From contig OZ020489.1 of assembly GCA_963971405.1 (NCBI GenBank), positions 41,742,510-41,806,509 on the forward strand: a DNA stretch of 64,000 bases, read 5' to 3'. This document shows positions 1-64,000 of this stretch, piece after piece. Positions within the stretch are counted from its first letter, which is position 1. Every line of letters starts with the position of its first letter. The position numbers and the translations under genes are program-made. Source of the DNA: Psococerastis gibbosa (lineage: Eukaryota > Arthropoda > Insecta > Psocodea > Psocidae). The notes under the pieces were generated by a model, which was not told the DNA's origin, searched no databases, and saw only the letters and a program-made list of their open reading frames with translations.

Positions 1-129
1 ACATATAGGGGCCTCTTTCGTAGAGACAATCAAAAACTGAAACAAATAGGAACGCCCCGTGATCTCTCAATAGTTGCATGGAGACGCTATTTTGGATGTC
101 TATTTGAAAGAGGTCCAGATAAAATTTGA

Positions 130-1790
130 TTTGTGTGTCATTGTTAAGCTGGAGTCATGAGCTTTCATTTGAGGTGTCACTTGCCATTACAAATACTGGT
201 GATTTCTGTCACTGGAGTGACTGCTTTTGTTCGTGCTATCTAAGTAATCTTGGTACATCTTGGTATGAGTAATCAAAAGTCACTCTCACTTCTCTTACTT
301 GACACTGATTTATACAAGTTACATAGACTTATTCGTTTCGCTTAACAAGTCGGTTATTCTTTTGTTTAGCTATGCTAAGAAATTTAAGAAGTAGTAATAT
401 ATATATAAACTAAAAGCTAGCCAGTCATGGAGCAGTCACGGTGACAGCCTCGGGCATACCTTATGTTTAGCTTACGTGAGACGATCGGAAAGCATTTCGG
501 GGAATTTCGGTTAAGACTGCCTAGTGCATAGGCTAAACCTGAGCGAGTTACTTGCTCTTGCATGCGACTATCAGAGTATTAGAAACAAAGCTATTTAAAA
601 TATAGCCTCAATCGGTTACAGTGACTCAAATCACCAGTATTTTTTTGGGTAGGAACGGGTGGTTGCAGTGACAATCGTAGTCACGGTGATAAATCACAGT
701 GACAGAAGTAACGCCCCACCTCTATCTTTCATTTGAGGTGTCACTTGCCATGTTTTAGGTGACCTATTCCCCCCCCCCTCCCCATTCAGGCACTAAAATT
801 TGCGTTGTGTGTCTGTTAAGCTGGAGTCATGAGCTTTCATTTGAGGTGTCACTTGCCATGCTTTAAGTGACCTATTCCCGCCCTCCCCATTCAGGCACTA
901 AAATTTGCTTTGTGAGTCAATGTTAAGCTGGAGTCATGAGCTTTCATTTGAGGTGTCACTTGCCATGCTTTAGGGTGACCTATCCCCCCCCCCCCCCCCA
1001 CGAGGCTGATCCAAGAGATCATAAACTTTGTTTTGCTCTGCAATGAATGAAATTTGCTTTTTATGATAAGCAGTGTCATTATTGACCAAAATGTCTTTCT
1101 GAGCCTCCCCAAATTCGAGCTCTAGACGTTCAAGCCTCGTTGACTTTAATAAGGGATGCGTCACTGGCTTTTAAAATCAAGACATCCGTTGTTAGCTTCT
1201 CGATGTTAGCTAGAAGAGTGTCGCGCTGCGTCAACAAATAACTGCCAGACTTGCTCATTTCTGGGGTTTTAGGATTTAACTTATGAGTCACAACAAAAAA
1301 TGCCTAATAGCCGCCCAACAGACTGACTCCTTATTTCAACCGAAATTAGTCTATAACGAATGTCGTTAACGTGCTAGCCAAGCGATATTAGTCACGTACA
1401 GCATCTCTATATTCAAATAATAGAGTCAACCAATGTATACAGTATGCTAATGTATAGCCTATCTACTGTATAGAACGAATTCTCTACCGCAACATACCAT
1501 ATGTTGAATTTAATTAGCCTACGCAGTGGTTTCTCGTTTCTCCAAATAAGTAACCTCAAGCCAACAATGTTACCTAACTAGAAAGGAATAGTCAGGTCAA
1601 TCAAACCAAGAACTTCAAATTCTCAGGGATGATATACGTACAGTAGTTCGTCACCAATTTGAGCAAACAACAAGTCAATGTAACGAATGTTTCACCAAAT
1701 TGTGAAAACCCCGCGGTCACCATTGTTAAACTGGAGTCATGAGCTTTCATTTGAGGTGTCACTTGCCATGCTTTAGGTGACCTACAGGTA
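130..1790. repeat. Dispersed and locally tandem repeat with TTGAGGTGTCACTTGCCAT
   Basis: A unit running from GTTAAGCTGGAGTCATGAG through TTGAGGTGTCACTTGCCAT to a C-rich tract and CAGGCACTAAAATTTG recurs near 139-190, 697-760, 815-905, 922-985 and 1727-1800. Two of the units start 107 bp apart (815 and 922), so that part is tandem. No coding sequence is supported. The long C tracts (for example around 985-1000) resemble the poly-C/poly-G tracts in other repeats of this window. Confidence 0.7.
187..640. repeat. Imperfect inverted repeat (AATACTGGTGATTT termini)
   Basis: AATACTGGTGATTT near 190-205 is followed by GTCACTG-type sequence. Its reverse complement, AAATCACCAGTATT, lies near 625-640 and is preceded by CAGTGACT. 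The arms are about 30 bp with mismatches and enclose about 400 bp without an ORF. A small decayed foldback element is likely; no target duplication was established. Confidence 0.4.
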
Positions 1791-2280
1791 TTCCCCCCCC
1801 CTTCCCCGTTCAGGCGCAGGTTACAATACAATATGTATTTCCTTTAAATTATACAATACAAGTAAAGTATAAAATAAAATCGTCAAAATCAGGTAGTTCT
1901 GTCATTGTCACTGTCCTAGTGCCACAGTGACAGTGTAGAAAGCTTTCTCTAAGCGATGGTTTCTAAGCAATTTAGGGAAGTTAGTTAGTTTCTCGCCGCT
2001 CTAAGTTCAATCGGGAGTTTTCTAAGGTAGGCGAAACCTTGTAGTATAGGATCCAGTCGCTCACACTTGGCTGTGCGTGGCGCTGGCCTCACGAGGTTCA
2101 GGTACGATTTATTTAATTAACTTGATAACTCTTGTAATAAGCTTTCATTTAATGTGCAACATGCCATATGATGTCATTTGAAATTTTAGAGAAATTTAAT
2201 CTCAAACTTTAGTTATTTACTGTACCTGAACTGCAAAACTCAGGTACACCTAGGTAAGATCATCATGTACCCCTATTTTT
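1001..2280. other. Intergenic, no gene recognised
   Basis: The sequence is AT-rich and has stops in all frames apart from short chance ORFs. The part around 1845-1890 (AAATTATACAATACAAGTAA and after) resembles sequence in SPTLC1 intron 3 near 33823-33868, so it is probably repeat-derived. Confidence 0.5.
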
Positions 2281-2283
2281 TCG

Positions 2284-2420
2284 TTGCACAACTTTCATCC
2301 TAAAGGTTGCTGGTTCGAATCCTACACTAGCTACAGTTTCTGGCCATGCTTCGGAGGGCATGTAAAGCAGGCGGTCCTGGCCTTTCCTAGTTTAGTGTAA
2401 TAGAGGGCTTTGTAGCACAG
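2284..2420 (+). repeat. tRNA-derived SINE fragment (family SINE-II)
   Basis: A pol III B-box-like GGTTCGAATCC is followed by TTTCTGGCCATGCTTCGGAG and GGCATGTAAAGCAGGCGGTC, then TTTCCTAGTTTAGTGTAA. The same order recurs in reverse at 49890-50075 and 53150-53270 and in diverged form near 28690-29190. A dispersed family with a tRNA-like head is the simplest reading. The head is truncated, and this is not a functional tRNA gene. Confidence 0.65.
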
Positions 2421-2576
2421 TCTCTTGGGATAATTTATGGTAGGTGTGATATTTATTATTTTGTTTTCTTGTAAGAAGGAAAAAATACATTAATTTATTT
2501 ATTTACGTTCCAAAGCCAACAACCTACCCAAACCCCATAACAAGTGATGGATGAAATTTAATAAATAAAGCTTAAA

Positions 2577-2975
2577 AATATCGCTCATGCACGAGAAAAG
2601 TGACACATTTCTAAATATTGACTTTTGAGATAATTCAAATTTTAGTTCTGACCATTTTTTAGTTTTACTTGTAGTACTATCGAGGCACTTAATACTTTTG
2701 AGATGTGACAGTTTACTTGAAAGAGAAGTGTAATTACCAAGTCAACGCCTGGAGCACATTCCGTCACATTAGTACATTATGTCAGTATTGCCTAACCCGA
2801 AGTAGTCAAACATGACAATGGATCCGTGACAAAACGCAATCTTATGGAAACAAATTAAACTAGATATGTGACACTACATTCATATTCGCTATATTTTCCT
2901 CGACATTTTTGTATAAATAACTCAATTTTGCAATTTTTTGAAATGTGTCACTTTTCTCGTGCATGAGCGATATAT
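2577..2975. mobile_element. MITE with about 34-bp terminal inverted repeats
   Basis: ATATCGCTCATGCACGAGAA starts at about 2577 and continues with AAGTGACACATTTC. The reverse complement ends at about 2975. The arms are nearly perfect and enclose about 330 bp without a coding frame. This is typical of a non-autonomous DNA transposon; the superfamily is not determined. Confidence 0.7.
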
Positions 2976-3114
2976 ATTTTTTTTAATGTAATGACTTACT
3001 GCTTAAACACATAGGGCTGGGAATCGGGGAGTAAGGCTGCAACCAACAACAGTAACTCGGTTAAAACGAAGTCGTTCCAACACTTCGTTAAATTGAGCTA
3101 ACACAATCATGTTA

Positions 3115-3335
3115 CAATATTTCAATCTTAAGCATGTCTGCGCTTGCCTACTGGCACTTGTATTCGTTGTGGGCTCACAACGAGCAGTCAACCACTTTTA
3201 TTCAAAAACTATCATGTCCGAAGACTCGTATTTGTACTTGGTTAAATCATGCTTTCGCTTGTAGCCGATGTAGGATGACATCAAGGACGTATACCAGTCT
3301 GCCAATGGCAAAGAATTCATACGGAAACAATACAA
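3115..3335. repeat. Diverged repeat shared with 13260-13420
   Basis: Sequence around GACTCGTATTTGTACTTGG followed by GACGTATACCAGT and GCCAATGGCAAAGAATT is found again, with substitutions, near 13258-13410. Two copies 10 kb apart on the same strand indicate an interspersed repeat. The short ORFs here are not convincing genes. Confidence 0.5.
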
Positions 3336-3419
3336 AGAACCGGTCCGAGTTTACTCGAACATGCTTTCCAATTTGTCAATTAGTAGATGGAGGAAATGAG
3401 TAATTTCATGGTAAATACT

Positions 3420-4200
3420 TTTCCTATGGTTAAATTTCGGATATCTCGGGGGGGGGGGGGGGGGGGGTTGTCCATCTGACGTCACTGGAGGTGAGATAAT
3501 TTCAATATATTCAAAAAAACTTAAAACTCCATTCTATCTAGTGTACGCTGCAACCATTTGGGGAAGGGGGGGGGGGAGGTCCGGACCCCCTGGACTCCCT
3601 CTGGCAACGGCCTGGGATATCCCCTATCACAAAGCACTGAATCAATTGATGGCATTGCATATTCTAGATCGGGTGGACCAATACATTACCACACAGTAAT
3701 AATGGCAGAGCACTCATTTTCACGAATTTTCTATCATTTTTAAAAAAAAAAAAAATTTCTGCTCAAAACCAAATACTTTTTTTGGAAAGCAACCTGTCCT
3801 GTTTTGTTACTCAATTTAACACCTAAAACATGCCTGAAAGTAGAAACCATCCATAGAAAGGTTTCCTCAGAAAAAATATTTTTTATTAATTTTTCATGAA
3901 AATTTAGTTATTTTTATTTTTTTACCCCCAGAAGGAAACTATCAAGGGGCAATCGATCCCCCGCATTTTATTAACATTAACAACGACTATAATATATGGG
4001 AATTTAAAAGAAATCGTTGGAGCTGTTTTTGAAAAAAAATGTTTTGAGACTTTCCTTATACCTATACGTATAAATTGGAAAGCAATAATGTCCGAAATCC
4101 ATGGGGTCGTTGGCATTGGACATTATTACTATTATCATTATCATGTCCGAAAATTGATGGGGTCGTTGACAAGTCAAGGTCTAATGGACTATACAATAAT
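3420..4200. other. Intergenic, homopolymer-rich, no gene
   Basis: The segment holds a long poly-G run near 3450-3468, another near 3565-3575, and poly-A runs near 3741-3755. I see no conserved protein or RNA feature. Confidence 0.5.
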
Positions 4201-4208
4201 TGCAATAA

Positions 4209-4350
4209 GGCGCTTATTTCACCTACGTCAATAGTGCATAGTAAATGTGGTATTGACGAGGTATCTGACATTTTTAGACTGTCTTTAATGTCTGCTACCA
4301 CGTCAATACCACATTTACTATGCACTTTGACGTAGGTGGAATGAGCGCCT
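4209..4350. mobile_element. Palindromic MITE, family A (copy 1)
   Basis: Left end GGCGCTTATTTCACCTACGT and the inverted right end (..GTAGGTGGAATGAGCGCC) bound a near-perfect palindrome. TAA precedes the left end. The centre contains a GTCTGCTACCACGTC arm. Related copies are at 10968, 16837, 17506, 20120 and 60332. TIR type and TWA target site fit PIF/Harbinger MITEs. Confidence 0.85.
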
Positions 4351-4374
4351 ATGAAGCCGTTCAATATTAATAGT

Positions 4375-4600
4375 TAAACCTCAATAGCACGTCAATATTT
4401 GTCGAGATGCCCAAGTATTCCAGTAATATTTTCCTCATTCACTTTGTCATAGTAAATAAAATAACAAGTGTTGTTTGTATGCGTGTAGCCTGACGATGGT
4501 CTAGTGCCGAAACCGGTCGCTTTTTAATATATTTTAGTAATACTTGACAAAGCTATTTTATTTTATTTACTAGTATGCCCAAGCTCTGGGATGAGGTCAA
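4375..4600. mobile_element. Foldback repeat carrying a hammerhead-like motif
   Basis: CCCAAGTATTCC...AGTAAATAAAATAACAAG (about 4411-4468) is partly mirrored by AGTAATACTTGACAAAG...TTATTTACTAG (about 4535-4575). The hammerhead-like motif at 4487-4521 lies between the arms. A foldback with a hammerhead resembles the Penelope-like foldbacks at 50441-50900, but there is no coding sequence here. Confidence 0.45.
4487..4521 (+). ncRNA. Candidate hammerhead ribozyme (canonical core)
   Basis: The core CUGACGA (4490-4496) fits CUGANGA. Stem II is GGU paired with GCC across a 5-nt loop and is followed by GAAAC. Helix III would be the short palindrome ACCGGU, with a GGUC cleavage site ending at 4518. 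Stem I is AGC (4487-4489) pairing with GCU (4519-4521). PLEs are known to carry hammerheads with minimal helix III that may work as dimers. Activity is inferred only. Confidence 0.6.
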
Positions 4601-4689
4601 ACCGCCATCAACATAGCTTATGGAGACACTGAACTTCAGAACTAACAGAACTCAACAGAACTGTTTTATGTTGTAAGTGATGATGTTTT

Positions 4690-5125
4690 AGGGAGATTCA
4701 TATGATGATTGATCATACAAATTTCTTGATCGAGTTTGTTAACCTTTTTTTTAAGGTTAAACGCATACAAACAATTAAATGAATGTATCCGGTTAACCTC
4801 TTCAGTCGCCTCACTAAGTAACCTAATAGGTACTTGTGTCAAGTTACGACACGTCTCCGACCGCAAGGTGTGTAGAGACTCGCACAAGTACAAGCACGCT
4901 ACCACATTGCCACCGAAGTCGAAAATCTAGATCTGCCATTTTGTTCCATAATGGCGGCCGATTAAAGCCTTATATAATTCATATATCTCAGTTAATATTG
5001 GTCACAGAGGAATGAAATAAAATCTGACTATAAGTCCCTATTATTATCTACGATAATGGTAATAACACTTTTTATGACAAATCATCGATTTCAAGATGGC
5101 GTCCAGTCAAAGTGAAAACAATGTG
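4690..5125. repeat. Dispersed repeat, also at 24.0-24.2 kb and 37.2/40.4 kb
   Basis: The segment around AGACTCGCACAAGTACAAGC is repeated at 37195-37245. The part from ATAATGGTAATAACACTTTT to CAAGATGGCGTCC appears inverted near 40435-40490. The part 4745-4870 resembles 24100-24230 in inverse orientation. No protein signal was recognised. Confidence 0.5.
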
Positions 5126-5354
5126 ATACTTAAGTTAAAGTTCATAGTCATCACTGTTGTTCGAAATATGGAACACAAGAGTGTTTTGTGTGTTGATGTT
5201 GTGGTTGGGAAAAGAATGAAGCATTTTTAATTACATACAAAGCATAGAGGAGGCCAGAGCCGAAAGCGATTTTTGGACTTTGTCTGTTGGCAACACATTA
5301 TAAGCTTGTTCAGTTTATGTTCATTTATTTATCCTTTTTCCTACCTTGAATTAG

Positions 5355-5534
5355 GGCCTATCAGGGGGAAAGCGACCTCGTGGTTTTGACGGAGACCGAG
5401 GATACGACGGCAGGGCGAAGTTGCGTTGAGAGCGATCAGAGAGGTCGGCGCTCGTAAATGACAAGTGGCAACAAAAGGTACTGGACCGGATGAACTGGAA
5501 CTGTTGTGAGCAGGTCAAGGCCCTACATGGGTAA
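5355..5534 (+). other. Coding-like stretch of unknown origin
   Basis: After a possible acceptor (GAATTAG at about 5347-5354), one + frame reads GGKRPRGFDGDRGYDGRAKLR, meets a TGA, then continues ERSERSALVNDKWQQKVLDR followed by MNWNCCEQVKALHG and a stop. The charged, low-stop character suggests a decayed LINE C-terminus or a broken exon. I recognise no family, and the TGA argues against an intact exon. Confidence 0.25.
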
Positions 5535-5779
5535 GGTAAGCAAGGTAAGTTAGGTTGGTTCAGCAGAGAAAACACAAAAGATAACTTATCTGCTAATAAG
5601 TGTAAATTATCCATAATAGACAACAGTGCATGGAAATTTACTTACAAATGATAACTAATACGGATACGACAAATTGTTTGCCAACAGTTGCATATGCTAG
5701 ACGTAGGCGGAATAAATAAATATATAAATAAATAAATAACGACTTTATTTTTACCTGGGCGAACCATAAGACTATGACA

Positions 5780-6010
5780 AAACATTTGAATACCAAGAAC
5801 AAGAATCGTCATTTATATCGTTACGTGCAAATCGGACACTCCCACTACGGGTATTTTGTGCAAAGTCGAATTTAACAGGAAATTTCCATTGTAAAGCTAT
5901 AAAAATGTCGCATCTCTTAGAAGAAATACTACTATACATTTTGATATATAATATATAGCCATAACGTTGGATAATTTTGGCCAATCTGTGTTAAAATGTA
6001 GAGGAGCATT
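5780..6010. repeat. Dispersed repeat with AATGTAGAGGAGCATTTCTG end
   Basis: The segment ends with AAATGTAGAGGAGCATTTCT. Similar ends and interior (GTCGAATTTAACAGGAAAT, GTAAAGCTAT) occur near 34862-34940 and 35448-35475, and a variant pair at 15579 and 15960. The family is probably a non-autonomous transposon. It is interrupted on the right by the MITE starting at 6019. Confidence 0.5.
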
Positions 6011-6018
6011 TCTGGTAA

Positions 6019-6220
6019 GGCGGCCATTCCACCGGCGAATTTACTTCATTTGTGATTTTGTCATTGACGTTTGTTTTGTTTTAAGGAGACTTAATTTAAC
6101 TTAACTTATCTATTATGAATTAAGTTATAATATGGTAGCAGACATAATTAATAAGTGTCTACCATATTATAACTTAATTTATAATAGATAAGTTAAGTAT
6201 CAACTTAATAGTCTCCTTCT
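6019..6220. mobile_element. Palindromic MITE, family C (copy 1, right end missing)
   Basis: TAA precedes GGCGGCCATTCCACCGGCG. The interior has GACGTTTGTTTTGTTTTAAG and a long palindrome centred on GGTAGCAGACATAATTAATAA. The mirrored right end with GCCGCC, present in the full copy at 28289-28558, is absent. The element breaks off after AGTCTCCTT near 6218. Confidence 0.75.
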
Positions 6221-6458
6221 ACGATCAATATTTCATTATTTACTTGACTTGTACACTTATAAGCTTTTCCCCCTCAGATTGTCATTTAATATCATTGATT
6301 GTAGTCTCAGCCTTGTTCATTGCACAGGAAACACTCAGGAAATTGAATGGAATGACATCACCTCAAGTCACAACCTACCCATCGAAGTGCAATCACAAGT
6401 AACTGATAAAATTTACTAGTAAAAAAACTAATTCTATTCAGAGCTAATACATGAATTT
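6221..6458. other. Spacer, no gene recognised
   Basis: AT-rich spacer between a truncated MITE and the palindromic unit. It ends in AATACATGAATTT (6446-6458), which is the left copy of the target duplication of the next element. Confidence 0.5.
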
Positions 6459-6585
6459 ATTAAACCAGAAATAACAAAAACTTAGAGTTTTAGAAAAACT
6501 TGTTAGAACAACCCTAATTAGTAAAACCCAAATAATCGTTAAGAAATTAACTTTGTCTAAGAAACCCACTTGTGTTAGTATAAAA

Positions 6586-6624
6586 CCCTGAGCGCTTTCG
6601 GCAAGAACTGCCATCTACAGAGGG
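6586..6624 (-). ncRNA. Hammerhead-like motif with CUGUAGA core (copy 1)
   Basis: Read on the minus strand: CCCU, then CUGUAGA, a GGCA/UGCC stem II with a 5-nt loop, GAA, the palindrome AGCGCU, C, then AGGG, which closes stem I with CCCU. All hammerhead parts are present except that the invariant A6 is U (CUGUAGA for CUGANGA). It is the inverted partner of 6762-6800. Confidence 0.5.
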
Positions 6625-6761
6625 AAACCCACTAGCACAGTTACACCTTATTTGCGATTTGAGACTTGCTCAACTCGAGGAGAAAAAGGCAATTTGCATC
6701 TTCTCACTCGAGTTGAGCAAGTCTCAAATCGCAGATAAGGTGTAACTGTGCTAGTGGGTTT

Positions 6762-6800
6762 CCCTCTGTAGATGGCAGTTCTTGCCGAAAGCGCTCAGGG
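6762..6800 (+). ncRNA. Hammerhead-like motif with CUGUAGA core (copy 2)
   Basis: The same 39-nt layout on the plus strand: 4-bp stem I (CCCU/AGGG), CUGUAGA, 4-bp stem II, GAA, AGCGCU, C. The sequence is identical to the inverted copy in the other arm, so the element could form one long hairpin as well as two separate ribozyme-like folds. Confidence 0.5.
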
Positions 6801-6987
6801 TTTTATACTAACACAAGTGGGTTTCTTAGACAAAGTTAATTTCTTAACGATTATTTGGGTTTTACTAATTCGGGTTGTTATAACAAGTTTTTCTAAAACT
6901 CTAAGTTTTTGTTATTTTTTGTTTATTAAAATGAAATACGACGAAGTCACGAGTAATCTCATTATTTATGTTAAAATACATGAATTT

Positions 6988-7279
6988 GCAAATATTTTGT
7001 AAACAAGTGATTTTTTTACTAAATTTTAAAATTTCTCGTTTTTGTCTCTGTAATATTATTACTCTAGAAAATCATGATAAAGTCCATTATAAAGATTTTA
7101 CAGAACAGAGCAGGTGAATAGTTTTTTCGAATTTTACATAAGATCATTTTCATATCATTGCGGCTCTGTAACAAGGATTTCATTAATTTCGCCCAAAAAT
7201 GCCGGGCCAGATATTTGGAAATCTCTGTCTTAATGATTAATGATATTAAAACTTAGTAGATAGTCGGTTAGTTATAACC
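6988..7279. other. Spacer, no gene recognised
   Basis: AT-rich sequence with no repeat partner that I could find and no credible ORF. Confidence 0.4.
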
Positions 7280-7285
7280 TAGAGC

Positions 7286-7365
7286 CAAGGCCGTAGCCTG
7301 GATTTTTTTTTTTTTTGGGGGGGGGGGTTTGCACCCCATGAACCCCCTTGGCTACGGCCATGCCT
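7286..7365. repeat. Short palindrome GGCCGTAGCC ... GGCTACGGCC
   Basis: AAGGCCGTAGCCTGGATTTT with a poly-T/poly-G tract is followed by CCCTTGGCTACGGCC. Longer members of the family, with the same termini facing each other, are at 41260-41575 and 63630-63950. A small internally deleted copy is the likely explanation. Confidence 0.6.
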
Positions 7366-8489
7366 AGAGCGGCGGAATAAGGGGGGGGGGGATCACAGCC
7401 CAGCCGATTTGGACGTTAGTTAAAAAAATCTCGGAGTTCCCCCTACAAGTGGGGGGATTTCACGCCCCCTCCACCCCCGGAATTGGTCGATAAATAATAA
7501 TTAATATCTTTCCTTGGATATAGACCCCCCCCCCCTCCAAGTTGGAACTTTTCCACCGCTCATGGTTATAACATATTCTGTCCGGTACTCGGTTTGGTCC
7601 GGTCTTCCTTACAAACTTTTTCTGGTCCTCGGTTTATTAGTAGCAGTAGTATTCGCCGGGGCGAAAACGACTCAGACTCGGTTTGATCCAACCGAAAATC
7701 CTGACCGAACCTGAGCGAATCTATCGCTAGATGTGATAGCTAAATTGTAATCGAGAAGGTAGAGCACGTCAATCGTTAATTTTTTTTTTAAATTAATAAA
7801 TAGGGGCGGGACTCTTTCAAGTATGTGCGTGTCGGTGTGTGTCTGTTGTGTTTATTAAATGTGTTGTATAGTTAGATAATATAACCACTGTCAATTATCA
7901 TTGTGAACGCTTGTGAATTAGGCGGCGGAGTGGTGCTGAATTTAATGAATTATTCTTAAGTAATCCATGCCTTTTGAGAGATGAATAGTTTTTTCAATAG
8001 GACTAGAGCCCAACGCTGGAGGCGGAATGCATCCCCCCCCCCCATAGGCCTGGATCCGCTTCTGATGGTGAAGTTATCAAAAATGGTCATGAAGAAAAGA
8101 TATGAAGCTGGTCTTCCCTGTAGCGGTTTTAACAAGTGTTTACATTTACAGGATAATAGATATACATCGATTAATAACTAGTCAGTTCCAATTAATTTTT
8201 TTCATGCTCAATTTCGGTCTCAGCTAATAATTAAAAGCAGCAGAATAGCAACATGTCATAATTTCTATTTCGGATATGCCTCAGAGGGCAGTCCACACGG
8301 CAAGTGGATGTGAAACCCCAGTCATATGTTGTAATAAAAGAGCAGGCTGTGGTTGTAACACGAAAAATACAAGACGAGTTACAACAAAATCGAACAATAA
8401 TCCATCCATGCTGTTAGCTTGATAATATGCAATATATGCAGCAGAAGAGCCATAATAAAATAGGAAAAGACATAGTTTGGAGTACTTAC
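7366..8489. other. No gene recognised; possible intron of a minus-strand gene
   Basis: Poly-G and poly-C tracts (7381-7391, 7528-7537, 8033-8044) interrupt AT-rich sequence. The short ORFs show no family resemblance. If the exon at 8490-8621 is real, this region is its downstream intron or flank on the minus strand. Confidence 0.4.
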
Positions 8490-8621
8490 ATTGACATAGC
8501 CCTGTGACACAGGGGGCCTGGCAGGTCGTACTGGTGCGAGCTGGCGGTAGTAGGGTGTGTTAAACACCGCAGCAGGAGCTTGGACCAAACCCGGGGCCTG
8601 CATCACTGCCTGCTGCATTAC
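8490..8621 (-). CDS. Candidate internal exon, Ala/Pro/Gln-rich protein of unknown family
   Basis: A 132-nt open stretch on the minus strand is bounded by a good acceptor (CTTTGGCAG, just right of 8621) and a strong donor (GTAAGTACT, just left of 8490). It is in phase 0 at both ends and encodes 44 residues: VMQQAVMQAPGLVQAPAAVF, then NTPYYRQLAPVRPARPP, then VSQGYVN. It is more GC-rich than its flanks. The low-complexity A/P/Q/V composition with aromatic residues resembles disordered tails of RNA-binding or transcription-associated proteins, but I recognise no family. No partner exons were found, so it is either one exon of a long-intron gene reaching outside the visible pieces or a chance open frame. 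Confidence 0.5.
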
Positions 8622-10967
8622 CTGCCAAAGAATCAATCTGTCAAAAATCCGCAGTTTACAAAAATTTTAAGTCAACATTTCATGTAAAGTCCTGCTGCAT
8701 TCCATCAGTCTTGTGCCAGCACCGTGCATTCCGTATCATGTCCTCCAAGACAAAACAATTGAGATATTGGCAATGACATTTCGGAATATAAATTATCAGA
8801 TGATCGTCTAAAATTCAAGTGAACATCCACACCCTGAACCACCATTTTGAAATTGGGAAAAACATAGAAATTGCAAATGAATATGACTTACAACTATTTC
8901 ATACCGCCTTGTCGCGATTCAATCGATACAGAAGGCACTGTTTACTCACTCGAATACCTAAACTCTCAATATTTCATAGAAAAACATCAAACAGCTAGGA
9001 TATGAAAAAGTACGAAAAAAAAGTCAAGTGGTTTGCAGAACACGGATTTTGACACTCAGCTGTGACCGCCCCTCCCTACCAAACCCGCAGGCGCACACAC
9101 GTCCCCTTTCCACTTTTGACAGTATATCCGCCCAAAAATAGTCTAACCAAGATTTCTTTTCCTTATAACACCGCTTGACACTTTTATTTAATTTAACAGT
9201 AAATTAAAATAACTTTTCTCCTCACAAAGTGACAAATGGAAATGACAAATCTTTGACGTGGGACAAGATCCATCATTTTCAAGCCACTTTCAAAGATTTT
9301 TTAAATTCATTATCCAAAGTAAGCATTAATAGCCCACTAATTAATTTATAAAAATAGTTTTCAATCTATTTTAAATCAATAAATCACTCTAATTCAAATT
9401 TTCAAACACGGAAAAGTCGTTTTATTTACAAGTAACGTGGTAGCAGTAAAATTGGCGGCCATTTTGCTTCCTGTGGCACTGTTTGTTTACTTTTAAAACT
9501 AAAAGCTAAATTTCTATTAAATTGTTCATTGTTGGTTAATTTTTTAAACAACAGTACATTAGTTATATATCATATTTATAAAGGTTTGTATCACGTATTT
9601 TTAGTCTTCGATCACTTATTTAACATCCTGCCTTGGGGAAGCTTAATGTAATTAGCAAAATTAATCCGTAGATTCGACTAGTTACGGTATTAGCCTTTGC
9701 ATTGCCTTCAACTGTTAAATTTTCTGGTTTCTTGTAAAAAATTATGGCCCTATGATTTTTTGGGATTATGAGATTATGAGGTAAAATTGACTAGCGCAAG
9801 AATTTCATCTAAAGGACAGGAAATGCCCAAATATCTGTTATAGCCTTATCCTACGTAAACTAGTATATTTATAATGACCCCTACGCATACGGCTGGCAGT
9901 CTACTAATAAGGTAATCAATAATGCATATTTTTGGAAAATTCTATAATAGGCTGCTATACTTGTGTTTACAAAGTATTCGATCCTGAAAATTTTAAATCA
10001 TTAATCAGCTTAACAATAGTCAATAAGGTAGATGTGTTTGAACCCTTGAAATTTCAGTCCTTAACGATTTATTCAACTTGTTAATCTATGCTAAATCACA
10101 ATATGTGATGTGATACATCACTATGACACATCACAATCTATTCTATTAAGCTAACTACAGCTACACAAAGCAGAAGGATAACGGGTAGTACCTAATGTGA
10201 GTAATAAAGGCTCAACTAAAGGAATACCTAGCAAATAACATAAGCAACTGACAAACCCAATTCGTAAAGCTATGAGGCCAAAATCCCTTTTTAGTTTACC
10301 ATTTTACCGAATAATGGTTTAGTTGTAAAAAGGTAACAACCCACTGTACTAAGGTGTACAGGGACGTCTGTTAGAAAGAAATGACAAGCCTAGTAGCTTA
10401 CACTTATTGCGACCTTGTCACACACACTTTGACCAGTAGGGGGCGGGTTGGGTTGGGTTAGTATCTGGATGACCTTTTCGTTCTCCTGGTAGCTTTTATC
10501 ACATCATACGGTCAAACCCCAAGATACCTAGAAGATTTTTAATCTTACACACCTTGTTTCAAGCCTTCTATATCGCATGTATACTGTAATTTCACCATAT
10601 AAGGTTAGCTTTGACTATCCTCTGATAAATCATTGCCCAATAGAAATCAATCAATCAATCAATCTGTGTATGATGTAATTGTCATTCGAACGGGAGTCGA
10701 ACTCAGTCAGTGTCAACTTGACCAAATGGGGATATTTCCAACATCTCGTCCGTTTCTGGAACCCAATGGGACATCTACTCCAAAGCCCAAGGACCCCAGG
10801 GGACTGTATAGAAGATCTTTGAAGAGAAAACATCTCAACATTAGACTTAGCCCACTGCTGAACCCAAAAACTTTGATGTCTTAACGTTCAAGCCCTCAAT
10901 AAAATTACGCTATTTACCACTCGCCGGATCCCACCATCGCTTGAAAAGTATCGATGAGGAATACAAA
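8622..10967. other. AT-rich unique-looking region, no gene recognised
   Basis: About 2.3 kb with no credible coding frame and few obvious repeats. It holds an (AATC)n microsatellite near 10645-10665. If the exon at 8490-8621 is real, upstream introns and the promoter of that minus-strand gene could lie here, but nothing in the sequence shows it. Confidence 0.45.
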
Positions 10968-11442
10968 GGCGCATATTCCACCTACGTCAATAGTAAATAG
11001 TAAATGTGGTATTGACGGACATTTCCATTTTTCATTGATACACTACATTCCACTTGTTTTTTCAACTATTGATCACTTTTCTTCTATTGACACGTATGCG
11101 CCAAATTTTTGAAATTTGTTTGCATTTGTTTTTTACAATTGGTTTGTATTTGTTTTCTTCGTACACTTATTATTTTTAATAAAACCTAATAATAGTAGGA
11201 GATCCGAAGTAAGATCGACCTTAACCGATCTGTTTAATGGTTGAAAATTGTTTTATAAACATTAAAATATAAAATGTTTGTATTTAACATATCCCATGAC
11301 GCCATTTTAGTTTGTTATTGCTTGCAACGCGTGATTTTACTCTATGATCATTGATCAATTTTAACAATGGCATAGAGTAAAATTGCAATGTCCGTCAATA
11401 CCACATTGACTATTGACTATTGAAGTAGGTGGAATATGCGCC
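10968..11442. mobile_element. Palindromic MITE, family A, long form (copy 2)
   Basis: GGCGCATATTCCACCTACGT at the left and its inverse ending GCGCC at 11442 bound about 475 bp. The inner arms carry CATAGAGTAAAAT and CCAAATTTTTGAAATTTG, which also occur in the long form at 16837-17285 and in family D at 27060-28174. The right end abuts the possible intron of the minus-strand frame at 11483. Confidence 0.8.
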
Positions 11443-11482
11443 TAAATGGAATCGTCATTTCTATATGTACGGTGGTACTTAC

Positions 11483-12920
11483 TTTGCTTTCACTTTTTTC
11501 ACGCTTTATCTCCGACGGGGAGTCGTTGGTACAGTATTGCAGCTGCCAAGGCCCTCTGCCTGGGGTGAGCGTCTTTTTACGAGAATTTGAGTTGTTCCAA
11601 ATCTGCCTGACGTTTCTCGGCATCGTCATTTTCCGTCTCTCCGGTTTCCTGGAACCACAATCTCCTCAACCCTTTTCAGTAGATCTGTTTCCCCTCACCC
11701 TTGGGCATGCCCGTGTCATAGCAGGCGTTTTCAACTCTGGCGCTATCGTGTAGTACACAACTTGAAGCAACCCTAAGCACTACTTGAACACGTTCGTGAA
11801 CGACTCCTAATTTATTTAAATAAAGACATTCACCCACTACTACAGTATAAACATATGGAAAGAACAACCAACCTGTTGTGTAGAGGCACATTCAGGTTCT
11901 TCATGCCATAGAGATTCAAATAAGTACGGCCCCATTAGAATAGTCGGGCGATGCATTGCAGCAGGAGAAATCAGCTCAGGGAAGCCAACCTCTCCTCGAA
12001 CCACTAGCTATGTATTTGCTCAGAGCGCATATTACTAGCCTCACAAGTATAAATTAATGGATAGAAGAGCCCACCTTACCGAGGCTTTTCAGGCGATGAT
12101 GGACCCCACTCCAAGTGCTATATTTTCCGTTCATGTTTTGCGCACATGATCCAATTGACAGGTGAATTTGTGTTAATTGTAGAGAAAATGAACGCAAGAA
12201 GGCTTGAGCTTGAAGTGTGGCTGGCCTACCATTGGCTGCTCAAAGACTACAGTCGTAAGTAGAGTTCTCTATTAGAGAGAACCGACATTTGATCAATATT
12301 TTCCCTCGAAGCCATGAATTTTGAATTTGAATTGAATGATGAAGCGATAATATCTTGTTGAATGCCGTGAAAACCTTTGTAATTAAATCCCCACACGACG
12401 TTCCCAGCCTTTCCTTCTTCTTCTTCCCTACAGTGTCGATTTCAGCTTGAGGGACGCCTCTGACCCACTTCTTAAACTCCACCCCTCGACGACTGGCTGC
12501 ATGCGAAGCTCCGGCGTAGACTTGCCTCTTTTCAGGGCTACCTGTTTTTTTACCCAAAGTTGTTTTTGGTTTGACAATCGGTTTTCTACCGTGTGGCCCC
12601 GCCTCCTCCACCTGCGTCATACATTTGGAAAACCATTGCAGCTCCTAATTTTCCAACCTCTTCTCCACGGATTCGACGTACATTTGTTCACCGATGCGGT
12701 TGTTTCCTCGAACTCCGATCTTGCTTTCCCCGCTTTGAGTCTTAGGTATATTTTCATCTGAGTTACTCTTTATTTTGCTCATTTCGCTTATTGTCCCAAC
12801 ATTTTCAAGAGAATAAAAACGTGGCTTGGTGGGAAGATATTTTCGACGTGTCGTTTCTCTCCAACGTTGAACTGCAGTGTTTGATGTACAACACTTGTGC
12901 TTACAGATGCGCACCGGCAC
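11483..12920 (-). pseudogene. Lys/Arg-rich reading frame with one in-frame stop, unknown family
   Basis: On the minus strand one frame runs from 12920 to 12240, interrupted by a single TAG near 12645. The upstream part has KTQSGESKIGVRGNNRIGEQ. The downstream part has GRKPIVKPKTTLGKKTGSPE and RGVEFKKWVRGVPQAE. Further downstream a possible exon (about 11640 to 11483, ending at the donor GTAAGTACC) reads NSRKKTLTPGRGPWQLQYC in an open frame. The strongly basic composition would suit a nuclear or spindle-associated protein, but I recognise no family. The stop could be a mutation, a missed intron, or evidence that the frame is not coding at all. Confidence 0.3.
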
Positions 12921-13753
12921 AATGTAAATTGTTTACTCACTTGCATTTATCACGATAGCTGCTGGACTCGCCACACACACAGGTAAATACTAGGATGCTT
13001 TAATTTATTTTTGCTTGTCAAGCTGTTTCGTATGTTAGGCTAATGCATTTTTGTAACCTGTTCTACCTTTTGTTGAGTCTGTTTGACCGGAGACTACACG
13101 AATTTGATGAATCAGTAGAATCCGGGATGACAGGCCGTGGTCGTTCTGAAAGTGTACTCCATGTAACTCCGGCCGTGAAAGTGCATGTAAATATACACCA
13201 ATATGAATAGAAGAGAATGCAAGTAAAAAATATAATATTTTTATTAATTAACTACTTAGACTCGTATCTGTACTTGGTTAGTCAAGCTTCCGCCTGTCGC
13301 ATTGCGTCAATGGAAAGCTCGTCTCAGCTTGTCCATTATCGCTTGTTGCCGGTGTAGATTGACATCGAGAACGTATACCAGTTTGCCAATGGGCAAAAAT
13401 TAATACAGAAGCAGTATTAATATTTTCCGAAATCCATTGAGAGAGATAGGGCGAGAAACGAAGATACTCGAGTGGAGATGCCGGTATATCACCGAAAATT
13501 AAGGGTACGAAGGTTACCATCGTGGGGCGAGAAGATGGACACCTGCTACAACGTATGAGTGACTATTCGGTGGAGGGCACCCGACTACTAGGGCGATTAA
13601 GGACCTTGGTCGTTTGTCGCCAAAAAATGCACATGACTGGAGCACCGGGAAATTGATGATCCGTTCCGCCGACCCTTGGGGCTAAAGTAAAGTAAAGTAA
13701 GTTTGTAGGCTACTAGTCTGTACCATGGGTTGGTGCCTTTTAATTTTACGTTA
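12921..13753. other. Repeat-derived spacer with possible LINE 3' end
   Basis: 13258-13410 repeats the sequence at 3220-3330. 13540-13700 ends in a short frame (WSTGKLMIRSADPWG, stop) followed by an (AAAGT)n-like tail at about 13684-13700. A comparable tail ends the Jockey-like fragment at 44.9 kb, so a 5'-truncated non-LTR element is plausible. A PLE-end-like sequence (GTAGAATCCGGGATGACAGG) lies near 13115-13160. Confidence 0.4.
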
Positions 13754-14015
13754 GGCCCGGTACACACGGATGATTCTCGGAGTCGCGATTTGCCGACGTA
13801 TTTTCCATTGAAGCCATAGGGCTAGCAGAACTGAAGATTTCTTATCGATTTCTCGTGAAGCCGACCGCACGGAAGTCCGAGACATGCCAGATAGTTGATA
13901 TCGTCTGAAGTAGACTCTGTGGGTTCCACCAACCATTCACCAAGCCTACAATGGAAAAGACGTCGGCCAATCGCAACTGCGAGAATCGTCCGAATGTTTA
14001 TTTTTTCTGCTTCGT
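13754..14015. mobile_element. TIR element starting GGCCCGGTACACACGG (copy 1)
   Basis: The left end GGCCCGGTACACACGGATGA continues with TTCTCGGAGTCGCGATTTG. The right end mirrors it as CAATCGCAACTGCGAGAATC then GTCCG, but the last dozen bases are missing. The second copy at 20943-21541 has both ends. No transposase is present, so this is a non-autonomous DNA transposon. Confidence 0.7.
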
Positions 14016-14735
14016 TGCGTTGCATAGCTTCCATCTTGGTTTCGATGATATTGATGGATATTGTTTTGATTTAATTTTATGCAGTACTATAAGTTAAATG
14101 CTAATCTTCTGAACAGGATTGAGGCATTTGGACTCAAACAATTTTCGGCAGTTACCTTTTTTACTTTGTATCTCTTAAAACTTGATAAAGAGCATACTTG
14201 GTAGATGTTAAATTCTGGTTTTAAAAATAAGTCAGTCTTTATTGGTTAATCGGATAAGCTGTAGGTCTATTTTTCATTGTTTTATTTATTTTCTTCCTGT
14301 TTTTTTTTTATACGTTTGTAATGGAAGAGCATAGCAGGAAATAACCGCACTTCTATTCTCATGTTTTCTTTGATATTTTGTTATGTTTTTGTATCTGTAC
14401 AACTGGTACCGTACTGTAAATTGCACATGTACAAATATAATTATATATTATTAGTTTTTTTTTTTTTTTTAATCATAACCCAACGCCCTTTGGGGCTTAC
14501 GCGTTGTTTGTTTATGTGTAGTGTTTTGAATTTAATATATTACGCTCTAATTTAATCGATACTACATTTATGTATGTGTGTTCTATTTTGACCCATACCC
14601 CCCCCCCCCCCCCAAGTGATCTGTATCCGTCCCTGATGTGCTGATGTGACCGTTGACTCGTACCCGAACTAGACTAAGTCACCTTTGCGCCTGTTAAATT
14701 GAGACAATGGTACGCTCCACTCAGCTTGACTATTT
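14016..14735. other. AT-rich spacer with a GGATCC-type poly-C repeat end
   Basis: Mostly poly-T-rich unique sequence. Around 14565-14640, TTTTGACCCATACC, a long C tract and GTATCCGTCCCTGATG match the poly-C/poly-G repeat family seen complete at 34441-34620 and in the 42-kb and 63-kb arms. Confidence 0.5.
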
Positions 14736-14935
14736 TGTAGTAACTTGTAAATCCGGGCTGATGAACCGTGGTCGAAATGAAGTGAACTTCTATACGTTTC
14801 GTCAACATCTGGGGTCGACATCTGCAGTGGCGCTGCGTAGACTTCGAGGTTGTACCTCGGTGGCTCCGTAGCGACTCTCGACCACGGCCCATCAGCCCGA
14901 ATTCTACTGGTTCCTCAACACCAATAATATCCGTA
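14736..14935. mobile_element. Inverted pair of Penelope-like 3' ends with a decayed hammerhead
   Basis: ATCCGGGCTGATGAACCGTGG at the left is mirrored by CCACGGCCCATCAGCCC at the right, so two element ends face each other. Minus-strand sequence at about 14795-14850 has the hammerhead layout (GAUGUCGACC...GUUGACGAAACGU), but the core reads CUGCAGA. The same terminal sequence joins the GIY-YIG coding region in the copies at 52905-55140. Confidence 0.65.
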
Positions 14936-15339
14936 AATGCATGGGGTCGTTGACAGGGCAAGGATCACTATTCACTATATACTGTACGTGAGCCTGCGTC
15001 CGTATAAAAGTCCTTAAATTGATGATAATACTGGTTAGGCACAATTGTGTAACTCATGCCGGCAAAGACCCCCCACTATCTGTTTTTTATACAAAGCAAA
15101 TTCCATGATTCATCCATGTTCCGTAAATGTTCACCATTGCAAAAAAAAGGTTTCATGGCAGTTTATATAGACCCACCACCCTCATACGCTCCGGCTTCAG
15201 GGGGCACAGTTTTTGACATAATGCTCATGCAAAACGATGTGAAAATACTTACTTACTTCAGCCAACGCCCGTACGTGGCCTTTCGGCCATCCGACGCCGT
15301 GCCGCCCAGTATAAAAAAGCTCGTTCCTCCTAAGTTGCC

Positions 15340-15510
15340 TCGCAGATGACGTCCTTAAGGCCGTCGCAGGTTGCGAGATGTTCTGCAGTTCCTTCAGATG
15401 TAAAACACAGGGGGCACAATGGTGAGTCCACCACCCCAATCCTGTGCAAGTGCTTCTGAAGGAAATCGTGTCCCGTCGCCATTCGGAAAGTCGCCACTGC
15501 CACATCTCTC
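15340..15510 (-). pseudogene. Non-LTR retrotransposon fragment: RNase H C-terminus with zinc knuckle
   Basis: Translation on the minus strand from about 15505 gives RDVAVATFRMATGHDFLQKH, then LHRIGVVDSPLCPLCF and TSEGTAEHLATCDGLK before a stop. The spaced H, CPLC, H and C residues after an FRMATGHD block are characteristic of the C-terminal end of Jockey/I-type LINE polyproteins that carry RNase H. A possible remnant of the last residues continues past the stop towards 15270. It is 5'-truncated and dead. Equivalent fragments are at 31750-32062 and 55850-55950. Confidence 0.7.
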
Positions 15511-15639
15511 GGAAGGTCCCTATGAAAATACCCGAAATATCTATCTATCTTAATGAGCTAGAAGCAGAAGGTCACACTTCAAAATGTAGAGAAACATTTC
15601 TGCTTTCTACTAATTCCTCACAGATGGTTATCAATAATT

Positions 15640-15880
15640 CACGTTTTAGTTTAGTGTTTCGTGTCCGAGGTAGAGACTCCTAATTTCTGTCAGCCAGGTG
15701 CCATAGTTGGTGCCCAACCAAAGGTCGTTGAAGTTTTTGGCCTCGGTGGTGAAAGAATTACCCGCTAGATGTTTCCACTTAGCGTTGCCCGGGGTACGCC
15801 CGATCGGTTTTTTTATCTACTTGTATGAAAAGCTATTTTCAAGGAGGCTCCTTTCCTGTGCCCCGTCAATATCTCAAATT
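15640..15880 (-). mobile_element. Internally deleted copy of the 37-40 kb LINE
   Basis: The left part (CGTGTCCGAGGTAGAGACTC, 15660-15680) matches the 3' end of the LINE at 37250-40320. The right part, from GGTGGTGAAAGAATTACCCG through TACGCCCGATCGGTTTTTTT to GGAGGCTCCTTTCCTGTGCC, matches its 5' region at 40170-40300. The two ends are fused with the entire coding region missing. It is flanked by an inverted pair AAATGTAGAGAAACATTTCT (15579) and AGAAATGTTTCTCTACATTT (15961). Confidence 0.65.
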
Positions 15881-16642
15881 AAATTTGATTTGTTCCACTT
15901 GTGAGACATTGTTCCTCCGGTTATGGGACAATCGGACACCCCTACAGTTGAATAAAATGAAGAAATGTTTCTCTACATTTTTATATATAGTATGTGGCCG
16001 CCACTAACAAATATTGGCCCCTATTTTTGGAACTCCTTCGACCTGACATCCTCAGTGCCCGTTATTTCTTTCAATTCTAGTTCAATTATTGTCACTGATT
16101 GGTGTTAGGGACAACTTTTTTTACATCGAAATGTATGGGTACTTTTCTTCTAATTTATGATATCTGCACCTTAATTATCAAACCACTGAACTTCAAATAA
16201 ATCTAAAATGCGTTGTTGGTATCCTCGTGTTGGGGAAAAAATCCTCTACTGACGGCCTAAACTCTTAAATCCCGAAAAAAAATATGAAAGCCTCTATCGT
16301 TGAAATAGCAAAGAACTTAACTCCAAGGTGATTGAATTGGCCCTTAAAATAGCATTAACTCCAGTCTCCAGCAGTAAACAAAGCTATAACAAAGCTGCTA
16401 CCTATAGAATCAGCCGGATGGTGGCATGACAGGAAATTAATTTGCCACCTTCGTAGTACAATTTCTGAAAGAACATTGATTTTTGAAAACGGGTTTTTGT
16501 CTCTCCTAAAAAATTTGGAGTTGAGCGGTTTGCTAATTAGGTTATCGATATGTTATTTATGGTTCTACTGCCTATATTTCCCGTGAACTATGATTATTTT
16601 GAATTCGCTAGTTTCAAGTTTCTAATTGCTAGTTTATTTCAG
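15881..16642. other. Upstream region of the TNFAIP8-family gene
   Basis: AT-rich, without coding frames. TTTATTTCAG at 16633-16642 is a good splice acceptor only two bases before the ATG, so at least one non-coding 5' exon should lie upstream. I could not identify that exon or the promoter. Confidence 0.45.
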
Positions 16643-19350
16643 TAATGGACGGGTTTAAAGCAAGGGACATTGGGATGCGTGTGCAGAAGAAGATTCTAAG
16701 TCGAATGGCAACGAAAAATGTCGCTAGGGTGTTCATTGACGAGAGGTCTGCCAATATTCTAGACAATCTGTACAAGCTAGTCAAAGACTACGTAAGTCAA
16801 ATGTGCATCCTTTATAACCTATTCATGGTCAGTTAGGCTCTTATTCCACCAACGTCAATAGTGATAGTAAATGTAGTAAAGACGGAAATTTGAATTTTAC
16901 TCTATGCCATAGTTAAAATTGATCAATGATCATAGAGTAAAATCACGCGTTGCAAACAATAACAAACTAAAATGGCGTCATGGGATATGTTAAGTACAAA
17001 TATTTTATATTTTATTGTTTATAAAACAATTTTCATCCATTTAACAGATCGGTGAAGGTCGATCTTACTTCGGATCTCCTACTATTATTAGGTTTTATTA
17101 AAAATAGTAAGTGTACGAAGAAAACAATCACAAACAAAATTTCAAAAATTTGGCGCATGCTTGTCATGAGAAGAAAAGTGGTCAATAGTTGAAAAAACAA
17201 GTGGAATGGCGTGCATCAATGAAAAATTCAAATTTCCGTCAATACCAAATTTACTATCACTATTGACGTTGTTGGAATAAGCGCCTAATCAACGTCAGCA
17301 TGTTAGACCTTGTTACGCCCTAGGACTAATACAAGAGCACATATTCCTCTTGGCCTAGGCTCATGGCTGAGGACAGACATCAAACCTCTCTTTTAGAAAT
17401 ATTATATCGTCCAGCACGTATGTCCTTAGCCATAAAGTATAAAACACGAAACTTCGGTTCACCGTTTGAGCTGATTACACCGTGCAGGTTAGAGTAGCCT
17501 CCTAAGGAGCTTATTCCATCTACGTCAATAGTGCATAGTAAATGTGGTATTGACGTGGTAGCAGACATTGTTAGACTGTCTTTAATGTCTGCTACCACGT
17601 CAATACCACATTTACTATGCACTATTTACGTAGGTGGAATATGCGCCTAACAATGAAGTAAGTACGTTATCATGTTGCCCCCCAAGTAGCTCAGTGTGAA
17701 ATCCTTACTTAACCCGGTTCACCTCCTTTTTTGTAACCTAAAGTTTTCACATTGTGTCTTTCTGTTTACACCTTCCGTTAGCTGGCAGCTACCGTAGTAG
17801 CCTCTGGATTAAATCCTGTTTTTGCATTGCTACAGTACGCGTCTCATTTGCTTCGACACGAGAACTTCGTAAGCTGCATCATTGAGAGAGCCATAGAAAG
17901 CGTCAACCGGCCTGGGGCGCCCGAGAAAAGAGTATCTACGGCAGAGGATGTAAGGGCCAATACATATGTGGAGCTGAAGAGGGCGTGCCAGGATGAAGAG
18001 GAGAGGATGCATCGATGCCACGTGGCTGTAACTTGAAGAAGAAGTACGCGTCTCATTCGTCCCCGTACAGCGTAGCCACTCAACGAGCGTCTCACCTGGC
18101 AGACCTGCTTGTGTTAAAACATTATGTCAGGTTTTTTCTTGCACACAGTCGTGGAGACCAGTATTCTCTTTGGCAAGTTGCTGCAAGTTAGAGATACCTA
18201 TAAGAAGCACTGTATTTCCACGAGGTACGGCCGATGGCCGGAGCCGGCTTTAATGGTTGATGTATGTTTTTGCAGACTGGCAGTAAAAAGGAAGCGGAGA
18301 AATTGGTGAAAAATCTAATCAAGGTGGTGGTGAAGATGGCCGTTCTGTACCGACATGATCAACTGACCAAAGAAGATTTTATCCTGGCCGACAAGCTCAA
18401 GAACAGGTTCAATGCGGCTGCACTTGCAATCATCAGCTTCTTTGAGGTAGGGTACCTACACATAAACAATATATTAAACACTGGGTTGCCAGACGAGAGG
18501 AAATTCTGTTGTCACGCATGCGTCTGGGCCTTTCAAAGCTCATACAGCGTCATCCTATGGCATACGACCCGCCACCGAGTTGCCATAACATTGAAATGTC
18601 CTGCTGACCTGCTCGGTCAACGCATGCGTCTGGGCCTCTTAAGGCTCACAACGGTCATCTTATGGCATATGACCCGCCACCGAGTTGCCATAACTTTGAC
18701 ATCTCCTGCTGACCTGCCCGGTCTACGCTGGCCCCAGAGCCCTCTGCCGCTGCCGTACACACTGCAACACCTGTTTAGAATTGACGAGTGTCCTGTGTCT
18801 CGTCGTCTGGTACATCAAGTCTACCCCCCTCTTTAGAACACTCTAAGGAGAGTCTGGGGTTGACAACAACAGAAGCCCAGAATGGCAAAGAGCCTATTTA
18901 TTTTACAACTTGGATGCATTGATTACATGAGTTGACTTGTTTGTTGTAAAAGTAAAGTGAATCGTCTCAATTACTACTTAATCGATACTCCTGTCGTCCC
19001 CTTCATAGTAATCCCTCCCATATGTATAAATTAATACACTTCCCTGAATCAAAATCCTGGATACGTACCTGGCTCAAACGGACCTTATAACTAATTCATT
19101 TAATCAGGTGGACTTCACATACGATAAGCTGTACCTGACGAAGCATTTTAATGAATGCCAAGTAGCACTAGGCGCCATCATCGAGCGACATCTCACAGAG
19201 AAATCGTTGCACCGTGTCCAGCACGTGTTCCAAATCATAGGCGATCCCGACTTCCTGGACGCCATCTTTCGGAGTGGCTCACCGCACCGGCCCGTCCTCC
19301 AAGCCATAGTCAAGGATATGAGCGATGCTATGGACGCTGGTGAATTGTAA
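16643..19350 (+). CDS. TNFAIP8: TNFAIP8-family protein (TIPE), 186 aa, three coding exons
   Basis: Coding exons are 16645-16791, 18276-18446 and 19108-19350, all joined in phase 0 at canonical sites (donors GTAAGTC and GTAGGGT; acceptors TTTTTGCAG and TTTAATCAG). The 186-residue product begins MDGFKARDIGMRVQKKILSR and ends KDMSDAMDAGEL. Blocks diagnostic of the family are AQKK-type RVQKKILSRMATKN (residues 12-25), KEAEKLVKNLIKVVVKMAVL (about 53-72), and ERHLTEKSLHRVQHVF (about 132-147). The family folds as one all-helical domain with a lipid-binding cavity; members act in phosphoinositide signalling, cell death and immune homeostasis. The short N-terminus resembles the insect protein more than vertebrate TNFAIP8. 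Family and exon calls are strong. Which vertebrate paralogue it corresponds to cannot be said, as arthropods typically have one copy. Confidence 0.93.
16837..17285. mobile_element. Palindromic MITE, family A, long form (copy 3), in TNFAIP8 intron 1
   Basis: TTA precedes GGCTCTTATTCCACCAACGT, and the mirror end GCGCC at 17285 is followed by TAA. The interior (CATAGAGTAAAATCACGCG, AAATGGCGTCATGGGATATG) matches the inverse of 10968-11442. It starts only about 45 bp after the exon 1 donor. Confidence 0.8.
17315..17460. repeat. Repeat shared, inverted, with SPTLC1 intron 2
   Basis: GTTACGCCCTAGGACTAATA, TTGGCCTAGGCTCATG and GCACGTATGTCCTTAGCCAT have inverse counterparts at about 32830-32950. The family is present in introns of both host genes and is otherwise unidentified. 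Confidence 0.55.
17506..17646. mobile_element. Palindromic MITE, family A (copy 4), in TNFAIP8 intron 1
   Basis: TAA, then GGAGCTTATTCCATCTACGT; the mirror half ends GCGCC before TAA at 17647. It is nearly identical in its arms to copies 1 and 5 and contains the shared GTGGTAGCAGACATT core. Confidence 0.85.
17849..18042 (+). mobile_element. 5'-truncated non-LTR 3' end with 15-bp target duplication, in TNFAIP8 intron 1
   Basis: AGTACGCGTCTCATT occurs exactly at 17834-17848 and 18043-18057, framing 194 bp. The insert reads as a coding C-terminus (RPGAPEKRVSTAEDVRANTY, VELKRACQDEEERMHRC, stop) and ends in GAAGAAGAAG-type sequence. A truncated coding end, short-repeat tail and exact target duplication mark target-primed reverse transcription, probably from an RTE-like element. 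Confidence 0.8.
18511..18722. repeat. Two-copy tandem repeat, period 106 bp, in TNFAIP8 intron 2
   Basis: CGCATGCGTCTGGGCCT, GTCATC(C/T)TATGGCATA and CCGCCACCGAGTTGCCATAA occur in the same order at 18515 and 18621 with few differences. The GC content is higher than in the flanks. The long frame through both units (18264-18836) is a chance extension of exon 2 and is not coding beyond 18446. Confidence 0.75.
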
Positions 19351-20119
19351 ATTGGTCATTTTTTACTGTAGCCTTAATAGTTTTTTTTTTTGTTTTTTTT
19401 TTTTAAGTTACTCACTAGAGTGTGTGTTGATGGTGAGAAATAATCCCGTTGGTAGAGAATTTGACTATAAAAGGGAGACGACCTCTCCAGTTCAGTGCCG
19501 GGTTTGGCTATGGGACTAGGAGGGCCATGACCCCCCACAAAATCGCAATAGATTAAAAAAACAAAACCAAAAAACTAAAGCAAATATATAAACTTGTCGA
19601 AATATTTAGCGGGAAACTGGAACGTGCCGTGGCATTAATGATTAATCGCCTTACTCTATTGTATTCTATTCTATTTTGCATCCTGTGGCTCTATTTTATA
19701 AATGATAGTGGAATATTCGTGTAATGGTGCAAGACTTTTCTGCCCGAGAAAGGGCCGAAAAGGCCAAACCAGGTTCCAGTTTATGCGCAGCATTCGTCTG
19801 TATATCCACATTAGAAATATCTGGCCTGTATTCACCCATTCCTAATGGATATCATACGAAAATCGGAAATACGGATACCGGAGTACCAGCATCCCAAATG
19901 GAGTAATGGTCAAGAGACCCTCTACCAGTCCTCTCGCCTAGGCCCTCATAGAATTGCCGTGCCACGGCGTTTAGTAAGGTGTGATGCACATGCTGAATAC
20001 TGTATATAGAATAGAAAACAGTGTATTTCTCAACCAAAATGAACATGTGAACATGAAATTACGACCTGTGCCCCCTCAAGCCGAAGCGTGGGTGGGTGTC
20101 ACAATATCGTACTTACTTA
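19351..20119. other. 3' flank of the TNFAIP8-family gene, no gene recognised
   Basis: Poly-T tracts near 19380-19405 follow the stop codon. I see no clear AATAAA close to the gene end and no coding frame before the MITE at 20120. Confidence 0.4.
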
Positions 20120-20261
20120 GGCGCATATTCCACCTACGTCAATAGTCAATAGTAAATGTGGTATTGACGTGGTAGCAGACATTAAAGACAGTCTAAAAAT
20201 GTCTGCTACCACGTCAATACCACATTTACTATTGACTATTGACGTAGGTGGAATAGGCGCC
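20120..20261. mobile_element. Palindromic MITE, family A (copy 5)
   Basis: TTA (20117-20119) precedes GGCGCATATTCCACCTACGT. The mirror half ends GGCGCC and is followed by TTA (20262-20264), a clean 3-bp target duplication. The element is almost a perfect 142-bp palindrome, so it probably inserted recently. Confidence 0.9.
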
Positions 20262-20541
20262 TTAACAACCGTAGATATATTAGAAGGTAGTACCTGTATT
20301 TACATACTGGTAGTGTTTTCATATTTTCTCTGGAAAGTTAGAACAAAACTATTGAGGCTACAGTACAGATGGACACTTTAGAGTAAGAAAAAAGGGACTG
20401 TTGACTCTACAGATACCTACTCGTACAACAGCCTAAATTTACTCAACCTTCTATGATTGAGAAGGTTTAAAGGGAGACAGTATTTAGATACCCTTGGTTT
20501 TACACTAAATTCAACTTTTTACAGCTTATTCAAGTTACGTA

Positions 20542-20925
20542 GGTGCACATTCCATTGACCGGCTAGGGCTATTTCCAAAAACGGTGACGTGGTAGCAGAC
20601 ATTCAAGACTTAGGTGGCGTTTCCACCGACCTCGCATTGCAGAATTGACGGAAATGTTTATTTTCCTCTATGCCATAGTTAAAATTTATGAATGATCATA
20701 CAGTAAAATCACAAACAAACAAACTAAAATTAAAAAATGGCTTCATGGGATATGTTAATTACAAACATTTTAATAGATTTCTATAAAAAGAAAAACAAAC
20801 AATTCCGTCAATGTCATTTGCAATCTGCAATGCGAGGTCGGTGGAAACGCTACCTAAGTCTTGAATGTCTGCTACCACGTCACCGTTTTTGGAAATAGCC
20901 CTAGCCGGTCAATGGAATGGACGCC
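20542..20925. mobile_element. MITE, family B (copy 1)
   Basis: The left end reads CATTCCATTGACCGGCTAGG with GGTGC in place of GGCGC. The right end is CTAGCCGGTCAATGGAATGG followed by ACGCC and TTA. Inner segments GTGACGTGGTAGCAGACATT and its inverse flank a GGCGTTTCCACCGACCTCGC arm. The core is shared with family A. Confidence 0.85.
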
Positions 20926-20942
20926 TTACAATGTCCCCTTCA

Positions 20943-21541
20943 GGCCCGGTACACACGAACGATTCTTACAGTCGCGGTATGCCGACGTCTTTTCTATTGT
21001 AGCCATAGGGCTAGCAGAAGATTTCTTGACTATTTTGGAGGCTGCTGTGAAGCCGAGTGCGCGAAAGTGCACGGTTTTCCTCCTAGACACGTTAGATCCC
21101 AGAAATTATCGGAAGCAGACTCTGTGGCTAAGGCGGCTATTCCACCGACAAATTTGCTTCATTTGAGATTTTTTTTTTGTTGTTTTGTTTTAAGCAGACT
21201 ATTATGTAGATACTTAACTTATCTATTATAAATTAAGTTATAATATGATAGGGACTTATTAATGATGTCTGCTACCACGTCGGCACATCGATTAGTGAAG
21301 CAAATTTGTCGGTGGAATAGCCGCCGAAGCAGTATAATCCGGGATGATAGGCAGTGGCCATTTTGAAACCGTACTTCCATCATCCCGGATTCTACTGCTT
21401 CGTCTCGTAACTCCGGTCGTGAAAGCCTTTGTAATTATAGACTCTCTGGGTCTGTACCAACCATTCATCAAGGCCTATTCCTACCATGAAAAATATGTCG
21501 AGAAATCACGACTGCGAGAATCGTCCGTGGGGACCGGGCCG
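20943..21541. mobile_element. TIR element GGCCCGGTACACACG (copy 2), carrying nested insertions
   Basis: The left TIR GGCCCGGTACACACGAACGA faces a right end GAATCGTCCGTGGGGACCGGGCC. The interior matches 13754-14015 (GCCATAGGGCTAGCAGAA, GACTCTCTGGGTCTGTACCA). Nested inside are family C MITE copy 2 (21132-21325) and a PLE-end palindrome (21339-21425, ATCCGGGATGATAGGCAGTG and its inverse). Confidence 0.75.
21132..21325. mobile_element. MITE, family C (copy 2), nested
   Basis: TAA precedes GGCGGCTATTCCACCGACAA, and the mirror half ends GGTGGAATAGCCGCC. The interior keeps GTTTTAAGCAGACTATTATG and TAAATTAAGTTATAATATG, but the second half is shortened and carries a GTCTGCTACCACGTCGGC block like that of families A and B. 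Confidence 0.8.
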
Positions 21542-22488
21542 TAGATTAAAATATGCCGTTTGCGCGGAAAAAAATCTTATTTGGCGAAGCAGTGAGTGTC
21601 ATAAAATATTCCCCTGGGAACACCTTATTGCCTAGGCTAACAGAAACAGAACAAATACAATGTCTTAAAGTTCAGGAACGTTCGTGATAATACTATAATA
21701 TAAACCAATAAAACCAATCAAAATACTTTCTCCTTGTCTAATTTATAATAAATCTTTAAAAAATCCTGTTATCGTCTGTCCTTTGACAACAGTTAAATTT
21801 ATTTTAATTTAGCCAAGAAGAAATCATTTCGATTGGTGTTAGTTTGATCACTAATCTTCCTGAACCTAGTTTCATTTTATTTGTTCAGTCTATGCAATAA
21901 GGGGCTCCTAGGGGAATTTGTTTATGAATACCGTATGAGATACTTCGCGCCCAACGGGCGTACCAATTTTATAATTTGCATTTAGTATGATTCCACATTC
22001 TTATGATAACGACCGAGGCATTTCTAGTAGGAAATGACTCAAAATGACTCATTTTATTATCTGATTAGATCTGATCTACTCATGACTCATATTGCATTTA
22101 TGTTAAAAAGATAATCCATTTTACACTACCTACTTTATGTATTTATTATTTTTATAAAGTATTAACTTATGTTTTAATTGCAGTATTGAAGCATTGTTTT
22201 TTAACTAATTTGTGTTTAGTTAACGCAATTTGTTTTTACTATGAGTAAATACAGCAACATGCTAAAAATTCGTGTTGCCGGAATTGAGTTGAATATTATT
22301 TTCAACTAATGAACCTCTTTTGTATAGAAATGTAATGAGAAGTGACATAAAATTGCAATGTTTTGATTGGTTGAGCCCATGATTTGATTTGTTGAACGAA
22401 TGCATTTCATATACATATGTACGAAAGAGCTCCACTGGTTTGACTCACATTTGTTTTTAGTTTATACTAGTCTTTATATTGGTAAACC
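21542..22488. other. AT-rich spacer, no gene recognised
   Basis: No coding frame, RNA gene or repeat partner was recognised in this segment. Confidence 0.4.
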
Positions 22489-23465
22489 ACGCTAAGTTAA
22501 ACCATGCATCATTCCAGACAAGTCATGGTAAGTCGACTGAGGCAAACTGTGCAAGTGTTAATAAATAATAATAATAATAATAACAAATAAATAAGTCGTA
22601 TAATTACACAATCAACAGGTAAAATCCTCTACGATATGGCAAACGACATATATATATGTAAGATAGCTGTTGTTCGAGTATAGGCGTATTTTGTTACACG
22701 AATTTGGATTACTGGATTTGGTGCATTTTGTTACCAAAGGGGGCGGAGCGTATTAAATGTTCGATTCTTAACCCGGATTAGAGAACAGGATTAGTATTAT
22801 GTATTCAATAATATTTAATCTTGGTCGGGAGGTAGATCAGATATTCATTTTTTTTTTTCTGATAAGTTTTTTTAGTTTTGCCACGATTTTGGCTTACAAA
22901 AATTTGTTTACGCTAGGCTGACATCTTGGATTTGTAATGACTATCGTGTTAATGGTTAATATTATGCTGTTGGTGTGACTTTTTATAGGGTTTATTTTTT
23001 AAAATTTAACTGCGAAGGCTTTCGCGGCCAGAGTCACATGAAGAATCAGTAGAAAATGGGCTGATGGTCCATAGTCGATATGAAAGTCAACTTCCATAAT
23101 CAACTTTCAAATCAACCACGGCCCATCAGCCCAATTTCTACTGGTTCTTTATTTTTTTTAGTTAGTTGTTTTAAGTTATTTTTTATAATGGGTGATGTTG
23201 ATATCATTTATTTTCTTCAAATTTTGGATTGGCGCCTTTAATTTGAATTCATGTCTACTGCTTAGAATATAATATTTGAATATCACAATACGCTCATTTT
23301 GTTGCATTTTTTTGCTTCTTTTCCTCCTGTTCCCTGATTGGTCCAACTTCTAATACGGATTTGTGTTCAAATGTAAAATATTCGTGTAACAAAATACGCC
23401 TTAACACTTGCACAGTCAACTTACTGTGATTTTCCTGCAATGATTTATGGTTAAACTTAGTGTAG
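22489..23465. mobile_element. About 1-kb inverted-repeat element
   Basis: The left arm (CACGCTAAGTTAAACCATGC, GACTGAGGCAAACTGTGCAA, GGCGTATTTTGTTACACGAA) is mirrored at 23372-23465. The left arm has about 110 extra bases, including a TAA microsatellite at 22560-22585. A palindromic PLE-end pair (23040-23145, GTAGAAAATGGGCTGATGGT and its inverse) is nested inside. A related single arm is at 43755-43810. Confidence 0.6.
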
Positions 23466-24736
23466 ATTAGCAATAACACTGTTTGTGGTGCTTTTCACTA
23501 AATTGTAAATTGTTTTAAACGAGTAGGCTATAGCTTAGTTAAGAGTATGCTCAATTTATGGAGATCTTTCGTATAAATAAATCCAGCATATCTGGTAATA
23601 AATGTTGCCACGTTGATTGTTTAAATATGGTTTCAAGGCTACTTGCCCTACCAAAAAAAGCTACGTTAGGCTTTCTTGTATTTCAGCTCATCTGACTGGC
23701 GCTTTCATTTGTGACTTGACCAAGGTGTTCAGCTCAATTAGGCGAAATAAACGCTGTATTGGCATCACCGCGATGCCGTAAAGGTTTGAGTGATAGGCCA
23801 AATTGTTGGAAACCTTTGAATCGAATCCTTCACTTAACTTTTAACTTCCACTAAAGTGATATTTTTCTATAAATCATGGAGAATATATGTATTAAATTAT
23901 ATGCAGCGAAATAAGGTCCAGTCATAGTAAAAATATTAAAAGAATTAATTAGATGCTTAGAGCTTAGCTTTCACATGCAAACGGCGGCCATTTTGAATAA
24001 TATGGATATCGGTTTGTCGTCAGCGAACCTAGTGACCAAAACTGTCCCTACAGAACCTCATTAATCGGTTTCGGTGTCATGATGGTGTCATCTTGTACTT
24101 TTGCGAATCTCTAAGCACCGTGCGATCGGAGACGTGTCGTAACTCAGCACAATAATTATTAATTTCATTGAGGCAACTCAAGAGGTCAATCGCATAGACT
24201 ACATTCAATTTTTTGCATGCAATTAACCTTTTTTTTTACAAAAAAAAAAAGTAGTATAGTAGCTTTGTAGCCGTGCTTGATTTTTTGATTGGCTGATTTA
24301 AAAAAAAATTGATTGGCTAATTAGCAGGTATGCAGATTTTTTATGCGTTAGTTCTCCATTATTTCTTGTTTGTGATTTTTATATCATGACAACGTTAATA
24401 ATACACTATAATTATCATGTTAACAACGAAGTGCCTTCCAGTAAAAATGCGGGGAGCACACATTCATTTGTATTCTGTTTTACAATCGGCTCTATGTTAT
24501 TGTAGCCCTTTATATATATATATTATATGTACCTAATATGAAAATAATGCGAACATGGGAAGATTCATTTTGTCACTCAAAGCTCAACGAAAAACTTTTA
24601 TTGTAATGCTTGTTAAAATATATTATCAAGGCTAGACGATTCACTCAAAATTAGTTAGGCTACATTTTAATTTTAATTTTTTTTAATTTACTCTGAAAGC
24701 TATCAAAAATGTATTCCGTTGGTGTTACGTTCGTTT
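23466..24736. other. No gene recognised; contains a dispersed repeat
   Basis: 24080-24230 resembles 4745-4870 in reverse (CGGAGACGTGTCGTAACTCA and following). The rest is AT-rich with poly-A/T runs and no credible frame. Confidence 0.4.
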
Positions 24737-25091
24737 CTTAGACCATATAATACTCTAGACACGGCATTCTAGATGCACTGCATGAGAAAGTTGGGGCAAC
24801 AAAATTATGTTTATCTTTTGCCAGCGGATGACGTCACAGCCCAGGTTACCTAGCAGCAGAGGCTGATCGTTAAAAGTTTCTAATTGATTATTTGAATATT
24901 AAATAAGTTTTACCAAAGTTAAAAAAATTATTCTCTCACTCCAATTAATATTTAATTAATTAATTAACTAAACAAAACTTGAAAATAATATGTTCGCACC
25001 TCTGCAGCTGCTTTTGCCAGTGTGCACTCCATTTTATGTTGATCCCACGGATATTCTAACATGGCGTGTCTAGAGTATTATATGGTCTAAG
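24737..25091. mobile_element. 355-bp MITE with about 27-bp TIRs (CTTAGACCATATAATACTC)
   Basis: CTTAGACCATATAATACTCT then AGACACG at the left end is repeated as the exact inverse CGTGTCTAGAGTATTATATGG then TCTAAG at the right. The interior is AT-rich without a frame. It directly abuts the composite element that follows. Confidence 0.75.
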
Positions 25092-25366
25092 ATTCGTAAG
25101 ATTCCACTTGTTTTTTTTCATTTGTGCATTAAAAAATAATAAGAATTTAGCTTTAAGGAGACTATTATGTAGATACTTAACTTATCTATTATAAATTAAG
25201 TTATAACATAAATAATGAGATTACTCGTGACTTCGTGGTATTTCATTTTAATAAACAAAAACTTAGAGTTTAAGAAAAACTTGTTATAACAACCCGAATT
25301 AGTAAAACCCAAATAATCGTTAAGAAATTAACTTTGTCTAAGAAACCCACTTGTGTTAGTATAAAA

Positions 25367-25405
25367 CCCTGAGCGCTTTCGGCAAGAACTGCCATCTACA
25401 GAGGG
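25367..25405 (-). ncRNA. Hammerhead-like motif with CUGUAGA core (copy 3)
   Basis: Inverted copy in the left arm. It shows the same stem I (CCCU/AGGG), stem II (GGCA/UGCC), GAA, AGCGCU and C as the other three copies, and the same U at the position of conserved A6. Confidence 0.5.
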
Positions 25406-25636
25406 AAACCCACTAGCACAGTTACACCTTATCTGCGATTTGAGACTTGCTCAACTCGAGGAGAAGATGCAAATGTGACTAGAGAGAGGAAACCTTGGTT
25501 TATATAGGACTGGGGGCGGGGGGAGGAGGGGGTGGGAGGGGTGTGGCTGGTTGCCTATTCCTAACCTACTAGCTAGATCTATTAGAGGGGATGATTGTGT
25601 GAATGTTAAATAGTTAAATGTATATCTTTCTGGACA

Positions 25637-26635
25637 AGGTATGTGGATGATATCTTCTGCATTTGGACAGGAAGTAACAGACAACTAGACAATTTCTTAA
25701 GTTTTATCAACACAATTCACCCAAAAATCCAATTTACCATGGAAGTAGAAGAAAACAACTCCCTGAACTTCTTAGACCTCACCATCACCAAAAATAATAG
25801 TACCCTAGACTTCAAGATATTTCGTAAAGAAACCCATAGCGATAATATAATCCCTGTTGATTCTTCTCACCCATTCCAGCACAAACACGCAGCATTCCAT
25901 AGTATGATTTTTCGACTCCTTAACATCCCTATGAATGAAACCAACTATAATAATGAATTAAATACAATAAAACAAATTGCCCAAAATAACAATTTCAATC
26001 TCAACCTAATAGACAGAATCCTACGACATCACAAAATCAAACACAACCTCAAACTAATTTACCCCCCAGAGAGCTTAAACCCGGTAACCAATAAATCATA
26101 TTTCAGGATACAATACATAGAAAAAATCACAGAAAAAATAAGTAACCTCATTTCTTATACAACAGACAAAACACCAGCCCCGTACAACCGCAACAATTTG
26201 GCCAATAAACTCATGAACTGCACAACCAAACCAGAAAAGGAAAAAGGCAATGGAGTTTATCGTCTAAATTGTAACGATTGTAACGCAATTTGCATAGGCC
26301 AAACAGGCAGAAGCTTTAAAACTAGGGTCAGAGAACATATAACAGGTATACGAGACACCAACACCAACAGCACATTCGCGAAACACCTTAACTCGGAAAA
26401 TCACACATTCGATCCTAACAATCGGACAGCCCTATACAAAATAAAGAAAAGTTACACTTTACATTTTTTTGAAAATGTTGAAATCAAAAGAGCTTTACAC
26501 AATAGGGAAAAATTAACAAACGACATAACATTCACACAATCATCCCCTCTAATAGATCTAGCTAGTAGGTTAGGAATAGGTAACCAGCCACGCCCCCTCC
26601 CACCCCCTCCTCCCTCCGCCCCCAGTCCTATATAA
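25637..26635 (+). CDS. Penelope-like reverse transcriptase C-terminus plus GIY-YIG endonuclease (5'-truncated)
   Basis: An uninterrupted frame starts within the RT palm: RYVDDIFCIW holds the catalytic YVDD (about 25640-25651). It continues through NFLSFINTIHPKIQFTMEVE and LNFLDLTITKNNSTLDFKIF, typical of PLE RT after the palm. The C-terminal third has the GIY-YIG endonuclease: GVYRLNCNDCNAICIGQTGR (GVY for GIY, CIG for YIG, the Arg of the motif, and the CxxC that PLE endonucleases carry just before it), then TRVREHITG. The stop is at 26633-26635. PLE proteins copy RNA at cleaved targets in the nucleus. There is no real start codon: the frame begins where the inverted arm joins the body, so no normal protein is expected. 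The lack of frameshifts points to recent insertion. Confidence 0.9.
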   Translation, partial: RYVDDIFCIWTGSNRQLDNFLSFINTIHPKIQFTMEVEENNSLNFLDLTITKNNSTLDFKIFRKETHSDNIIPVDSSHPFQHKHAAFHSMIFRLLNIPMNETNYNNELNTIKQIAQNNNFNLNLIDRILRHHKIKHNLKLIYPPESLNPVTNKSYFRIQYIEKITEKISNLISYTTDKTPAPYNRNNLANKLMNCTTKPEKEKGNGVYRLNCNDCNAICIGQTGRSFKTRVREHITGIRDTNTNSTFAKHLNSENHTFDPNNRTALYKIKKSYTLHFFENVEIKRALHNREKLTNDITFTQSSPLIDLASRLGIGNQPRPLPPPPPSAPSPI

Positions 26636-26729
26636 ACCAAGGTTTCCTCTCTCTAGTCACATTTGCATCTTCTCCTCGAGTTGAGCAAGTTTCAAATCGC
26701 AGATGAGGTGTAACTGTGCTAGTGGGTTT

Positions 26730-26768
26730 CCCTCTGTAGATGGCAGTTCTTGCCGAAAGCGCTCAGGG
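26730..26768 (+). ncRNA. Hammerhead-like motif with CUGUAGA core (copy 4)
   Basis: It lies about 95 bp downstream of the PLE stop codon, in the 3' region, and is identical over 39 nt to the motif at 6762-6800. Hammerheads are established components of PLE terminal regions, which supports reading this as a variant hammerhead. The A6 change would normally abolish cleavage. Confidence 0.5.
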
Positions 26769-27059
26769 TTTTATACTAACACAAGTGAGTTTCTTAGACA
26801 AAGTTAATTTCTTAACGATTATTTGGGTTTTACTAATTCGGGTTGTTATAACAAGTTCTTCTAAAACTCTAAGTTTTTGTTATTTATTGTTTATTAAGTT
26901 ATAATATGGTAGCAGACATCAATAATAAGTCTCTACCATATTATAACTTAATTTATAATATATATCTTGAGCAACTACATAATAGTCTCATTAAAACAAA
27001 AATCTCATCTTTTTTAATGCACAAATGAAGAAAGTATGACTAGTGGAATACACGCCTTA

Positions 27060-27525
27060 GGCGCCCATTCCACATACGTACATCGTCAATGAAAATTATG
27101 AAATTGAAGGACATTTCAATTTTACTCTATGCCATTGTTAAAATTGATCAATTATCAATTGATCATAGAGTAAAATATGAGAATATTAGAATCTCTTTGG
27201 TAAAATCACAAACTAACTAAAATTAAAAAATGGCGTCATGAGATATGACAAGTACAACTATTTTAATTGATTTCTTTAAAAAGAACGCATTTCTGTATAA
27301 AAATTAGAAAAATTATAATAAGGATTAAATAATAAGGCGACGAAGAAAACAAATGCAATTTCAAGAAACAAATGCAAACAAATTTCAAAAATTTGGCGCA
27401 TACACTTCAATTGAGAATTGTCAATTTTTGAAAAAACATATGGAATGGCCCCCATCAATGAGAAATTGAAATGTCCTTCAATTTCATAATTTCCACTGAC
27501 GTTGTACGTATGTGGAATACCCGCC
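27060..27525. mobile_element. MITE, family D (copy 1)
   Basis: TTA, then GGCGCCCATTCCACATACGT; the mirror half ends ATGTGGAATACCCGCC followed by TTA (27526-27528). Inner arms carry GAAATTGAAGGACATTTCAA and CATAGAGTAAAAT. It inserted directly beside the end of the composite element, sharing its TTA. Confidence 0.88.
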
Positions 27526-27580
27526 TTAGTAATCACAACTAGCCATCATTGGAGGAGTGATGAAGTTGTGGCGGAGTTTA

Positions 27581-28174
27581 GGCGCCCATTCCACATACGT
27601 ACAACGTCAATGAAAATTATGAAATTGAAGGACATTTCAATTTCTCATTGATGGGGGCCATTCCATATGTTTTTTCAAAAATTGACAATTCTCAATTGAA
27701 GCGTATGCGCCAAATTTTTGAAATTTGTTTCCTGAAATTGTATTTGTTTTCTTCGTCGCCTTATTATTTAATCCTTATTATAATTTTTATACAGAAATGC
27801 TTTCTTTTCAGAGAAATCAATTAAAATAGTTGTACTTGTCATATCACATGACGCCATTTTTTAATTTTAGATTGTTTGTTTCATTGTTTGTGATTTTACT
27901 CTATTATCAATTGATCATTGATCAATTTTAACAATGGCATAGAGTAAAATTGAAATGCCCTTCAATTTCATAATTTTCATTGACGTTGTACGTATGGGGG
28001 GTATTCCATATACTTCAATCGTCAACGAAAAATTGAAAAATGACGTTTTAGCAGACATTAAAGACATACTAAAAATTCTGCTACCACGTCAATTTACGTC
28101 ATTTTGACGTCATTTTTCAATTTTTCGTTGACGTTGTACGTATGTGGAATGGGCACCTATGTGGAATGGGCACC
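27581..28174. mobile_element. MITE, family D (copy 2), composite
   Basis: TTA, then GGCGCCCATTCCACATACGT; the right end is TATGTGGAATGGGCACC followed by TTA. Up to about 27995 it mirrors copy 1. After that a second palindrome follows (ACGTTTTAGCAGACATTAAA and its inverse) that again uses the TAGCAGACAT core. Two related MITEs have fused or nested here. Confidence 0.8.
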
Positions 28175-28288
28175 TTAAGGATGGGGCTGGTGTTTATTTA
28201 TCTTTGTAAACAAAACAATGACAATGGATAGGCGACAGAAACAGTGCTGGCACAGGGTCATATCTCACAAATATGCTGCTGGAGCTAA

Positions 28289-28558
28289 GGCGGCTTTTCC
28301 TCTGGTCGATTTTGCCTCAAATTTGATTTAGTCATTGACGTTTGTTTTGTTTTAAGGAGACTATTATGTAGATACTTAACTTATCTTTCATAAATTAAGT
28401 TATAATATGGTAGACACTTATTAATTATGTCTGCTACCATATTATAACTTAATTTATAATAGATAAGTTAAGTATCTACATAATAGTCTCCTTAAAACAA
28501 AACAAACGTCAATGACAAAATCAAATATGAAGTAAAATTGCCCAGTGGAATAGCCGCC
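28289..28558. mobile_element. MITE, family C (copy 3, complete)
   Basis: TAA (28286-28288), GGCGGCTTTTCC, a 270-bp palindrome with GACGTTTGTTTTGTTTTAAG arms and central ATTATGTCTGCTACCATATT, then AATAGCCGCC and TAA (28559-28561). This is the reference copy for the family. Confidence 0.9.
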
Positions 28559-28689
28559 TAAAGAAGGGGTGGTACAGCTGGAATCTCAAGGCTTTAAGGC
28601 ATGTAAGACAGTGATGTGAAGAAGTTAAGAACTGCATTCTCAGACATTATTTATTATTAACTGTATAAATAATGACTTATTGTTAAATT

Positions 28690-29190
28690 ACTAAGCCAAC
28701 CTAAGGGAGTTAGGGCTCTAAAGCCCTCTTTTACCCTTCACTAAGACGGCCTGCGTTACATACCCTCCAAAGCTTGACCAGAAAATCCAGCATATGTAGG
28801 AATTGAACCTACTACCTTCCGGGTGAAAGTTGGAGTCCGTACCACTACATTCATTTTTAGTCTGTGAATAGATGAAACAGCAATATTCCGTCGGGACATA
28901 TAGAGTAGTGGTATGGAGTCTGGCTTTCCTCCGGTGGGTAGTTGGTTCGAGTCCTGCACTTGCTGCATTTTCTGGCCGCACAGAGCAGCGCCCCGATCAT
29001 GGCGTATTTAAAACCCGGGTTAATATAATACCCTGGTATTAAAAATGTAAACAAGATAATTTTACAATGGTAAGTTCTATTCAAAATTTGATTGTTTACA
29101 GTTTCAACCCCAGGAGTAAGTTAATACCAATCGCTATGATCGGGCCGCAGGTGGTCCCAGACCTTCCTAGTTTGGTGTAAGAATGTAAGA
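28690..29190. repeat. Back-to-back tRNA-derived SINEs (SINE-II), one split by a palindrome
   Basis: 28690-28855 is a minus-strand SINE (inverse of GGTTCGAATCC-type head, GGTAGTAGGTTCAATTCCTA, CTGGTCAAGCTTTGGAGG). 28861-29190 is a plus-strand copy with B box GGTTCGAGTCC and TTTCTGGCCGCACAG; its tail CCAGACCTTCCTAGTTTGGT resumes after a 150-bp palindromic insertion at about 28995-29143 (CGATCATGGCGTATTT and its inverse). Short ORFs here follow the SINE and are not genes. Confidence 0.7.
28995..29143. mobile_element. Palindromic MITE, family E (GATCATGGCGATTAT)
   Basis: CGATCATGGCGTATTTAAAA at the left is mirrored by AATCGCTATGATCGG at the right, with TTTACA-rich inner arms. Related palindromes are at 36306-36513 and, decayed, 44220-44345. 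Confidence 0.65.
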
Positions 29191-30237
29191 AAGAAAGAAA
29201 AGAAAATTACCTTTATTTTCCATATGGGGTTTATATATTATAATTATTATATATATTATTAACTCCGCTAGGTTGGCTTAGTAATAGAACAAAAAGTAAT
29301 AATTATGTATTTGTTTATTCGCCTTAACTTGTGACGGAAAGTGGATTTAATGTGGGCCTTAGCTCATGCATGTTAATTATGTACTTGGAATTAACATTCC
29401 TTGTGATATAAGGTTAAGACAGAAATTTTAAAATATTTCGTAAGCCAAGAATGACCGAGTGCCGCAAGGGTTGCCATCTTGGGCAAATCTCTTTCCGATG
29501 TGTAGGACATTCTGGTTGTGCCTCTTGAAATGAGCAAATAGCCTACATTTCGAGAAAGTTTAAATTTTTTATCTGATCAATTACATATCTTTTCGGCTAT
29601 AGAATGAGGAATTCATTCCATCAAAAATTAACATTCCTTGCTTGCAAAATATTTTGAAATCTCTCCTTTATTGCAATTATACTCAACAGTACTTAAACGT
29701 ATTAATAATATGGGTCGGAATAACGAAGCTTTGTTGTATGTCAAATAAGTAAACCTTATTTAATTCAAGTTAGTCAGCTTATTTGGGATTGTTTTACTGG
29801 CATAGGGTGCGTCCTACTACTATAATACCTACTATTTCACGCCTATGCTTCCAATTTTTCCTCGGGTGGTTGCATTAAACAATCACATCTAAGAACTACT
29901 CGATCTTATTAGGCACCTCATCATCGTACCGATTTCTAATATAGTTTGGTTTACAGAAGTATAGGCTTCCTTATAGGCACCATTTAAACTTGTAAGTCTC
30001 TAGCTAGTATTTTTCATATGGCCTTGCTTAATCTGTTCAATTTTATAGAAAATATTAGTTATTTCGACTTAGTTTAGGTACGATTATGATTCTCATTTAT
30101 TTATTTATTTATTATATCTAGCGTGTTTTGGCTTTTTAAATTAAGTATTTTAACTAGTATACCAAAAAATGTTACCTTTGTCTCGTAGATAAAGCAAGAA
30201 TTCACTTGAAGAGCAAATAAAGTGGTACCGTGTACAC
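29191..30237. other. AT-rich spacer, no gene recognised
   Basis: About 1 kb of mostly unique AT-rich sequence with (TTTA)n near 30098-30110. I see no coding frame or RNA gene. Confidence 0.45.
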
Positions 30238-30470
30238 CAATTAGTGACCTATCGCAAAAGATCGATGCCTACTGCGGAAAATCCCGCCCCCAGAACAGGT
30301 GATACCCATACTTATGGGACCAGAAATAGGGACTACTACCGTTAGGTCTCCTAGGGAGATGGGGGGGGATCCGGTTGTTTGACAAGCTACCCCGGGAGAT
30401 TAGGACACTGGATGAGGTAAAGGTTTATTTGCGGGGCCGTCCGTTGGCTGCTATTGGAACAAGTTCCCTA
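30238..30470 (+). pseudogene. Non-LTR reverse transcriptase C-terminal remnant
   Basis: Two + frames join across a frameshift. HTYGTRNRDYYR (about 30307-30342) is followed by IRLFDKLPREIRTLDEVKVY then LRGRPLAAIGTSSLLG and a stop near 30480. The NxLPxxIRxLxxxxxFKxxL-type ending is the usual C-terminus of Jockey/CR1-like RT. It lies about 530 bp upstream of the SPTLC1 start codon and is dead. Confidence 0.55.
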
Positions 30471-30479
30471 CTTGGTTAG

Positions 30480-30996
30480 GGAATTTTTGACGAACCCGAT
30501 AGTACGGTGATTGTGTTCTTTATTTATTATTATTTTGTTTTAGACGATAGACAGATGACGACGACGGCTATAAGCTAGCCCTAGCTAGCTTGAAAATGGC
30601 ATGAATACAACTTATTTACTGTTGTCTTCCTAATGACAGAACTCAACTTGGAAAAGAGTATAAAAAATTAATATTATTTCTGGAGTTTTAAATTAGACGC
30701 CAAAATTAAAACGTGGAATTAGATAGAAATCATGCCCGAGTGCCCTGCTGGTACCACGCATTTTGTTCTTACGTCATAGCCAGGTCATATTTGTTTACCA
30801 CTTCACCGAACTACCGATTCGAGTTCCGTTCAGAATTTTATTCTGTGCAATAAAAAATTCAATTACTATTGAAATAGTCATCTAATAGTTTAAATATTGT
30901 CGACTTGCTGTTACTCCATGTACAATACTGTATTTTAACTGAAAACACTTCCTAAGCTCATTGTCAAAATCTATTTCCCTGCATTCTCAATCCGCA
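30480..30996 (+). promoter_or_regulatory. Presumed SPTLC1 upstream region
   Basis: This is the interval between a dead LINE fragment and the SPTLC1 ATG at 30997. I found no TATA box or start site I would defend. The ATG is preceded by ATCCGCA, an ordinary animal context. Confidence 0.35.
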
Positions 30997-33900
30997 ATGG
31001 ATATTCTCCAATATCTGTCACATCTGTTTTCCCAGTGGTTTTTCCTCGATCATGCACTCCAACTTGTTGGTCTCAGCTCAGTGCTCGCACTCTTCCTGAT
31101 CTATTTCCTACGAGGCAAGAAGCCCAAGCTCGAGCCTCTTTCATGGGAGGAGGAAGAGGAAATAATTGCCAACTTTCAGCCGGAAGATTTGGTGCCAGAC
31201 TCGGCGGTGTCACCCAAGCGAAAGGTTGTGCAGTCACGATCGGGCCTATATGTCACTGTGGATGGACAAAATTGTCTGAATCTGGCGACACATAATTACC
31301 TTGGCTATGTTGAGGATGATGATGTCATACAACGGGCTGCAGATAGTATTTCCCAGTAAGTAGATACTTACATTTTTCATCGCTTTTGTAAAGGAAAATA
31401 CATTATCTTATCGACCCAGTAGATAAGATAATGTACCTATTTTCCTTTACCATTGACTGTTATGATTAAGTAGACTACAGTAGTACAAAATATTTATATA
31501 CATTTAACTGACGTATATGATTGTAATGAGGGAATCCATTAGAGCAACCCTGTGTTGTACCCACATTAATGAGAAATATCTGCTGTAAGCCTATTCCTTC
31601 CGTGGGAGTTCTTAAGCATTACATTTTATTATTCACGGTGTGCACTGTGACTGGAGGTTGGTAGATCCCAGCCAAGGCAGATCTGATGAACAACGTGGTG
31701 AAAATATTCCATCATAAAATGTAACATAGTTTTGGCATGAATAAGGTGTGATGGCCCATCTTGCCATCTTCCATTTTTGTCTGTCAGACATTAATCATGT
31801 GGTAGCCGGGACATCGCAGTCGCAGTGTTCCGAATGGCCACAAGACTACCTCCAGAACCACCTCCTCAGAATATCGCTGGTTCATCCGAACTCTTCTGCT
31901 TCCAAGGGAAAGGAAACGCCGATCATCTATTCAGTTGCAATGGCAAAGAGGTAGAATCCCGAACTACGGCACAGGAGGAATGGCCCAGCTCTATTATGCG
32001 GCACAGCGTCAAATGCCATTCAAGGACGGGCGTTGGCTGAAGAAGAAAAGAAGAAGATTAAACTGGAGCGAAAGCTTTAATACAGTCAGCATACTATAAT
32101 ATATACTATATTTCTTTTGTCAGATATGGAGTGGGATCTTGTGGGCCTCGTGGTTTTTATGGTACTGCAGACGTCCATCTGCAGCTAGAGCAAGAGCTCG
32201 CGGCGTTTTTTGGTGTAGAGGAGGCCTGTGTCTACTCTTATGGCTTTTCTACTGCGGCCAGCGCCATCTCCGCATATTGCAAGAGCCGGGATGTCATATT
32301 CGCAGATGAATATGTTAATTTTGCCATTCAGAAAGGGTTTGATGCTTCCAGGTAAGTTTCAGCCAGTATAGTAGGTCATGCCATCATTCATTAGGTTAGG
32401 TTAGGAAGACATAAATTTGAAGTTGAATTTGAGAGCCATCCACCGCGCTGTCACACACCGAATACCACTAATTGGGACCTTCTATAGATTAGTGTATTCA
32501 GAGTGGACTTATGAGAGGGGAATTATCTATAAGCTGATAGGGTGGTACCAGATACCTTACATTATATTAATACACTTAACATTAATACCACATAATAACA
32601 TAGGGGCAAGTTAAGCACTTAAGGGACAAGGAACAACATAATGAATTGGGGGGGGGGCAACTTAGTTACATAAGGGCTACATGATAACGTACTTACTCAT
32701 ACATCCATAGGAGGTTACTCCTACTTGCACCGTGTATCAACTCACATGGTGAATCAGTTCTGTCTCCGTAGTTCTCACTCTGGACTCTCTAGACTCTCTA
32801 TACTCTCCAAACTCTCATTCTTTGAACCCAAGGTTCGTGATTTATACATCATGGCTAAGGACATACGTGACGACCGATATAACATTTACACAACAGAGGT
32901 CTAGGCCAAGAAGAGCGTATGCTCATGTGTTATGCCTAGGGCGTAACACGCGCTACCTGCAATAAAGTCGATGTTGGCTAAAACATCCTCGCAAAATAGA
33001 TTCGTACGTAAATTTATCCCAAAGTAACTTGCTTTACTTTAACGGCACGAATCTTCAATTTCCATGTGTTACAGTCATGTCTTGGCATCTTCTGGTGGCA
33101 AAGGCCCTGAGGACCTCCCGAACTTTGGTTCTTGAGGACATCTTTAGTCGTCTTTGTGGTCTGGCGCCTGTCGCCATTAGTCATACACATGTTGTAGCTG
33201 GTCTCATTTTTCACTCCTCTTAGTGTGGCCCACACCATGCTAACCTCCGTTCCCTGACTTTTCGGTGATAGGTGCCACCTGGACCTCCGCTCGAATATCT
33301 TCGTTCCTCGACCTCCTACTGTCTGTATTTGTAAGTCTTAACTCTCAAGGTATTGGTTGTCGATTTTAATTGATTTTATTTATTTATTTTTCAGATCCAA
33401 AATAGTCTACTATAAACACAATGACATGGAAGACTTGGAGGATTTGTTGAAAAAGCAAGTGGAAACAGAAAAGGCGACTATGAGGCGGCCTCGACGCTTT
33501 CTCGTGGCAGAAGGCATCTACCAGCGCACGGGTGACCTCTGCCCCCTGCCAGAGCTTGTTGCGTTGCGCAGCAAGTACCAACTGCGCATGTTCCTGGATG
33601 AGGCGGTTTCATTTGGCACTGTTGGCGCGACAGGCCGCGGTGTTATGGAGCACTTCAATGTTCCCCTTGAGGAGGTACGTGAGTGGAGTGGACCTACTGA
33701 GTAACCCTTAATCCTTCGAGGAGAGCTGGGACATTCGAGCTCGCAAAAAATATTTTAGAATCCTGGGGCCACCTGCTACGTCTATTGAATAAATAAATAT
33801 ATATTTTTATATATATTTCCCTTAAATTATACAATCAAGTAATCGACAATAAAGTAAAATCGTCAATGGCTGGCCATATGAGACTTGGCGGATGTCCGCT

Positions 33901-36167
33901 GAGAAGAAAAAATATATATTGCCCATTCGCACCTGCATAGAACTCGAAGTCCGCTAATAATTGTGGCGTCAGCGTTGAATGAAAACCTCGTAAGTCGGGA
34001 TTTAGACAATATCGGGTTACTGTGGAATAAGTAAGAAAAACTCGCAACTCACCGGCAGGTTGGCAGATAAAAATTCTATCTGGTCAGCTCTCTAGCGCTC
34101 TCTAGCGGAAAAATAGGAAAACTCGTAAATGGGTGCTAAGTGGACGACATGCGAGTTTTTTTCGTCTCCTGTAAAATTTGGTTTTGACGACTTACGAGGT
34201 TGTCATTCTAAGCTGACGATGCGTGTTTTGCAACAGGTTGACCTGCGCATTGGCAGCTTGGAAGGGGTGTTCGGCTCCGTCGGCGGGTTCTGCGTGGGCT
34301 CCTCGTTCATCGTGGAGCACCAGCGGCTCAGCGGGCTGGGCTACTGCTTCTCGGGATCGCTTCCGCCGCTGCTGGCGGTCGCTGCCCTTTCCGCGCTCGA
34401 TCATCTGCGCACCGACACTAAGAGGCTGGAGGTAGGTCAAGGACGGATACAGGGGAGGGGTAGGGGGGTAGCAGCCCCCCCCCCAAAAAAAAATTTGGTA
34501 AATCTATTGTAAATTGATTTATTACGCTCTGATTTAATCGATCCTACATATGTTTTTCCTATTTTGACCCACAGCTACCCCCCACCCCCAAAAAAAAGAA
34601 TGGGCTGGATCCGTCCCTGAGGTAGGTTAGGTGAAAAGGCCAGTGCCTGAGTGTGTAGGAGAGAAAAGGTTTTGGCAAATTAAAAAAGCTATAAAGCACT
34701 AACTGCTCTAGGTTGATTCAGTAATTGAACAAAATTGTCATTGTTTTATTAATTTTGATCGTCCTCTGGCATGAAGCTAAATCCTGTCGTAGAAATATTG
34801 TAGAGTACTCATTCTTTAAGATCAAATCGACACCCCCCCCCCCCCCTACACGTTTTCTTAACTAAGTCGAATTTCACTGGAAATATCCGTTGTGTAGCTA
34901 TCGAATCGTATTTCTTAAAATAAATGCTCCTTTACATTTTTAAAAATTATATCATTACCCAGTTTTCGAACTCCACCAACCGTTTTTTGAATAAATCAAG
35001 TGTGATAATTGTGACCGATTTGTGTTATAGACAGAAACGTATCACAGGCACGCATTATAACATATCAAAACGTAAGGGAGTATTTCTGCTAAGGGATGGC
35101 AATTTTTTTGACAACTTTTGATCGGTATTTGAGGAGATATTGGATGTTTACATATGAAGGGCTTTTCTCCTAAGTAAGTAAGGTTTTGATCTTAAGAGAC
35201 AATCGGAAGGGGTAAAACCTTATTAGTGTAAACAACAAAATATCTCATGAAACATCAATCTTAGAGCTGTCAAAATATTAAGACAAACAGAAGGAATATT
35301 TCTGAGCATTTTGATACATGATGAGCCTATGTACCTTTTTCTAACAGATATTGGCCAAAATGATTGAATTGGATTTGTACAAAACACGATTGGTGTGGTA
35401 GAACTATCCCTATTGCCGTTAGTGAAGGCAACATGTCATGTATCAAAATGTAGAGGAGCATTTCTGCTGATTCAACGGCTGTTTTTGACTGCTCGGTGAT
35501 CGATATTTCCTGAAAAAAATGAACTTTGTGTAAAAAACGCGTAGTGGGGGTGCTCCGATTTATGGGTAAAGGTTAATGGCAATGGTGTTATACTATTTAA
35601 CAAAGGGTTAGTTGGACTTACATTGCCTGTTGTGTTAATAGTCATTAGAGGCATGGACATCAGTCATCGAACAATTAGGGTGGAGCCTTTCCCCTGACAA
35701 TGGGCTCCGCGCTAATTGTTCGATGACTATGAGACCCATGCCTCTACTGAATATTAACGCAACAGGCAATGTAAGTCCAACTAACCCTCTGTTAAATAAT
35801 ACTCCGATTTGCTCTAAATCATTTCAATTCCCCTTTGCAGGACCTGCATCAAAACTGCAAAGCCGTACACTCTGCGTTCTCTTCTCTGCCAGGCCTCGTG
35901 ATCGGTGGGGACCCCATCTCCCCCATCAAGATGCTGTACCTAGAGGAAAGTGCTGGCTACGGTCCTGATCTCTGCAAACTGAGTGACCTGGTCGAAGGCT
36001 GCTTCGCCCGTGGGCTCGCCATCTTGCCGCCCACCTGCCTGCCCTCTCTCGAGGTCGTGGCGCCTCGCGCACGTCTGCGTGTCGCCGTCTCTGCGTTGTT
36101 GGACGAGGAAAAAATAACGTTTGCCCAGCAGAGCCTATTATCAACCCTGACTGCGGCCAATTTATAA
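30997..36167 (+). CDS. SPTLC1: Serine palmitoyltransferase subunit 1, 462 aa, five exons
   Basis: Exons 30997-31355, 32124-32351, 33395-33674, 34237-34431 and 35841-36167 join in frame at canonical GT-AG sites and encode 462 residues (human about 473). The subunit pairs with SPTLC2 in the ER membrane to condense serine with palmitoyl-CoA, the first step of sphingolipid synthesis. Seen: a single membrane helix near residues 15-37 ([20 protein letters not shown]), [10 protein letters not shown] (about 97-106), [14 protein letters not shown] with the Cys matching human C133, [40 protein letters not shown], and [20 protein letters not shown]. The PLP-binding lysine of the family is absent from the GGFC segment, as expected for subunit 1. 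No frameshift or stop interrupts it, so it should be functional. Introns hold LINE, SINE and MITE-like insertions. Confidence 0.96.
31750..32062 (+). mobile_element. Dead LINE 3' fragment in SPTLC1 intron 1
   Basis: Two overlapping + frames together give a LINE RNase H C-terminus: [13 protein letters not shown] in one frame, [16 protein letters not shown] in the next, then [16 protein letters not shown] and a terminal TGVG stop. The block parallels TGHDFLQKHLHRIG at 15.4 kb. It ends in AAGAAGAAAAGAAGAAG before exon 2. At least two frameshifts make it inert. Confidence 0.65.
32830..33345. repeat. Repeat and RTE-like remnant in SPTLC1 intron 2
   Basis: 32830-32950 is the inverted partner of 17315-17460 (GGCTAAGGACATACGTGACG, TAGGGCGTAACACG). 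33060-33345 read on the minus strand gives GHTKRSEK and [13 protein letters not shown], weakly like the C-terminal end of RTE-type polyproteins. The second assignment is tentative. Confidence 0.4.
34441..34620. repeat. Poly-C/poly-G palindrome (GGACGGATACAG...GGATCCGTCC) in SPTLC1 intron 4
   Basis: The repeat begins at GGACGGATACAGGGGAGGGG with a poly-C run, continues with TACGCTCTGATTTAATCGAT and TATTTTGACCCACAGCTACC, and ends GGCTGGATCCGTCCCTGA. The same order occurs at 42290-42440 and 63120-63275, and an end piece at 14570-14640. It starts 9 bp after the exon 4 donor. Confidence 0.7.
34850..35480. repeat. Cluster of AATGTAGAGGAGCATTTCTG repeats in SPTLC1 intron 4
   Basis: 34862-34940 matches 5862-5950 (GTCGAATTTCACTGGAAAT and GTGTAGCTATCGAAT). 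TATCAAAACGTAAGGGAG (35060) and TATCAAAATGTAGAGGAGCA (35443) are the recurring end of the same family; 35300-35330 has the inverse. Confidence 0.5.
35574..35812. repeat. Inverted pair of SINE-I 3' ends in SPTLC1 intron 4
   Basis: GGTTAGTTGGACTTACATTG...TCGAACAATTAG (minus copy) faces CTAATTGTTCGATGACTATG...CAATGTAAGTCCAACTAACC (plus copy). The joining sequence CCCCTGACAATGGGCTCCGC also occurs in the full SINE at 48366-48715. Confidence 0.7.
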
Positions 36168-37249
36168 GTTATTGATCACTGATGGCTACTATAAGCTTTT
36201 CAACCCCAGCTATTGTAGCTATTGCCAAATAGAGTCCTTTATAAGAGAGATGAGATATTCGAGTACGCCAAGAATTTGATTTGCATCCTGGGCCCACCTG
36301 CACCCTGATCATGGCGATTATAATACGGTATTTATTTAATCCCCAGCAGCCTGATCATGGCAATTATGATATCGGTATTTATTTAATCCCCTGGTATTAA
36401 AAATGTAAACAATATAATTTTATAATGGAAAGTGCTATTTAAAATTTGTTTGTTTACATTTTTGATACCTGGGGATTAAATAAATACCGGTATTATAATC
36501 GCCATAATCAGGCTACTGATGCCATGATCCCTATGACTGGCCATTGAAAAAAATGTGTCCCCAGGATTAAAAACACATTTTTTGCGCGCTGGAATGTCCC
36601 ATCACTCCTATATAGAACTCCAGGAATCCATAAATCCTACATATTGTACCTTACATGAGAAGTAATTCCTTTTAGCTCTGGCTGTAGAGAGATTTCGTAA
36701 AAGCCCCGACCCCGTTTCGCGCGGTGGCGGTTTCCGTTCCCCTTATACTTGATAACATATTACAATTTTGAAGAACACTAGTACATATCTCGCACAATCG
36801 CCGACCCCGCTTTTACCCTTAAAAAAATTCTATGCTATTCTAGTCCCTAAATAGATCCTAGTGAGTGGGACAAGGGTTAAACGCAAACTAAGTGAAATGT
36901 TACTGACTAAATCAGGACAGAAGAATAAATATTATAGGCCAATTATGAGCACCAAAGTTTCGGGTTAATTGCTGCAGCCAATTAAAAATCGCCCTGAAGC
37001 AACATGACCATAAAATCAAATGTGGATTTTGTTAGTAAACAACCGAGAATGAATATATAAATTATGCAACATCACTAAAAGCAAACAGTAATGGTGAAGT
37101 ATAGTAGTTGTGCCCACCATAAAACATTTCTATTGATATTCTAACCCCCCTTTCTGCGCATTATTCTTTTTTTTTCCGATTGCATGGCGTGTAAAGACTC
37201 GCACAAGTGCAAGCACTTTACCACCTGGCCATCGAAGTCGATTAATTTT
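36168..37249. other. 3' flank of SPTLC1, with a MITE-like palindrome
   Basis: No gene follows before the LINE. 36306-36513 is a palindrome of family E (CTGATCATGGCGATTATAAT and its inverse). 37195-37245 matches 4865-4925. An AATAAA near 36480 lies inside the palindrome and is not a convincing SPTLC1 polyadenylation signal. Confidence 0.5.
36306..36513. mobile_element. Palindromic MITE, family E
   Basis: CTGATCATGGCGATTATAAT with ATTTATTTAATCCCC is mirrored by GGGGATTAAATAAATACCGG and ATTATAATCGCCATAATCAG. The left arm has a partial duplicate (36350-36395), which makes it asymmetric. Confidence 0.7.
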
Positions 37250-40200
37250 CAGTACTACTTTTACTTTTTCGTGTCCGAGGTTGAGACTCATTGAAGTTTA
37301 TGGGCCCAGTGTTCTGCCACCTTGACGGCATTTTCTGTGCACCCCCAAAGGTCATCTATGGTGCAAGTAGTAGGGCAGAGGGTGCATTGAAGCAGATGGT
37401 TGTCATCTTGAGTCGCACCACATTCGCACTTGGTGTCGTCCGAGCCTAGTTGGCCCCATCTAGCTCGGTTCTTTCTAGTGGGGGCGACGCCAGTCCGCAG
37501 TTGGTTGAGGGTTGACCACGTATTCCAGGCCAGCTGGATTCCTGACGTCGTTGGTGGTCTGACTGGGAACCAAGGTGGGGGATCGATGGATGTTGAATGT
37601 AGGATCCCCTTCCTGGACTTTAGTCTTGCCGGTGGTGGCTCATCATGCCCGTGCATGACGTGTCTGGGGTCAAAAGTCTGTTTGAAGCGTTCAATATATT
37701 CAGCTGATGATCGGCGTATGTGGGGTGCTTCTATGCCGGCAGCGCGCTGCAGTTTATCAAGTGGTGTGGGTTTCATACACCCTGTGATTACGCGGCAGGT
37801 CTCGTTCAGTGCCGTATCTACCTTCTTCGCGTGGGCTGATCTGTTCCAGACAGGACAAGCGTATTCGGCCGTTGAGTAACATAAGGCTTTGGCGGTTGTA
37901 ATCAGAACGCTTGCCTTTGCGCCCCACTTGCTGCCTCGTAGCTTCCTGAGAAGGTTGTTTCGTGTCTTGACTTTCATCGTGGTGTTCTGACAATGAGTTC
38001 TATAGGTTAGTGTCCTGTCCAGCGTGACTCCAAGGTATTTGGGAGCGTCGGAGTGGGTAAGTTGAACATTGTTCCACTTTACCTCGAGTTTCCTGTGCGC
38101 TTCACGAGTCTTCAGGTGGTAGGCGCAAACTACTGTCTTCGCCGGGTTTGGTTTTAGTGAGTTTGCTTGGTAGTACACTGACAGACTTCTTAACGCGTCT
38201 TCTAATTTCTTCTCAACTCCTTGGAAAGTACAATCTTGTACGGCAAGGGCGAGGTCGTCTGCGTAGAGGAAATGGTGGGCGTACTGGAGGATAGGTTGAT
38301 CGTTACTGTAAATGTTAAATAGGAGGGGTGATAGGACACTTCCTTGTGGAAGGCCGTTCCGCTGGTTGCGCCATCGGCTTTTCTTCCCTTCAAAATTAAC
38401 GTAAAAATCTTTCTCATTAGCTTTTTGTGATTCACTGTGTCGTATGCTGCTGTTAGGTCTATATATGCAACCCCGGTTATGAGTTTTGCTTGGAAGCCAC
38501 TCTCAATGAGTTCTGTCAATTGAAGGACCTGGCCCGTACAGTTCTTCCCGGCTCGAAAGCCCGCTTGCATGGGAATAAGCTTCTCCTCAATAATGGGTTG
38601 GATCCGATCCAGTATCATCCTTTCGTAGAGTTTGTATAGATGGCTGAGCAATGATATAGGGCGGTAGCTACTAGGTTCTTCGGCCGGCTTGCCTGGTTTG
38701 AGGAGGGCAATGACTTTAGATTTTCGCCAGAGTTTGGGAATCTGGTAGGACTTTTTGCAGTAATTAAAAAGTTGCAAAATCCATTTCTTCGTTTCATCTC
38801 CGAAATGTTTTACTTGTTCGGTACATATGTCGTCTTCTCCCGCCGCCTTCCCATTTTTCATGCAGTTTATCCCTTTGTTAAGCTCCGTAAGATTAAACGG
38901 TAGCCGCAGCATGCTGTTATTTGGAGCTGGTGCATCCGCTCGTCGGTTGTTGTACCCTGCCCTCTGTTGCCGATTGGCAGTGGCGGCTTTCCCGTTCAGG
39001 AGGAGTTGGTGGGCGATCTGATTGGGGGTAACTTGACTAGATTGTATCACAGTCTTTTTATCACAGTTGAGTTTCTTTAATAAATTCCATGCTATTTTGC
39101 TACTATGCGTCATATCCATCTTTTCAAGGGTATCAATCCATTTTCTTTGCCTTTCTTCGCTTAAGGTCCTCATTAAGGCATCTGCACATGCAATCGTTTT
39201 TACGTCAAAAGGGTCCTCCTCAAATAGTCGTTTGTATCTTGTCAATAGAGACTGGCTGTCTTCTTTGAGGCCCGGTATGTAGTTCCTACTGCACCCTCTA
39301 GGTATGTGTTTCCTTGAGATTTTTCTCAGCGTTTCTACGAAAATTTCATAGTTCTGTGGGACAGCTTCTATTTGCACTATTACACGGTCGAGGTCTTCGG
39401 AGTATTGCTTCCAATTGGCCTTTTTGAAATTAAAGCGACGCCTGAAAGGTATTTCCACGGTTTTGATAGCTGCATACGCGCTTATGCCGATGGGACGGTG
39501 TTGTGATTTTGGTATGTGGTCGTACACCTCTTTCAGACAGTATCCACTGATTTCCGAGCTCACAAAACAGATGTCCGGGTTGTATCCCCTTCGCCATATC
39601 TTACTGTAAAAAGATTTTGGGAGCTTCGGGTCGTGTATTAGACTGAGATGGTGGTCTTCAGCCCACTCCTCAACAAGGTGGCCATTCGTGTCCGTGTCCG
39701 CGTATCCCCACGTCTCGCTGTGACTGTTGAAGTCCCCAAGCACGATTTGTATGCCCTGCGCTGCAAAATTGGCGGGTGGTAGGAAAACGAACGGTTTGCC
39801 CGGCGGCTTGAACACTGATGTAACCGTACAGTTTGAGAGTTCAATGGTAAGCACTTCAATTTCGTTTGAATGGGTATAAGCACTTGATTTAATGACTAGG
39901 TCGTTTCTTGTGAAAATTGCACTGCCGTATTTGAGGTGTGGCACTTCCACTATGCGTTTCATACCACTTACATTTGGTCTATTCCTCGTCAGGTCTCTAT
40001 GTGTTTCTTGAACACATAAAATGTCACAATTGGTTCTTTTACACAGAAGTGCTAAAAGCTCTTCTTTGTCGTCAGAAATTCCTTCAATATTAATTGATAT
40101 TGTCGTCAGGAATGGCTCTGAGAAGTGCCGATTGGGTGGGTTTGATCCCATTTGCACAGAAAGTCTTTGGTCTCGTCTCGGTGATGAAAGGATTAGCCGC

Positions 40201-40320
40201 TAAGTTTTAGTCACTTAGCGTTGCCCAGGGTACGCCCGATCGATTTATGTCCACGTGTATAAAAATGCGATCTTCGGGGAGGCTCCTTTCCTGTACCCTT
40301 TCAGTAGATTTTCAGTAGAT
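37250..40320 (-). mobile_element. Jockey-like non-LTR retrotransposon, nearly full length, one frameshift
   Basis: The element runs right to left: 5' region about 40160-40320, coding region 40157 to 37288, and a short 3' end CGGACACGAAAAAGTAAAAG. There is no ORF1 or RNA-binding domain upstream. Internally deleted (15640-15880) and 5'-truncated (44925-45138, 47060-47600) relatives are in the window. 3' tails ending in AAGTAAAAG/AAAGTA-type repeats are shared. Confidence 0.85.
37288..40157 (-). pseudogene. LINE polyprotein: APE endonuclease and reverse transcriptase, frameshifted
   Basis: The first frame (40157 to about 38400) has the apurinic-type endonuclease: SINIEGISDDKEE, CVQETHRD, IVLGDFNSHSETWGY, NPDICF and SQHRPIGI (Gln where many LINEs have SDH). 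RT follows: GKAAGEDDICTEQVKHFGDE, LLKPGKPAEEPSSYRPISLL, AGFRAGKNCTGQVL and AYIDLTAAYDTVNH. A single-base indel in a T-run near 38400 then moves the frame. The second frame carries NGLPQGSVLSPLLFN, LYADDLALAVQD (catalytic YADD near 38260) and KYLGVTLDRTLTYRTHC, and ends in a Cys/His cluster (CECGATQDDNHLLQCTLCP) and HWAHKLQ. No stop occurs apart from the frameshift, so the copy is young but inactive. RNase H was not evident. Confidence 0.9.
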
Positions 40321-41068
40321 GTGATGTATTTTGGAACTGTTCTGTTAATATAGGGCAGTCTGGTTCCTCCTTTTACAGCACTTTGTAGACGACTGAACTT
40401 ATGTACACGTGTCACATCATTTCACTTTGACTGGTCACCATCTTGAAATCGTCGATTTGTCGTAAAAAGTTTTTATTACCATTATCGTAGATAAAACTAC
40501 GGGCTTTCAGTCACATGTTATCCTTTCCCTCTACGACCAATGTTAACTGAGATATGAATTTTGTAAGTTATTGATCGGCCACCATCTTGAAACTAAATGG
40601 CGGATCTCGCTAATTAACGAACTCGATCACGGCATTTGTAGCCTATGATAAATTTTTGTATAATTTTTCATAATATCTACTGTAGTTAGTTGCAGTGTTT
40701 CCTAAAATCGATATGTACAGGCTCAGGGGGTCATGAAATGAAAAGTTGTGATAAAGTTTCTGGTAGTCGAACATTGGTCGCCGTCTCAATAGGTAGCTAT
40801 GAATCTTTCTATAAATTGAAATTTCCATCAAATCATGGTTTCCGTTCCATAATTGTATTTCTGCCATTGATATAAATGGACTAATGGAGTACTACCACGG
40901 CACCTAGCCCACGCTGAACAAATGTCTTCACTTTTGGTCACGTGACAAAAAGGGGTATTATGGCAAGAAGTGGTTGACTCCATTGCGTTCAATGCGATTT
41001 AGACGTATTTCCTTGCCTGTTATTTAATCTATTTACCCATTTATTGAGTTTTTCTTTGGTTTGACATA
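40321..41068. other. Spacer with a dispersed repeat
   Basis: 40420-40620 contains the inverse of 4935-5125 (CACCATCTTGAAATCGTCGA; TTTTATTACCATTATCGTAG; GGCCACCATCTTGAAAC). The remainder up to the THAP exon is unique-looking. Confidence 0.45.
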
Positions 41069-41151
41069 ATGGTCATATCTTGCTCTGCTTATGAATGCAC
41101 TAATAGGTTCAAGATATGTCGAGAAACGGGGGAAAATATTACTTCTCACAA
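41069..41151 (+). CDS. Candidate first exon of a THAP-domain protein
   Basis: The ATG at 41069 opens MVISCSAYECTNRFKICRET then GENITSHK, ending at a strong donor (GTAAGTG at 41152) in phase 2. MVxSCSAYxCxNR is the conserved start of the THAP zinc finger (first two Cys of its C2CH set), a DNA-binding module of animal transcription factors and of P-element-type transposases. Other THAP genes known to me also break near an FHK position, where this exon stops. The second half of the finger (Cys, His, AVPTIF) should be in the next exon, but I found none: the inverted-duplication arm starts 50 bp later. It may be a gene with a long intron, a fragment, or part of a THAP-bearing transposon. Confidence 0.6.
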
Positions 41152-41201
41152 GTAAGTGTTCGCATGGTTTGGTCATTAGTTGATGCAACATTTATGGGTT
41201 T

Positions 41202-43135
41202 ATTTCAGTTTTCTTAATCATTATGTTAACAAATTGCACACTTTCAATTGTCCTCAAGGCCGTAGCCAAGAGGGGATCCTTGGGGGGCGGAGGGGGCGGT
41301 AGCCCCCCCCCCCCCCCCGAGAGAAATAGCATTATCCTCGTTAGAATGGACTTTTGAAGGAAATTAAGAGAAATTATTACTCAAGTAAGGGAAACGCGAT
41401 ATTTTTTGGGCCACCCCCCCCCCCCCCGAAAACATTTTCTGAAACCGTCCCTGCCCCGAAATGAAATGGCTTGACACTAGATAGAATCGGAGGAAACATA
41501 CAAACCACTATGTAATACCAATGAAATTTTTACGCCCCCCCCCCCCCAAAAAAAAATCCTGGCTACGGCCTTGATTGTCCTGTATAATTTTAATACTAAT
41601 TATTATTATTATTATTGTTTCAACCTCAAGGCATTTTTTAGTTATAGTCTTAGTATGTGGATTGGCGCCAACGCCAACGCAGTAAGTCTGATTAGTTGGC
41701 CTTACCAAGTTGAATCCAGCGGACCAGAGCAGGTTCAAAGCTGCAGATAAATTGGTCGTGTGCACAGTGCCGGTAGGGAAACATGGTAGGACTTGTCCTG
41801 GTCACCTCCGAACTAATCGTGTGACTTCACTGTGTTTCCCAAGTGGTTCGGAATCCACTATAATCAGGAGGTCCACTGGAGTCCTATGGGCCCTCACCGT
41901 GGCCTGGGACTGTGTCAAACCAGACTACTACTACTAGTTATAGTCAAGTTTAAAATTATTTTAGGAAGCTGAAAATTGCAGCAGCCTAAGCAGGCCTAGT
42001 CCTGCAGAACCTAAGTTTTGATTGTGAATAAAAATAGCGAAACACTATAAGGCAAATTTACAGAGGAAAAAGGTGTTTTTATTTCCCATTTGGGCGAATT
42101 TCGTGGCTTTCTTGCAAATCACACGTACTGCAAAATGTCTAGAAATTATTAGGCTTATTGATATTGACATCCCTAAATCAACACTGCAATATTTTTTCAT
42201 TGATGATAGCACACAGAATATTCACATCGTGTAATCATAATAAGTAGGCTATGAGATTTAAAAATTCGAATGCCGGTGTGGGTGGATCAGGGACGGATCC
42301 AGCTCATCATGGGGGGGGGGGGGTAGCTGTGGGTCAAAACAGGAAAAACCTATGTAGTATCGATTAAATCAGAGCGTTATAAAAATTATTTTATAAAATA
42401 GATTCACTGGGTTTTTTTTTGGGGGGGGGGGGGGATATCCGCCCCCTTGTCTCCGTCCATGGGGTGGATCCAGGGGGGGGGGGGGTGGGAACCTGCCTCG
42501 CTGTATCCGTCTATGGGGTCTAGCCAGAGTGACTACTTATTCTTTTTATATTCTGCTTATTCTAGTTGACGTGTAGTCCAGGACAGATGAAGGGGGGAGC
42601 TGCCCCCAAAATCTTATAAGCTAGCCTGTTGTAGGTTGCCTAACTTATTACGTTATAATGTAAAGGATACTACACATGTTTATTATATTTTGAGCCACAT
42701 TACCCCCCCCCCCCCCCCAATGGGCTGGATCTACTCCTGGTATAGGTAGGAGCCTAAATTTAGCAAGTTGAACACTTCAAATTTAGTCCCAATGCAATTA
42801 AATAGACGAACATGTTTAGATTGGACTAAATAGTTTGACTATATTTTGTTAAATTGCTGCTTGACACCATTTTTCTTAGTAACATATTCCTAGCTAAATA
42901 TTAATAAATCTTCATAAATGCCGGTGTGTGACCATAGAATATTGTTCTATAATAAATAAATAAATATTACAAAAGCAGGAAATGTCAATTAATCGTATTA
43001 AAAAAATTATTGAAATCATCAAATTTACACGTAAGTGTATATGGCATGGAACGCTTCTGCCATAATATCCATGATATCAGGTTTTGTCCGTTGCCGACAG
43101 CCCTAGCGCTCCTGGTGTATTTCCAGCATAGACAT
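41202..43135. repeat. Left arm of a large inverted duplication (partner 62456-64000)
   Basis: TTTCAGTTTTCTTAATCATT (41202) is the reverse complement of the last bases of the window, and matching continues to CCTGGTGTATTTCCAGCA near 43135. Shared blocks include GGCCGTAGCC palindromes, GATAGCACACAGAATATTCA, GTGGATCAGGGACGGATCC and GGCATGGAACGCTTCTGCCA. The left arm is longer because of a 285-bp insertion and extra poly-G repeats around 42470-42540. It contains no gene. It is either a segmental duplication or two inverted copies of one large unclassified element. Confidence 0.85.
41650..41934 (+). mobile_element. 285-bp retroposon with (CTA)n tail, absent from the paralogous arm
   Basis: TAGTTATAGTC occurs at 41639-41649 and 41935-41945, an exact 11-bp target duplication. 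The insert ends GTCAAACCAGACTACTACTA. The partner arm (about 63535-63570) has the site without the insert (GACTAACTAAAAAATGCC on the plus strand). The body has no recognised frame, and no clear pol III box was seen. It is a SINE or 5'-truncated LINE. Confidence 0.85.
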
Positions 43136-44924
43136 AGTAAAACTATAGACTCATCGTAAACATTCGGGTTGAAGCCGCTTGACTTCGGCTATTTCCGTAG
43201 TATAGGACCAGATTGAGCCTTTTGCCATTTGATACCATGTTAACATTTTATTTTTTATTTGATTATTTAAAGATTATTTAGAACGGAAAATCATGCCCAC
43301 TAACCAGCAATATTTTTATGCAGAACTTGGAGTACTTTTAATTTACATTTTAAACAATATTTTTAGCAAAGTTTTCCCTACTTTTAGATAATAAATTTTT
43401 TTAATGCAGATCTTTCAGTACTTTTAATTTAAATTTTAAACAATATATATAATAAATGTAAATAATAAATATAATTATGTATGAAATAAAAAAGAAAACA
43501 TATAAGAAAACTATTAAATTTCCCGCCAAAATGCACTTATGAGGGGGCGTGGTCGTGGCTTCAGTCCTCCAGCACAGCCGAAATACGACATGGTGGCTCC
43601 ATAGTTTTATTAGCTCCATGATTTCCAGTGTATGTATATATATATAGTTCAGTGATTTCTGCTTGTTTTGGTTGGTATTTATAATGGCAACAGAACAGTA
43701 TTAAACGAACATTAACGTATCCTATTAATTTCCTTTCTAGTAGGTAACTCCAGAAATACTACGCTGAGTCCAACAGAAAAATCACGGTAAGTTGACTGAG
43801 GCATACTTTGTAAGTATTACGCGATCAACAGTCATCTTTACAAATGAGAGCTTTTGTAAATTTTGTAAGATGACACTTGCCAGTATGTCAACTTTTCATG
43901 TTTTCCATGGATAAACTAAATAAATTTTTCCGTGTTTAAATTTAAATTAATTACTGTGCCTGTTAGTGTCATTATGTGAGACTCTCACACGCTCCGGCTT
44001 GAAGGGGCACAGATGTGAAACTTACATTGTATTCTATTTTTGATAAATACACGAATTAATTATCTATCCAGTTAAAGTGATTATTCTGTTGTGACGCATG
44101 GCTTAGTGGGCTCCGTTGGTGCTGCAATTGCACGGAGAAAGCAGCATGCTTGGGAAACTTACAGATAGCGTAAATGTACCTTATTAATGACCTACCTACC
44201 TACCAGTCCCTAATCTGTTCTTGATCCAGCGGGCGTAAGCTTATTCGTGGGGTTAAAAATGCAAACAATTTTGAACGGGTTTTTCCATTCTAAAATAAAA
44301 TTATCTCGTTTACAATCCCAGGTTAAGGTAAAAAACAATCGCCATAGTACCCACCAGCCCTCCTTAGGGAGATTGAAAGTGAGTTAGGTACCAGTAGCTT
44401 ATGAAATGAAATGAACAACGCCTTTACATTAGGCGAGATTTAGCCCCGAACGGCTACTTTACCAGCTGACCTAACCTTTAGACACATCCCTTTCGAAAAC
44501 CCTGGGTTAGTGCAGTTATTGAAATTTAAAACATGCTCTTGCGAGTACATGTAACTGTAGGGAATAACGAAACTCCGTATGGGGTGATGAGTTTTATATT
44601 GGAGAAGCGTTGCAGAGTAGGTCACCTAAGTTAAAGTACACCAATTCGATCGTTATTAGTAGGCTAAAATGGATAAATTAAATATTGTGTTTACTTTCTT
44701 GGCCAGAACTTAGGGCCTATAGCGTAGTAACCAAGTCCACTCCTTGACCAGGCGTTGCAGGTCCGATATTGTTCAAATAATTATGTTATATAATATATAT
44801 AAATATAAGTTTTGAACCACCACTCAAAAGTCTGCTATTTCCAATATCCGGTCGTGGTAATAGACAACTTGCTGCCTAACAACGAAATAATTGTTTGAAA
44901 ACAAATAAGTACTTTACTTTTTCG
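43136..44924. other. No gene recognised; small repeats
   Basis: AT-rich. 43755-43810 resembles one arm of the 22.5-23.5 kb element (ATCACGGTAAGTTGACTGAG). 44220-44345 is a decayed family E palindrome. No coding frame is supported. Confidence 0.45.
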
Positions 44925-45138
44925 TGTCCAAGCGCGTCCAAAACTGGACGAAATTCATAGCCGCCACATTGGCCTCCCACAGGTCTTCAGGTGTGCAGCG
45001 GTGGGGGCAAAGGCTGCACAGGAACAGATGTTCTTAGTCTTGGCGCTGGCCGCATGAGCAGAGGGTGTCATTTTCATCGAGTTGACCCCATCTAGCCCTG
45101 TTGGTCTTACGTACGGGCCGCACCAGAGCGTATTTGGT
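44925..45138 (-). pseudogene. 5'-truncated Jockey-like LINE, C-terminal fragment
   Basis: On the minus strand RKTNRARWGQLDENDTLCSC then GQRQD, a stop, EHLFLCSLCPHRCTPEDLWE and ANVAAMNFVQFW parallel the C-terminus of the 37-40 kb element (RKNRARWGQLGSDDTKCECG...). The 3' end GACACGAAAAAGTAAAGTAC is also shared. The right side abuts a family B MITE at 45142. Confidence 0.8.
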
Positions 45139-45141
45139 TTA

Positions 45142-45703
45142 GGCGCCCATTCCATTGACCGGCTAGGGCTATTTCCAACAACGGTGACGTGGTAGCAGAC
45201 ATTCAAGACTTAGGTAGCGTTTCCACCGACATCACATTGCAGAATGCAAATGACATTGACGGAAATTAGAATTTTTCTTTTTATAGAAATCTATTAAAAT
45301 GTTTGTACTTAACATATCCCATGACGCCATTTTTTAATATTAGTTTATTTGTTTGTGATTTTACTGTATGATCATTGATCAATTTTAACTATGGCATAGA
45401 GGAAAATAAACATTTCCGTCAATTCTGCAATGCGAGGTCGGTGGAACCGCCACCTAAGTCTTGAATGTCTGCTACCACGTCACAGTAAAATCACAAACAA
45501 ACAAAAATTAAAAAATGGCTTCATGGGATATGTTAATTACAAACATTTTAATAGATTTCTATAAAAAGAAAAACAAACATTTCCGTCAATGTCATTTGCA
45601 ATCTGCAATGCGAGGTTGTTGGAAACGCTACCTAAGTCTTGAATGTCTGCTACCACGTCACCGTTGTTGGAAATAGCCCTAGCCGGTCAATGGAATGGGC
45701 GCC
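45142..45703. mobile_element. MITE, family B (copy 2), with an internal duplication
   Basis: TTA (45139-45141), GGCGCCCATTCCATTGACCG; the right end is CAATGGAATGGGCGCC followed by TTA. Inside are two GGTAGCGTTTCCACCGACATC-type sections and two CTTGAATGTCTGCTACCACG segments, so about 220 bp is duplicated relative to copies 1 and 3. Confidence 0.88.
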
Positions 45704-45719
45704 TTAGGGTAACAATTAA

Positions 45720-46070
45720 GGTGCCCATTCCATTGACCGGCTAGGGCTATTTCCAAAACGGTGACGTGGTAGCAGACACTCAAGACTTAGGTGGCGTTTC
45801 CACCGACCTCGCATTGCAGAATTGACGGAAATGTTTATTTTCCTCTATGCCTTAGTTAACATTGATCAATGATCATACAATAAAATCACAAACAAACAAA
45901 CTTAAATTAAAAAATGGCTTCATGGGATATGTTAATTACAAACATTTTAATAGATTTCTATAAAAAGAAAAATAAACATTTCCGTCAATTCTGCAATGCG
46001 AGGTCGGTGGAAACGCCACCTAAGTCTTGAGTGTCTGCTACCACGTCACCGTTTTGGAAATAGCCCTAGC
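45720..46070. mobile_element. MITE, family B (copy 3), right tip missing
   Basis: TAA, then GGTGCCCATTCCATTGACCG. The mirror half runs to GGAAATAGCCCTAGCC at 46070 and then stops before CGGTCAATGG. It is separated from copy 2 by only about 16 bp, so the pair forms a MITE hotspot. Confidence 0.85.
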
Positions 46071-47059
46071 CAAACGATCTATATTCCCTAGATTGGAAAT
46101 TAACCGTTATCAAATGGCGGAAGGGGCGGAGCTCTAGCAGACGAAATAGTCTCCACAAGAGAAACATTAAAATTTAGTGTTCAGCTTGTGGAGACTATTG
46201 CGCACTTTAAAAGCTAAGCATAGAATCCTAGTTTTCAAGCATTCCTGGAGACCTTGACGTGTAAACAAAACATAAAAATAAAATGCCCGCTGTACTGCCG
46301 ATGCGGGCTTTTTTTAACGATGTTTCTTTTAAGTAATTTGCTGCTGAAGCAAATAAAAATGGTATTGAATGTAACTCAGTTGCCAGATAATACTTGTAAG
46401 TACCTTATTTTACTAGTATTGGCCCTATAATGCGTCATCGTCTGTAGTTTCTAAACCTAACCTAACCACTTCACCAATTTATTGTTGTTTTTATTGTAGT
46501 AGTGATTTGTAAACATAGTGCAAATATCTATTGGCGTGAAATATCTTCAGCAATCAGCCTACGCATTGCACAACCTGTATACCTTACTGTTTTGTTTAAT
46601 GCAAACATGCATTCCAGTACAATAACTTAATAATCATAATCAGCCTGATGCGAAGGCAAACATGAATGAGGGAAATCATAGCTAGCCTATGCTAATTTCA
46701 TTTTAACATTTCACTTCTACCCGCCACCTGAAGTACTTATATAACTATGCAGTTAAACATTGCTCAACTGGAAACTAGCCTATAATATTATGAAATGGGG
46801 TTTAACATATTTTACTGTTACAATAATTATATCAATGGCAACTCTACCAATGCATTTAATTAGGTCTAACGCTGAATCCATAATGGGTCTCTGTCTGCCA
46901 GCCTCGGACATAAAGTACCTATACTCTACTTGAATACATTGTTATCATAACCTATATTTTATAATTCTCGTGTAGGTAGGGTATGTACAAGTTAACATCA
47001 TTTCCATTTATTGAACGTAACATTAATTAATGTTTCAAATTTGTTTCAGTTTTTTATTT
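46071..47059. other. No gene recognised
   Basis: ATAGTCTCCACAAG at 46147 and CTTGTGGAGACTAT at 46187 form a short hairpin. GCCCGC/GCGGGC at 46285-46308 followed by T residues is another. The rest is AT-rich without frames. Confidence 0.45.
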
Positions 47060-47600
47060 GAGAAAACTATCTCGTTCAGAAAGAGTCGGTGGAGAACCCA
47101 AAAGAACAGCCTCCCCAGGATGGGATATTAGCTCTTATCGACACTAACGATCATCCCACGACAGGGTTCACTAAACACTTTGTACATGCCGATGACGCAG
47201 CTGTTGCAGCACAAGGCAAAACGTTCGAGGTGGTTCAGCACGAGTTGGGACTGGCCCTTGGTACCCTAGCTTGTAAGTATTATAAGAACAACTTACTGAA
47301 ATCAAATCCATCTATTTTCATCTCCGCAATAAGCAGTCTGACAGAGACAAGAACACTGAGAACCTCTGCACTTGGGCTTTGCTTCTCAGAGGGATAATAC
47401 GCAGTTCCTGCGCGCACAACTCGGTTCATGCCGAAAGAGGTGGATGTAAACGAAACGGTGCGAATCATAACGGGATGTCTCAAACCTACACCGATGAGCA
47501 AGATGTACCCAATAGCTGTAATTTGCTGCTATAGAGAGGTCGAAACAGACGATCTGTATGAAGCAAACGTCAAAGCCGTCCAAGCTGCTCGATTTTGGAC
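47060..47600 (+). pseudogene. Decayed Jockey-like RT fragment
   Basis: The + frame has SLPQD-like PPQDGILALIDTNDHPTTGF, then FVHADDAAVAAQGKTFEVVQ, where HADD replaces the catalytic YADD, and YYKNNLLKSNPS. A second frame resumes at about 47428 with EVDVNETVRIITGCLKPTPM, matching KVDTALNETCRVITGCMKPT of the 37-40 kb element. The stretch between them is deleted. It is non-functional. Confidence 0.75.
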
Positions 47601-48109
47601 AACCCACTTAAATACTCGTTTTCATGGACACGCGAATGTATATAAAGTTCAGGCTATGAAACGCCTACCCCAAATGCAGGCTGAGTCGGTTGTCGCATCT
47701 TAAGCAAACTCGGCAATTAGGTACTACAATGCCCTGCCCATCAGCCTTACTAATTGAGTTTTCAAGGAGAAGGAAGGAATGTCCACTCTACAGCTTGGAC
47801 GAGTTCAGGGAACTAAGTAATAATCTCACATATCAAACATTTAACAACAGTTATTTGAGACAATCATAGAAATATTTACTATAGCATACTGATAATAGAA
47901 TTTCGGTTTGCCGACGAGAACTATTCATTTGGTAGTTCCAATAGAATGTTTGGTTATTGTTTTAGGCGCGCGATGTCCCGCCAAGCCCATTCTGGATGCC
48001 AGTCACGCAATTACGTGCGACGAGGTGGATGAAGTCTTTCTCGGCATTTTCCAGCCAGCCTAACATTGGGATTACCACATTTCAAACGAAGGCAGCATAA
48101 GAATAAGAC
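47601..48109. other. Spacer, no gene recognised
   Basis: It may include the tail of the preceding LINE remnant (frames to about 47703). Nothing else was identified. Confidence 0.4.
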
Positions 48110-48290
48110 CAGTTTCAACCTTTTAAAACAAGTCAATTTAACAAAGGCAGGTAGCCTTACGTTGTCTGTAGTGTTAATAGTCATGAGTATGAGACATGGC
48201 TCTCATAGTCATGGAATAATTAGGGTAGAGGCCATTGTCAGCGGGAGGGGGTGACATTTCGGGAGTGGGTGCTACTCCCAGCATCAGGCT
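48110..48290 (-). repeat. SINE-I, minus copy (3' part)
   Basis: ACGTTGTCTGTAGTGTTAAT, ATAGTCATGGAATAATTAGG and GGAGTGGGTGCTACTCCCAG are the inverse of the order in the plus copy at 48366-48715. The tRNA-like head is missing. Confidence 0.65.
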
Positions 48291-48365
48291 AAGTCCTGAT
48301 GGTTTCAATTGCTCTTGTATTCTACTATGAATTATTAAGTAAATCCGACCCCCTTGAGGATTTTC

Positions 48366-48715
48366 CTCGCCGAGCGCCGTGGTCGAGTGGTTAGAGAACT
48401 TGCATTTCGATCGGGAGAACGGTAGTTTGAATTCTCGAGGGGATGGGATTTACTCAATAATTCAGAGTAGAATACAAGAGCAAGGAGTCCGTTGGTCAGA
48501 AACCCAACCAGTCCTACTAAGGATGATGATGGGAGTAGCACCCACTTTCAAATCTTCACCCCCTTCCCCTGACAATGGGCTCCGCTCTAACTATTCGATG
48601 ACTATCCTCTAATGACTATTAACAGACAGGCAATGTAAGTCCAACTAGCCCTTTGTTAAATAGTATTACACCATTGCCATCAACCTTTACCAATAGAGAA
48701 CAAGTCAAGACCCTA
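48366..48715 (+). repeat. tRNA-derived SINE (SINE-I), near complete
   Basis: The head GCGCCGTGGTCGAGTGGTTA contains an A box (TGGTCGAGTGG), and GGTAGTTTGAATTC is a B-box-like match about 40 bp on, as in tRNA-Ser/Leu-type genes. The body continues through GATGGGAGTAGCACCCAC and CCCCTGACAATGGGCTCCGC to CAATGTAAGTCCAACTAGCC. Copies of the tail are in SPTLC1 intron 4. It is not a tRNA gene, because the acceptor stem does not close. Confidence 0.75.
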
Positions 48716-48826
48716 ACCAGGCTGTAGCGCCACTGAGTAAGGTAAAATAATTTATTATATGATTAATCTCTAAACTTTCTCATTATAAATAAATTACTTT
48801 GTTAAGTTTTACGTTATATCATAGAA

Positions 48827-48915
48827 AAAACCCAACCGGTTTCGGCAATGTTATGTCAATGTAAGAAAAAACCCAACCGGTTTCGGCAATGTTATGTCAA
48901 TGTAAGAAAAAACCA
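48827..48915. repeat. 41-bp tandem repeat, about two copies, with ACCGGTTTCGGC
   Basis: GAAAAAACCCAACCGGTTTC and GGCAATGTTATGTCAATGTA repeat exactly with period 41 bp from about 48830. On the minus strand each unit holds GCCGAAACCGGTT, the 3' half of the hammerhead seen at 4487-4521, but without the CUGANGA half. Confidence 0.75.
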
Positions 48916-48954
48916 GTAGGTAAGTAACGAAAACAATTCTCATGGTGTATTAAC

Positions 48955-49460
48955 GAAGGCTTTCACGGCCGGAGTCTAACAAGGGGACTGAAGAATCCGG
49001 GCTAATAGGCCGTGGTCGATTTGAAAGTAGGCTTCCAGACGTTCCATCAACAACTGCGGTCGACATCTTCAGTGGCACTACGTGCACGTACACTTCTAAG
49101 GATGTATCGCGGGGGTACCGTAGCAACTGACAGAATGACCGGTGCAGGTGTGGTGGGTAGGCGCTTTCGTTTCTGGTTGGCGTCATTCTCTTTATTGCTG
49201 TTTTGTTGAGGGCTGGATACCATATTTACTTTTAATCCTTCTTCCTTTCTGTTAAAAGTTTTGCGGATGTTTATAAATTTCTATGACCTCCCTGTGTAGT
49301 CGGGGGTAGTACGATCAGAAACGAGAGCACCTGCGCACCGAACCAACCATTCCTGCATCCCTGTCCGTCAGTCACTACGGCACCTCCGCGATACAACCGA
49401 AACGTTTGGAAGCCTACTTTCAAATCGACTACGGCCTGTTAGCCCGGATTCTTCTGTCCG
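48955..49460. mobile_element. Inverted pair of Penelope-like 3' ends
   Basis: The minus half (48955-49308) has GAATCCGGGCTAATAGGCCG, a decayed hammerhead (GTTGATGGAACGT instead of GACGAAACGT) and PLE coding-end sequence (CCTCCCTGTGTAGTCGGGGG). The plus half (about 49309-49460) ends CCGAAACGTTTGGAAGCC...GGCCTGTTAGCCCGGATTC. The same layout occurs at 52905-55140. Confidence 0.7.
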
Positions 49461-49641
49461 CTTAATTTTCATGGTAATATGTAGGCTAATAAGAATAATT
49501 AACACTTCTCGTTGAAGCAAAAATATCGACATGTAAATGCGTAATACAGAAACAGTGGCGACATACTTATAATTTTTAGAACTTAAACCCCGACAGTGCA
49601 AGTTATAGAGAAATCTCATGAAAATTGATGTAACTACAGAG

Positions 49642-50272
49642 GCTTTCAATGCCGGAGTCGAATGAAGACCCAGTAGAATCTGGGCTGATTGGCCGTGGTT
49701 GAAATGAAAGTGAACTTACAAACGTTTCGTCAACATCTGCGGTTGACGGCTTAAGGTGAGCAAACTCTGGTATCCGGGCTGAACAATACCACAACAAAAA
49801 GGATGACGTCGGTCAATTGTGAAAAACAAGGCAATGGAAATTCCCCAGAGGAACATGTTAAATAAAATAAATATCGACTTTTGTTGTTCTATTACTAAGC
49901 TAACCTAACGGAGTTAGGGCTATAAGCCCTCTCTTACACCCACCTAGGAAAGCCCGGGACCGCCTGCTTTACATGCCCTCCGAAGCATGGCCAGAAAATG
50001 TAGGAAGTGTGGGACTCGAACTAACACCTTTCGGGTGAAGGTTGGAGTCCGTTCCACTACTCTACATGTCCTGAGAGCGAGCAAATCCCGCTCTCAACAC
50101 AACAACAACGTCCAGGTATAAAGGTCAGTGCGCAGCCCCCTACCCAGTCACTCGCTACGGAGGCACCGAGCTACAACCTTCGAAGATGTCGACCGCAGAT
50201 GTTGACGAAACGTTTGTAAGTTCACTTTCATTTCGACCACGGCCCATCAGCCCGGATTCTACTGGCGCTTCA
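49642..50272. mobile_element. Inverted pair of Penelope-like ends split by a SINE
   Basis: The minus half at 49642-49770 (GAATCTGGGCTGATTGGCCG, AACGTTTCGTCAACATCTGC) and plus half at 50150-50272 (GAAGATGTCGACCGCAGATG, TTGACGAAACGTTTGTAAGT, CATCAGCCCGGATTCTACTG) mirror each other. The plus hammerhead core is damaged (UCGAAGA). A SINE lies between them. Confidence 0.7.
49890..50075 (-). repeat. tRNA-derived SINE-II, minus copy
   Basis: Read on the minus strand it has a B box GTTCGAGTCCCACAC, TTTCTGGCCATGCTTCGGAG, GGCATGTAAAGCAGGCGGTC and TAGCCCTAACTCCGTTAGGT. This is the best copy of the family in the window. Confidence 0.75.
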
Positions 50273-50555
50273 TAAAAATATAATTTACGTTGCTCCTCCA
50301 TTGGTTCATCGGCTCCCTTCGTTTGAGTAGGTCAAAGTGGCATTAATGGCGCCGTCCGACAGCTGCGCGATCTCTTGCTGAAACAATAGATGAAAACTTA
50401 AGAGTCGTTCGGACACCCCCAGAAAAACAGTTTTATACATTCAAAGCCGTATTATATCATAGTGAGATTCTCCAAAGTGATTTCGTGGAACTTCATCAAA
50501 CTTAAAATTGTAGAAAGAATGAGACGCAACTGACCCACAATAAAATATATTAACA

Positions 50556-50588
50556 GTGGTCGGTTTCGGTAAGATACTATCATCAGGC
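50556..50588 (-). ncRNA. Damaged hammerhead motif in the opposite arm
   Basis: The CUGAUGA core and GAAAC are retained. Stem II has a G-to-A change (AGUA against UACC), and the cleavage triplet reads GAC instead of GUC, so it is likely inactive. Confidence 0.5.
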
Positions 50589-50801
50589 ATAAACAAACAA
50601 ATTAAACACGCCATTATATACATACCAAGAGGTGGGCGGGGTTGGGAACATAACATGTGGGGAGCAATTTGGGAAAATGTTGGAAAATTGCTCCCCACTC
50701 GTAAGGTCATGTTCCCAACCCCGCCCACCTCCTACCAATTAATATTGTATCCCCCACCCCCTTGGTATGTACATAATGGCGTGTTTCATTTGTTTGTTTA
50801 T

Positions 50802-50834
50802 GTCTGATGATGGTATCTTACCGAAACCGGTCAC
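50802..50834 (+). ncRNA. Hammerhead ribozyme motif, canonical core
   Basis: CUGAUGA (50804-50810), a perfect 4-bp stem II (GGUA/UACC) with a 3-nt loop, GAAAC, then CGGUC with cleavage expected after 50832. Helix III would again be the palindrome ACCGGU. Stem I is short (GU/AC next to the core) with a further 4-bp UGUU/AACA helix beyond an internal loop. This is the best canonical hammerhead of the window. Confidence 0.75.
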
Positions 50835-50900
50835 TGTTAACATATGTTATTGTGGATCAGTTCCGCCTAATTCTATCTACAATTTTAAGCCGTATTATAT

Positions 50901-51179
50901 GCCGTAACCAGCTCCGATTTGCACAATTTTTGAGCTCTTTCGACCAGACATTCTCACCGACAGAATTTTTCTTTTTACAATTTTCTAGTTCAATAACTGT
51001 GGCTAATCATATTGTACACAAAAATTTAGAGTAATATATTTCATAAGATATACAGTACATGCATCTTGTGATCTTGTGTGTGGTTGCTATTGATTCCTGT
51101 TTTAAAAGTTAAAATATTGCCAGTACCTGAACTTGAACTTTTATCACTTGTGATAACGGGACAGTGGTGAGAATATCTG
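50901..51179. other. Spacer, no gene recognised
   Basis: Short AT-rich interval between the foldback and the RTE-like remnant. Confidence 0.4.
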
Positions 51180-52890
51180 ACAGCGGCGCGGCTGAGCGAT
51201 CTCAGACTTTTTTTTATTTTTTCCTCGCTTTTATCCCTAGGAGGGGTCAGCGAAACGGCATGTTTTTTTCCACTCTGCGATTCTGGGCTTCGACTGCGAT
51301 TGCTCCTACAGTTCTGAGGTCTTGGCGGGCTTTCGCTTTTACCGTCAGCCTGGGCCGTCCTCGTCTTCTCTTTCCCTCGGCTTCGATACGTTTTATCCGT
51401 CTGATAAGCTTATCTGGCCACCTTCTTTCAACGTGGGCCCACCATGATAGTCGCCGTTCCCGCGCTTTATGCGACTATGTTTGCGGTCTTCATTTCAGCT
51501 CTTATTTCTTCGTTTTGGCGTCTATCAGCTAGTGTGAAGCCCACGGACCGTCGCAGCATCCGCATCTCGGCCACATGCAGTCTTTGTTCTTCGGCCTTTC
51601 TCAAGGCCCAGCACTCTGAGCCATAAATCAAGGTAGTTCTAACCACTTGCTTGTAGAGTAGCCCTTTTAGTTTTTGGGCATTTTCCTGTCTGTTAGGATA
51701 CCACTCATGTCTCGCCACTTCAGCCAGCCTATCGAGATTCGACTGCAAGCGTCCTTTTCACACCCACCTCCCATTTTTAGGGTGGACCATAAGTATTTAA
51801 AATTGTTCATTTTTTCGAGCTGAGCGCCTTCTATTTCAACAGTGTGCTCATCAAGTATCCCTCCACTTTCCATGTACTTAGTTTTTTTGCGGTCAATTTT
51901 TTTTTTCATGGTCAATGAAGGCTAGGTGGAGTGGTTCCTTTTTATCCTGCATGGTCCTGAGGTGATCGGTGGTCCCTTGCCCTGCAATGAAGCCAAGTTG
52001 GTTTTCTGTTATGTCCTTCTCCAGTTTGGATCTTACTCGCGCAGTCCACTTCATCGCATGGCTAATCAGTTTTATGGGTCGATATTTTCCGCAGGATTGC
52101 ACGTCCCCCTTTCTTTTCTTCATTGATTTGGAATTTGCGGGTCGTAGAGGATTTTGTTGATGAATTTGGTCATTATAGTTACTCCTGTTGCCCCAAGTGC
52201 CTTGAAAGCTTCAATGGGGTAGCTGTCAGGCCCGTGGTTTTGCCATTTGCCATGCTCTTTAGTGCTTCTTTCACTTCTGCCTCTGTGGTATTGTTTCATT
52301 ATTACGTTCCTCAGCATTTAGGACCTGGGTTCTTGGGTTTCCAACATTCATAATTCCACTAAAGTACTCCATCCATTACCTAGTTAATGGCCTCCCTTTG
52401 GGTAAGGGCTCTTCCTTGCTTGTCTTTAATACATATAACTGTCTGGGCAATGTCCTGTTTATCGCTCAGCCTTTTCTTAGCTCTTGAATATTTTCTGATC
52501 TCCGTCTCGGGTATTCAGTCACTCCTCAGTGGCTGTGTCTCTGGCTTCTGCTCCTGCTCTTTTCGCTCTTCGTCTAGTGACCGTTTAGCACTCATGGTCG
52601 GCCCTTGATTTCGACTTTTGCCATTCCTTGTATGACTTCTTTTTATCTGTCAGTTTGCTTTGCACATCTTCGTTCCACCACCACGCATCTTTCTGAACTA
52701 GCTGGCCACCTTTAGTCTTTCCCAGCACATCCGACCCTGAGGACAGTAGAGCTGCCTCAATGTTTTGCCATAGCTTCTTGATAGTTAACGCCTCCTATTG
52801 GTCGTTCAAAGTTGGCAGTTTCCTCGTGCCTTCCTGGCTGAAGGAGTCACGTATACCATCTCTGGACAGGTCAAACCACCTTATCTTAAG
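51180..52890 (-). pseudogene. RTE-like non-LTR retrotransposon, 5'-truncated and frameshifted
   Basis: Minus-strand pieces in order: KIRWFDLSRDGIRDSFSQEG and KDAWWWNEDVQSKLTDKKKS (endonuclease-RT linker), CGKYRPIKLISHAMKWTARV and ENQLGFIAGQGTTDHL (RT), DRKKTKYMESGG and NNFKYLWSTLKMGGGCEKDA, LLYKQVVRTTLIYGSECWAL, then RRLSWWAHVERRWPDKLIRR and RRGRPRLTVKAKARQDLRTV near the end. The YADD region is lost, and several frameshifts separate the pieces. The order and wording are those of RTE-clade polymerases. It is dead, and abuts the PLE end at 52905. Confidence 0.8.
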
Positions 52891-52957
52891 CTCAAGGGCT
52901 TTTAAATGAACAGAAGGATCCGGGCTAATAGGCCGTGGTCGATTTGAAAGTAGGCTT

Positions 52958-52998
52958 CCAAACGTTTCGTCAACAACTGCGGTCGACATCTTCAGTGA
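52958..52998 (-). ncRNA. Hammerhead ribozyme motif, PLE type, intact
   Basis: On the minus strand: UCA, CUGAAGA (fits CUGANGA with N7 = A), a 6-bp stem II (GUCGAC with GUUGAC) and 7-nt loop, GAAAC, GUU cleavage triplet, then UGG pairing with UCA as stem I. Helix III is the 2-bp AC/GU, the minimal form reported for PLE hammerheads. Damaged relatives are at 14.8, 49.05, 49.7, 50.2 and 55.05 kb. Confidence 0.75.
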
Positions 52999-53149
52999 CA
53001 CTACGTACACTTATACTGGTAAAATCGTATCGTGGAGGTACCATAGCAACTGATTGAGTTGGTGTAGGTATGGTTTGTTGAGCAGGAGTTCTCGTTTCTG
53101 ATTGCTGTGATTGGCCCACTGACGCATTCTCTTTGTAAATAAATAATAA

Positions 53150-53270
53150 GGACTTTTTGTTCTATTACTAAGCCAAACTAGCGGAGTTAGCCCTCTCTTA
53201 CACTCAACTAGGAAGGCCCGGGACCGCCTGCTTTACATGCCCTTCGAAGCATGGCCAGAAAATGTAGTTG
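53150..53270 (-). repeat. SINE-II fragment nested in the PLE
   Basis: CTATTACTAAGCCAAACTAG, GGCCCGGGACCGCCTGCTTT, ACATGCCCTTCGAAGCATGG and CCAGAAAATGTAG follow the SINE-II order. It interrupts sequence continuous in the other PLE copies (GTTTTGTTGAGGGCTGGATA, compare 49202). Confidence 0.7.
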
Positions 53271-54440
53271 TTTTGTTGAGGGCTGGATACCATATTCTAT
53301 TTACTTTTAATCCTTTTTCCTTTCTTTTATAGGTTTTCGGATGTTTGTAAATTTCTATGACCTCCCTGTGTAGTCGGGGCTAGTACGAAGCCGTGGTAGA
53401 GAGTATTGTAGCCTGCTCAAAACGTAGAGTACCTATGGCCTGTTTGTGTTAGCACATGCTCTGTAATTGCTGACCTCTCTGGCTGAAGAAGGCCACAGTT
53501 ACGTTTGTCTTCATCTATCCTTGTTTTCAAGCTTCTTTTTGTGGTACCTACCTATGTAGAATTCTGTATACGCCTGCTGATTTCAGTGGGTCCCTGGCAT
53601 CTTTGGCCTATCTGAGTAAGCTGTTTAGTTGTTGTGTAGGTTTGAATATTGTTTTCAAATTGTGACGTCGAAAAAGTTTACCTATGCGATCCGTCACATT
53701 TTTATTGAAAGGAAGTTGGACCAATCCCATCGTGGCTGCTGGTTCCTGCCGATCGGTTGCATTACGCGGTGGCCGTATCGTGCTTTTTATTTCTCCCTCT
53801 GAGTACCCATTCGATTGTAGTGCAATGTCTAAGTGGTTTAGTTCTTCTTTTAGTGCCCGGTGTTCACAGATTCTATTGGCGCGGTGAATAATCGTCTTTA
53901 TCATGGCGCTTTTGGCTCGGATGGTCGTTGGAGTTCTTATTTAGGTACCTATCAGTATGTGCTGGTTTACGGTATACTGTATGCCCTAGAGTTCCGCCTT
54001 CTTTATTACCAACACGTCAAGAAACGACAAATCACAATTAATCTCTTTTCCATCATGAATTGTATTTTCGGGTGAATCAGGTTCATATGATTCAGGAAAT
54101 TGATTAAGTTTTCTTGGCCATGACTCCATATCACAAAAGTATCATCCACATATCGAAACCAGCATTTCGGTTGCAGAGGAGCTGAGTTCAATGCCGTTTT
54201 TTCGAAGAATTCCATATAGAAATTAGCCACTACCGGACTTATATTACTACCCATTGCCATTCCGTCCAATTGTTCATATAAGGCCAAATTCCATTGGAAA
54301 TACGTCTTCATCAGCACATGGTGGAACCATTGGGTGATATCGTCAGTGAATTTTTCTTTTATCAATTCCAATGTTTCCTTGATTGGATCGACAACAATCG
54401 AATGGGTACTCAGAGCGAGAAATAAAACACGCAATACGGC

Positions 54441-55140
54441 CACCATGTAATACAACCGACCGGCAGGAACCAGCAGCCACGATGGGATTGGTCCAACTTC
54501 CTTTCATTAAAATGTGACGGATCGCATAGGTAAACTCTTTCGACGTCACAATGTGAAAACAATATTCAAACCTATACAACAACTAAACAGCTTACTCAGA
54601 TCGGCCAAAGATGCCAGGGACCACAAAAAGAAGCTTGAAAACAAGGATAAATGAACCCAAACGTAACTGTCGCCTTCTTCAGCCAGAGAGGTCTGCAATT
54701 GCAGAGCATGCGTTAACACAAACAGACCATACAGCCTATACTGTACGTTTTGGGCAGGCTACAATACTCTCTACCACGGCTTCGTACTACCCCCGACTAT
54801 ACAGGGAGGCCATAGAAATTTACAAACATCCGCAAAACTTTAACAGAAAGGAAGAAGGATTAAAAGTAAATAGAATATGGTATCCAGCCCTCAACAAAAC
54901 AACAACAACAACGAGAATGACGCCAATGGGCCAATCACAGCAATCAGAAACGAGAACGTATGCGCAACAAACCATACCTGCACCAACTCAATCATTTGCT
55001 ACGGTAACTCCGCGATACAATCTTAGTAGTATAAGTGTACGTAGTGTCACTGAAGATGTTGACTACAGTTGTTGACGAGACGTTGGGAAGCATACTTTCA
55101 AATCGACCACTGCCTATTTATAAGCCCGGATTCTTCTGTC
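54441..55140 (+). pseudogene. Penelope-like element, plus copy: endonuclease and 3' end, head-to-head with the minus copy
   Basis: 54441-54640 is an inverted copy of about 53590-53790 (the RT-endonuclease connector). The + frame from 54611 has TTKRSLKTRINEPKRNCRLL then QPERSAIAEHALTQTDH, the GIY-YIG C-terminal half, and IYKHPQNFNRKEEGLKVNRI near the protein end. The 3' region at 55020-55100 has a hammerhead with GAGAC for GAAAC and a mutated cleavage site. It is truncated at the junction and inactive. Confidence 0.8.
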
Positions 55141-55829
55141 CACTGCTGCGGAAAGACGCAGTTCCCTGGAATCACTTTACAGTTCATGCATGCAGGTCTA
55201 TCTCTGCGCCTCAGCATCTGCGCCTGGTGCGTTCCGCTCTTATAGGTGATTAAGTGCTCTTGTCTCTCCTTGAACATGGTGTTACATATATTTAGTTACT
55301 GCGTCTCAGCCCATTCCAGGATCCTCTCGCCTTCCGTGTTTCTCGCTCCGAAACCTTCCCCACCATGTACTGTGGAGTAGCCAGTTCTCTCGTGACCAAC
55401 ATGCCTATTTAAGTCGGCTCTTAAAAAACCATTTCAATATCCGGTAGAGTCATCATAAGCTCATCGAAGTTCAGGTTGACTAGGATTTTCTTCTCGTTGC
55501 TACACGTATCCACTTATCACGTTCAGCACTACTGCTTCGTCAGTAAATAGAAACTTACAATGCATCACCCGGTCGCTCTTCCTGGTCACCTCAACTACTG
55601 AATTTTACAGGCTTCCTTCAACAATGACTCCAACTCTGCTTGAACTGTTGCCGGCTTGGCCGTAGTAGATTATTTTGTAACCTCTGACTGAAACAAAAAG
55701 CAAAGTAAGCAAAAATTCCCCACCTCTAGTTTCAGAGAATACCGATATGAAAAAGGAAGTACTATATTTATGCTATATAGAATATACGACGACACAGCAT
55801 TAGGACAGGGCTGGGCACTCGGGTCGATG
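55141..55829. other. No gene recognised
   Basis: Moderately GC-rich, without a coherent frame. Possibly old LINE sequence, but no motif could be read. Confidence 0.35.
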
Positions 55830-56173
55830 TTTTGCGTTCATTTCACCTTTACACAGGGGACAGACGTCCGAAGCAAAGACCCCGATGCGATGCAGGGGGA
55901 AGGAAGGTAGTCGTGGCCGGTGGTGGTCCTGAAAACAGCAACGCTCAATGCCCTAGGCAGGAACCGGAGTATTGGCAAGTCTATAAGGGTGGCCCAGTTT
56001 TTTCCTGCGCTTGTATGTCTGTGGCGGTTTCTGACCCATGCCCTTACAGCTCTGGCTATGATGGATTTAGCGGAGGTGTATGACAGTGTACTGGCCGGCT
56101 ACTCCAATTTTGGCCAGCTCGTCTGCCTTTTCGTTGCCGCCGATTCCTACATGGCTGAGAATCCTCTGCAGAA

Positions 56174-56463
56174 CGATGTGCCATCCACCCTCTAGCAAAT
56201 TTGATAGCAGCGTGCGGCAGTTTATTGCTATTTCGCAACCGTGGCACGGTTGCTACTCAGAGCAAGAATCAATCAGGAACACTACTTTATTTTTATTGTC
56301 TCTTGTTTCTTACAATTACGATGTGCCATCCACCCTCTAGCAAATTTGATAGCAGCGTGCGGCAGTTTATTGCTATTTCGCAACCGTGGCACGGTTGCTA
56401 CTCAGAGCAAGAATCAATCAGGAACACTACTTTATTTTTATTGTCTCTTGTTTCTTACAATTT
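56174..56463. repeat. Exact tandem duplication, 145 bp x 2, inside LINE RNase H region
   Basis: CGATGTGCCATCCACCCTCT starts at 56174 and again at 56319, and the two 145-bp units read as identical up to TTGTTTCTTACAATT. The host LINE is heavily mutated, so identical units mean the duplication is much younger, or an assembly artefact. Confidence 0.88.
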
Positions 56464-57670
56464 TTTAGCGGACTCATGCTGCTGCAATATCTCCGTCGTA
56501 GTTGGTCAGAGCCCAGAGGTGCACCTACAGGCACTGCGTCTTGGAAAGCTTCGGACAAAAAACCTGCTCTTTTTTTCCAGATAAAGGATGGAGGGGCCAT
56601 TGCAGTATATGTGGAGCCATTCTTTTGCTGCGTATCTAGTATGAATGGTCTCTAAAGCAGAGCAACATCAGTGGATACGTGTTTTAGCAGATCGTGATTG
56701 ACTAGGTGCAGCTCAGCAGCTGGAAGCGAGAGAAAGGCTTGTTGTTGGCAGGGGGAAGGCGCTGCTTCACCCAGTAGTATGTCGTATTTTTTTTCTGATG
56801 GAGTCTGCCATGATCAGTAACTTGAGTTTCTTTTCAGCCGGGAAGCAGCTTTTGTATATTGGGTCCTTTTTAGGGGCAGTAAGCGTTTTTGTCTTTCTCA
56901 AAAGTTAAGTGCGGCTTTTTCTCTGTGGCATTGCATGGGTTCTATTCCGGTCTGGACTTCCGTGGCAGCTTAGGTGTAGATTTTGGGGCACCAGTGATAA
57001 TTCGCATTGACGCATTTTGGGCAACATGCAGTTTTAGCGTAGTATTGGCACTCGCTGTTACAGTGGCTTCACTACCGTGCTCGAGTATGGGGCGAATATA
57101 GGTTTTGTACGTGGATGTCAGCACGTCTTGAGTGGCACCCTATTTTGTAGCTGTTGGACGTTTAAATAGACAGCACCGCTATCAGGCTTTGTCAGCTATG
57201 GATTTCCACGTCATTTTCTTGTCAATCGACAGATATTTCGTTGCATCCTGCTGCTCCAGTTCCGCGTCTTAGAGGGTAAGTTTGACTTCAGGCTGTTTCG
57301 TTGACAGGCTGAGTACCTGGCTGACCGTTTTATCGGAGCTAACGGTGAGACAGAGTTGCTTGTAGCCCCTTTCGCGAGGTTCTCAATGTTTAATTTAGGA
57401 CAGATTCCTGGCTTTTCAGGTCGCTGCTGGATGCCCAGATGAGTAAGTCATCAGCATATACCAAAGCTTCAACTCCTGGCATAGCTCGGATGGTGTTCAG
57501 AACGTCATTTACCATCAAGTTGAAGAGTTGACAACTGATGACAGCCCCTTGGCTAGTCCTTGCCGCTGCAAGCGGAGCTTTGATGTTTTGCTAAGGAAAA
57601 GTACTCTTCAGTGCCATTATCAAGAAAGAATTTATCCAGTAGAAGATTTTACTAGAGATGCCATTTATGG

Positions 57671-57946
57671 ACAAGAACAAGCAGATGCAATGGTTCGGCC
57701 ACGTCCAAAGGATGGACGAAAACAGGACCACCCGGAGGTTGGCGGAAGCAAGGCCGCAAGGAAGAAGACCCATCGGCAGACCGAGGACAACTCTCGAGGA
57801 AAGGATTGAACAACTCGCTTGAGCAAGAGGGAAAGCAATGGCCGAGCTCAAGGTGTTAACGTCCGACCAGGGCGATTTCAGGAAATGGGTTCGAGGCGAC
57901 CCCCCACGGTGCGCACGCGGCACTAAGGGGGAAGAAGAAGAAGAAT
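57671..57946 (+). mobile_element. 5'-truncated RTE-like 3' end nested in the LINE, 10-bp target duplication
   Basis: CCATTTATGG flanks 276 bp on both sides (57661-57670 and 57947-57956). The insert encodes KNKQMQWFGHVQRMDENRTT then RRLAEARPQGRRPIGRPRTT, the arginine-rich end of RTE-type polyproteins, and finishes with (GAA)n. Its orientation is opposite to the host LINE. Confidence 0.88.
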
Positions 57947-58480
57947 CCATTTATGGCCATCTTGAGCAGGATACTCTCCATACGGTGTCACAAGCTGCTT
58001 TTAGGTCCACCAAGACTGAGACAGTGGACATTTTTCGGTGAAAAGCGTCCTTAACGTGTTGCGTGAAGTCCACTACCTGGTCCATAGTGTTCCTGTGTTT
58101 TCTGAATCCAGCTTGTGCATTGTCTAGGCCGCCGAGGTAAATGAATGGAAGGAGCAGCCTGCTTAATACCATTCTCTCTGCGACCTTGCATAAGGAGCTG
58201 GTGAGCGAAATGGGTAGATGGCTGTCTAGCCTCCATGGGTCCTTTCCCTTCTTCAGAGAGGTAGGATCACTTCACTCTTTCTCCATTAGCTGAGAATTCT
58301 GGAATTCCACGTCAGGTTTATAAACTCTAGTAATGTTGCCTTAGCACTATAGCCCAGATTAATAACCATTTCAGGGAAAATGCCGTCGATGCCTGCAGCC
58401 TTATTTTTCTTGGTTTGAGCAAAGGCTGCTTCTACCTCCAAAAATGTAAAATTTTCTAGACAGATGCACGTCATTTTTCT

Positions 58481-60228
58481 GTCGAGGCACTGAGGCAGGG
58501 GGCTCTTAACTAGTTTGGCTTTTGCCCTTCTGTCAATTTTGAAATTGCTTGCATAAGGCTTCTGCGATTTGCTTGTGAGACGTTAATCATTGTTTCTTCC
58601 TCGGAGTGGTAGCTGTTGTTGCTTATTATTATTATTCAGACTCGATACAAAACGGGTTGCTTTACTTACGTCTTTTCTAAAATCAAGTTTTCCCAAGAAG
58701 TCTTTGAATGCGTCTCTTTTGTTCGATTTGATGGCTCTGGCAGTCTTGCTCCTTTCGGAGTTCTATGCAGTCCAGCAGAGATTTGGATGCTTCTGCTTTG
58801 CACCTTGAACGATTTCTCCTCGCCATTTTTAGTAGTTATATACTTAGGAGCAATAAGTTCTGCATAACATACTATACACAGAAAAACCTCTTGACTCCTT
58901 GCTTCTGAAATAAGAGTTGAAGCACGTTATGCTGGTAAAGGTACAAAGTGCAGTAATTTGTTGATAGTCCTACAAGAAAATTGTTTTGAGGGCGTTTAGG
59001 AGTAAGCTTCTACTTAAACTACTAAGTGCTGGTTCGGTTTTGAAAAGGCCACGCATTTATTAATATTTTACTTTTACTTTGTACCTACAGGTATCTGCAT
59101 GAATTAGTTATTGTTTTGTTTCTTTAATTTTAATTTAGAATATGGACTCTCATGGAAATGGTGAACGAAACATGGTGGGTTACTGTAGGACATGATAGGT
59201 GTAACTATAATCGAAGACAATTAGTTTAGCCTGATATTATGCACTTATTTAATTTAATATACTGGCATTAACAGCCCAAAATAGCTGTAATACCAATATC
59301 AGAACAGTCCACAATGTAGTAGGTACGTACCACTAAATATCGTCGATTTCCTAACTACATTAACTAATTTGGCTCTACGTGGCGGGAGCATACATAGCTG
59401 ACTCTCCGTTTTGTTCCCATATCTGGAATCCTGTAGAAAGCAAAGTAAATGTGTAAACATTATAACAAATTCATAAACTACAAGCCGACTTGTTACCAAT
59501 TCCCAGGGACATAAGGCTTAGGTTCCGGTATGTACCAATGCAGTTTTTAATAGTCTTTAATCAGCAGTAATGTTATTGACGTCAAGGAAAGGAATTTATA
59601 ACGAGTTAACTTGCATATACTGTACTTAATAAATATCCTACGTCTAGTCAATCCTTTCCGTTCCTTTTTGACCAGTTTTCCATTTATAAGCTGGGCTTGG
59701 CCTTAACCGTGATACAATGAGTCAAGCATTTGTAAGAGCGGTCTTACTGACACACCTTTGTACAGGCTGATTAAGTTTACCTTCAGGAGTTAGGGTAGAG
59801 AGTTTACAAATCGCGTTATTGTAGCAGCACCCCTGCAATCTTCTTGGGTGGCTATTTGTATTACTTTGAATCTCACTGCAACTTGTGCAACTGTCGATTC
59901 GACTCTGGATGGTCAAGAATCTTCATAATTGTATTTTTATAAGAGGTTTCATTAAATCGGTATTAATAACATAAGATATAGTTTAACTGGATACATTAAA
60001 AATAAAAGCTTTGCGAACATGCTTAGCCTAACCCTAACAGGTTGGCGCAAAAATGGCAAATTGCATTTTACTTACCGGAAAAAACAAGCATGGCTCGGGC
60101 ATTTCGTATTTTTACATCCCACATCTTGCACTCCTTCCACATGGTGGTTATTTAATAAAGAAACTTCAAAGTTAAGACAGAATAATTCAAACATGAAAAT
60201 ACTTTAGATAGCCACCGACACAACAAAC
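58481..60228. other. No gene recognised
   Basis: 58481-58870 may be the 5' continuation of the decayed LINE. The remaining AT-rich 1.3 kb shows no frame, RNA gene or repeat partner that I could identify. Confidence 0.4.
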
Positions 60229-60331
60229 GTTGCAGCCAGGGCTGCCAAATGACTTCTGCCGTATTCCTCGGAAATTGTTAAATAGTTCCTCAGAATACCT
60301 CGGAATTTTTTTTAAATGTTGGTCCCATTTA

Positions 60332-60470
60332 GATGCATATTCCACCAACGTCAATAGTGATAGTAAATGTAGTATTGACGTGGTAGCAGACATTTTTAGA
60401 CTGTCTTAATGTCTGCTACCACGTCAATACCACATTTACTATCACTATTGACGTTGGTCGAATACGCGCC
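60332..60470. mobile_element. Palindromic MITE, family A (copy 6), nested in the hAT element
   Basis: TTA, GATGCATATTCCACCAACGT, and a mirror half ending GAATACGCGCC then TTA. It carries the GTGGTAGCAGACATTTTTAG core. Its ends use CCAACGTCAATAGTGATAG, the subfamily also seen at 16837-17285. Confidence 0.85.
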
Positions 60471-60892
60471 TTATATATGATTTTTTTTATTCACCAAGGA
60501 TGTTACAAATTAAACTGGATATAAAGTTTGTTTTCATGTAGTATGCTAAGCATAGGCGGATTTTTATTATTTTTGAGAGTATCGACTGCTGGACGTCACC
60601 ATGCCTACTTCACCAGTTTTCATCTTTTAATCTTGCTAATTTTCAGAAGCTAGAGCAGTATAGTCTAAGGCTCCTAAGCTACACCCACGTATACCATAAG
60701 TAGGTACCTTTAATTGTGGCAAATTCAAAATTGGCAGTTGACAATTAAAAATACTTGGAGCGCTGAGAAAAGCATTATAGGGGGCTGCGTAACCTTCTGG
60801 AGACTGGAGGGGGGGGGGGGCTAGGTTGTTTGGGTTGTCATTATCAGATCTAAGCTGTTCTCCGTGAATCCAAGCCATTAATGTTATGGTAA

Positions 60893-61280
60893 ACCTGAAT
60901 TAGTGAGGTTTTACACATTTTATCCCCTGGAGAAGGGGGCGCAGCAGTCTCCCCTGCAGAAAAACAATGATAAATGGGCCCAAATTAATGAGGTTTTTCG
61001 CATTTTATACCCTGGTGATAGGTGGGCCCGGGGGTCTCCCCCGTAGAAAAAATTGATAAATAGGCCCAAATTAGTGAGGTTTTACGCATATTAAACCCTG
61101 GAGAATGGGGGGCCGGGGGTTTCCCCCGGAGAAGGAAAATTGATGTATATAGGTCCAAATTAGTGAGGTTTTACGAATTTTGCAAGCAGTACAGTTGAGA
61201 TTGTACCGACAAATAAACCTACCACTGAGGGGGCCCGGGGGTCTCCCCCGAAGAAAAAGCTTGAAAAAATAGGTCTGAAA
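60893..61280. repeat. Degenerate tandem array, about 90-bp units
   Basis: AATTAGTGAGGTTTTACGCA, a TTATACCCTGGAGAA-type segment, a GGGGGCCCGGGGGTCTCCCC block and AAAAATTGATAAATAGGCCC recur four to five times. Each unit contains a G/C-rich hairpin (CCGGGGGTCTCCCCCG). The array lies inside the hAT element. Confidence 0.7.
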
Positions 61281-62282
61281 TAGGCCTATTGGGATCTTAA
61301 GCATTTTGAGTAATATATTTTTGTGAAAATAAGTCAATGTGTTGATTTTTTCATGATGTCTTTCATGTAAAATAAGCATACCAGTATCAAGAATTAATTT
61401 CCCTTTCGTTATTGTGGATACAATGCCTTTCGCCTACATAACGTCTTTGTCACCAGAAATCCTGGGGGGGGGGGGGCCTGCGGGCTTAGCCTCCCCCCAG
61501 GACCCCCCTATTTACGCCAATGCATATATATGTATAAACTTACAAACCTTTCTTGAAATAGGTTTGTGATGGAAATAATGCAATAGGCTCCCATGATTTA
61601 ATCATTTGATTTGACTTTTTTCTCACCTCACACTTTTATAGGCTGATATGAAATTCCCGGCATCTTATATCAGGTTCATCTAAGTTTTATTCATTATACA
61701 AAGCTGAAGCTACTCAAGCTAGTAAATTTTTAAAAACATGCAGAAATCTAGAATAGTTTTTAGTGCGCTAGCGGCGGGAAATACACGACAGCTAAGTCGT
61801 AATAAATAGCTGACAATTAACTGTCATAACTGCCATAAGATAACTATTGAGTTTCATTTGGCGCGAAAATTTTAGGCCAAAATATGGTGGACTTTCGATT
61901 GGTCCCCTGCTTCAGCATGCAAATCATATGGAGGTGTAGGGCTCGGGGTGGAAATAGTGTTTATATTTTTTGAATTTTTGCGAAAATTTTATGAAACCGC
62001 GAGAGAATCAATGGTCATTCGACAAAATTCTTAAAAAATAAAATAAAAACAAATTTCCCTAAAATCCCACAGAAAAACCTCAAAAATTGTTGACCCCGGA
62101 AATTTTTCGGAATAAAATTATTTCCCACGGAATTCCGAGGTAAACCACGGAATGTGGCAGCCCTGGTTGCAGCTGCCATATTGTTGATTTTGATTTTTTT
62201 TTTTACATCTTGGTGTCGCCTATAAGTTTCATATGGGTAACGGCCCTCTCCATAATAGACCTTACGGGACAGCCCCGGGATG

Positions 62283-62310
62283 CCCTAGCCGGTCAATGGA
62301 ATGGGCGCCT
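62283..62310. mobile_element. Solo end of a family B MITE
   Basis: CCCTAGCCGGTCAATGGAAT then GGGCGCC followed by TTA is the right terminus of family B without the rest of the element. It shows that truncated copies of these MITEs exist. Confidence 0.75.
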
Positions 62311-62455
62311 TAGTAAAAACAATAGAGTTCTTGCGCAGGTAAATCAAAGATGGCGGGCTGTCGGAAAGGGAGGGGGTACCCCTGATTCTCGGACATGACC
62401 CCCTCATTTTAACATGGAGTGTATAGGCCAGGGGCATTGAACTATATATATATAT
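62311..62455. other. Spacer, no gene recognised
   Basis: A short interval with an (AT)n run at about 62440-62455 directly before the duplication arm. Confidence 0.4.
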
Positions 62456-64000
62456 ACACTGGAAACACACCTGGAGCGCTAGGGATGTCGGCATCGGACA
62501 AAACCTGATATCTTGGATATTATGGCAGAAGCGTTCCATGCCATATTCACATACGTGTGAATTTTATGTTTTTCAATAATTCTTTTAATACGATTTATTG
62601 ACATTTTCTGCTTTTGTAATATTTTTTTATGTATTATAGAACAATATTCTATGGTCACACACCGGCATTTATGAAGATTTATTAATATTTAGCTAGGAAT
62701 ATGTTACTAAGAAAAATTGTGTCAAGCAGCAATTTAACAAAATATAGCCAAACTATTTAGTCCAATCTAACCATGTTCGTCTATTTAATTGCATTGGGAC
62801 TAAATTTGAAGTGTTCAACTTGCTAAATTTAGGCTCCTACCTATACCAGGAGTAGATCCAGCCCATTGGGGGGGGGGGGGTAATGTGGCTCAAAATATAA
62901 TAAACATGTGTAGTATCCTTTACATTATAACGTAATAAGTTAGGCAACCTACAACAGGCTAGCTTATAAGATTTTGGGGGCAGCTCCCCCCTTCATCTGT
63001 CCTGGACTACACGTCAACTAGAATAAGCAGAATATAAAAAGAATAAGTAGTCACTCTGGCTAGACCCCATAGACGGATACAGGGAGGCAGGTTCCCCCCC
63101 CCCGGATCCACCCCATGGACGGAGACAGGGGGCGGATATCCCCCCCCAAAAAAAAAATCAGTAAATCTATTTTATAAGTTAATTTTTATAACGCTCTGAT
63201 TTAATCGATACTACATAGGGTTTTCCTATTTTGACCCACAGCTACCCCCCCCCCCCATGAGCTGGATCCGTCCCAGATCCACCCACAACGGCGTTCGAAT
63301 TTTTAAATCTCATAGCCTACTTATTATGCTTACTCGATGTGAATATTCTGTGTGCTATCATCGATGAAAAATATTGCAGTGTAGTAGGCCAATGCTGTTG
63401 ATTTGGGGATGTCAATATCAATAAGCCTAATAATTTCTAGACATTTTGCAGTACGTGTGATTTGCAAGAAAGCCACGAAATTCGCCCAAATGGGAATAGG
63501 CCTACTTAGGCTGCTGGAATTATCAGCTTCCTAAAATAATTTTAAACTTGACTAACTAAAAAATGCCTTGAGGTTGAAACAATAATAATAATAATAATTA
63601 GAATTAAAATTATACAGGACAATCAAGGCCGTAGCCAGGATTTTTTTGGGGCGCCGGGGGGGGGGGGGTTAAAATTTCATTGGGTATTACATGCTGGTTT
63701 TTCTGTTTCCTCTCAAAATCCGATTCTATCTAGTATCAAGCCATTTCATTTCGGGGCAAGGACGGTTTCAGAAAACGTTTTCGGGGGGGGGGGCGGTGGC
63801 CCAAAAAATATCGCGTTTCCCTTACTTGAGTAATAATTTCTCTTAATTTCCTTCAAAAGTCCATTCTAACTAGAATAATGCTATTTCTCTCGAGGGGGGG
63901 GGGCGACCGCCCCCGCCCCTCGAGGATCCCCCCTTGGCTACGGCCTTGAGGATAATTGAAAGTGTGCGATTTGTGAACATAATGATTAAGAAAACTGAAA
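62456..64000. repeat. Right arm of the large inverted duplication (cut by the window edge)
   Basis: Read in reverse it follows 43135 back to 41202: AGCGCTAGGGATGTCGG, GGAACGCTTCTGCCATAAT (inverse), AGTAGATCCAGCCCATTGGG, GGTTGTAGGCAACC-type sequence, ATCTCATAGCCTACTTATTA and GGCTACGGCCTTGAGG. Identity is high but broken by differing poly-C/poly-G lengths and by the absence of the 285-bp retroposon. The arm continues past 64000. Confidence 0.85.

What the first reader, a model, noticed from the sequence alone, without database searches (positions are those of the whole stretch)
6586..26768. Four copies of a hammerhead-like motif that all carry CUGUAGA in place of CUGANGA
At 6586-6624 (-), 6762-6800 (+), 25367-25405 (-) and 26730-26768 (+) the sequence has a 4-bp stem I (CCCU/AGGG), a 4-bp stem II (GGCA/UGCC) closed by 5 nt, GAA, a palindromic AGCGCU helix III and C at the cleavage position. 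Only the core differs: A6 is U, followed by A. PLE hammerheads are established, but A6 is regarded as essential. Four copies at two loci with every helix intact suggest either that a variant fold is maintained or that a dead ribozyme was copied with the element.
Basis: partly seen in the sequence, partly recalled or inferred. Interest (0 to 1): 0.85.

Follow-up and report, generated by a model that had tools for sequence, protein, structure and literature searches.

The report
Retroelement hammerheads with altered catalytic core

Summary
The four motifs are real. They lie in two head-to-head insertions of one Penelope-like element (PLE1: reverse transcriptase plus GIY-YIG).

The home genome (409 Mb, unnamed) shows an old, family-wide change. 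The motif with free core letters occurs 1,290 times; 1,275 have U at position 6, three have A. A related family has A6 in 98 of the 100 hits listed (of 2,141), a third hammerhead-like family in 99 of 100 (of 103). Older PLE1 copies also carry U6.

Dead or alive? Forty-four PLE1 places begin exactly at the predicted cut, GCUC^AGGG. Fifteen of 15 places found by the same kind of search in the related family begin at its own cut. I favour slow cleavage in cells. Against it: none of 12 full-length copies starts at a cut, published A6-region mutants are weak, and neighbouring positions could not be counted. An in vitro assay would decide.

The parts
6762..6800 (+). hammerhead-like core with U6, copy 1 right arm: TAG 6769-6771, ATG 6772-6774, cleavage base C17 6796, predicted cut 6796/6797
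6748..6755 (+). 5' strand of outer stem I helix (GTGCTAGT), pairs with 6807-6814 (ACTAACAC), 7 of 8 pairs
   Evidence: read by eye
6807..6814 (+). 3' strand of outer stem I helix (ACTAACAC)
6692..6976 (+). PLE1 copy 1, right arm, element -72..+211 (C3 of the core = +1)
   Evidence: 98.9% over 285 nt
6456..6684 (-). PLE1 copy 1, left (head-to-head) arm, element -63..+165
   Evidence: 97.4%
6586..6624 (-). hammerhead-like core with U6, copy 1 left arm
25200..25608 (-). PLE1 copy 2, upstream inverted arm, element -207..+212
   Evidence: 95.7%
25367..25405 (-). hammerhead-like core with U6, copy 2 inverted arm
25499..25506 (-). TATATAAA, promoter-like, element -104
25611..26897 (+). PLE1 copy 2, 5'-truncated main arm: C-terminal ORF, pseudo-LTR, hammerhead, tail
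   Evidence: 97.6-98.2%
25610..26635 (+). 341-aa frame: end of the reverse transcriptase (YVDD) and GIY-YIG endonuclease of PLE1, 96% identical to the best other genome copies
   Evidence: domains scored on the 923-aa copy (the 341-aa fragment itself gave no Pfam match at E<=0.001)
26629..26636 (+). TATATAAA, element -104
26730..26768 (+). hammerhead-like core with U6, copy 2 main arm: TAG 26737-26739, ATG 26740-26742, C17 26764

Best explanation
The motif is the pseudo-LTR hammerhead of a young Penelope-like retroelement family (PLE1) whose lineage carries A6-to-U. Shown: a tandem PLE1 copy has RT and GIY-YIG domains in a 923-aa frame; the frame can open at an AUG made of A9, an extra U and G10.1, directly after an in-frame UAG that the U6 change creates; the tandem units have a hammerhead at each boundary; U6 is present in old and young copies. 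Inferred: transcripts start about 75 nt upstream of the core (TATA box at -104, many arm starts at -75 to -70); part of this RNA is cleaved 3' of C17, 25 nt inside the reading frame, probably slowly and perhaps with help from the element's protein, as published for an Anolis relative; reverse transcription of uncut RNA and of the cut 3' piece then yields copies starting upstream of, or exactly at, the cut. Cutting separates the AUG from the frame, so a slow ribozyme would leave more intact message.
For: Family-wide U6: 1,275 of 1,290. A6 in relatives: 98 of the 100 hits listed of 2,141 in family A; 99 of the 100 listed of 103 in a third hammerhead-like family. Youth: 18 of 118 scored protein matches share one score, 741.8 bits, and 102 of 118 have no stop in the matched stretch (my count); 18 of 45 sampled arms, the reference among them, have no substitution over at least 200 nt. 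Age of U6: 7 of 7 old-subfamily copies not chosen by their core are U6. Footprint: of 58 genome places with a non-C before AGGG..., 44 have no hammerhead upstream and start exactly at +32; 13 are full hammerheads with a changed C17, 1 has a deletion. 25 of the 44 match the young copy over 85 nt, and no two share a junction (last 30 nt). Of 34 opposite arms at loci where only one arm was selected, 15 start at +32..+40 (17 by ungapped comparison). Family A: 15 of 15 places retrieved start exactly at +36, its predicted cut; one pair of them is a duplicate. Background: 12 starts in -69..+20 among 76 sampled arms scale to about 2 per position in 1,290 copies.
Against: The background figure rests on a non-random sample, and the pattern itself demands a start at +32 (or +36 in family A). 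Opposite arms of PLE1 peak at +36 and +38, not at +32. Six of six PLE1 copies with long frames do not start at the cut: four cross it, one has a deletion there, one starts at +136. The same holds for six of six family A copies, starts between about -252 and +375. 21 of 76 sampled arms start at -75..-70, so uncut RNA is a frequent template. In a published mutant survey all single and double changes in the CUGA region other than the C3/G8 pair swap gave low activity (PMC9901934, section 7 read). The natural A6C phage variant cleaved below 0.1 per minute (PMC3088659, section 8 read). In the Anolis element hammerhead mutants did not affect insertion in vitro and no RNA reads ended at the cut (PMC11167929, main text read). 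The lack of change in the 39 nt between old and young subfamilies (0 of 12 differences) has a chance probability of about 0.1.
Confidence: 0.55

Rival explanations
1. Dead passenger: A6-to-U abolished cleavage in the founder, the element does not need its hammerhead, and the motif persists because it holds the start codon and because copies are young.
For: Hammerhead mutants of the Anolis element insert normally in vitro (PMC11167929, main text read). CUGA mutants are weak (PMC9901934). Four of six PLE1 copies with long frames run through the cut. Old-versus-young differences give 0 of 12 in the 39 nt, not significant.
Against: 44 places start exactly at the predicted cut, most of them young, and canonical-core family A shows the same kind of start at its own, differently composed cut site.
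Confidence: 0.28
2. The +32 starts reflect something other than ribozyme cleavage: an initiator-like transcription start (CTCA^GGG) or reverse transcriptase stopping at the folded stem I or the three-way junction.
For: CTCA resembles an initiator (recalled). Opposite arms peak at +36 to +38, where a polymerase would meet stem I. In family A too the start is the first base of stem I's 3' strand, so a structural stop would sit there as well.
Against: Family A's cut (GTT^TGG) has no initiator-like CA, yet 15 of 15 retrieved places start there. A stop before a helix would be expected at +36 in PLE1, not at +32, which lies beyond stem I's 3' strand.
Confidence: 0.16
3. Cleavage in trans: U6 RNA is cut by rare A6 copies of the same family through the palindromic helix III.
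For: Three A6 copies exist, and helix III AGCGCU is self-complementary.
Against: 3 of 1,290, all three with insertions or deletions relative to the young copy. Family A and the third family have other stem I letters.
Confidence: 0.03

Closest known systems
Hammerheads of Penelope-like elements (Cervera and de la Pena 2014; Lunse et al. 2017; content recalled, papers not held; their description in PMC7229834 and PMC6155905 seen as passages)
   Same: type I layout, tiny palindromic helix III expected to work as a dimer, location in pseudo-LTRs
   Different: A6 is U in nearly all copies found; PLE1 keeps an outer stem I helix with an internal loop
Poseidon element PAc of Anolis carolinensis (PMC11167929, main text read)
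   Same: ORF begins at stem II of the hammerhead, cut site 26 bp after the start codon (25 nt here), internal reverse-transcription start with an optional tail, cleavage and extension of both target strands (would explain head-to-head pairs)
   Different: PLE1's core has U6; for PAc no RNA reads at the cut site were found, whereas PLE1 and family A have genomic copies that start there
Natural A6C hammerhead of phage Bcep176 (PMC3088659, section 8 read)
   Same: change at core position 6 in nature, low but detectable cleavage
   Different: one sequence with C6; here U6 in more than a thousand copies of a retroelement
Metazoan retrozymes (PMC7229834, passages read)
   Same: type I hammerheads in dispersed retroelements
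   Different: retrozymes are about 170-400 nt and carry canonical type I hammerheads; PLE1 has a 2,876-bp unit that codes for RT and GIY-YIG

Membership tests
Hammerhead ribozyme, type I | conserved CUGANGA core | tested here: not met
   U at position 6 in 1,275 of 1,290 hits; C3, U4, G5, G8, A9 are present in the motif
Hammerhead ribozyme, type I | three helices around the core, GAA(A), NUH at the cut | tested here: met
   stems I, II, III, GAAA and CUC present; family A and the third family form stem II and helix III with other letters; the third family's stem I is weak
Hammerhead ribozyme, type I | self-cleavage 3' of position 17 | tested here: inconclusive
   only a footprint: 44 places start exactly there, while 6 of 6 long-frame copies do not; no assay
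Hammerhead ribozyme, type I | match to Rfam Hammerhead_1 | tested here: inconclusive
   no match in window (E<=1) or genome (73 of 48,463 candidates scored); canonical-core family A does not match either (E<=10), so the test has no power here
Penelope-like element (Penelope/Poseidon type) | RT and GIY-YIG endonuclease in one ORF | tested here: met
   PF00078 E 2.1e-13 and PF01541 E 4.9e-5 on the 923-aa frame; clade placement itself was not tested by a tree
Penelope-like element (Penelope/Poseidon type) | tandem units that share pseudo-LTRs with hammerheads | tested here: met
   L061: 2,876-bp unit with a hammerhead at each end
Penelope-like element (Penelope/Poseidon type) | internal reverse-transcription start near the 5' end of the ORF with two discrete 3' ends | tested here: met
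   by my reading, 12 opposite arms end at +160..+164 and 16 at +200..+214; that these are RT starts is inferred
Retrozyme | small ORF-less repeats with canonical hammerheads | tested here: not met
   923-aa ORF and non-canonical core

The most novel reading that the evidence does not exclude
A natural, lineage-wide A6-to-U hammerhead that still cleaves in cells, tuned to be slow because its cut would sever the start codon lying in its own core; ribozyme core, stop codon and start codon have evolved together.
Probability: 0.38. Interest if true: 0.78.

Novelty: new variant of a known kind. Interest (0 to 1): 0.62.

Why it matters
A6 is treated as near-essential from mutagenesis. A retroelement that made over a thousand copies without it either shows that the core tolerates U6 in its natural setting (extra U, outer stem I, dimer, protein help) or shows in nature that such elements can dispense with cleavage. 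Both readings are testable with short transcripts, and a family with a canonical core in the same genome is a ready control. Copies that begin exactly at the predicted cut site, in two families, would also be a genomic record of hammerhead-cut templates being inserted, which the Anolis work did not see in RNA reads.

Tried and rejected
Chance origin in the window: rejected. 'Mutated minority of a canonical family': rejected. A6 copies as surviving ancestors: the three A6 copies do not carry the old-subfamily marks and look like back mutations or noise. Rfam as arbiter: no power. Apparent hammerhead near the RT fragment, at 55543 (-): core CUGACGA but a C-G pair at 15.1-16.1, and its copies are near-identical repeats, so I judge it probably chance. 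Relatives of PLE1 in viral contigs: none found by one pattern and one protein scan. Folding energy: no signal; a computed U6/A6 comparison gave the same energy for the forced hammerhead fold. Stem covariation within PLE1: copies too alike. Old-subfamily conservation of the 39 nt: probability about 0.1, not used as proof. Literature on U6: searches. The one paper listed as holding CUGUAGA (PMC4191386) is a synthetic design paper, seen in the listing only; my look inside it failed. The two key papers on PLE hammerheads are not held, so I cannot say that U6 is absent from print.
Full report
Observation. The four 39-nt motifs are at the stated places. A strict structural scan for CTGNNGA cores with stem I, stem II, GAA, helix III and a non-G cut base finds only these four in 64 kb; 20 shuffles of the + strand give none. 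A looser scan lists weaker candidates as well. The heptamer alone is at chance. Three details were missed. The stretch between stems I and II is eight letters, CUGUAGAU. An outer helix (GUGCUAGU with ACUAACAC, 7 of 8 pairs) continues stem I beyond an internal loop (by eye). And the extra U creates an AUG.

Context. The four motifs are two insertions of one element, each made of two head-to-head arms: 6456-6684 (-) with 6692-6976 (+), and 25200-25608 (-) with 25611-26897 (+). The second insertion keeps a 341-aa frame (25610-26635). In the home genome (G000, 409 Mb, 68 contigs, unnamed) this protein has 118 scored matches out of 2,993 first-look candidates. By my count of that table, 18 share the highest score after the window's own, and 102 have no stop in the matched stretch. 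A tandem copy on C1 (L061) has a 2,876-bp unit with a hammerhead at each boundary and a 923-aa frame with reverse transcriptase and GIY-YIG domains. I call the family PLE1. I did not identify the species or build a tree.

Start codon in the core. The 923-aa frame reads CUG UAG AUG GCA GUU CUU GCC GAA AGC GCU CAG: an in-frame stop, then AUG made from A9, the extra U and G10.1, then the rest of the hammerhead as codons. That this AUG is used is inferred. The cut after C17 would fall 25 nt after the A of AUG. In the Anolis element PAc the ORF likewise starts at stem II, with the cut 26 bp after the start codon (PMC11167929, main text read). The extra U is also in family A, whose protein is 32% identical to PLE1's over 545 aligned positions and which reads CUG AAG AUG. 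So the extra U and the A at position 7 are shared between the two families, and within these core letters what sets PLE1 apart is the single change A6 to U.

How general is U6? The pattern CTGNNGANGGCAN5TGCCGAAAGCGCTC occurs 1,290 times. Fifteen have a letter other than T at position 6: nine C, three G, three A. In family A the corresponding pattern occurs 2,141 times; of the 100 listed, 98 have A and 2 have G. A third hammerhead-like family, with one copy in this window at 50804 (+), occurs 103 times; of 100 listed, 99 have A and 1 has G. Its stem I is weak and its protein was not examined. A search for A6 cores with PLE1's stem lengths found 18 places genome-wide, among them the three A6 copies of PLE1.

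How old is U6? Many PLE1 arms are identical to the reference over 280 nt. After two duplicate loci are dropped, 18 of 45 sampled arms, the reference among them, have no substitution over at least 200 nt (with duplicates 19 of 48). An older subfamily differs from the young copy at 12 of 230 scored columns, none of them among the 39 hammerhead columns (chance about 0.1, so not proof). Its ten sampled members have U6 in eight, G in one and C in one; the last two were fetched because they were not U. All seven found by similarity rather than by core are U6. U6 therefore precedes the split of the old and young PLE1 sequences sampled here.

Does it still cut? A cut RNA would begin at the A of AGGG (+32, counting C3 as +1), and a reverse transcript running off it would give a genomic copy starting there. 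I searched for that start with any base but C before it: 58 places. I fetched all 58. Thirteen are whole hammerheads with a changed C17, one carries a deletion, and 44 have no hammerhead upstream: the element starts exactly at +32. Twenty-five of the 44 match the young copy perfectly over 85 nt, and no two share the last 30 nt before the start. Thirty-eight of the 44 have an opposite PLE1 arm next to them. In two loci (L141, L159) both arms were in the selected set; leaving these four rows out, 34 opposite arms were not chosen for their start, and 15 of 34 begin at +32 to +40 (17 of 34 by ungapped comparison), with a peak at +36 to +38. For comparison, 12 of 76 sampled arms start anywhere in the 90 positions from -69 to +20, which scales to about two per position for 1,290 copies; that sample was not random. 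As a comparison with a canonical core I searched family A for starts at its predicted cut (GUU^UGG), with A or G before it: 15 places, and 15 of 15 have no hammerhead upstream and start exactly at +36. Two of the 15 are copies of one insertion, and two further pairs from different loci share their last 30 nt.

Against this. Of six PLE1 copies with long frames, none starts at the cut: four run through it (starts at about -100, -104, -313, -350), one has lost the hammerhead's 5' half, one starts at +136. Of six family A copies with long frames none starts at its cut either (about -252, -88, +2, +76, +297, +375). Of the 76 sampled arms, 21 start at -75 to -70, about 30 nt after a TATATAAA at -104, so uncut RNA is a common template. 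I had no searches left to count starts at +28 to +40 one by one, and each cut-site search by its design returns only starts at that site. In a pairwise mutagenesis of a type III hammerhead, all single and double changes in CUGA except the C3/G8 swap gave low activity (PMC9901934, section 7). The natural A6C hammerhead of phage Bcep176 cleaves at less than 0.1 per minute (PMC3088659, section 8). Low is not zero, and the Anolis hammerhead needs the element's protein in vitro (PMC11167929), so slow or assisted cleavage fits both the biochemistry and the footprint.

Mechanism proposed. RNA starting near -74 (inferred) carries the hammerhead, whose core holds the first AUG after that start in the L061 sequence (read by eye). 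Uncut, it is the message. Cut after C17, it loses the AUG but keeps the region where reverse transcription seems to start: by my reading, 12 opposite arms end at +160 to +164 and 16 at +200 to +214, matching the two start sites and optional tail described for PAc. Because PAc cuts and extends both target strands, two RNAs can be copied at one site and joined head to head, which would explain the paired arms. A slow U6 ribozyme would leave more message intact. Steps from RNA onward are inferred.

Membership. By its layout this is a type I hammerhead of the Penelope-like kind, but the defining A6 is tested and not met, so I file it as a variant that works like a hammerhead with moderate probability, inside an element that meets the tests made here for a Penelope-like element. 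Papers on PLE hammerheads by Cervera and de la Pena and by Lunse and colleagues are not held here, so a prior sighting of U6 cannot be excluded.

Noticed in passing
L062:2883-2908 (family A tandem junction): In family A the upstream ORF's stop codon and the next unit's AUG lie inside the same hammerhead in two frames (the ORF ends ...STEDVDRRC*; the next starts MSTADVDETF), so one short stretch serves as ribozyme, C-terminus and N-terminus.
   Followed up: partly
window 50804-50832 (+) and about 50580-50586 (-): A third hammerhead-like family with canonical CUGAUGA plus the extra U, helix III ACCGGU, 103 copies in the genome; stem I next to the core is weak (2 bp, by eye). A diverged inverted partner lies nearby.
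   Followed up: partly
window 53281-54503 (-) and 55543 (-): Fragment of a family-A-like reverse transcriptase inside a highly conserved repeat (the first 27 genome matches listed are 96-100% identical over 165 aa); a CUGACGA hammerhead look-alike with a C-G pair at 15.1-16.1 lies about 1 kb upstream.
   Followed up: partly
PLE1 arms across G000; window 6692: Preferred arm start at -75 to -70 (21 of 76 sampled arms), about 30 nt after TATATAAA (-104): likely transcription start of the pseudo-LTR promoter.
   Followed up: partly
window 20154-20229 and 17552-17603: Near-perfect hairpins that Rfam scores as miRNA families below the gathering score; by eye they look like inverted-repeat (MITE-like) elements.
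   Followed up: no
window 37288-40199 (-): Overlapping 404- and 665-aa frames that by eye look like a non-LTR (LINE) element with endonuclease and reverse transcriptase.
   Followed up: no
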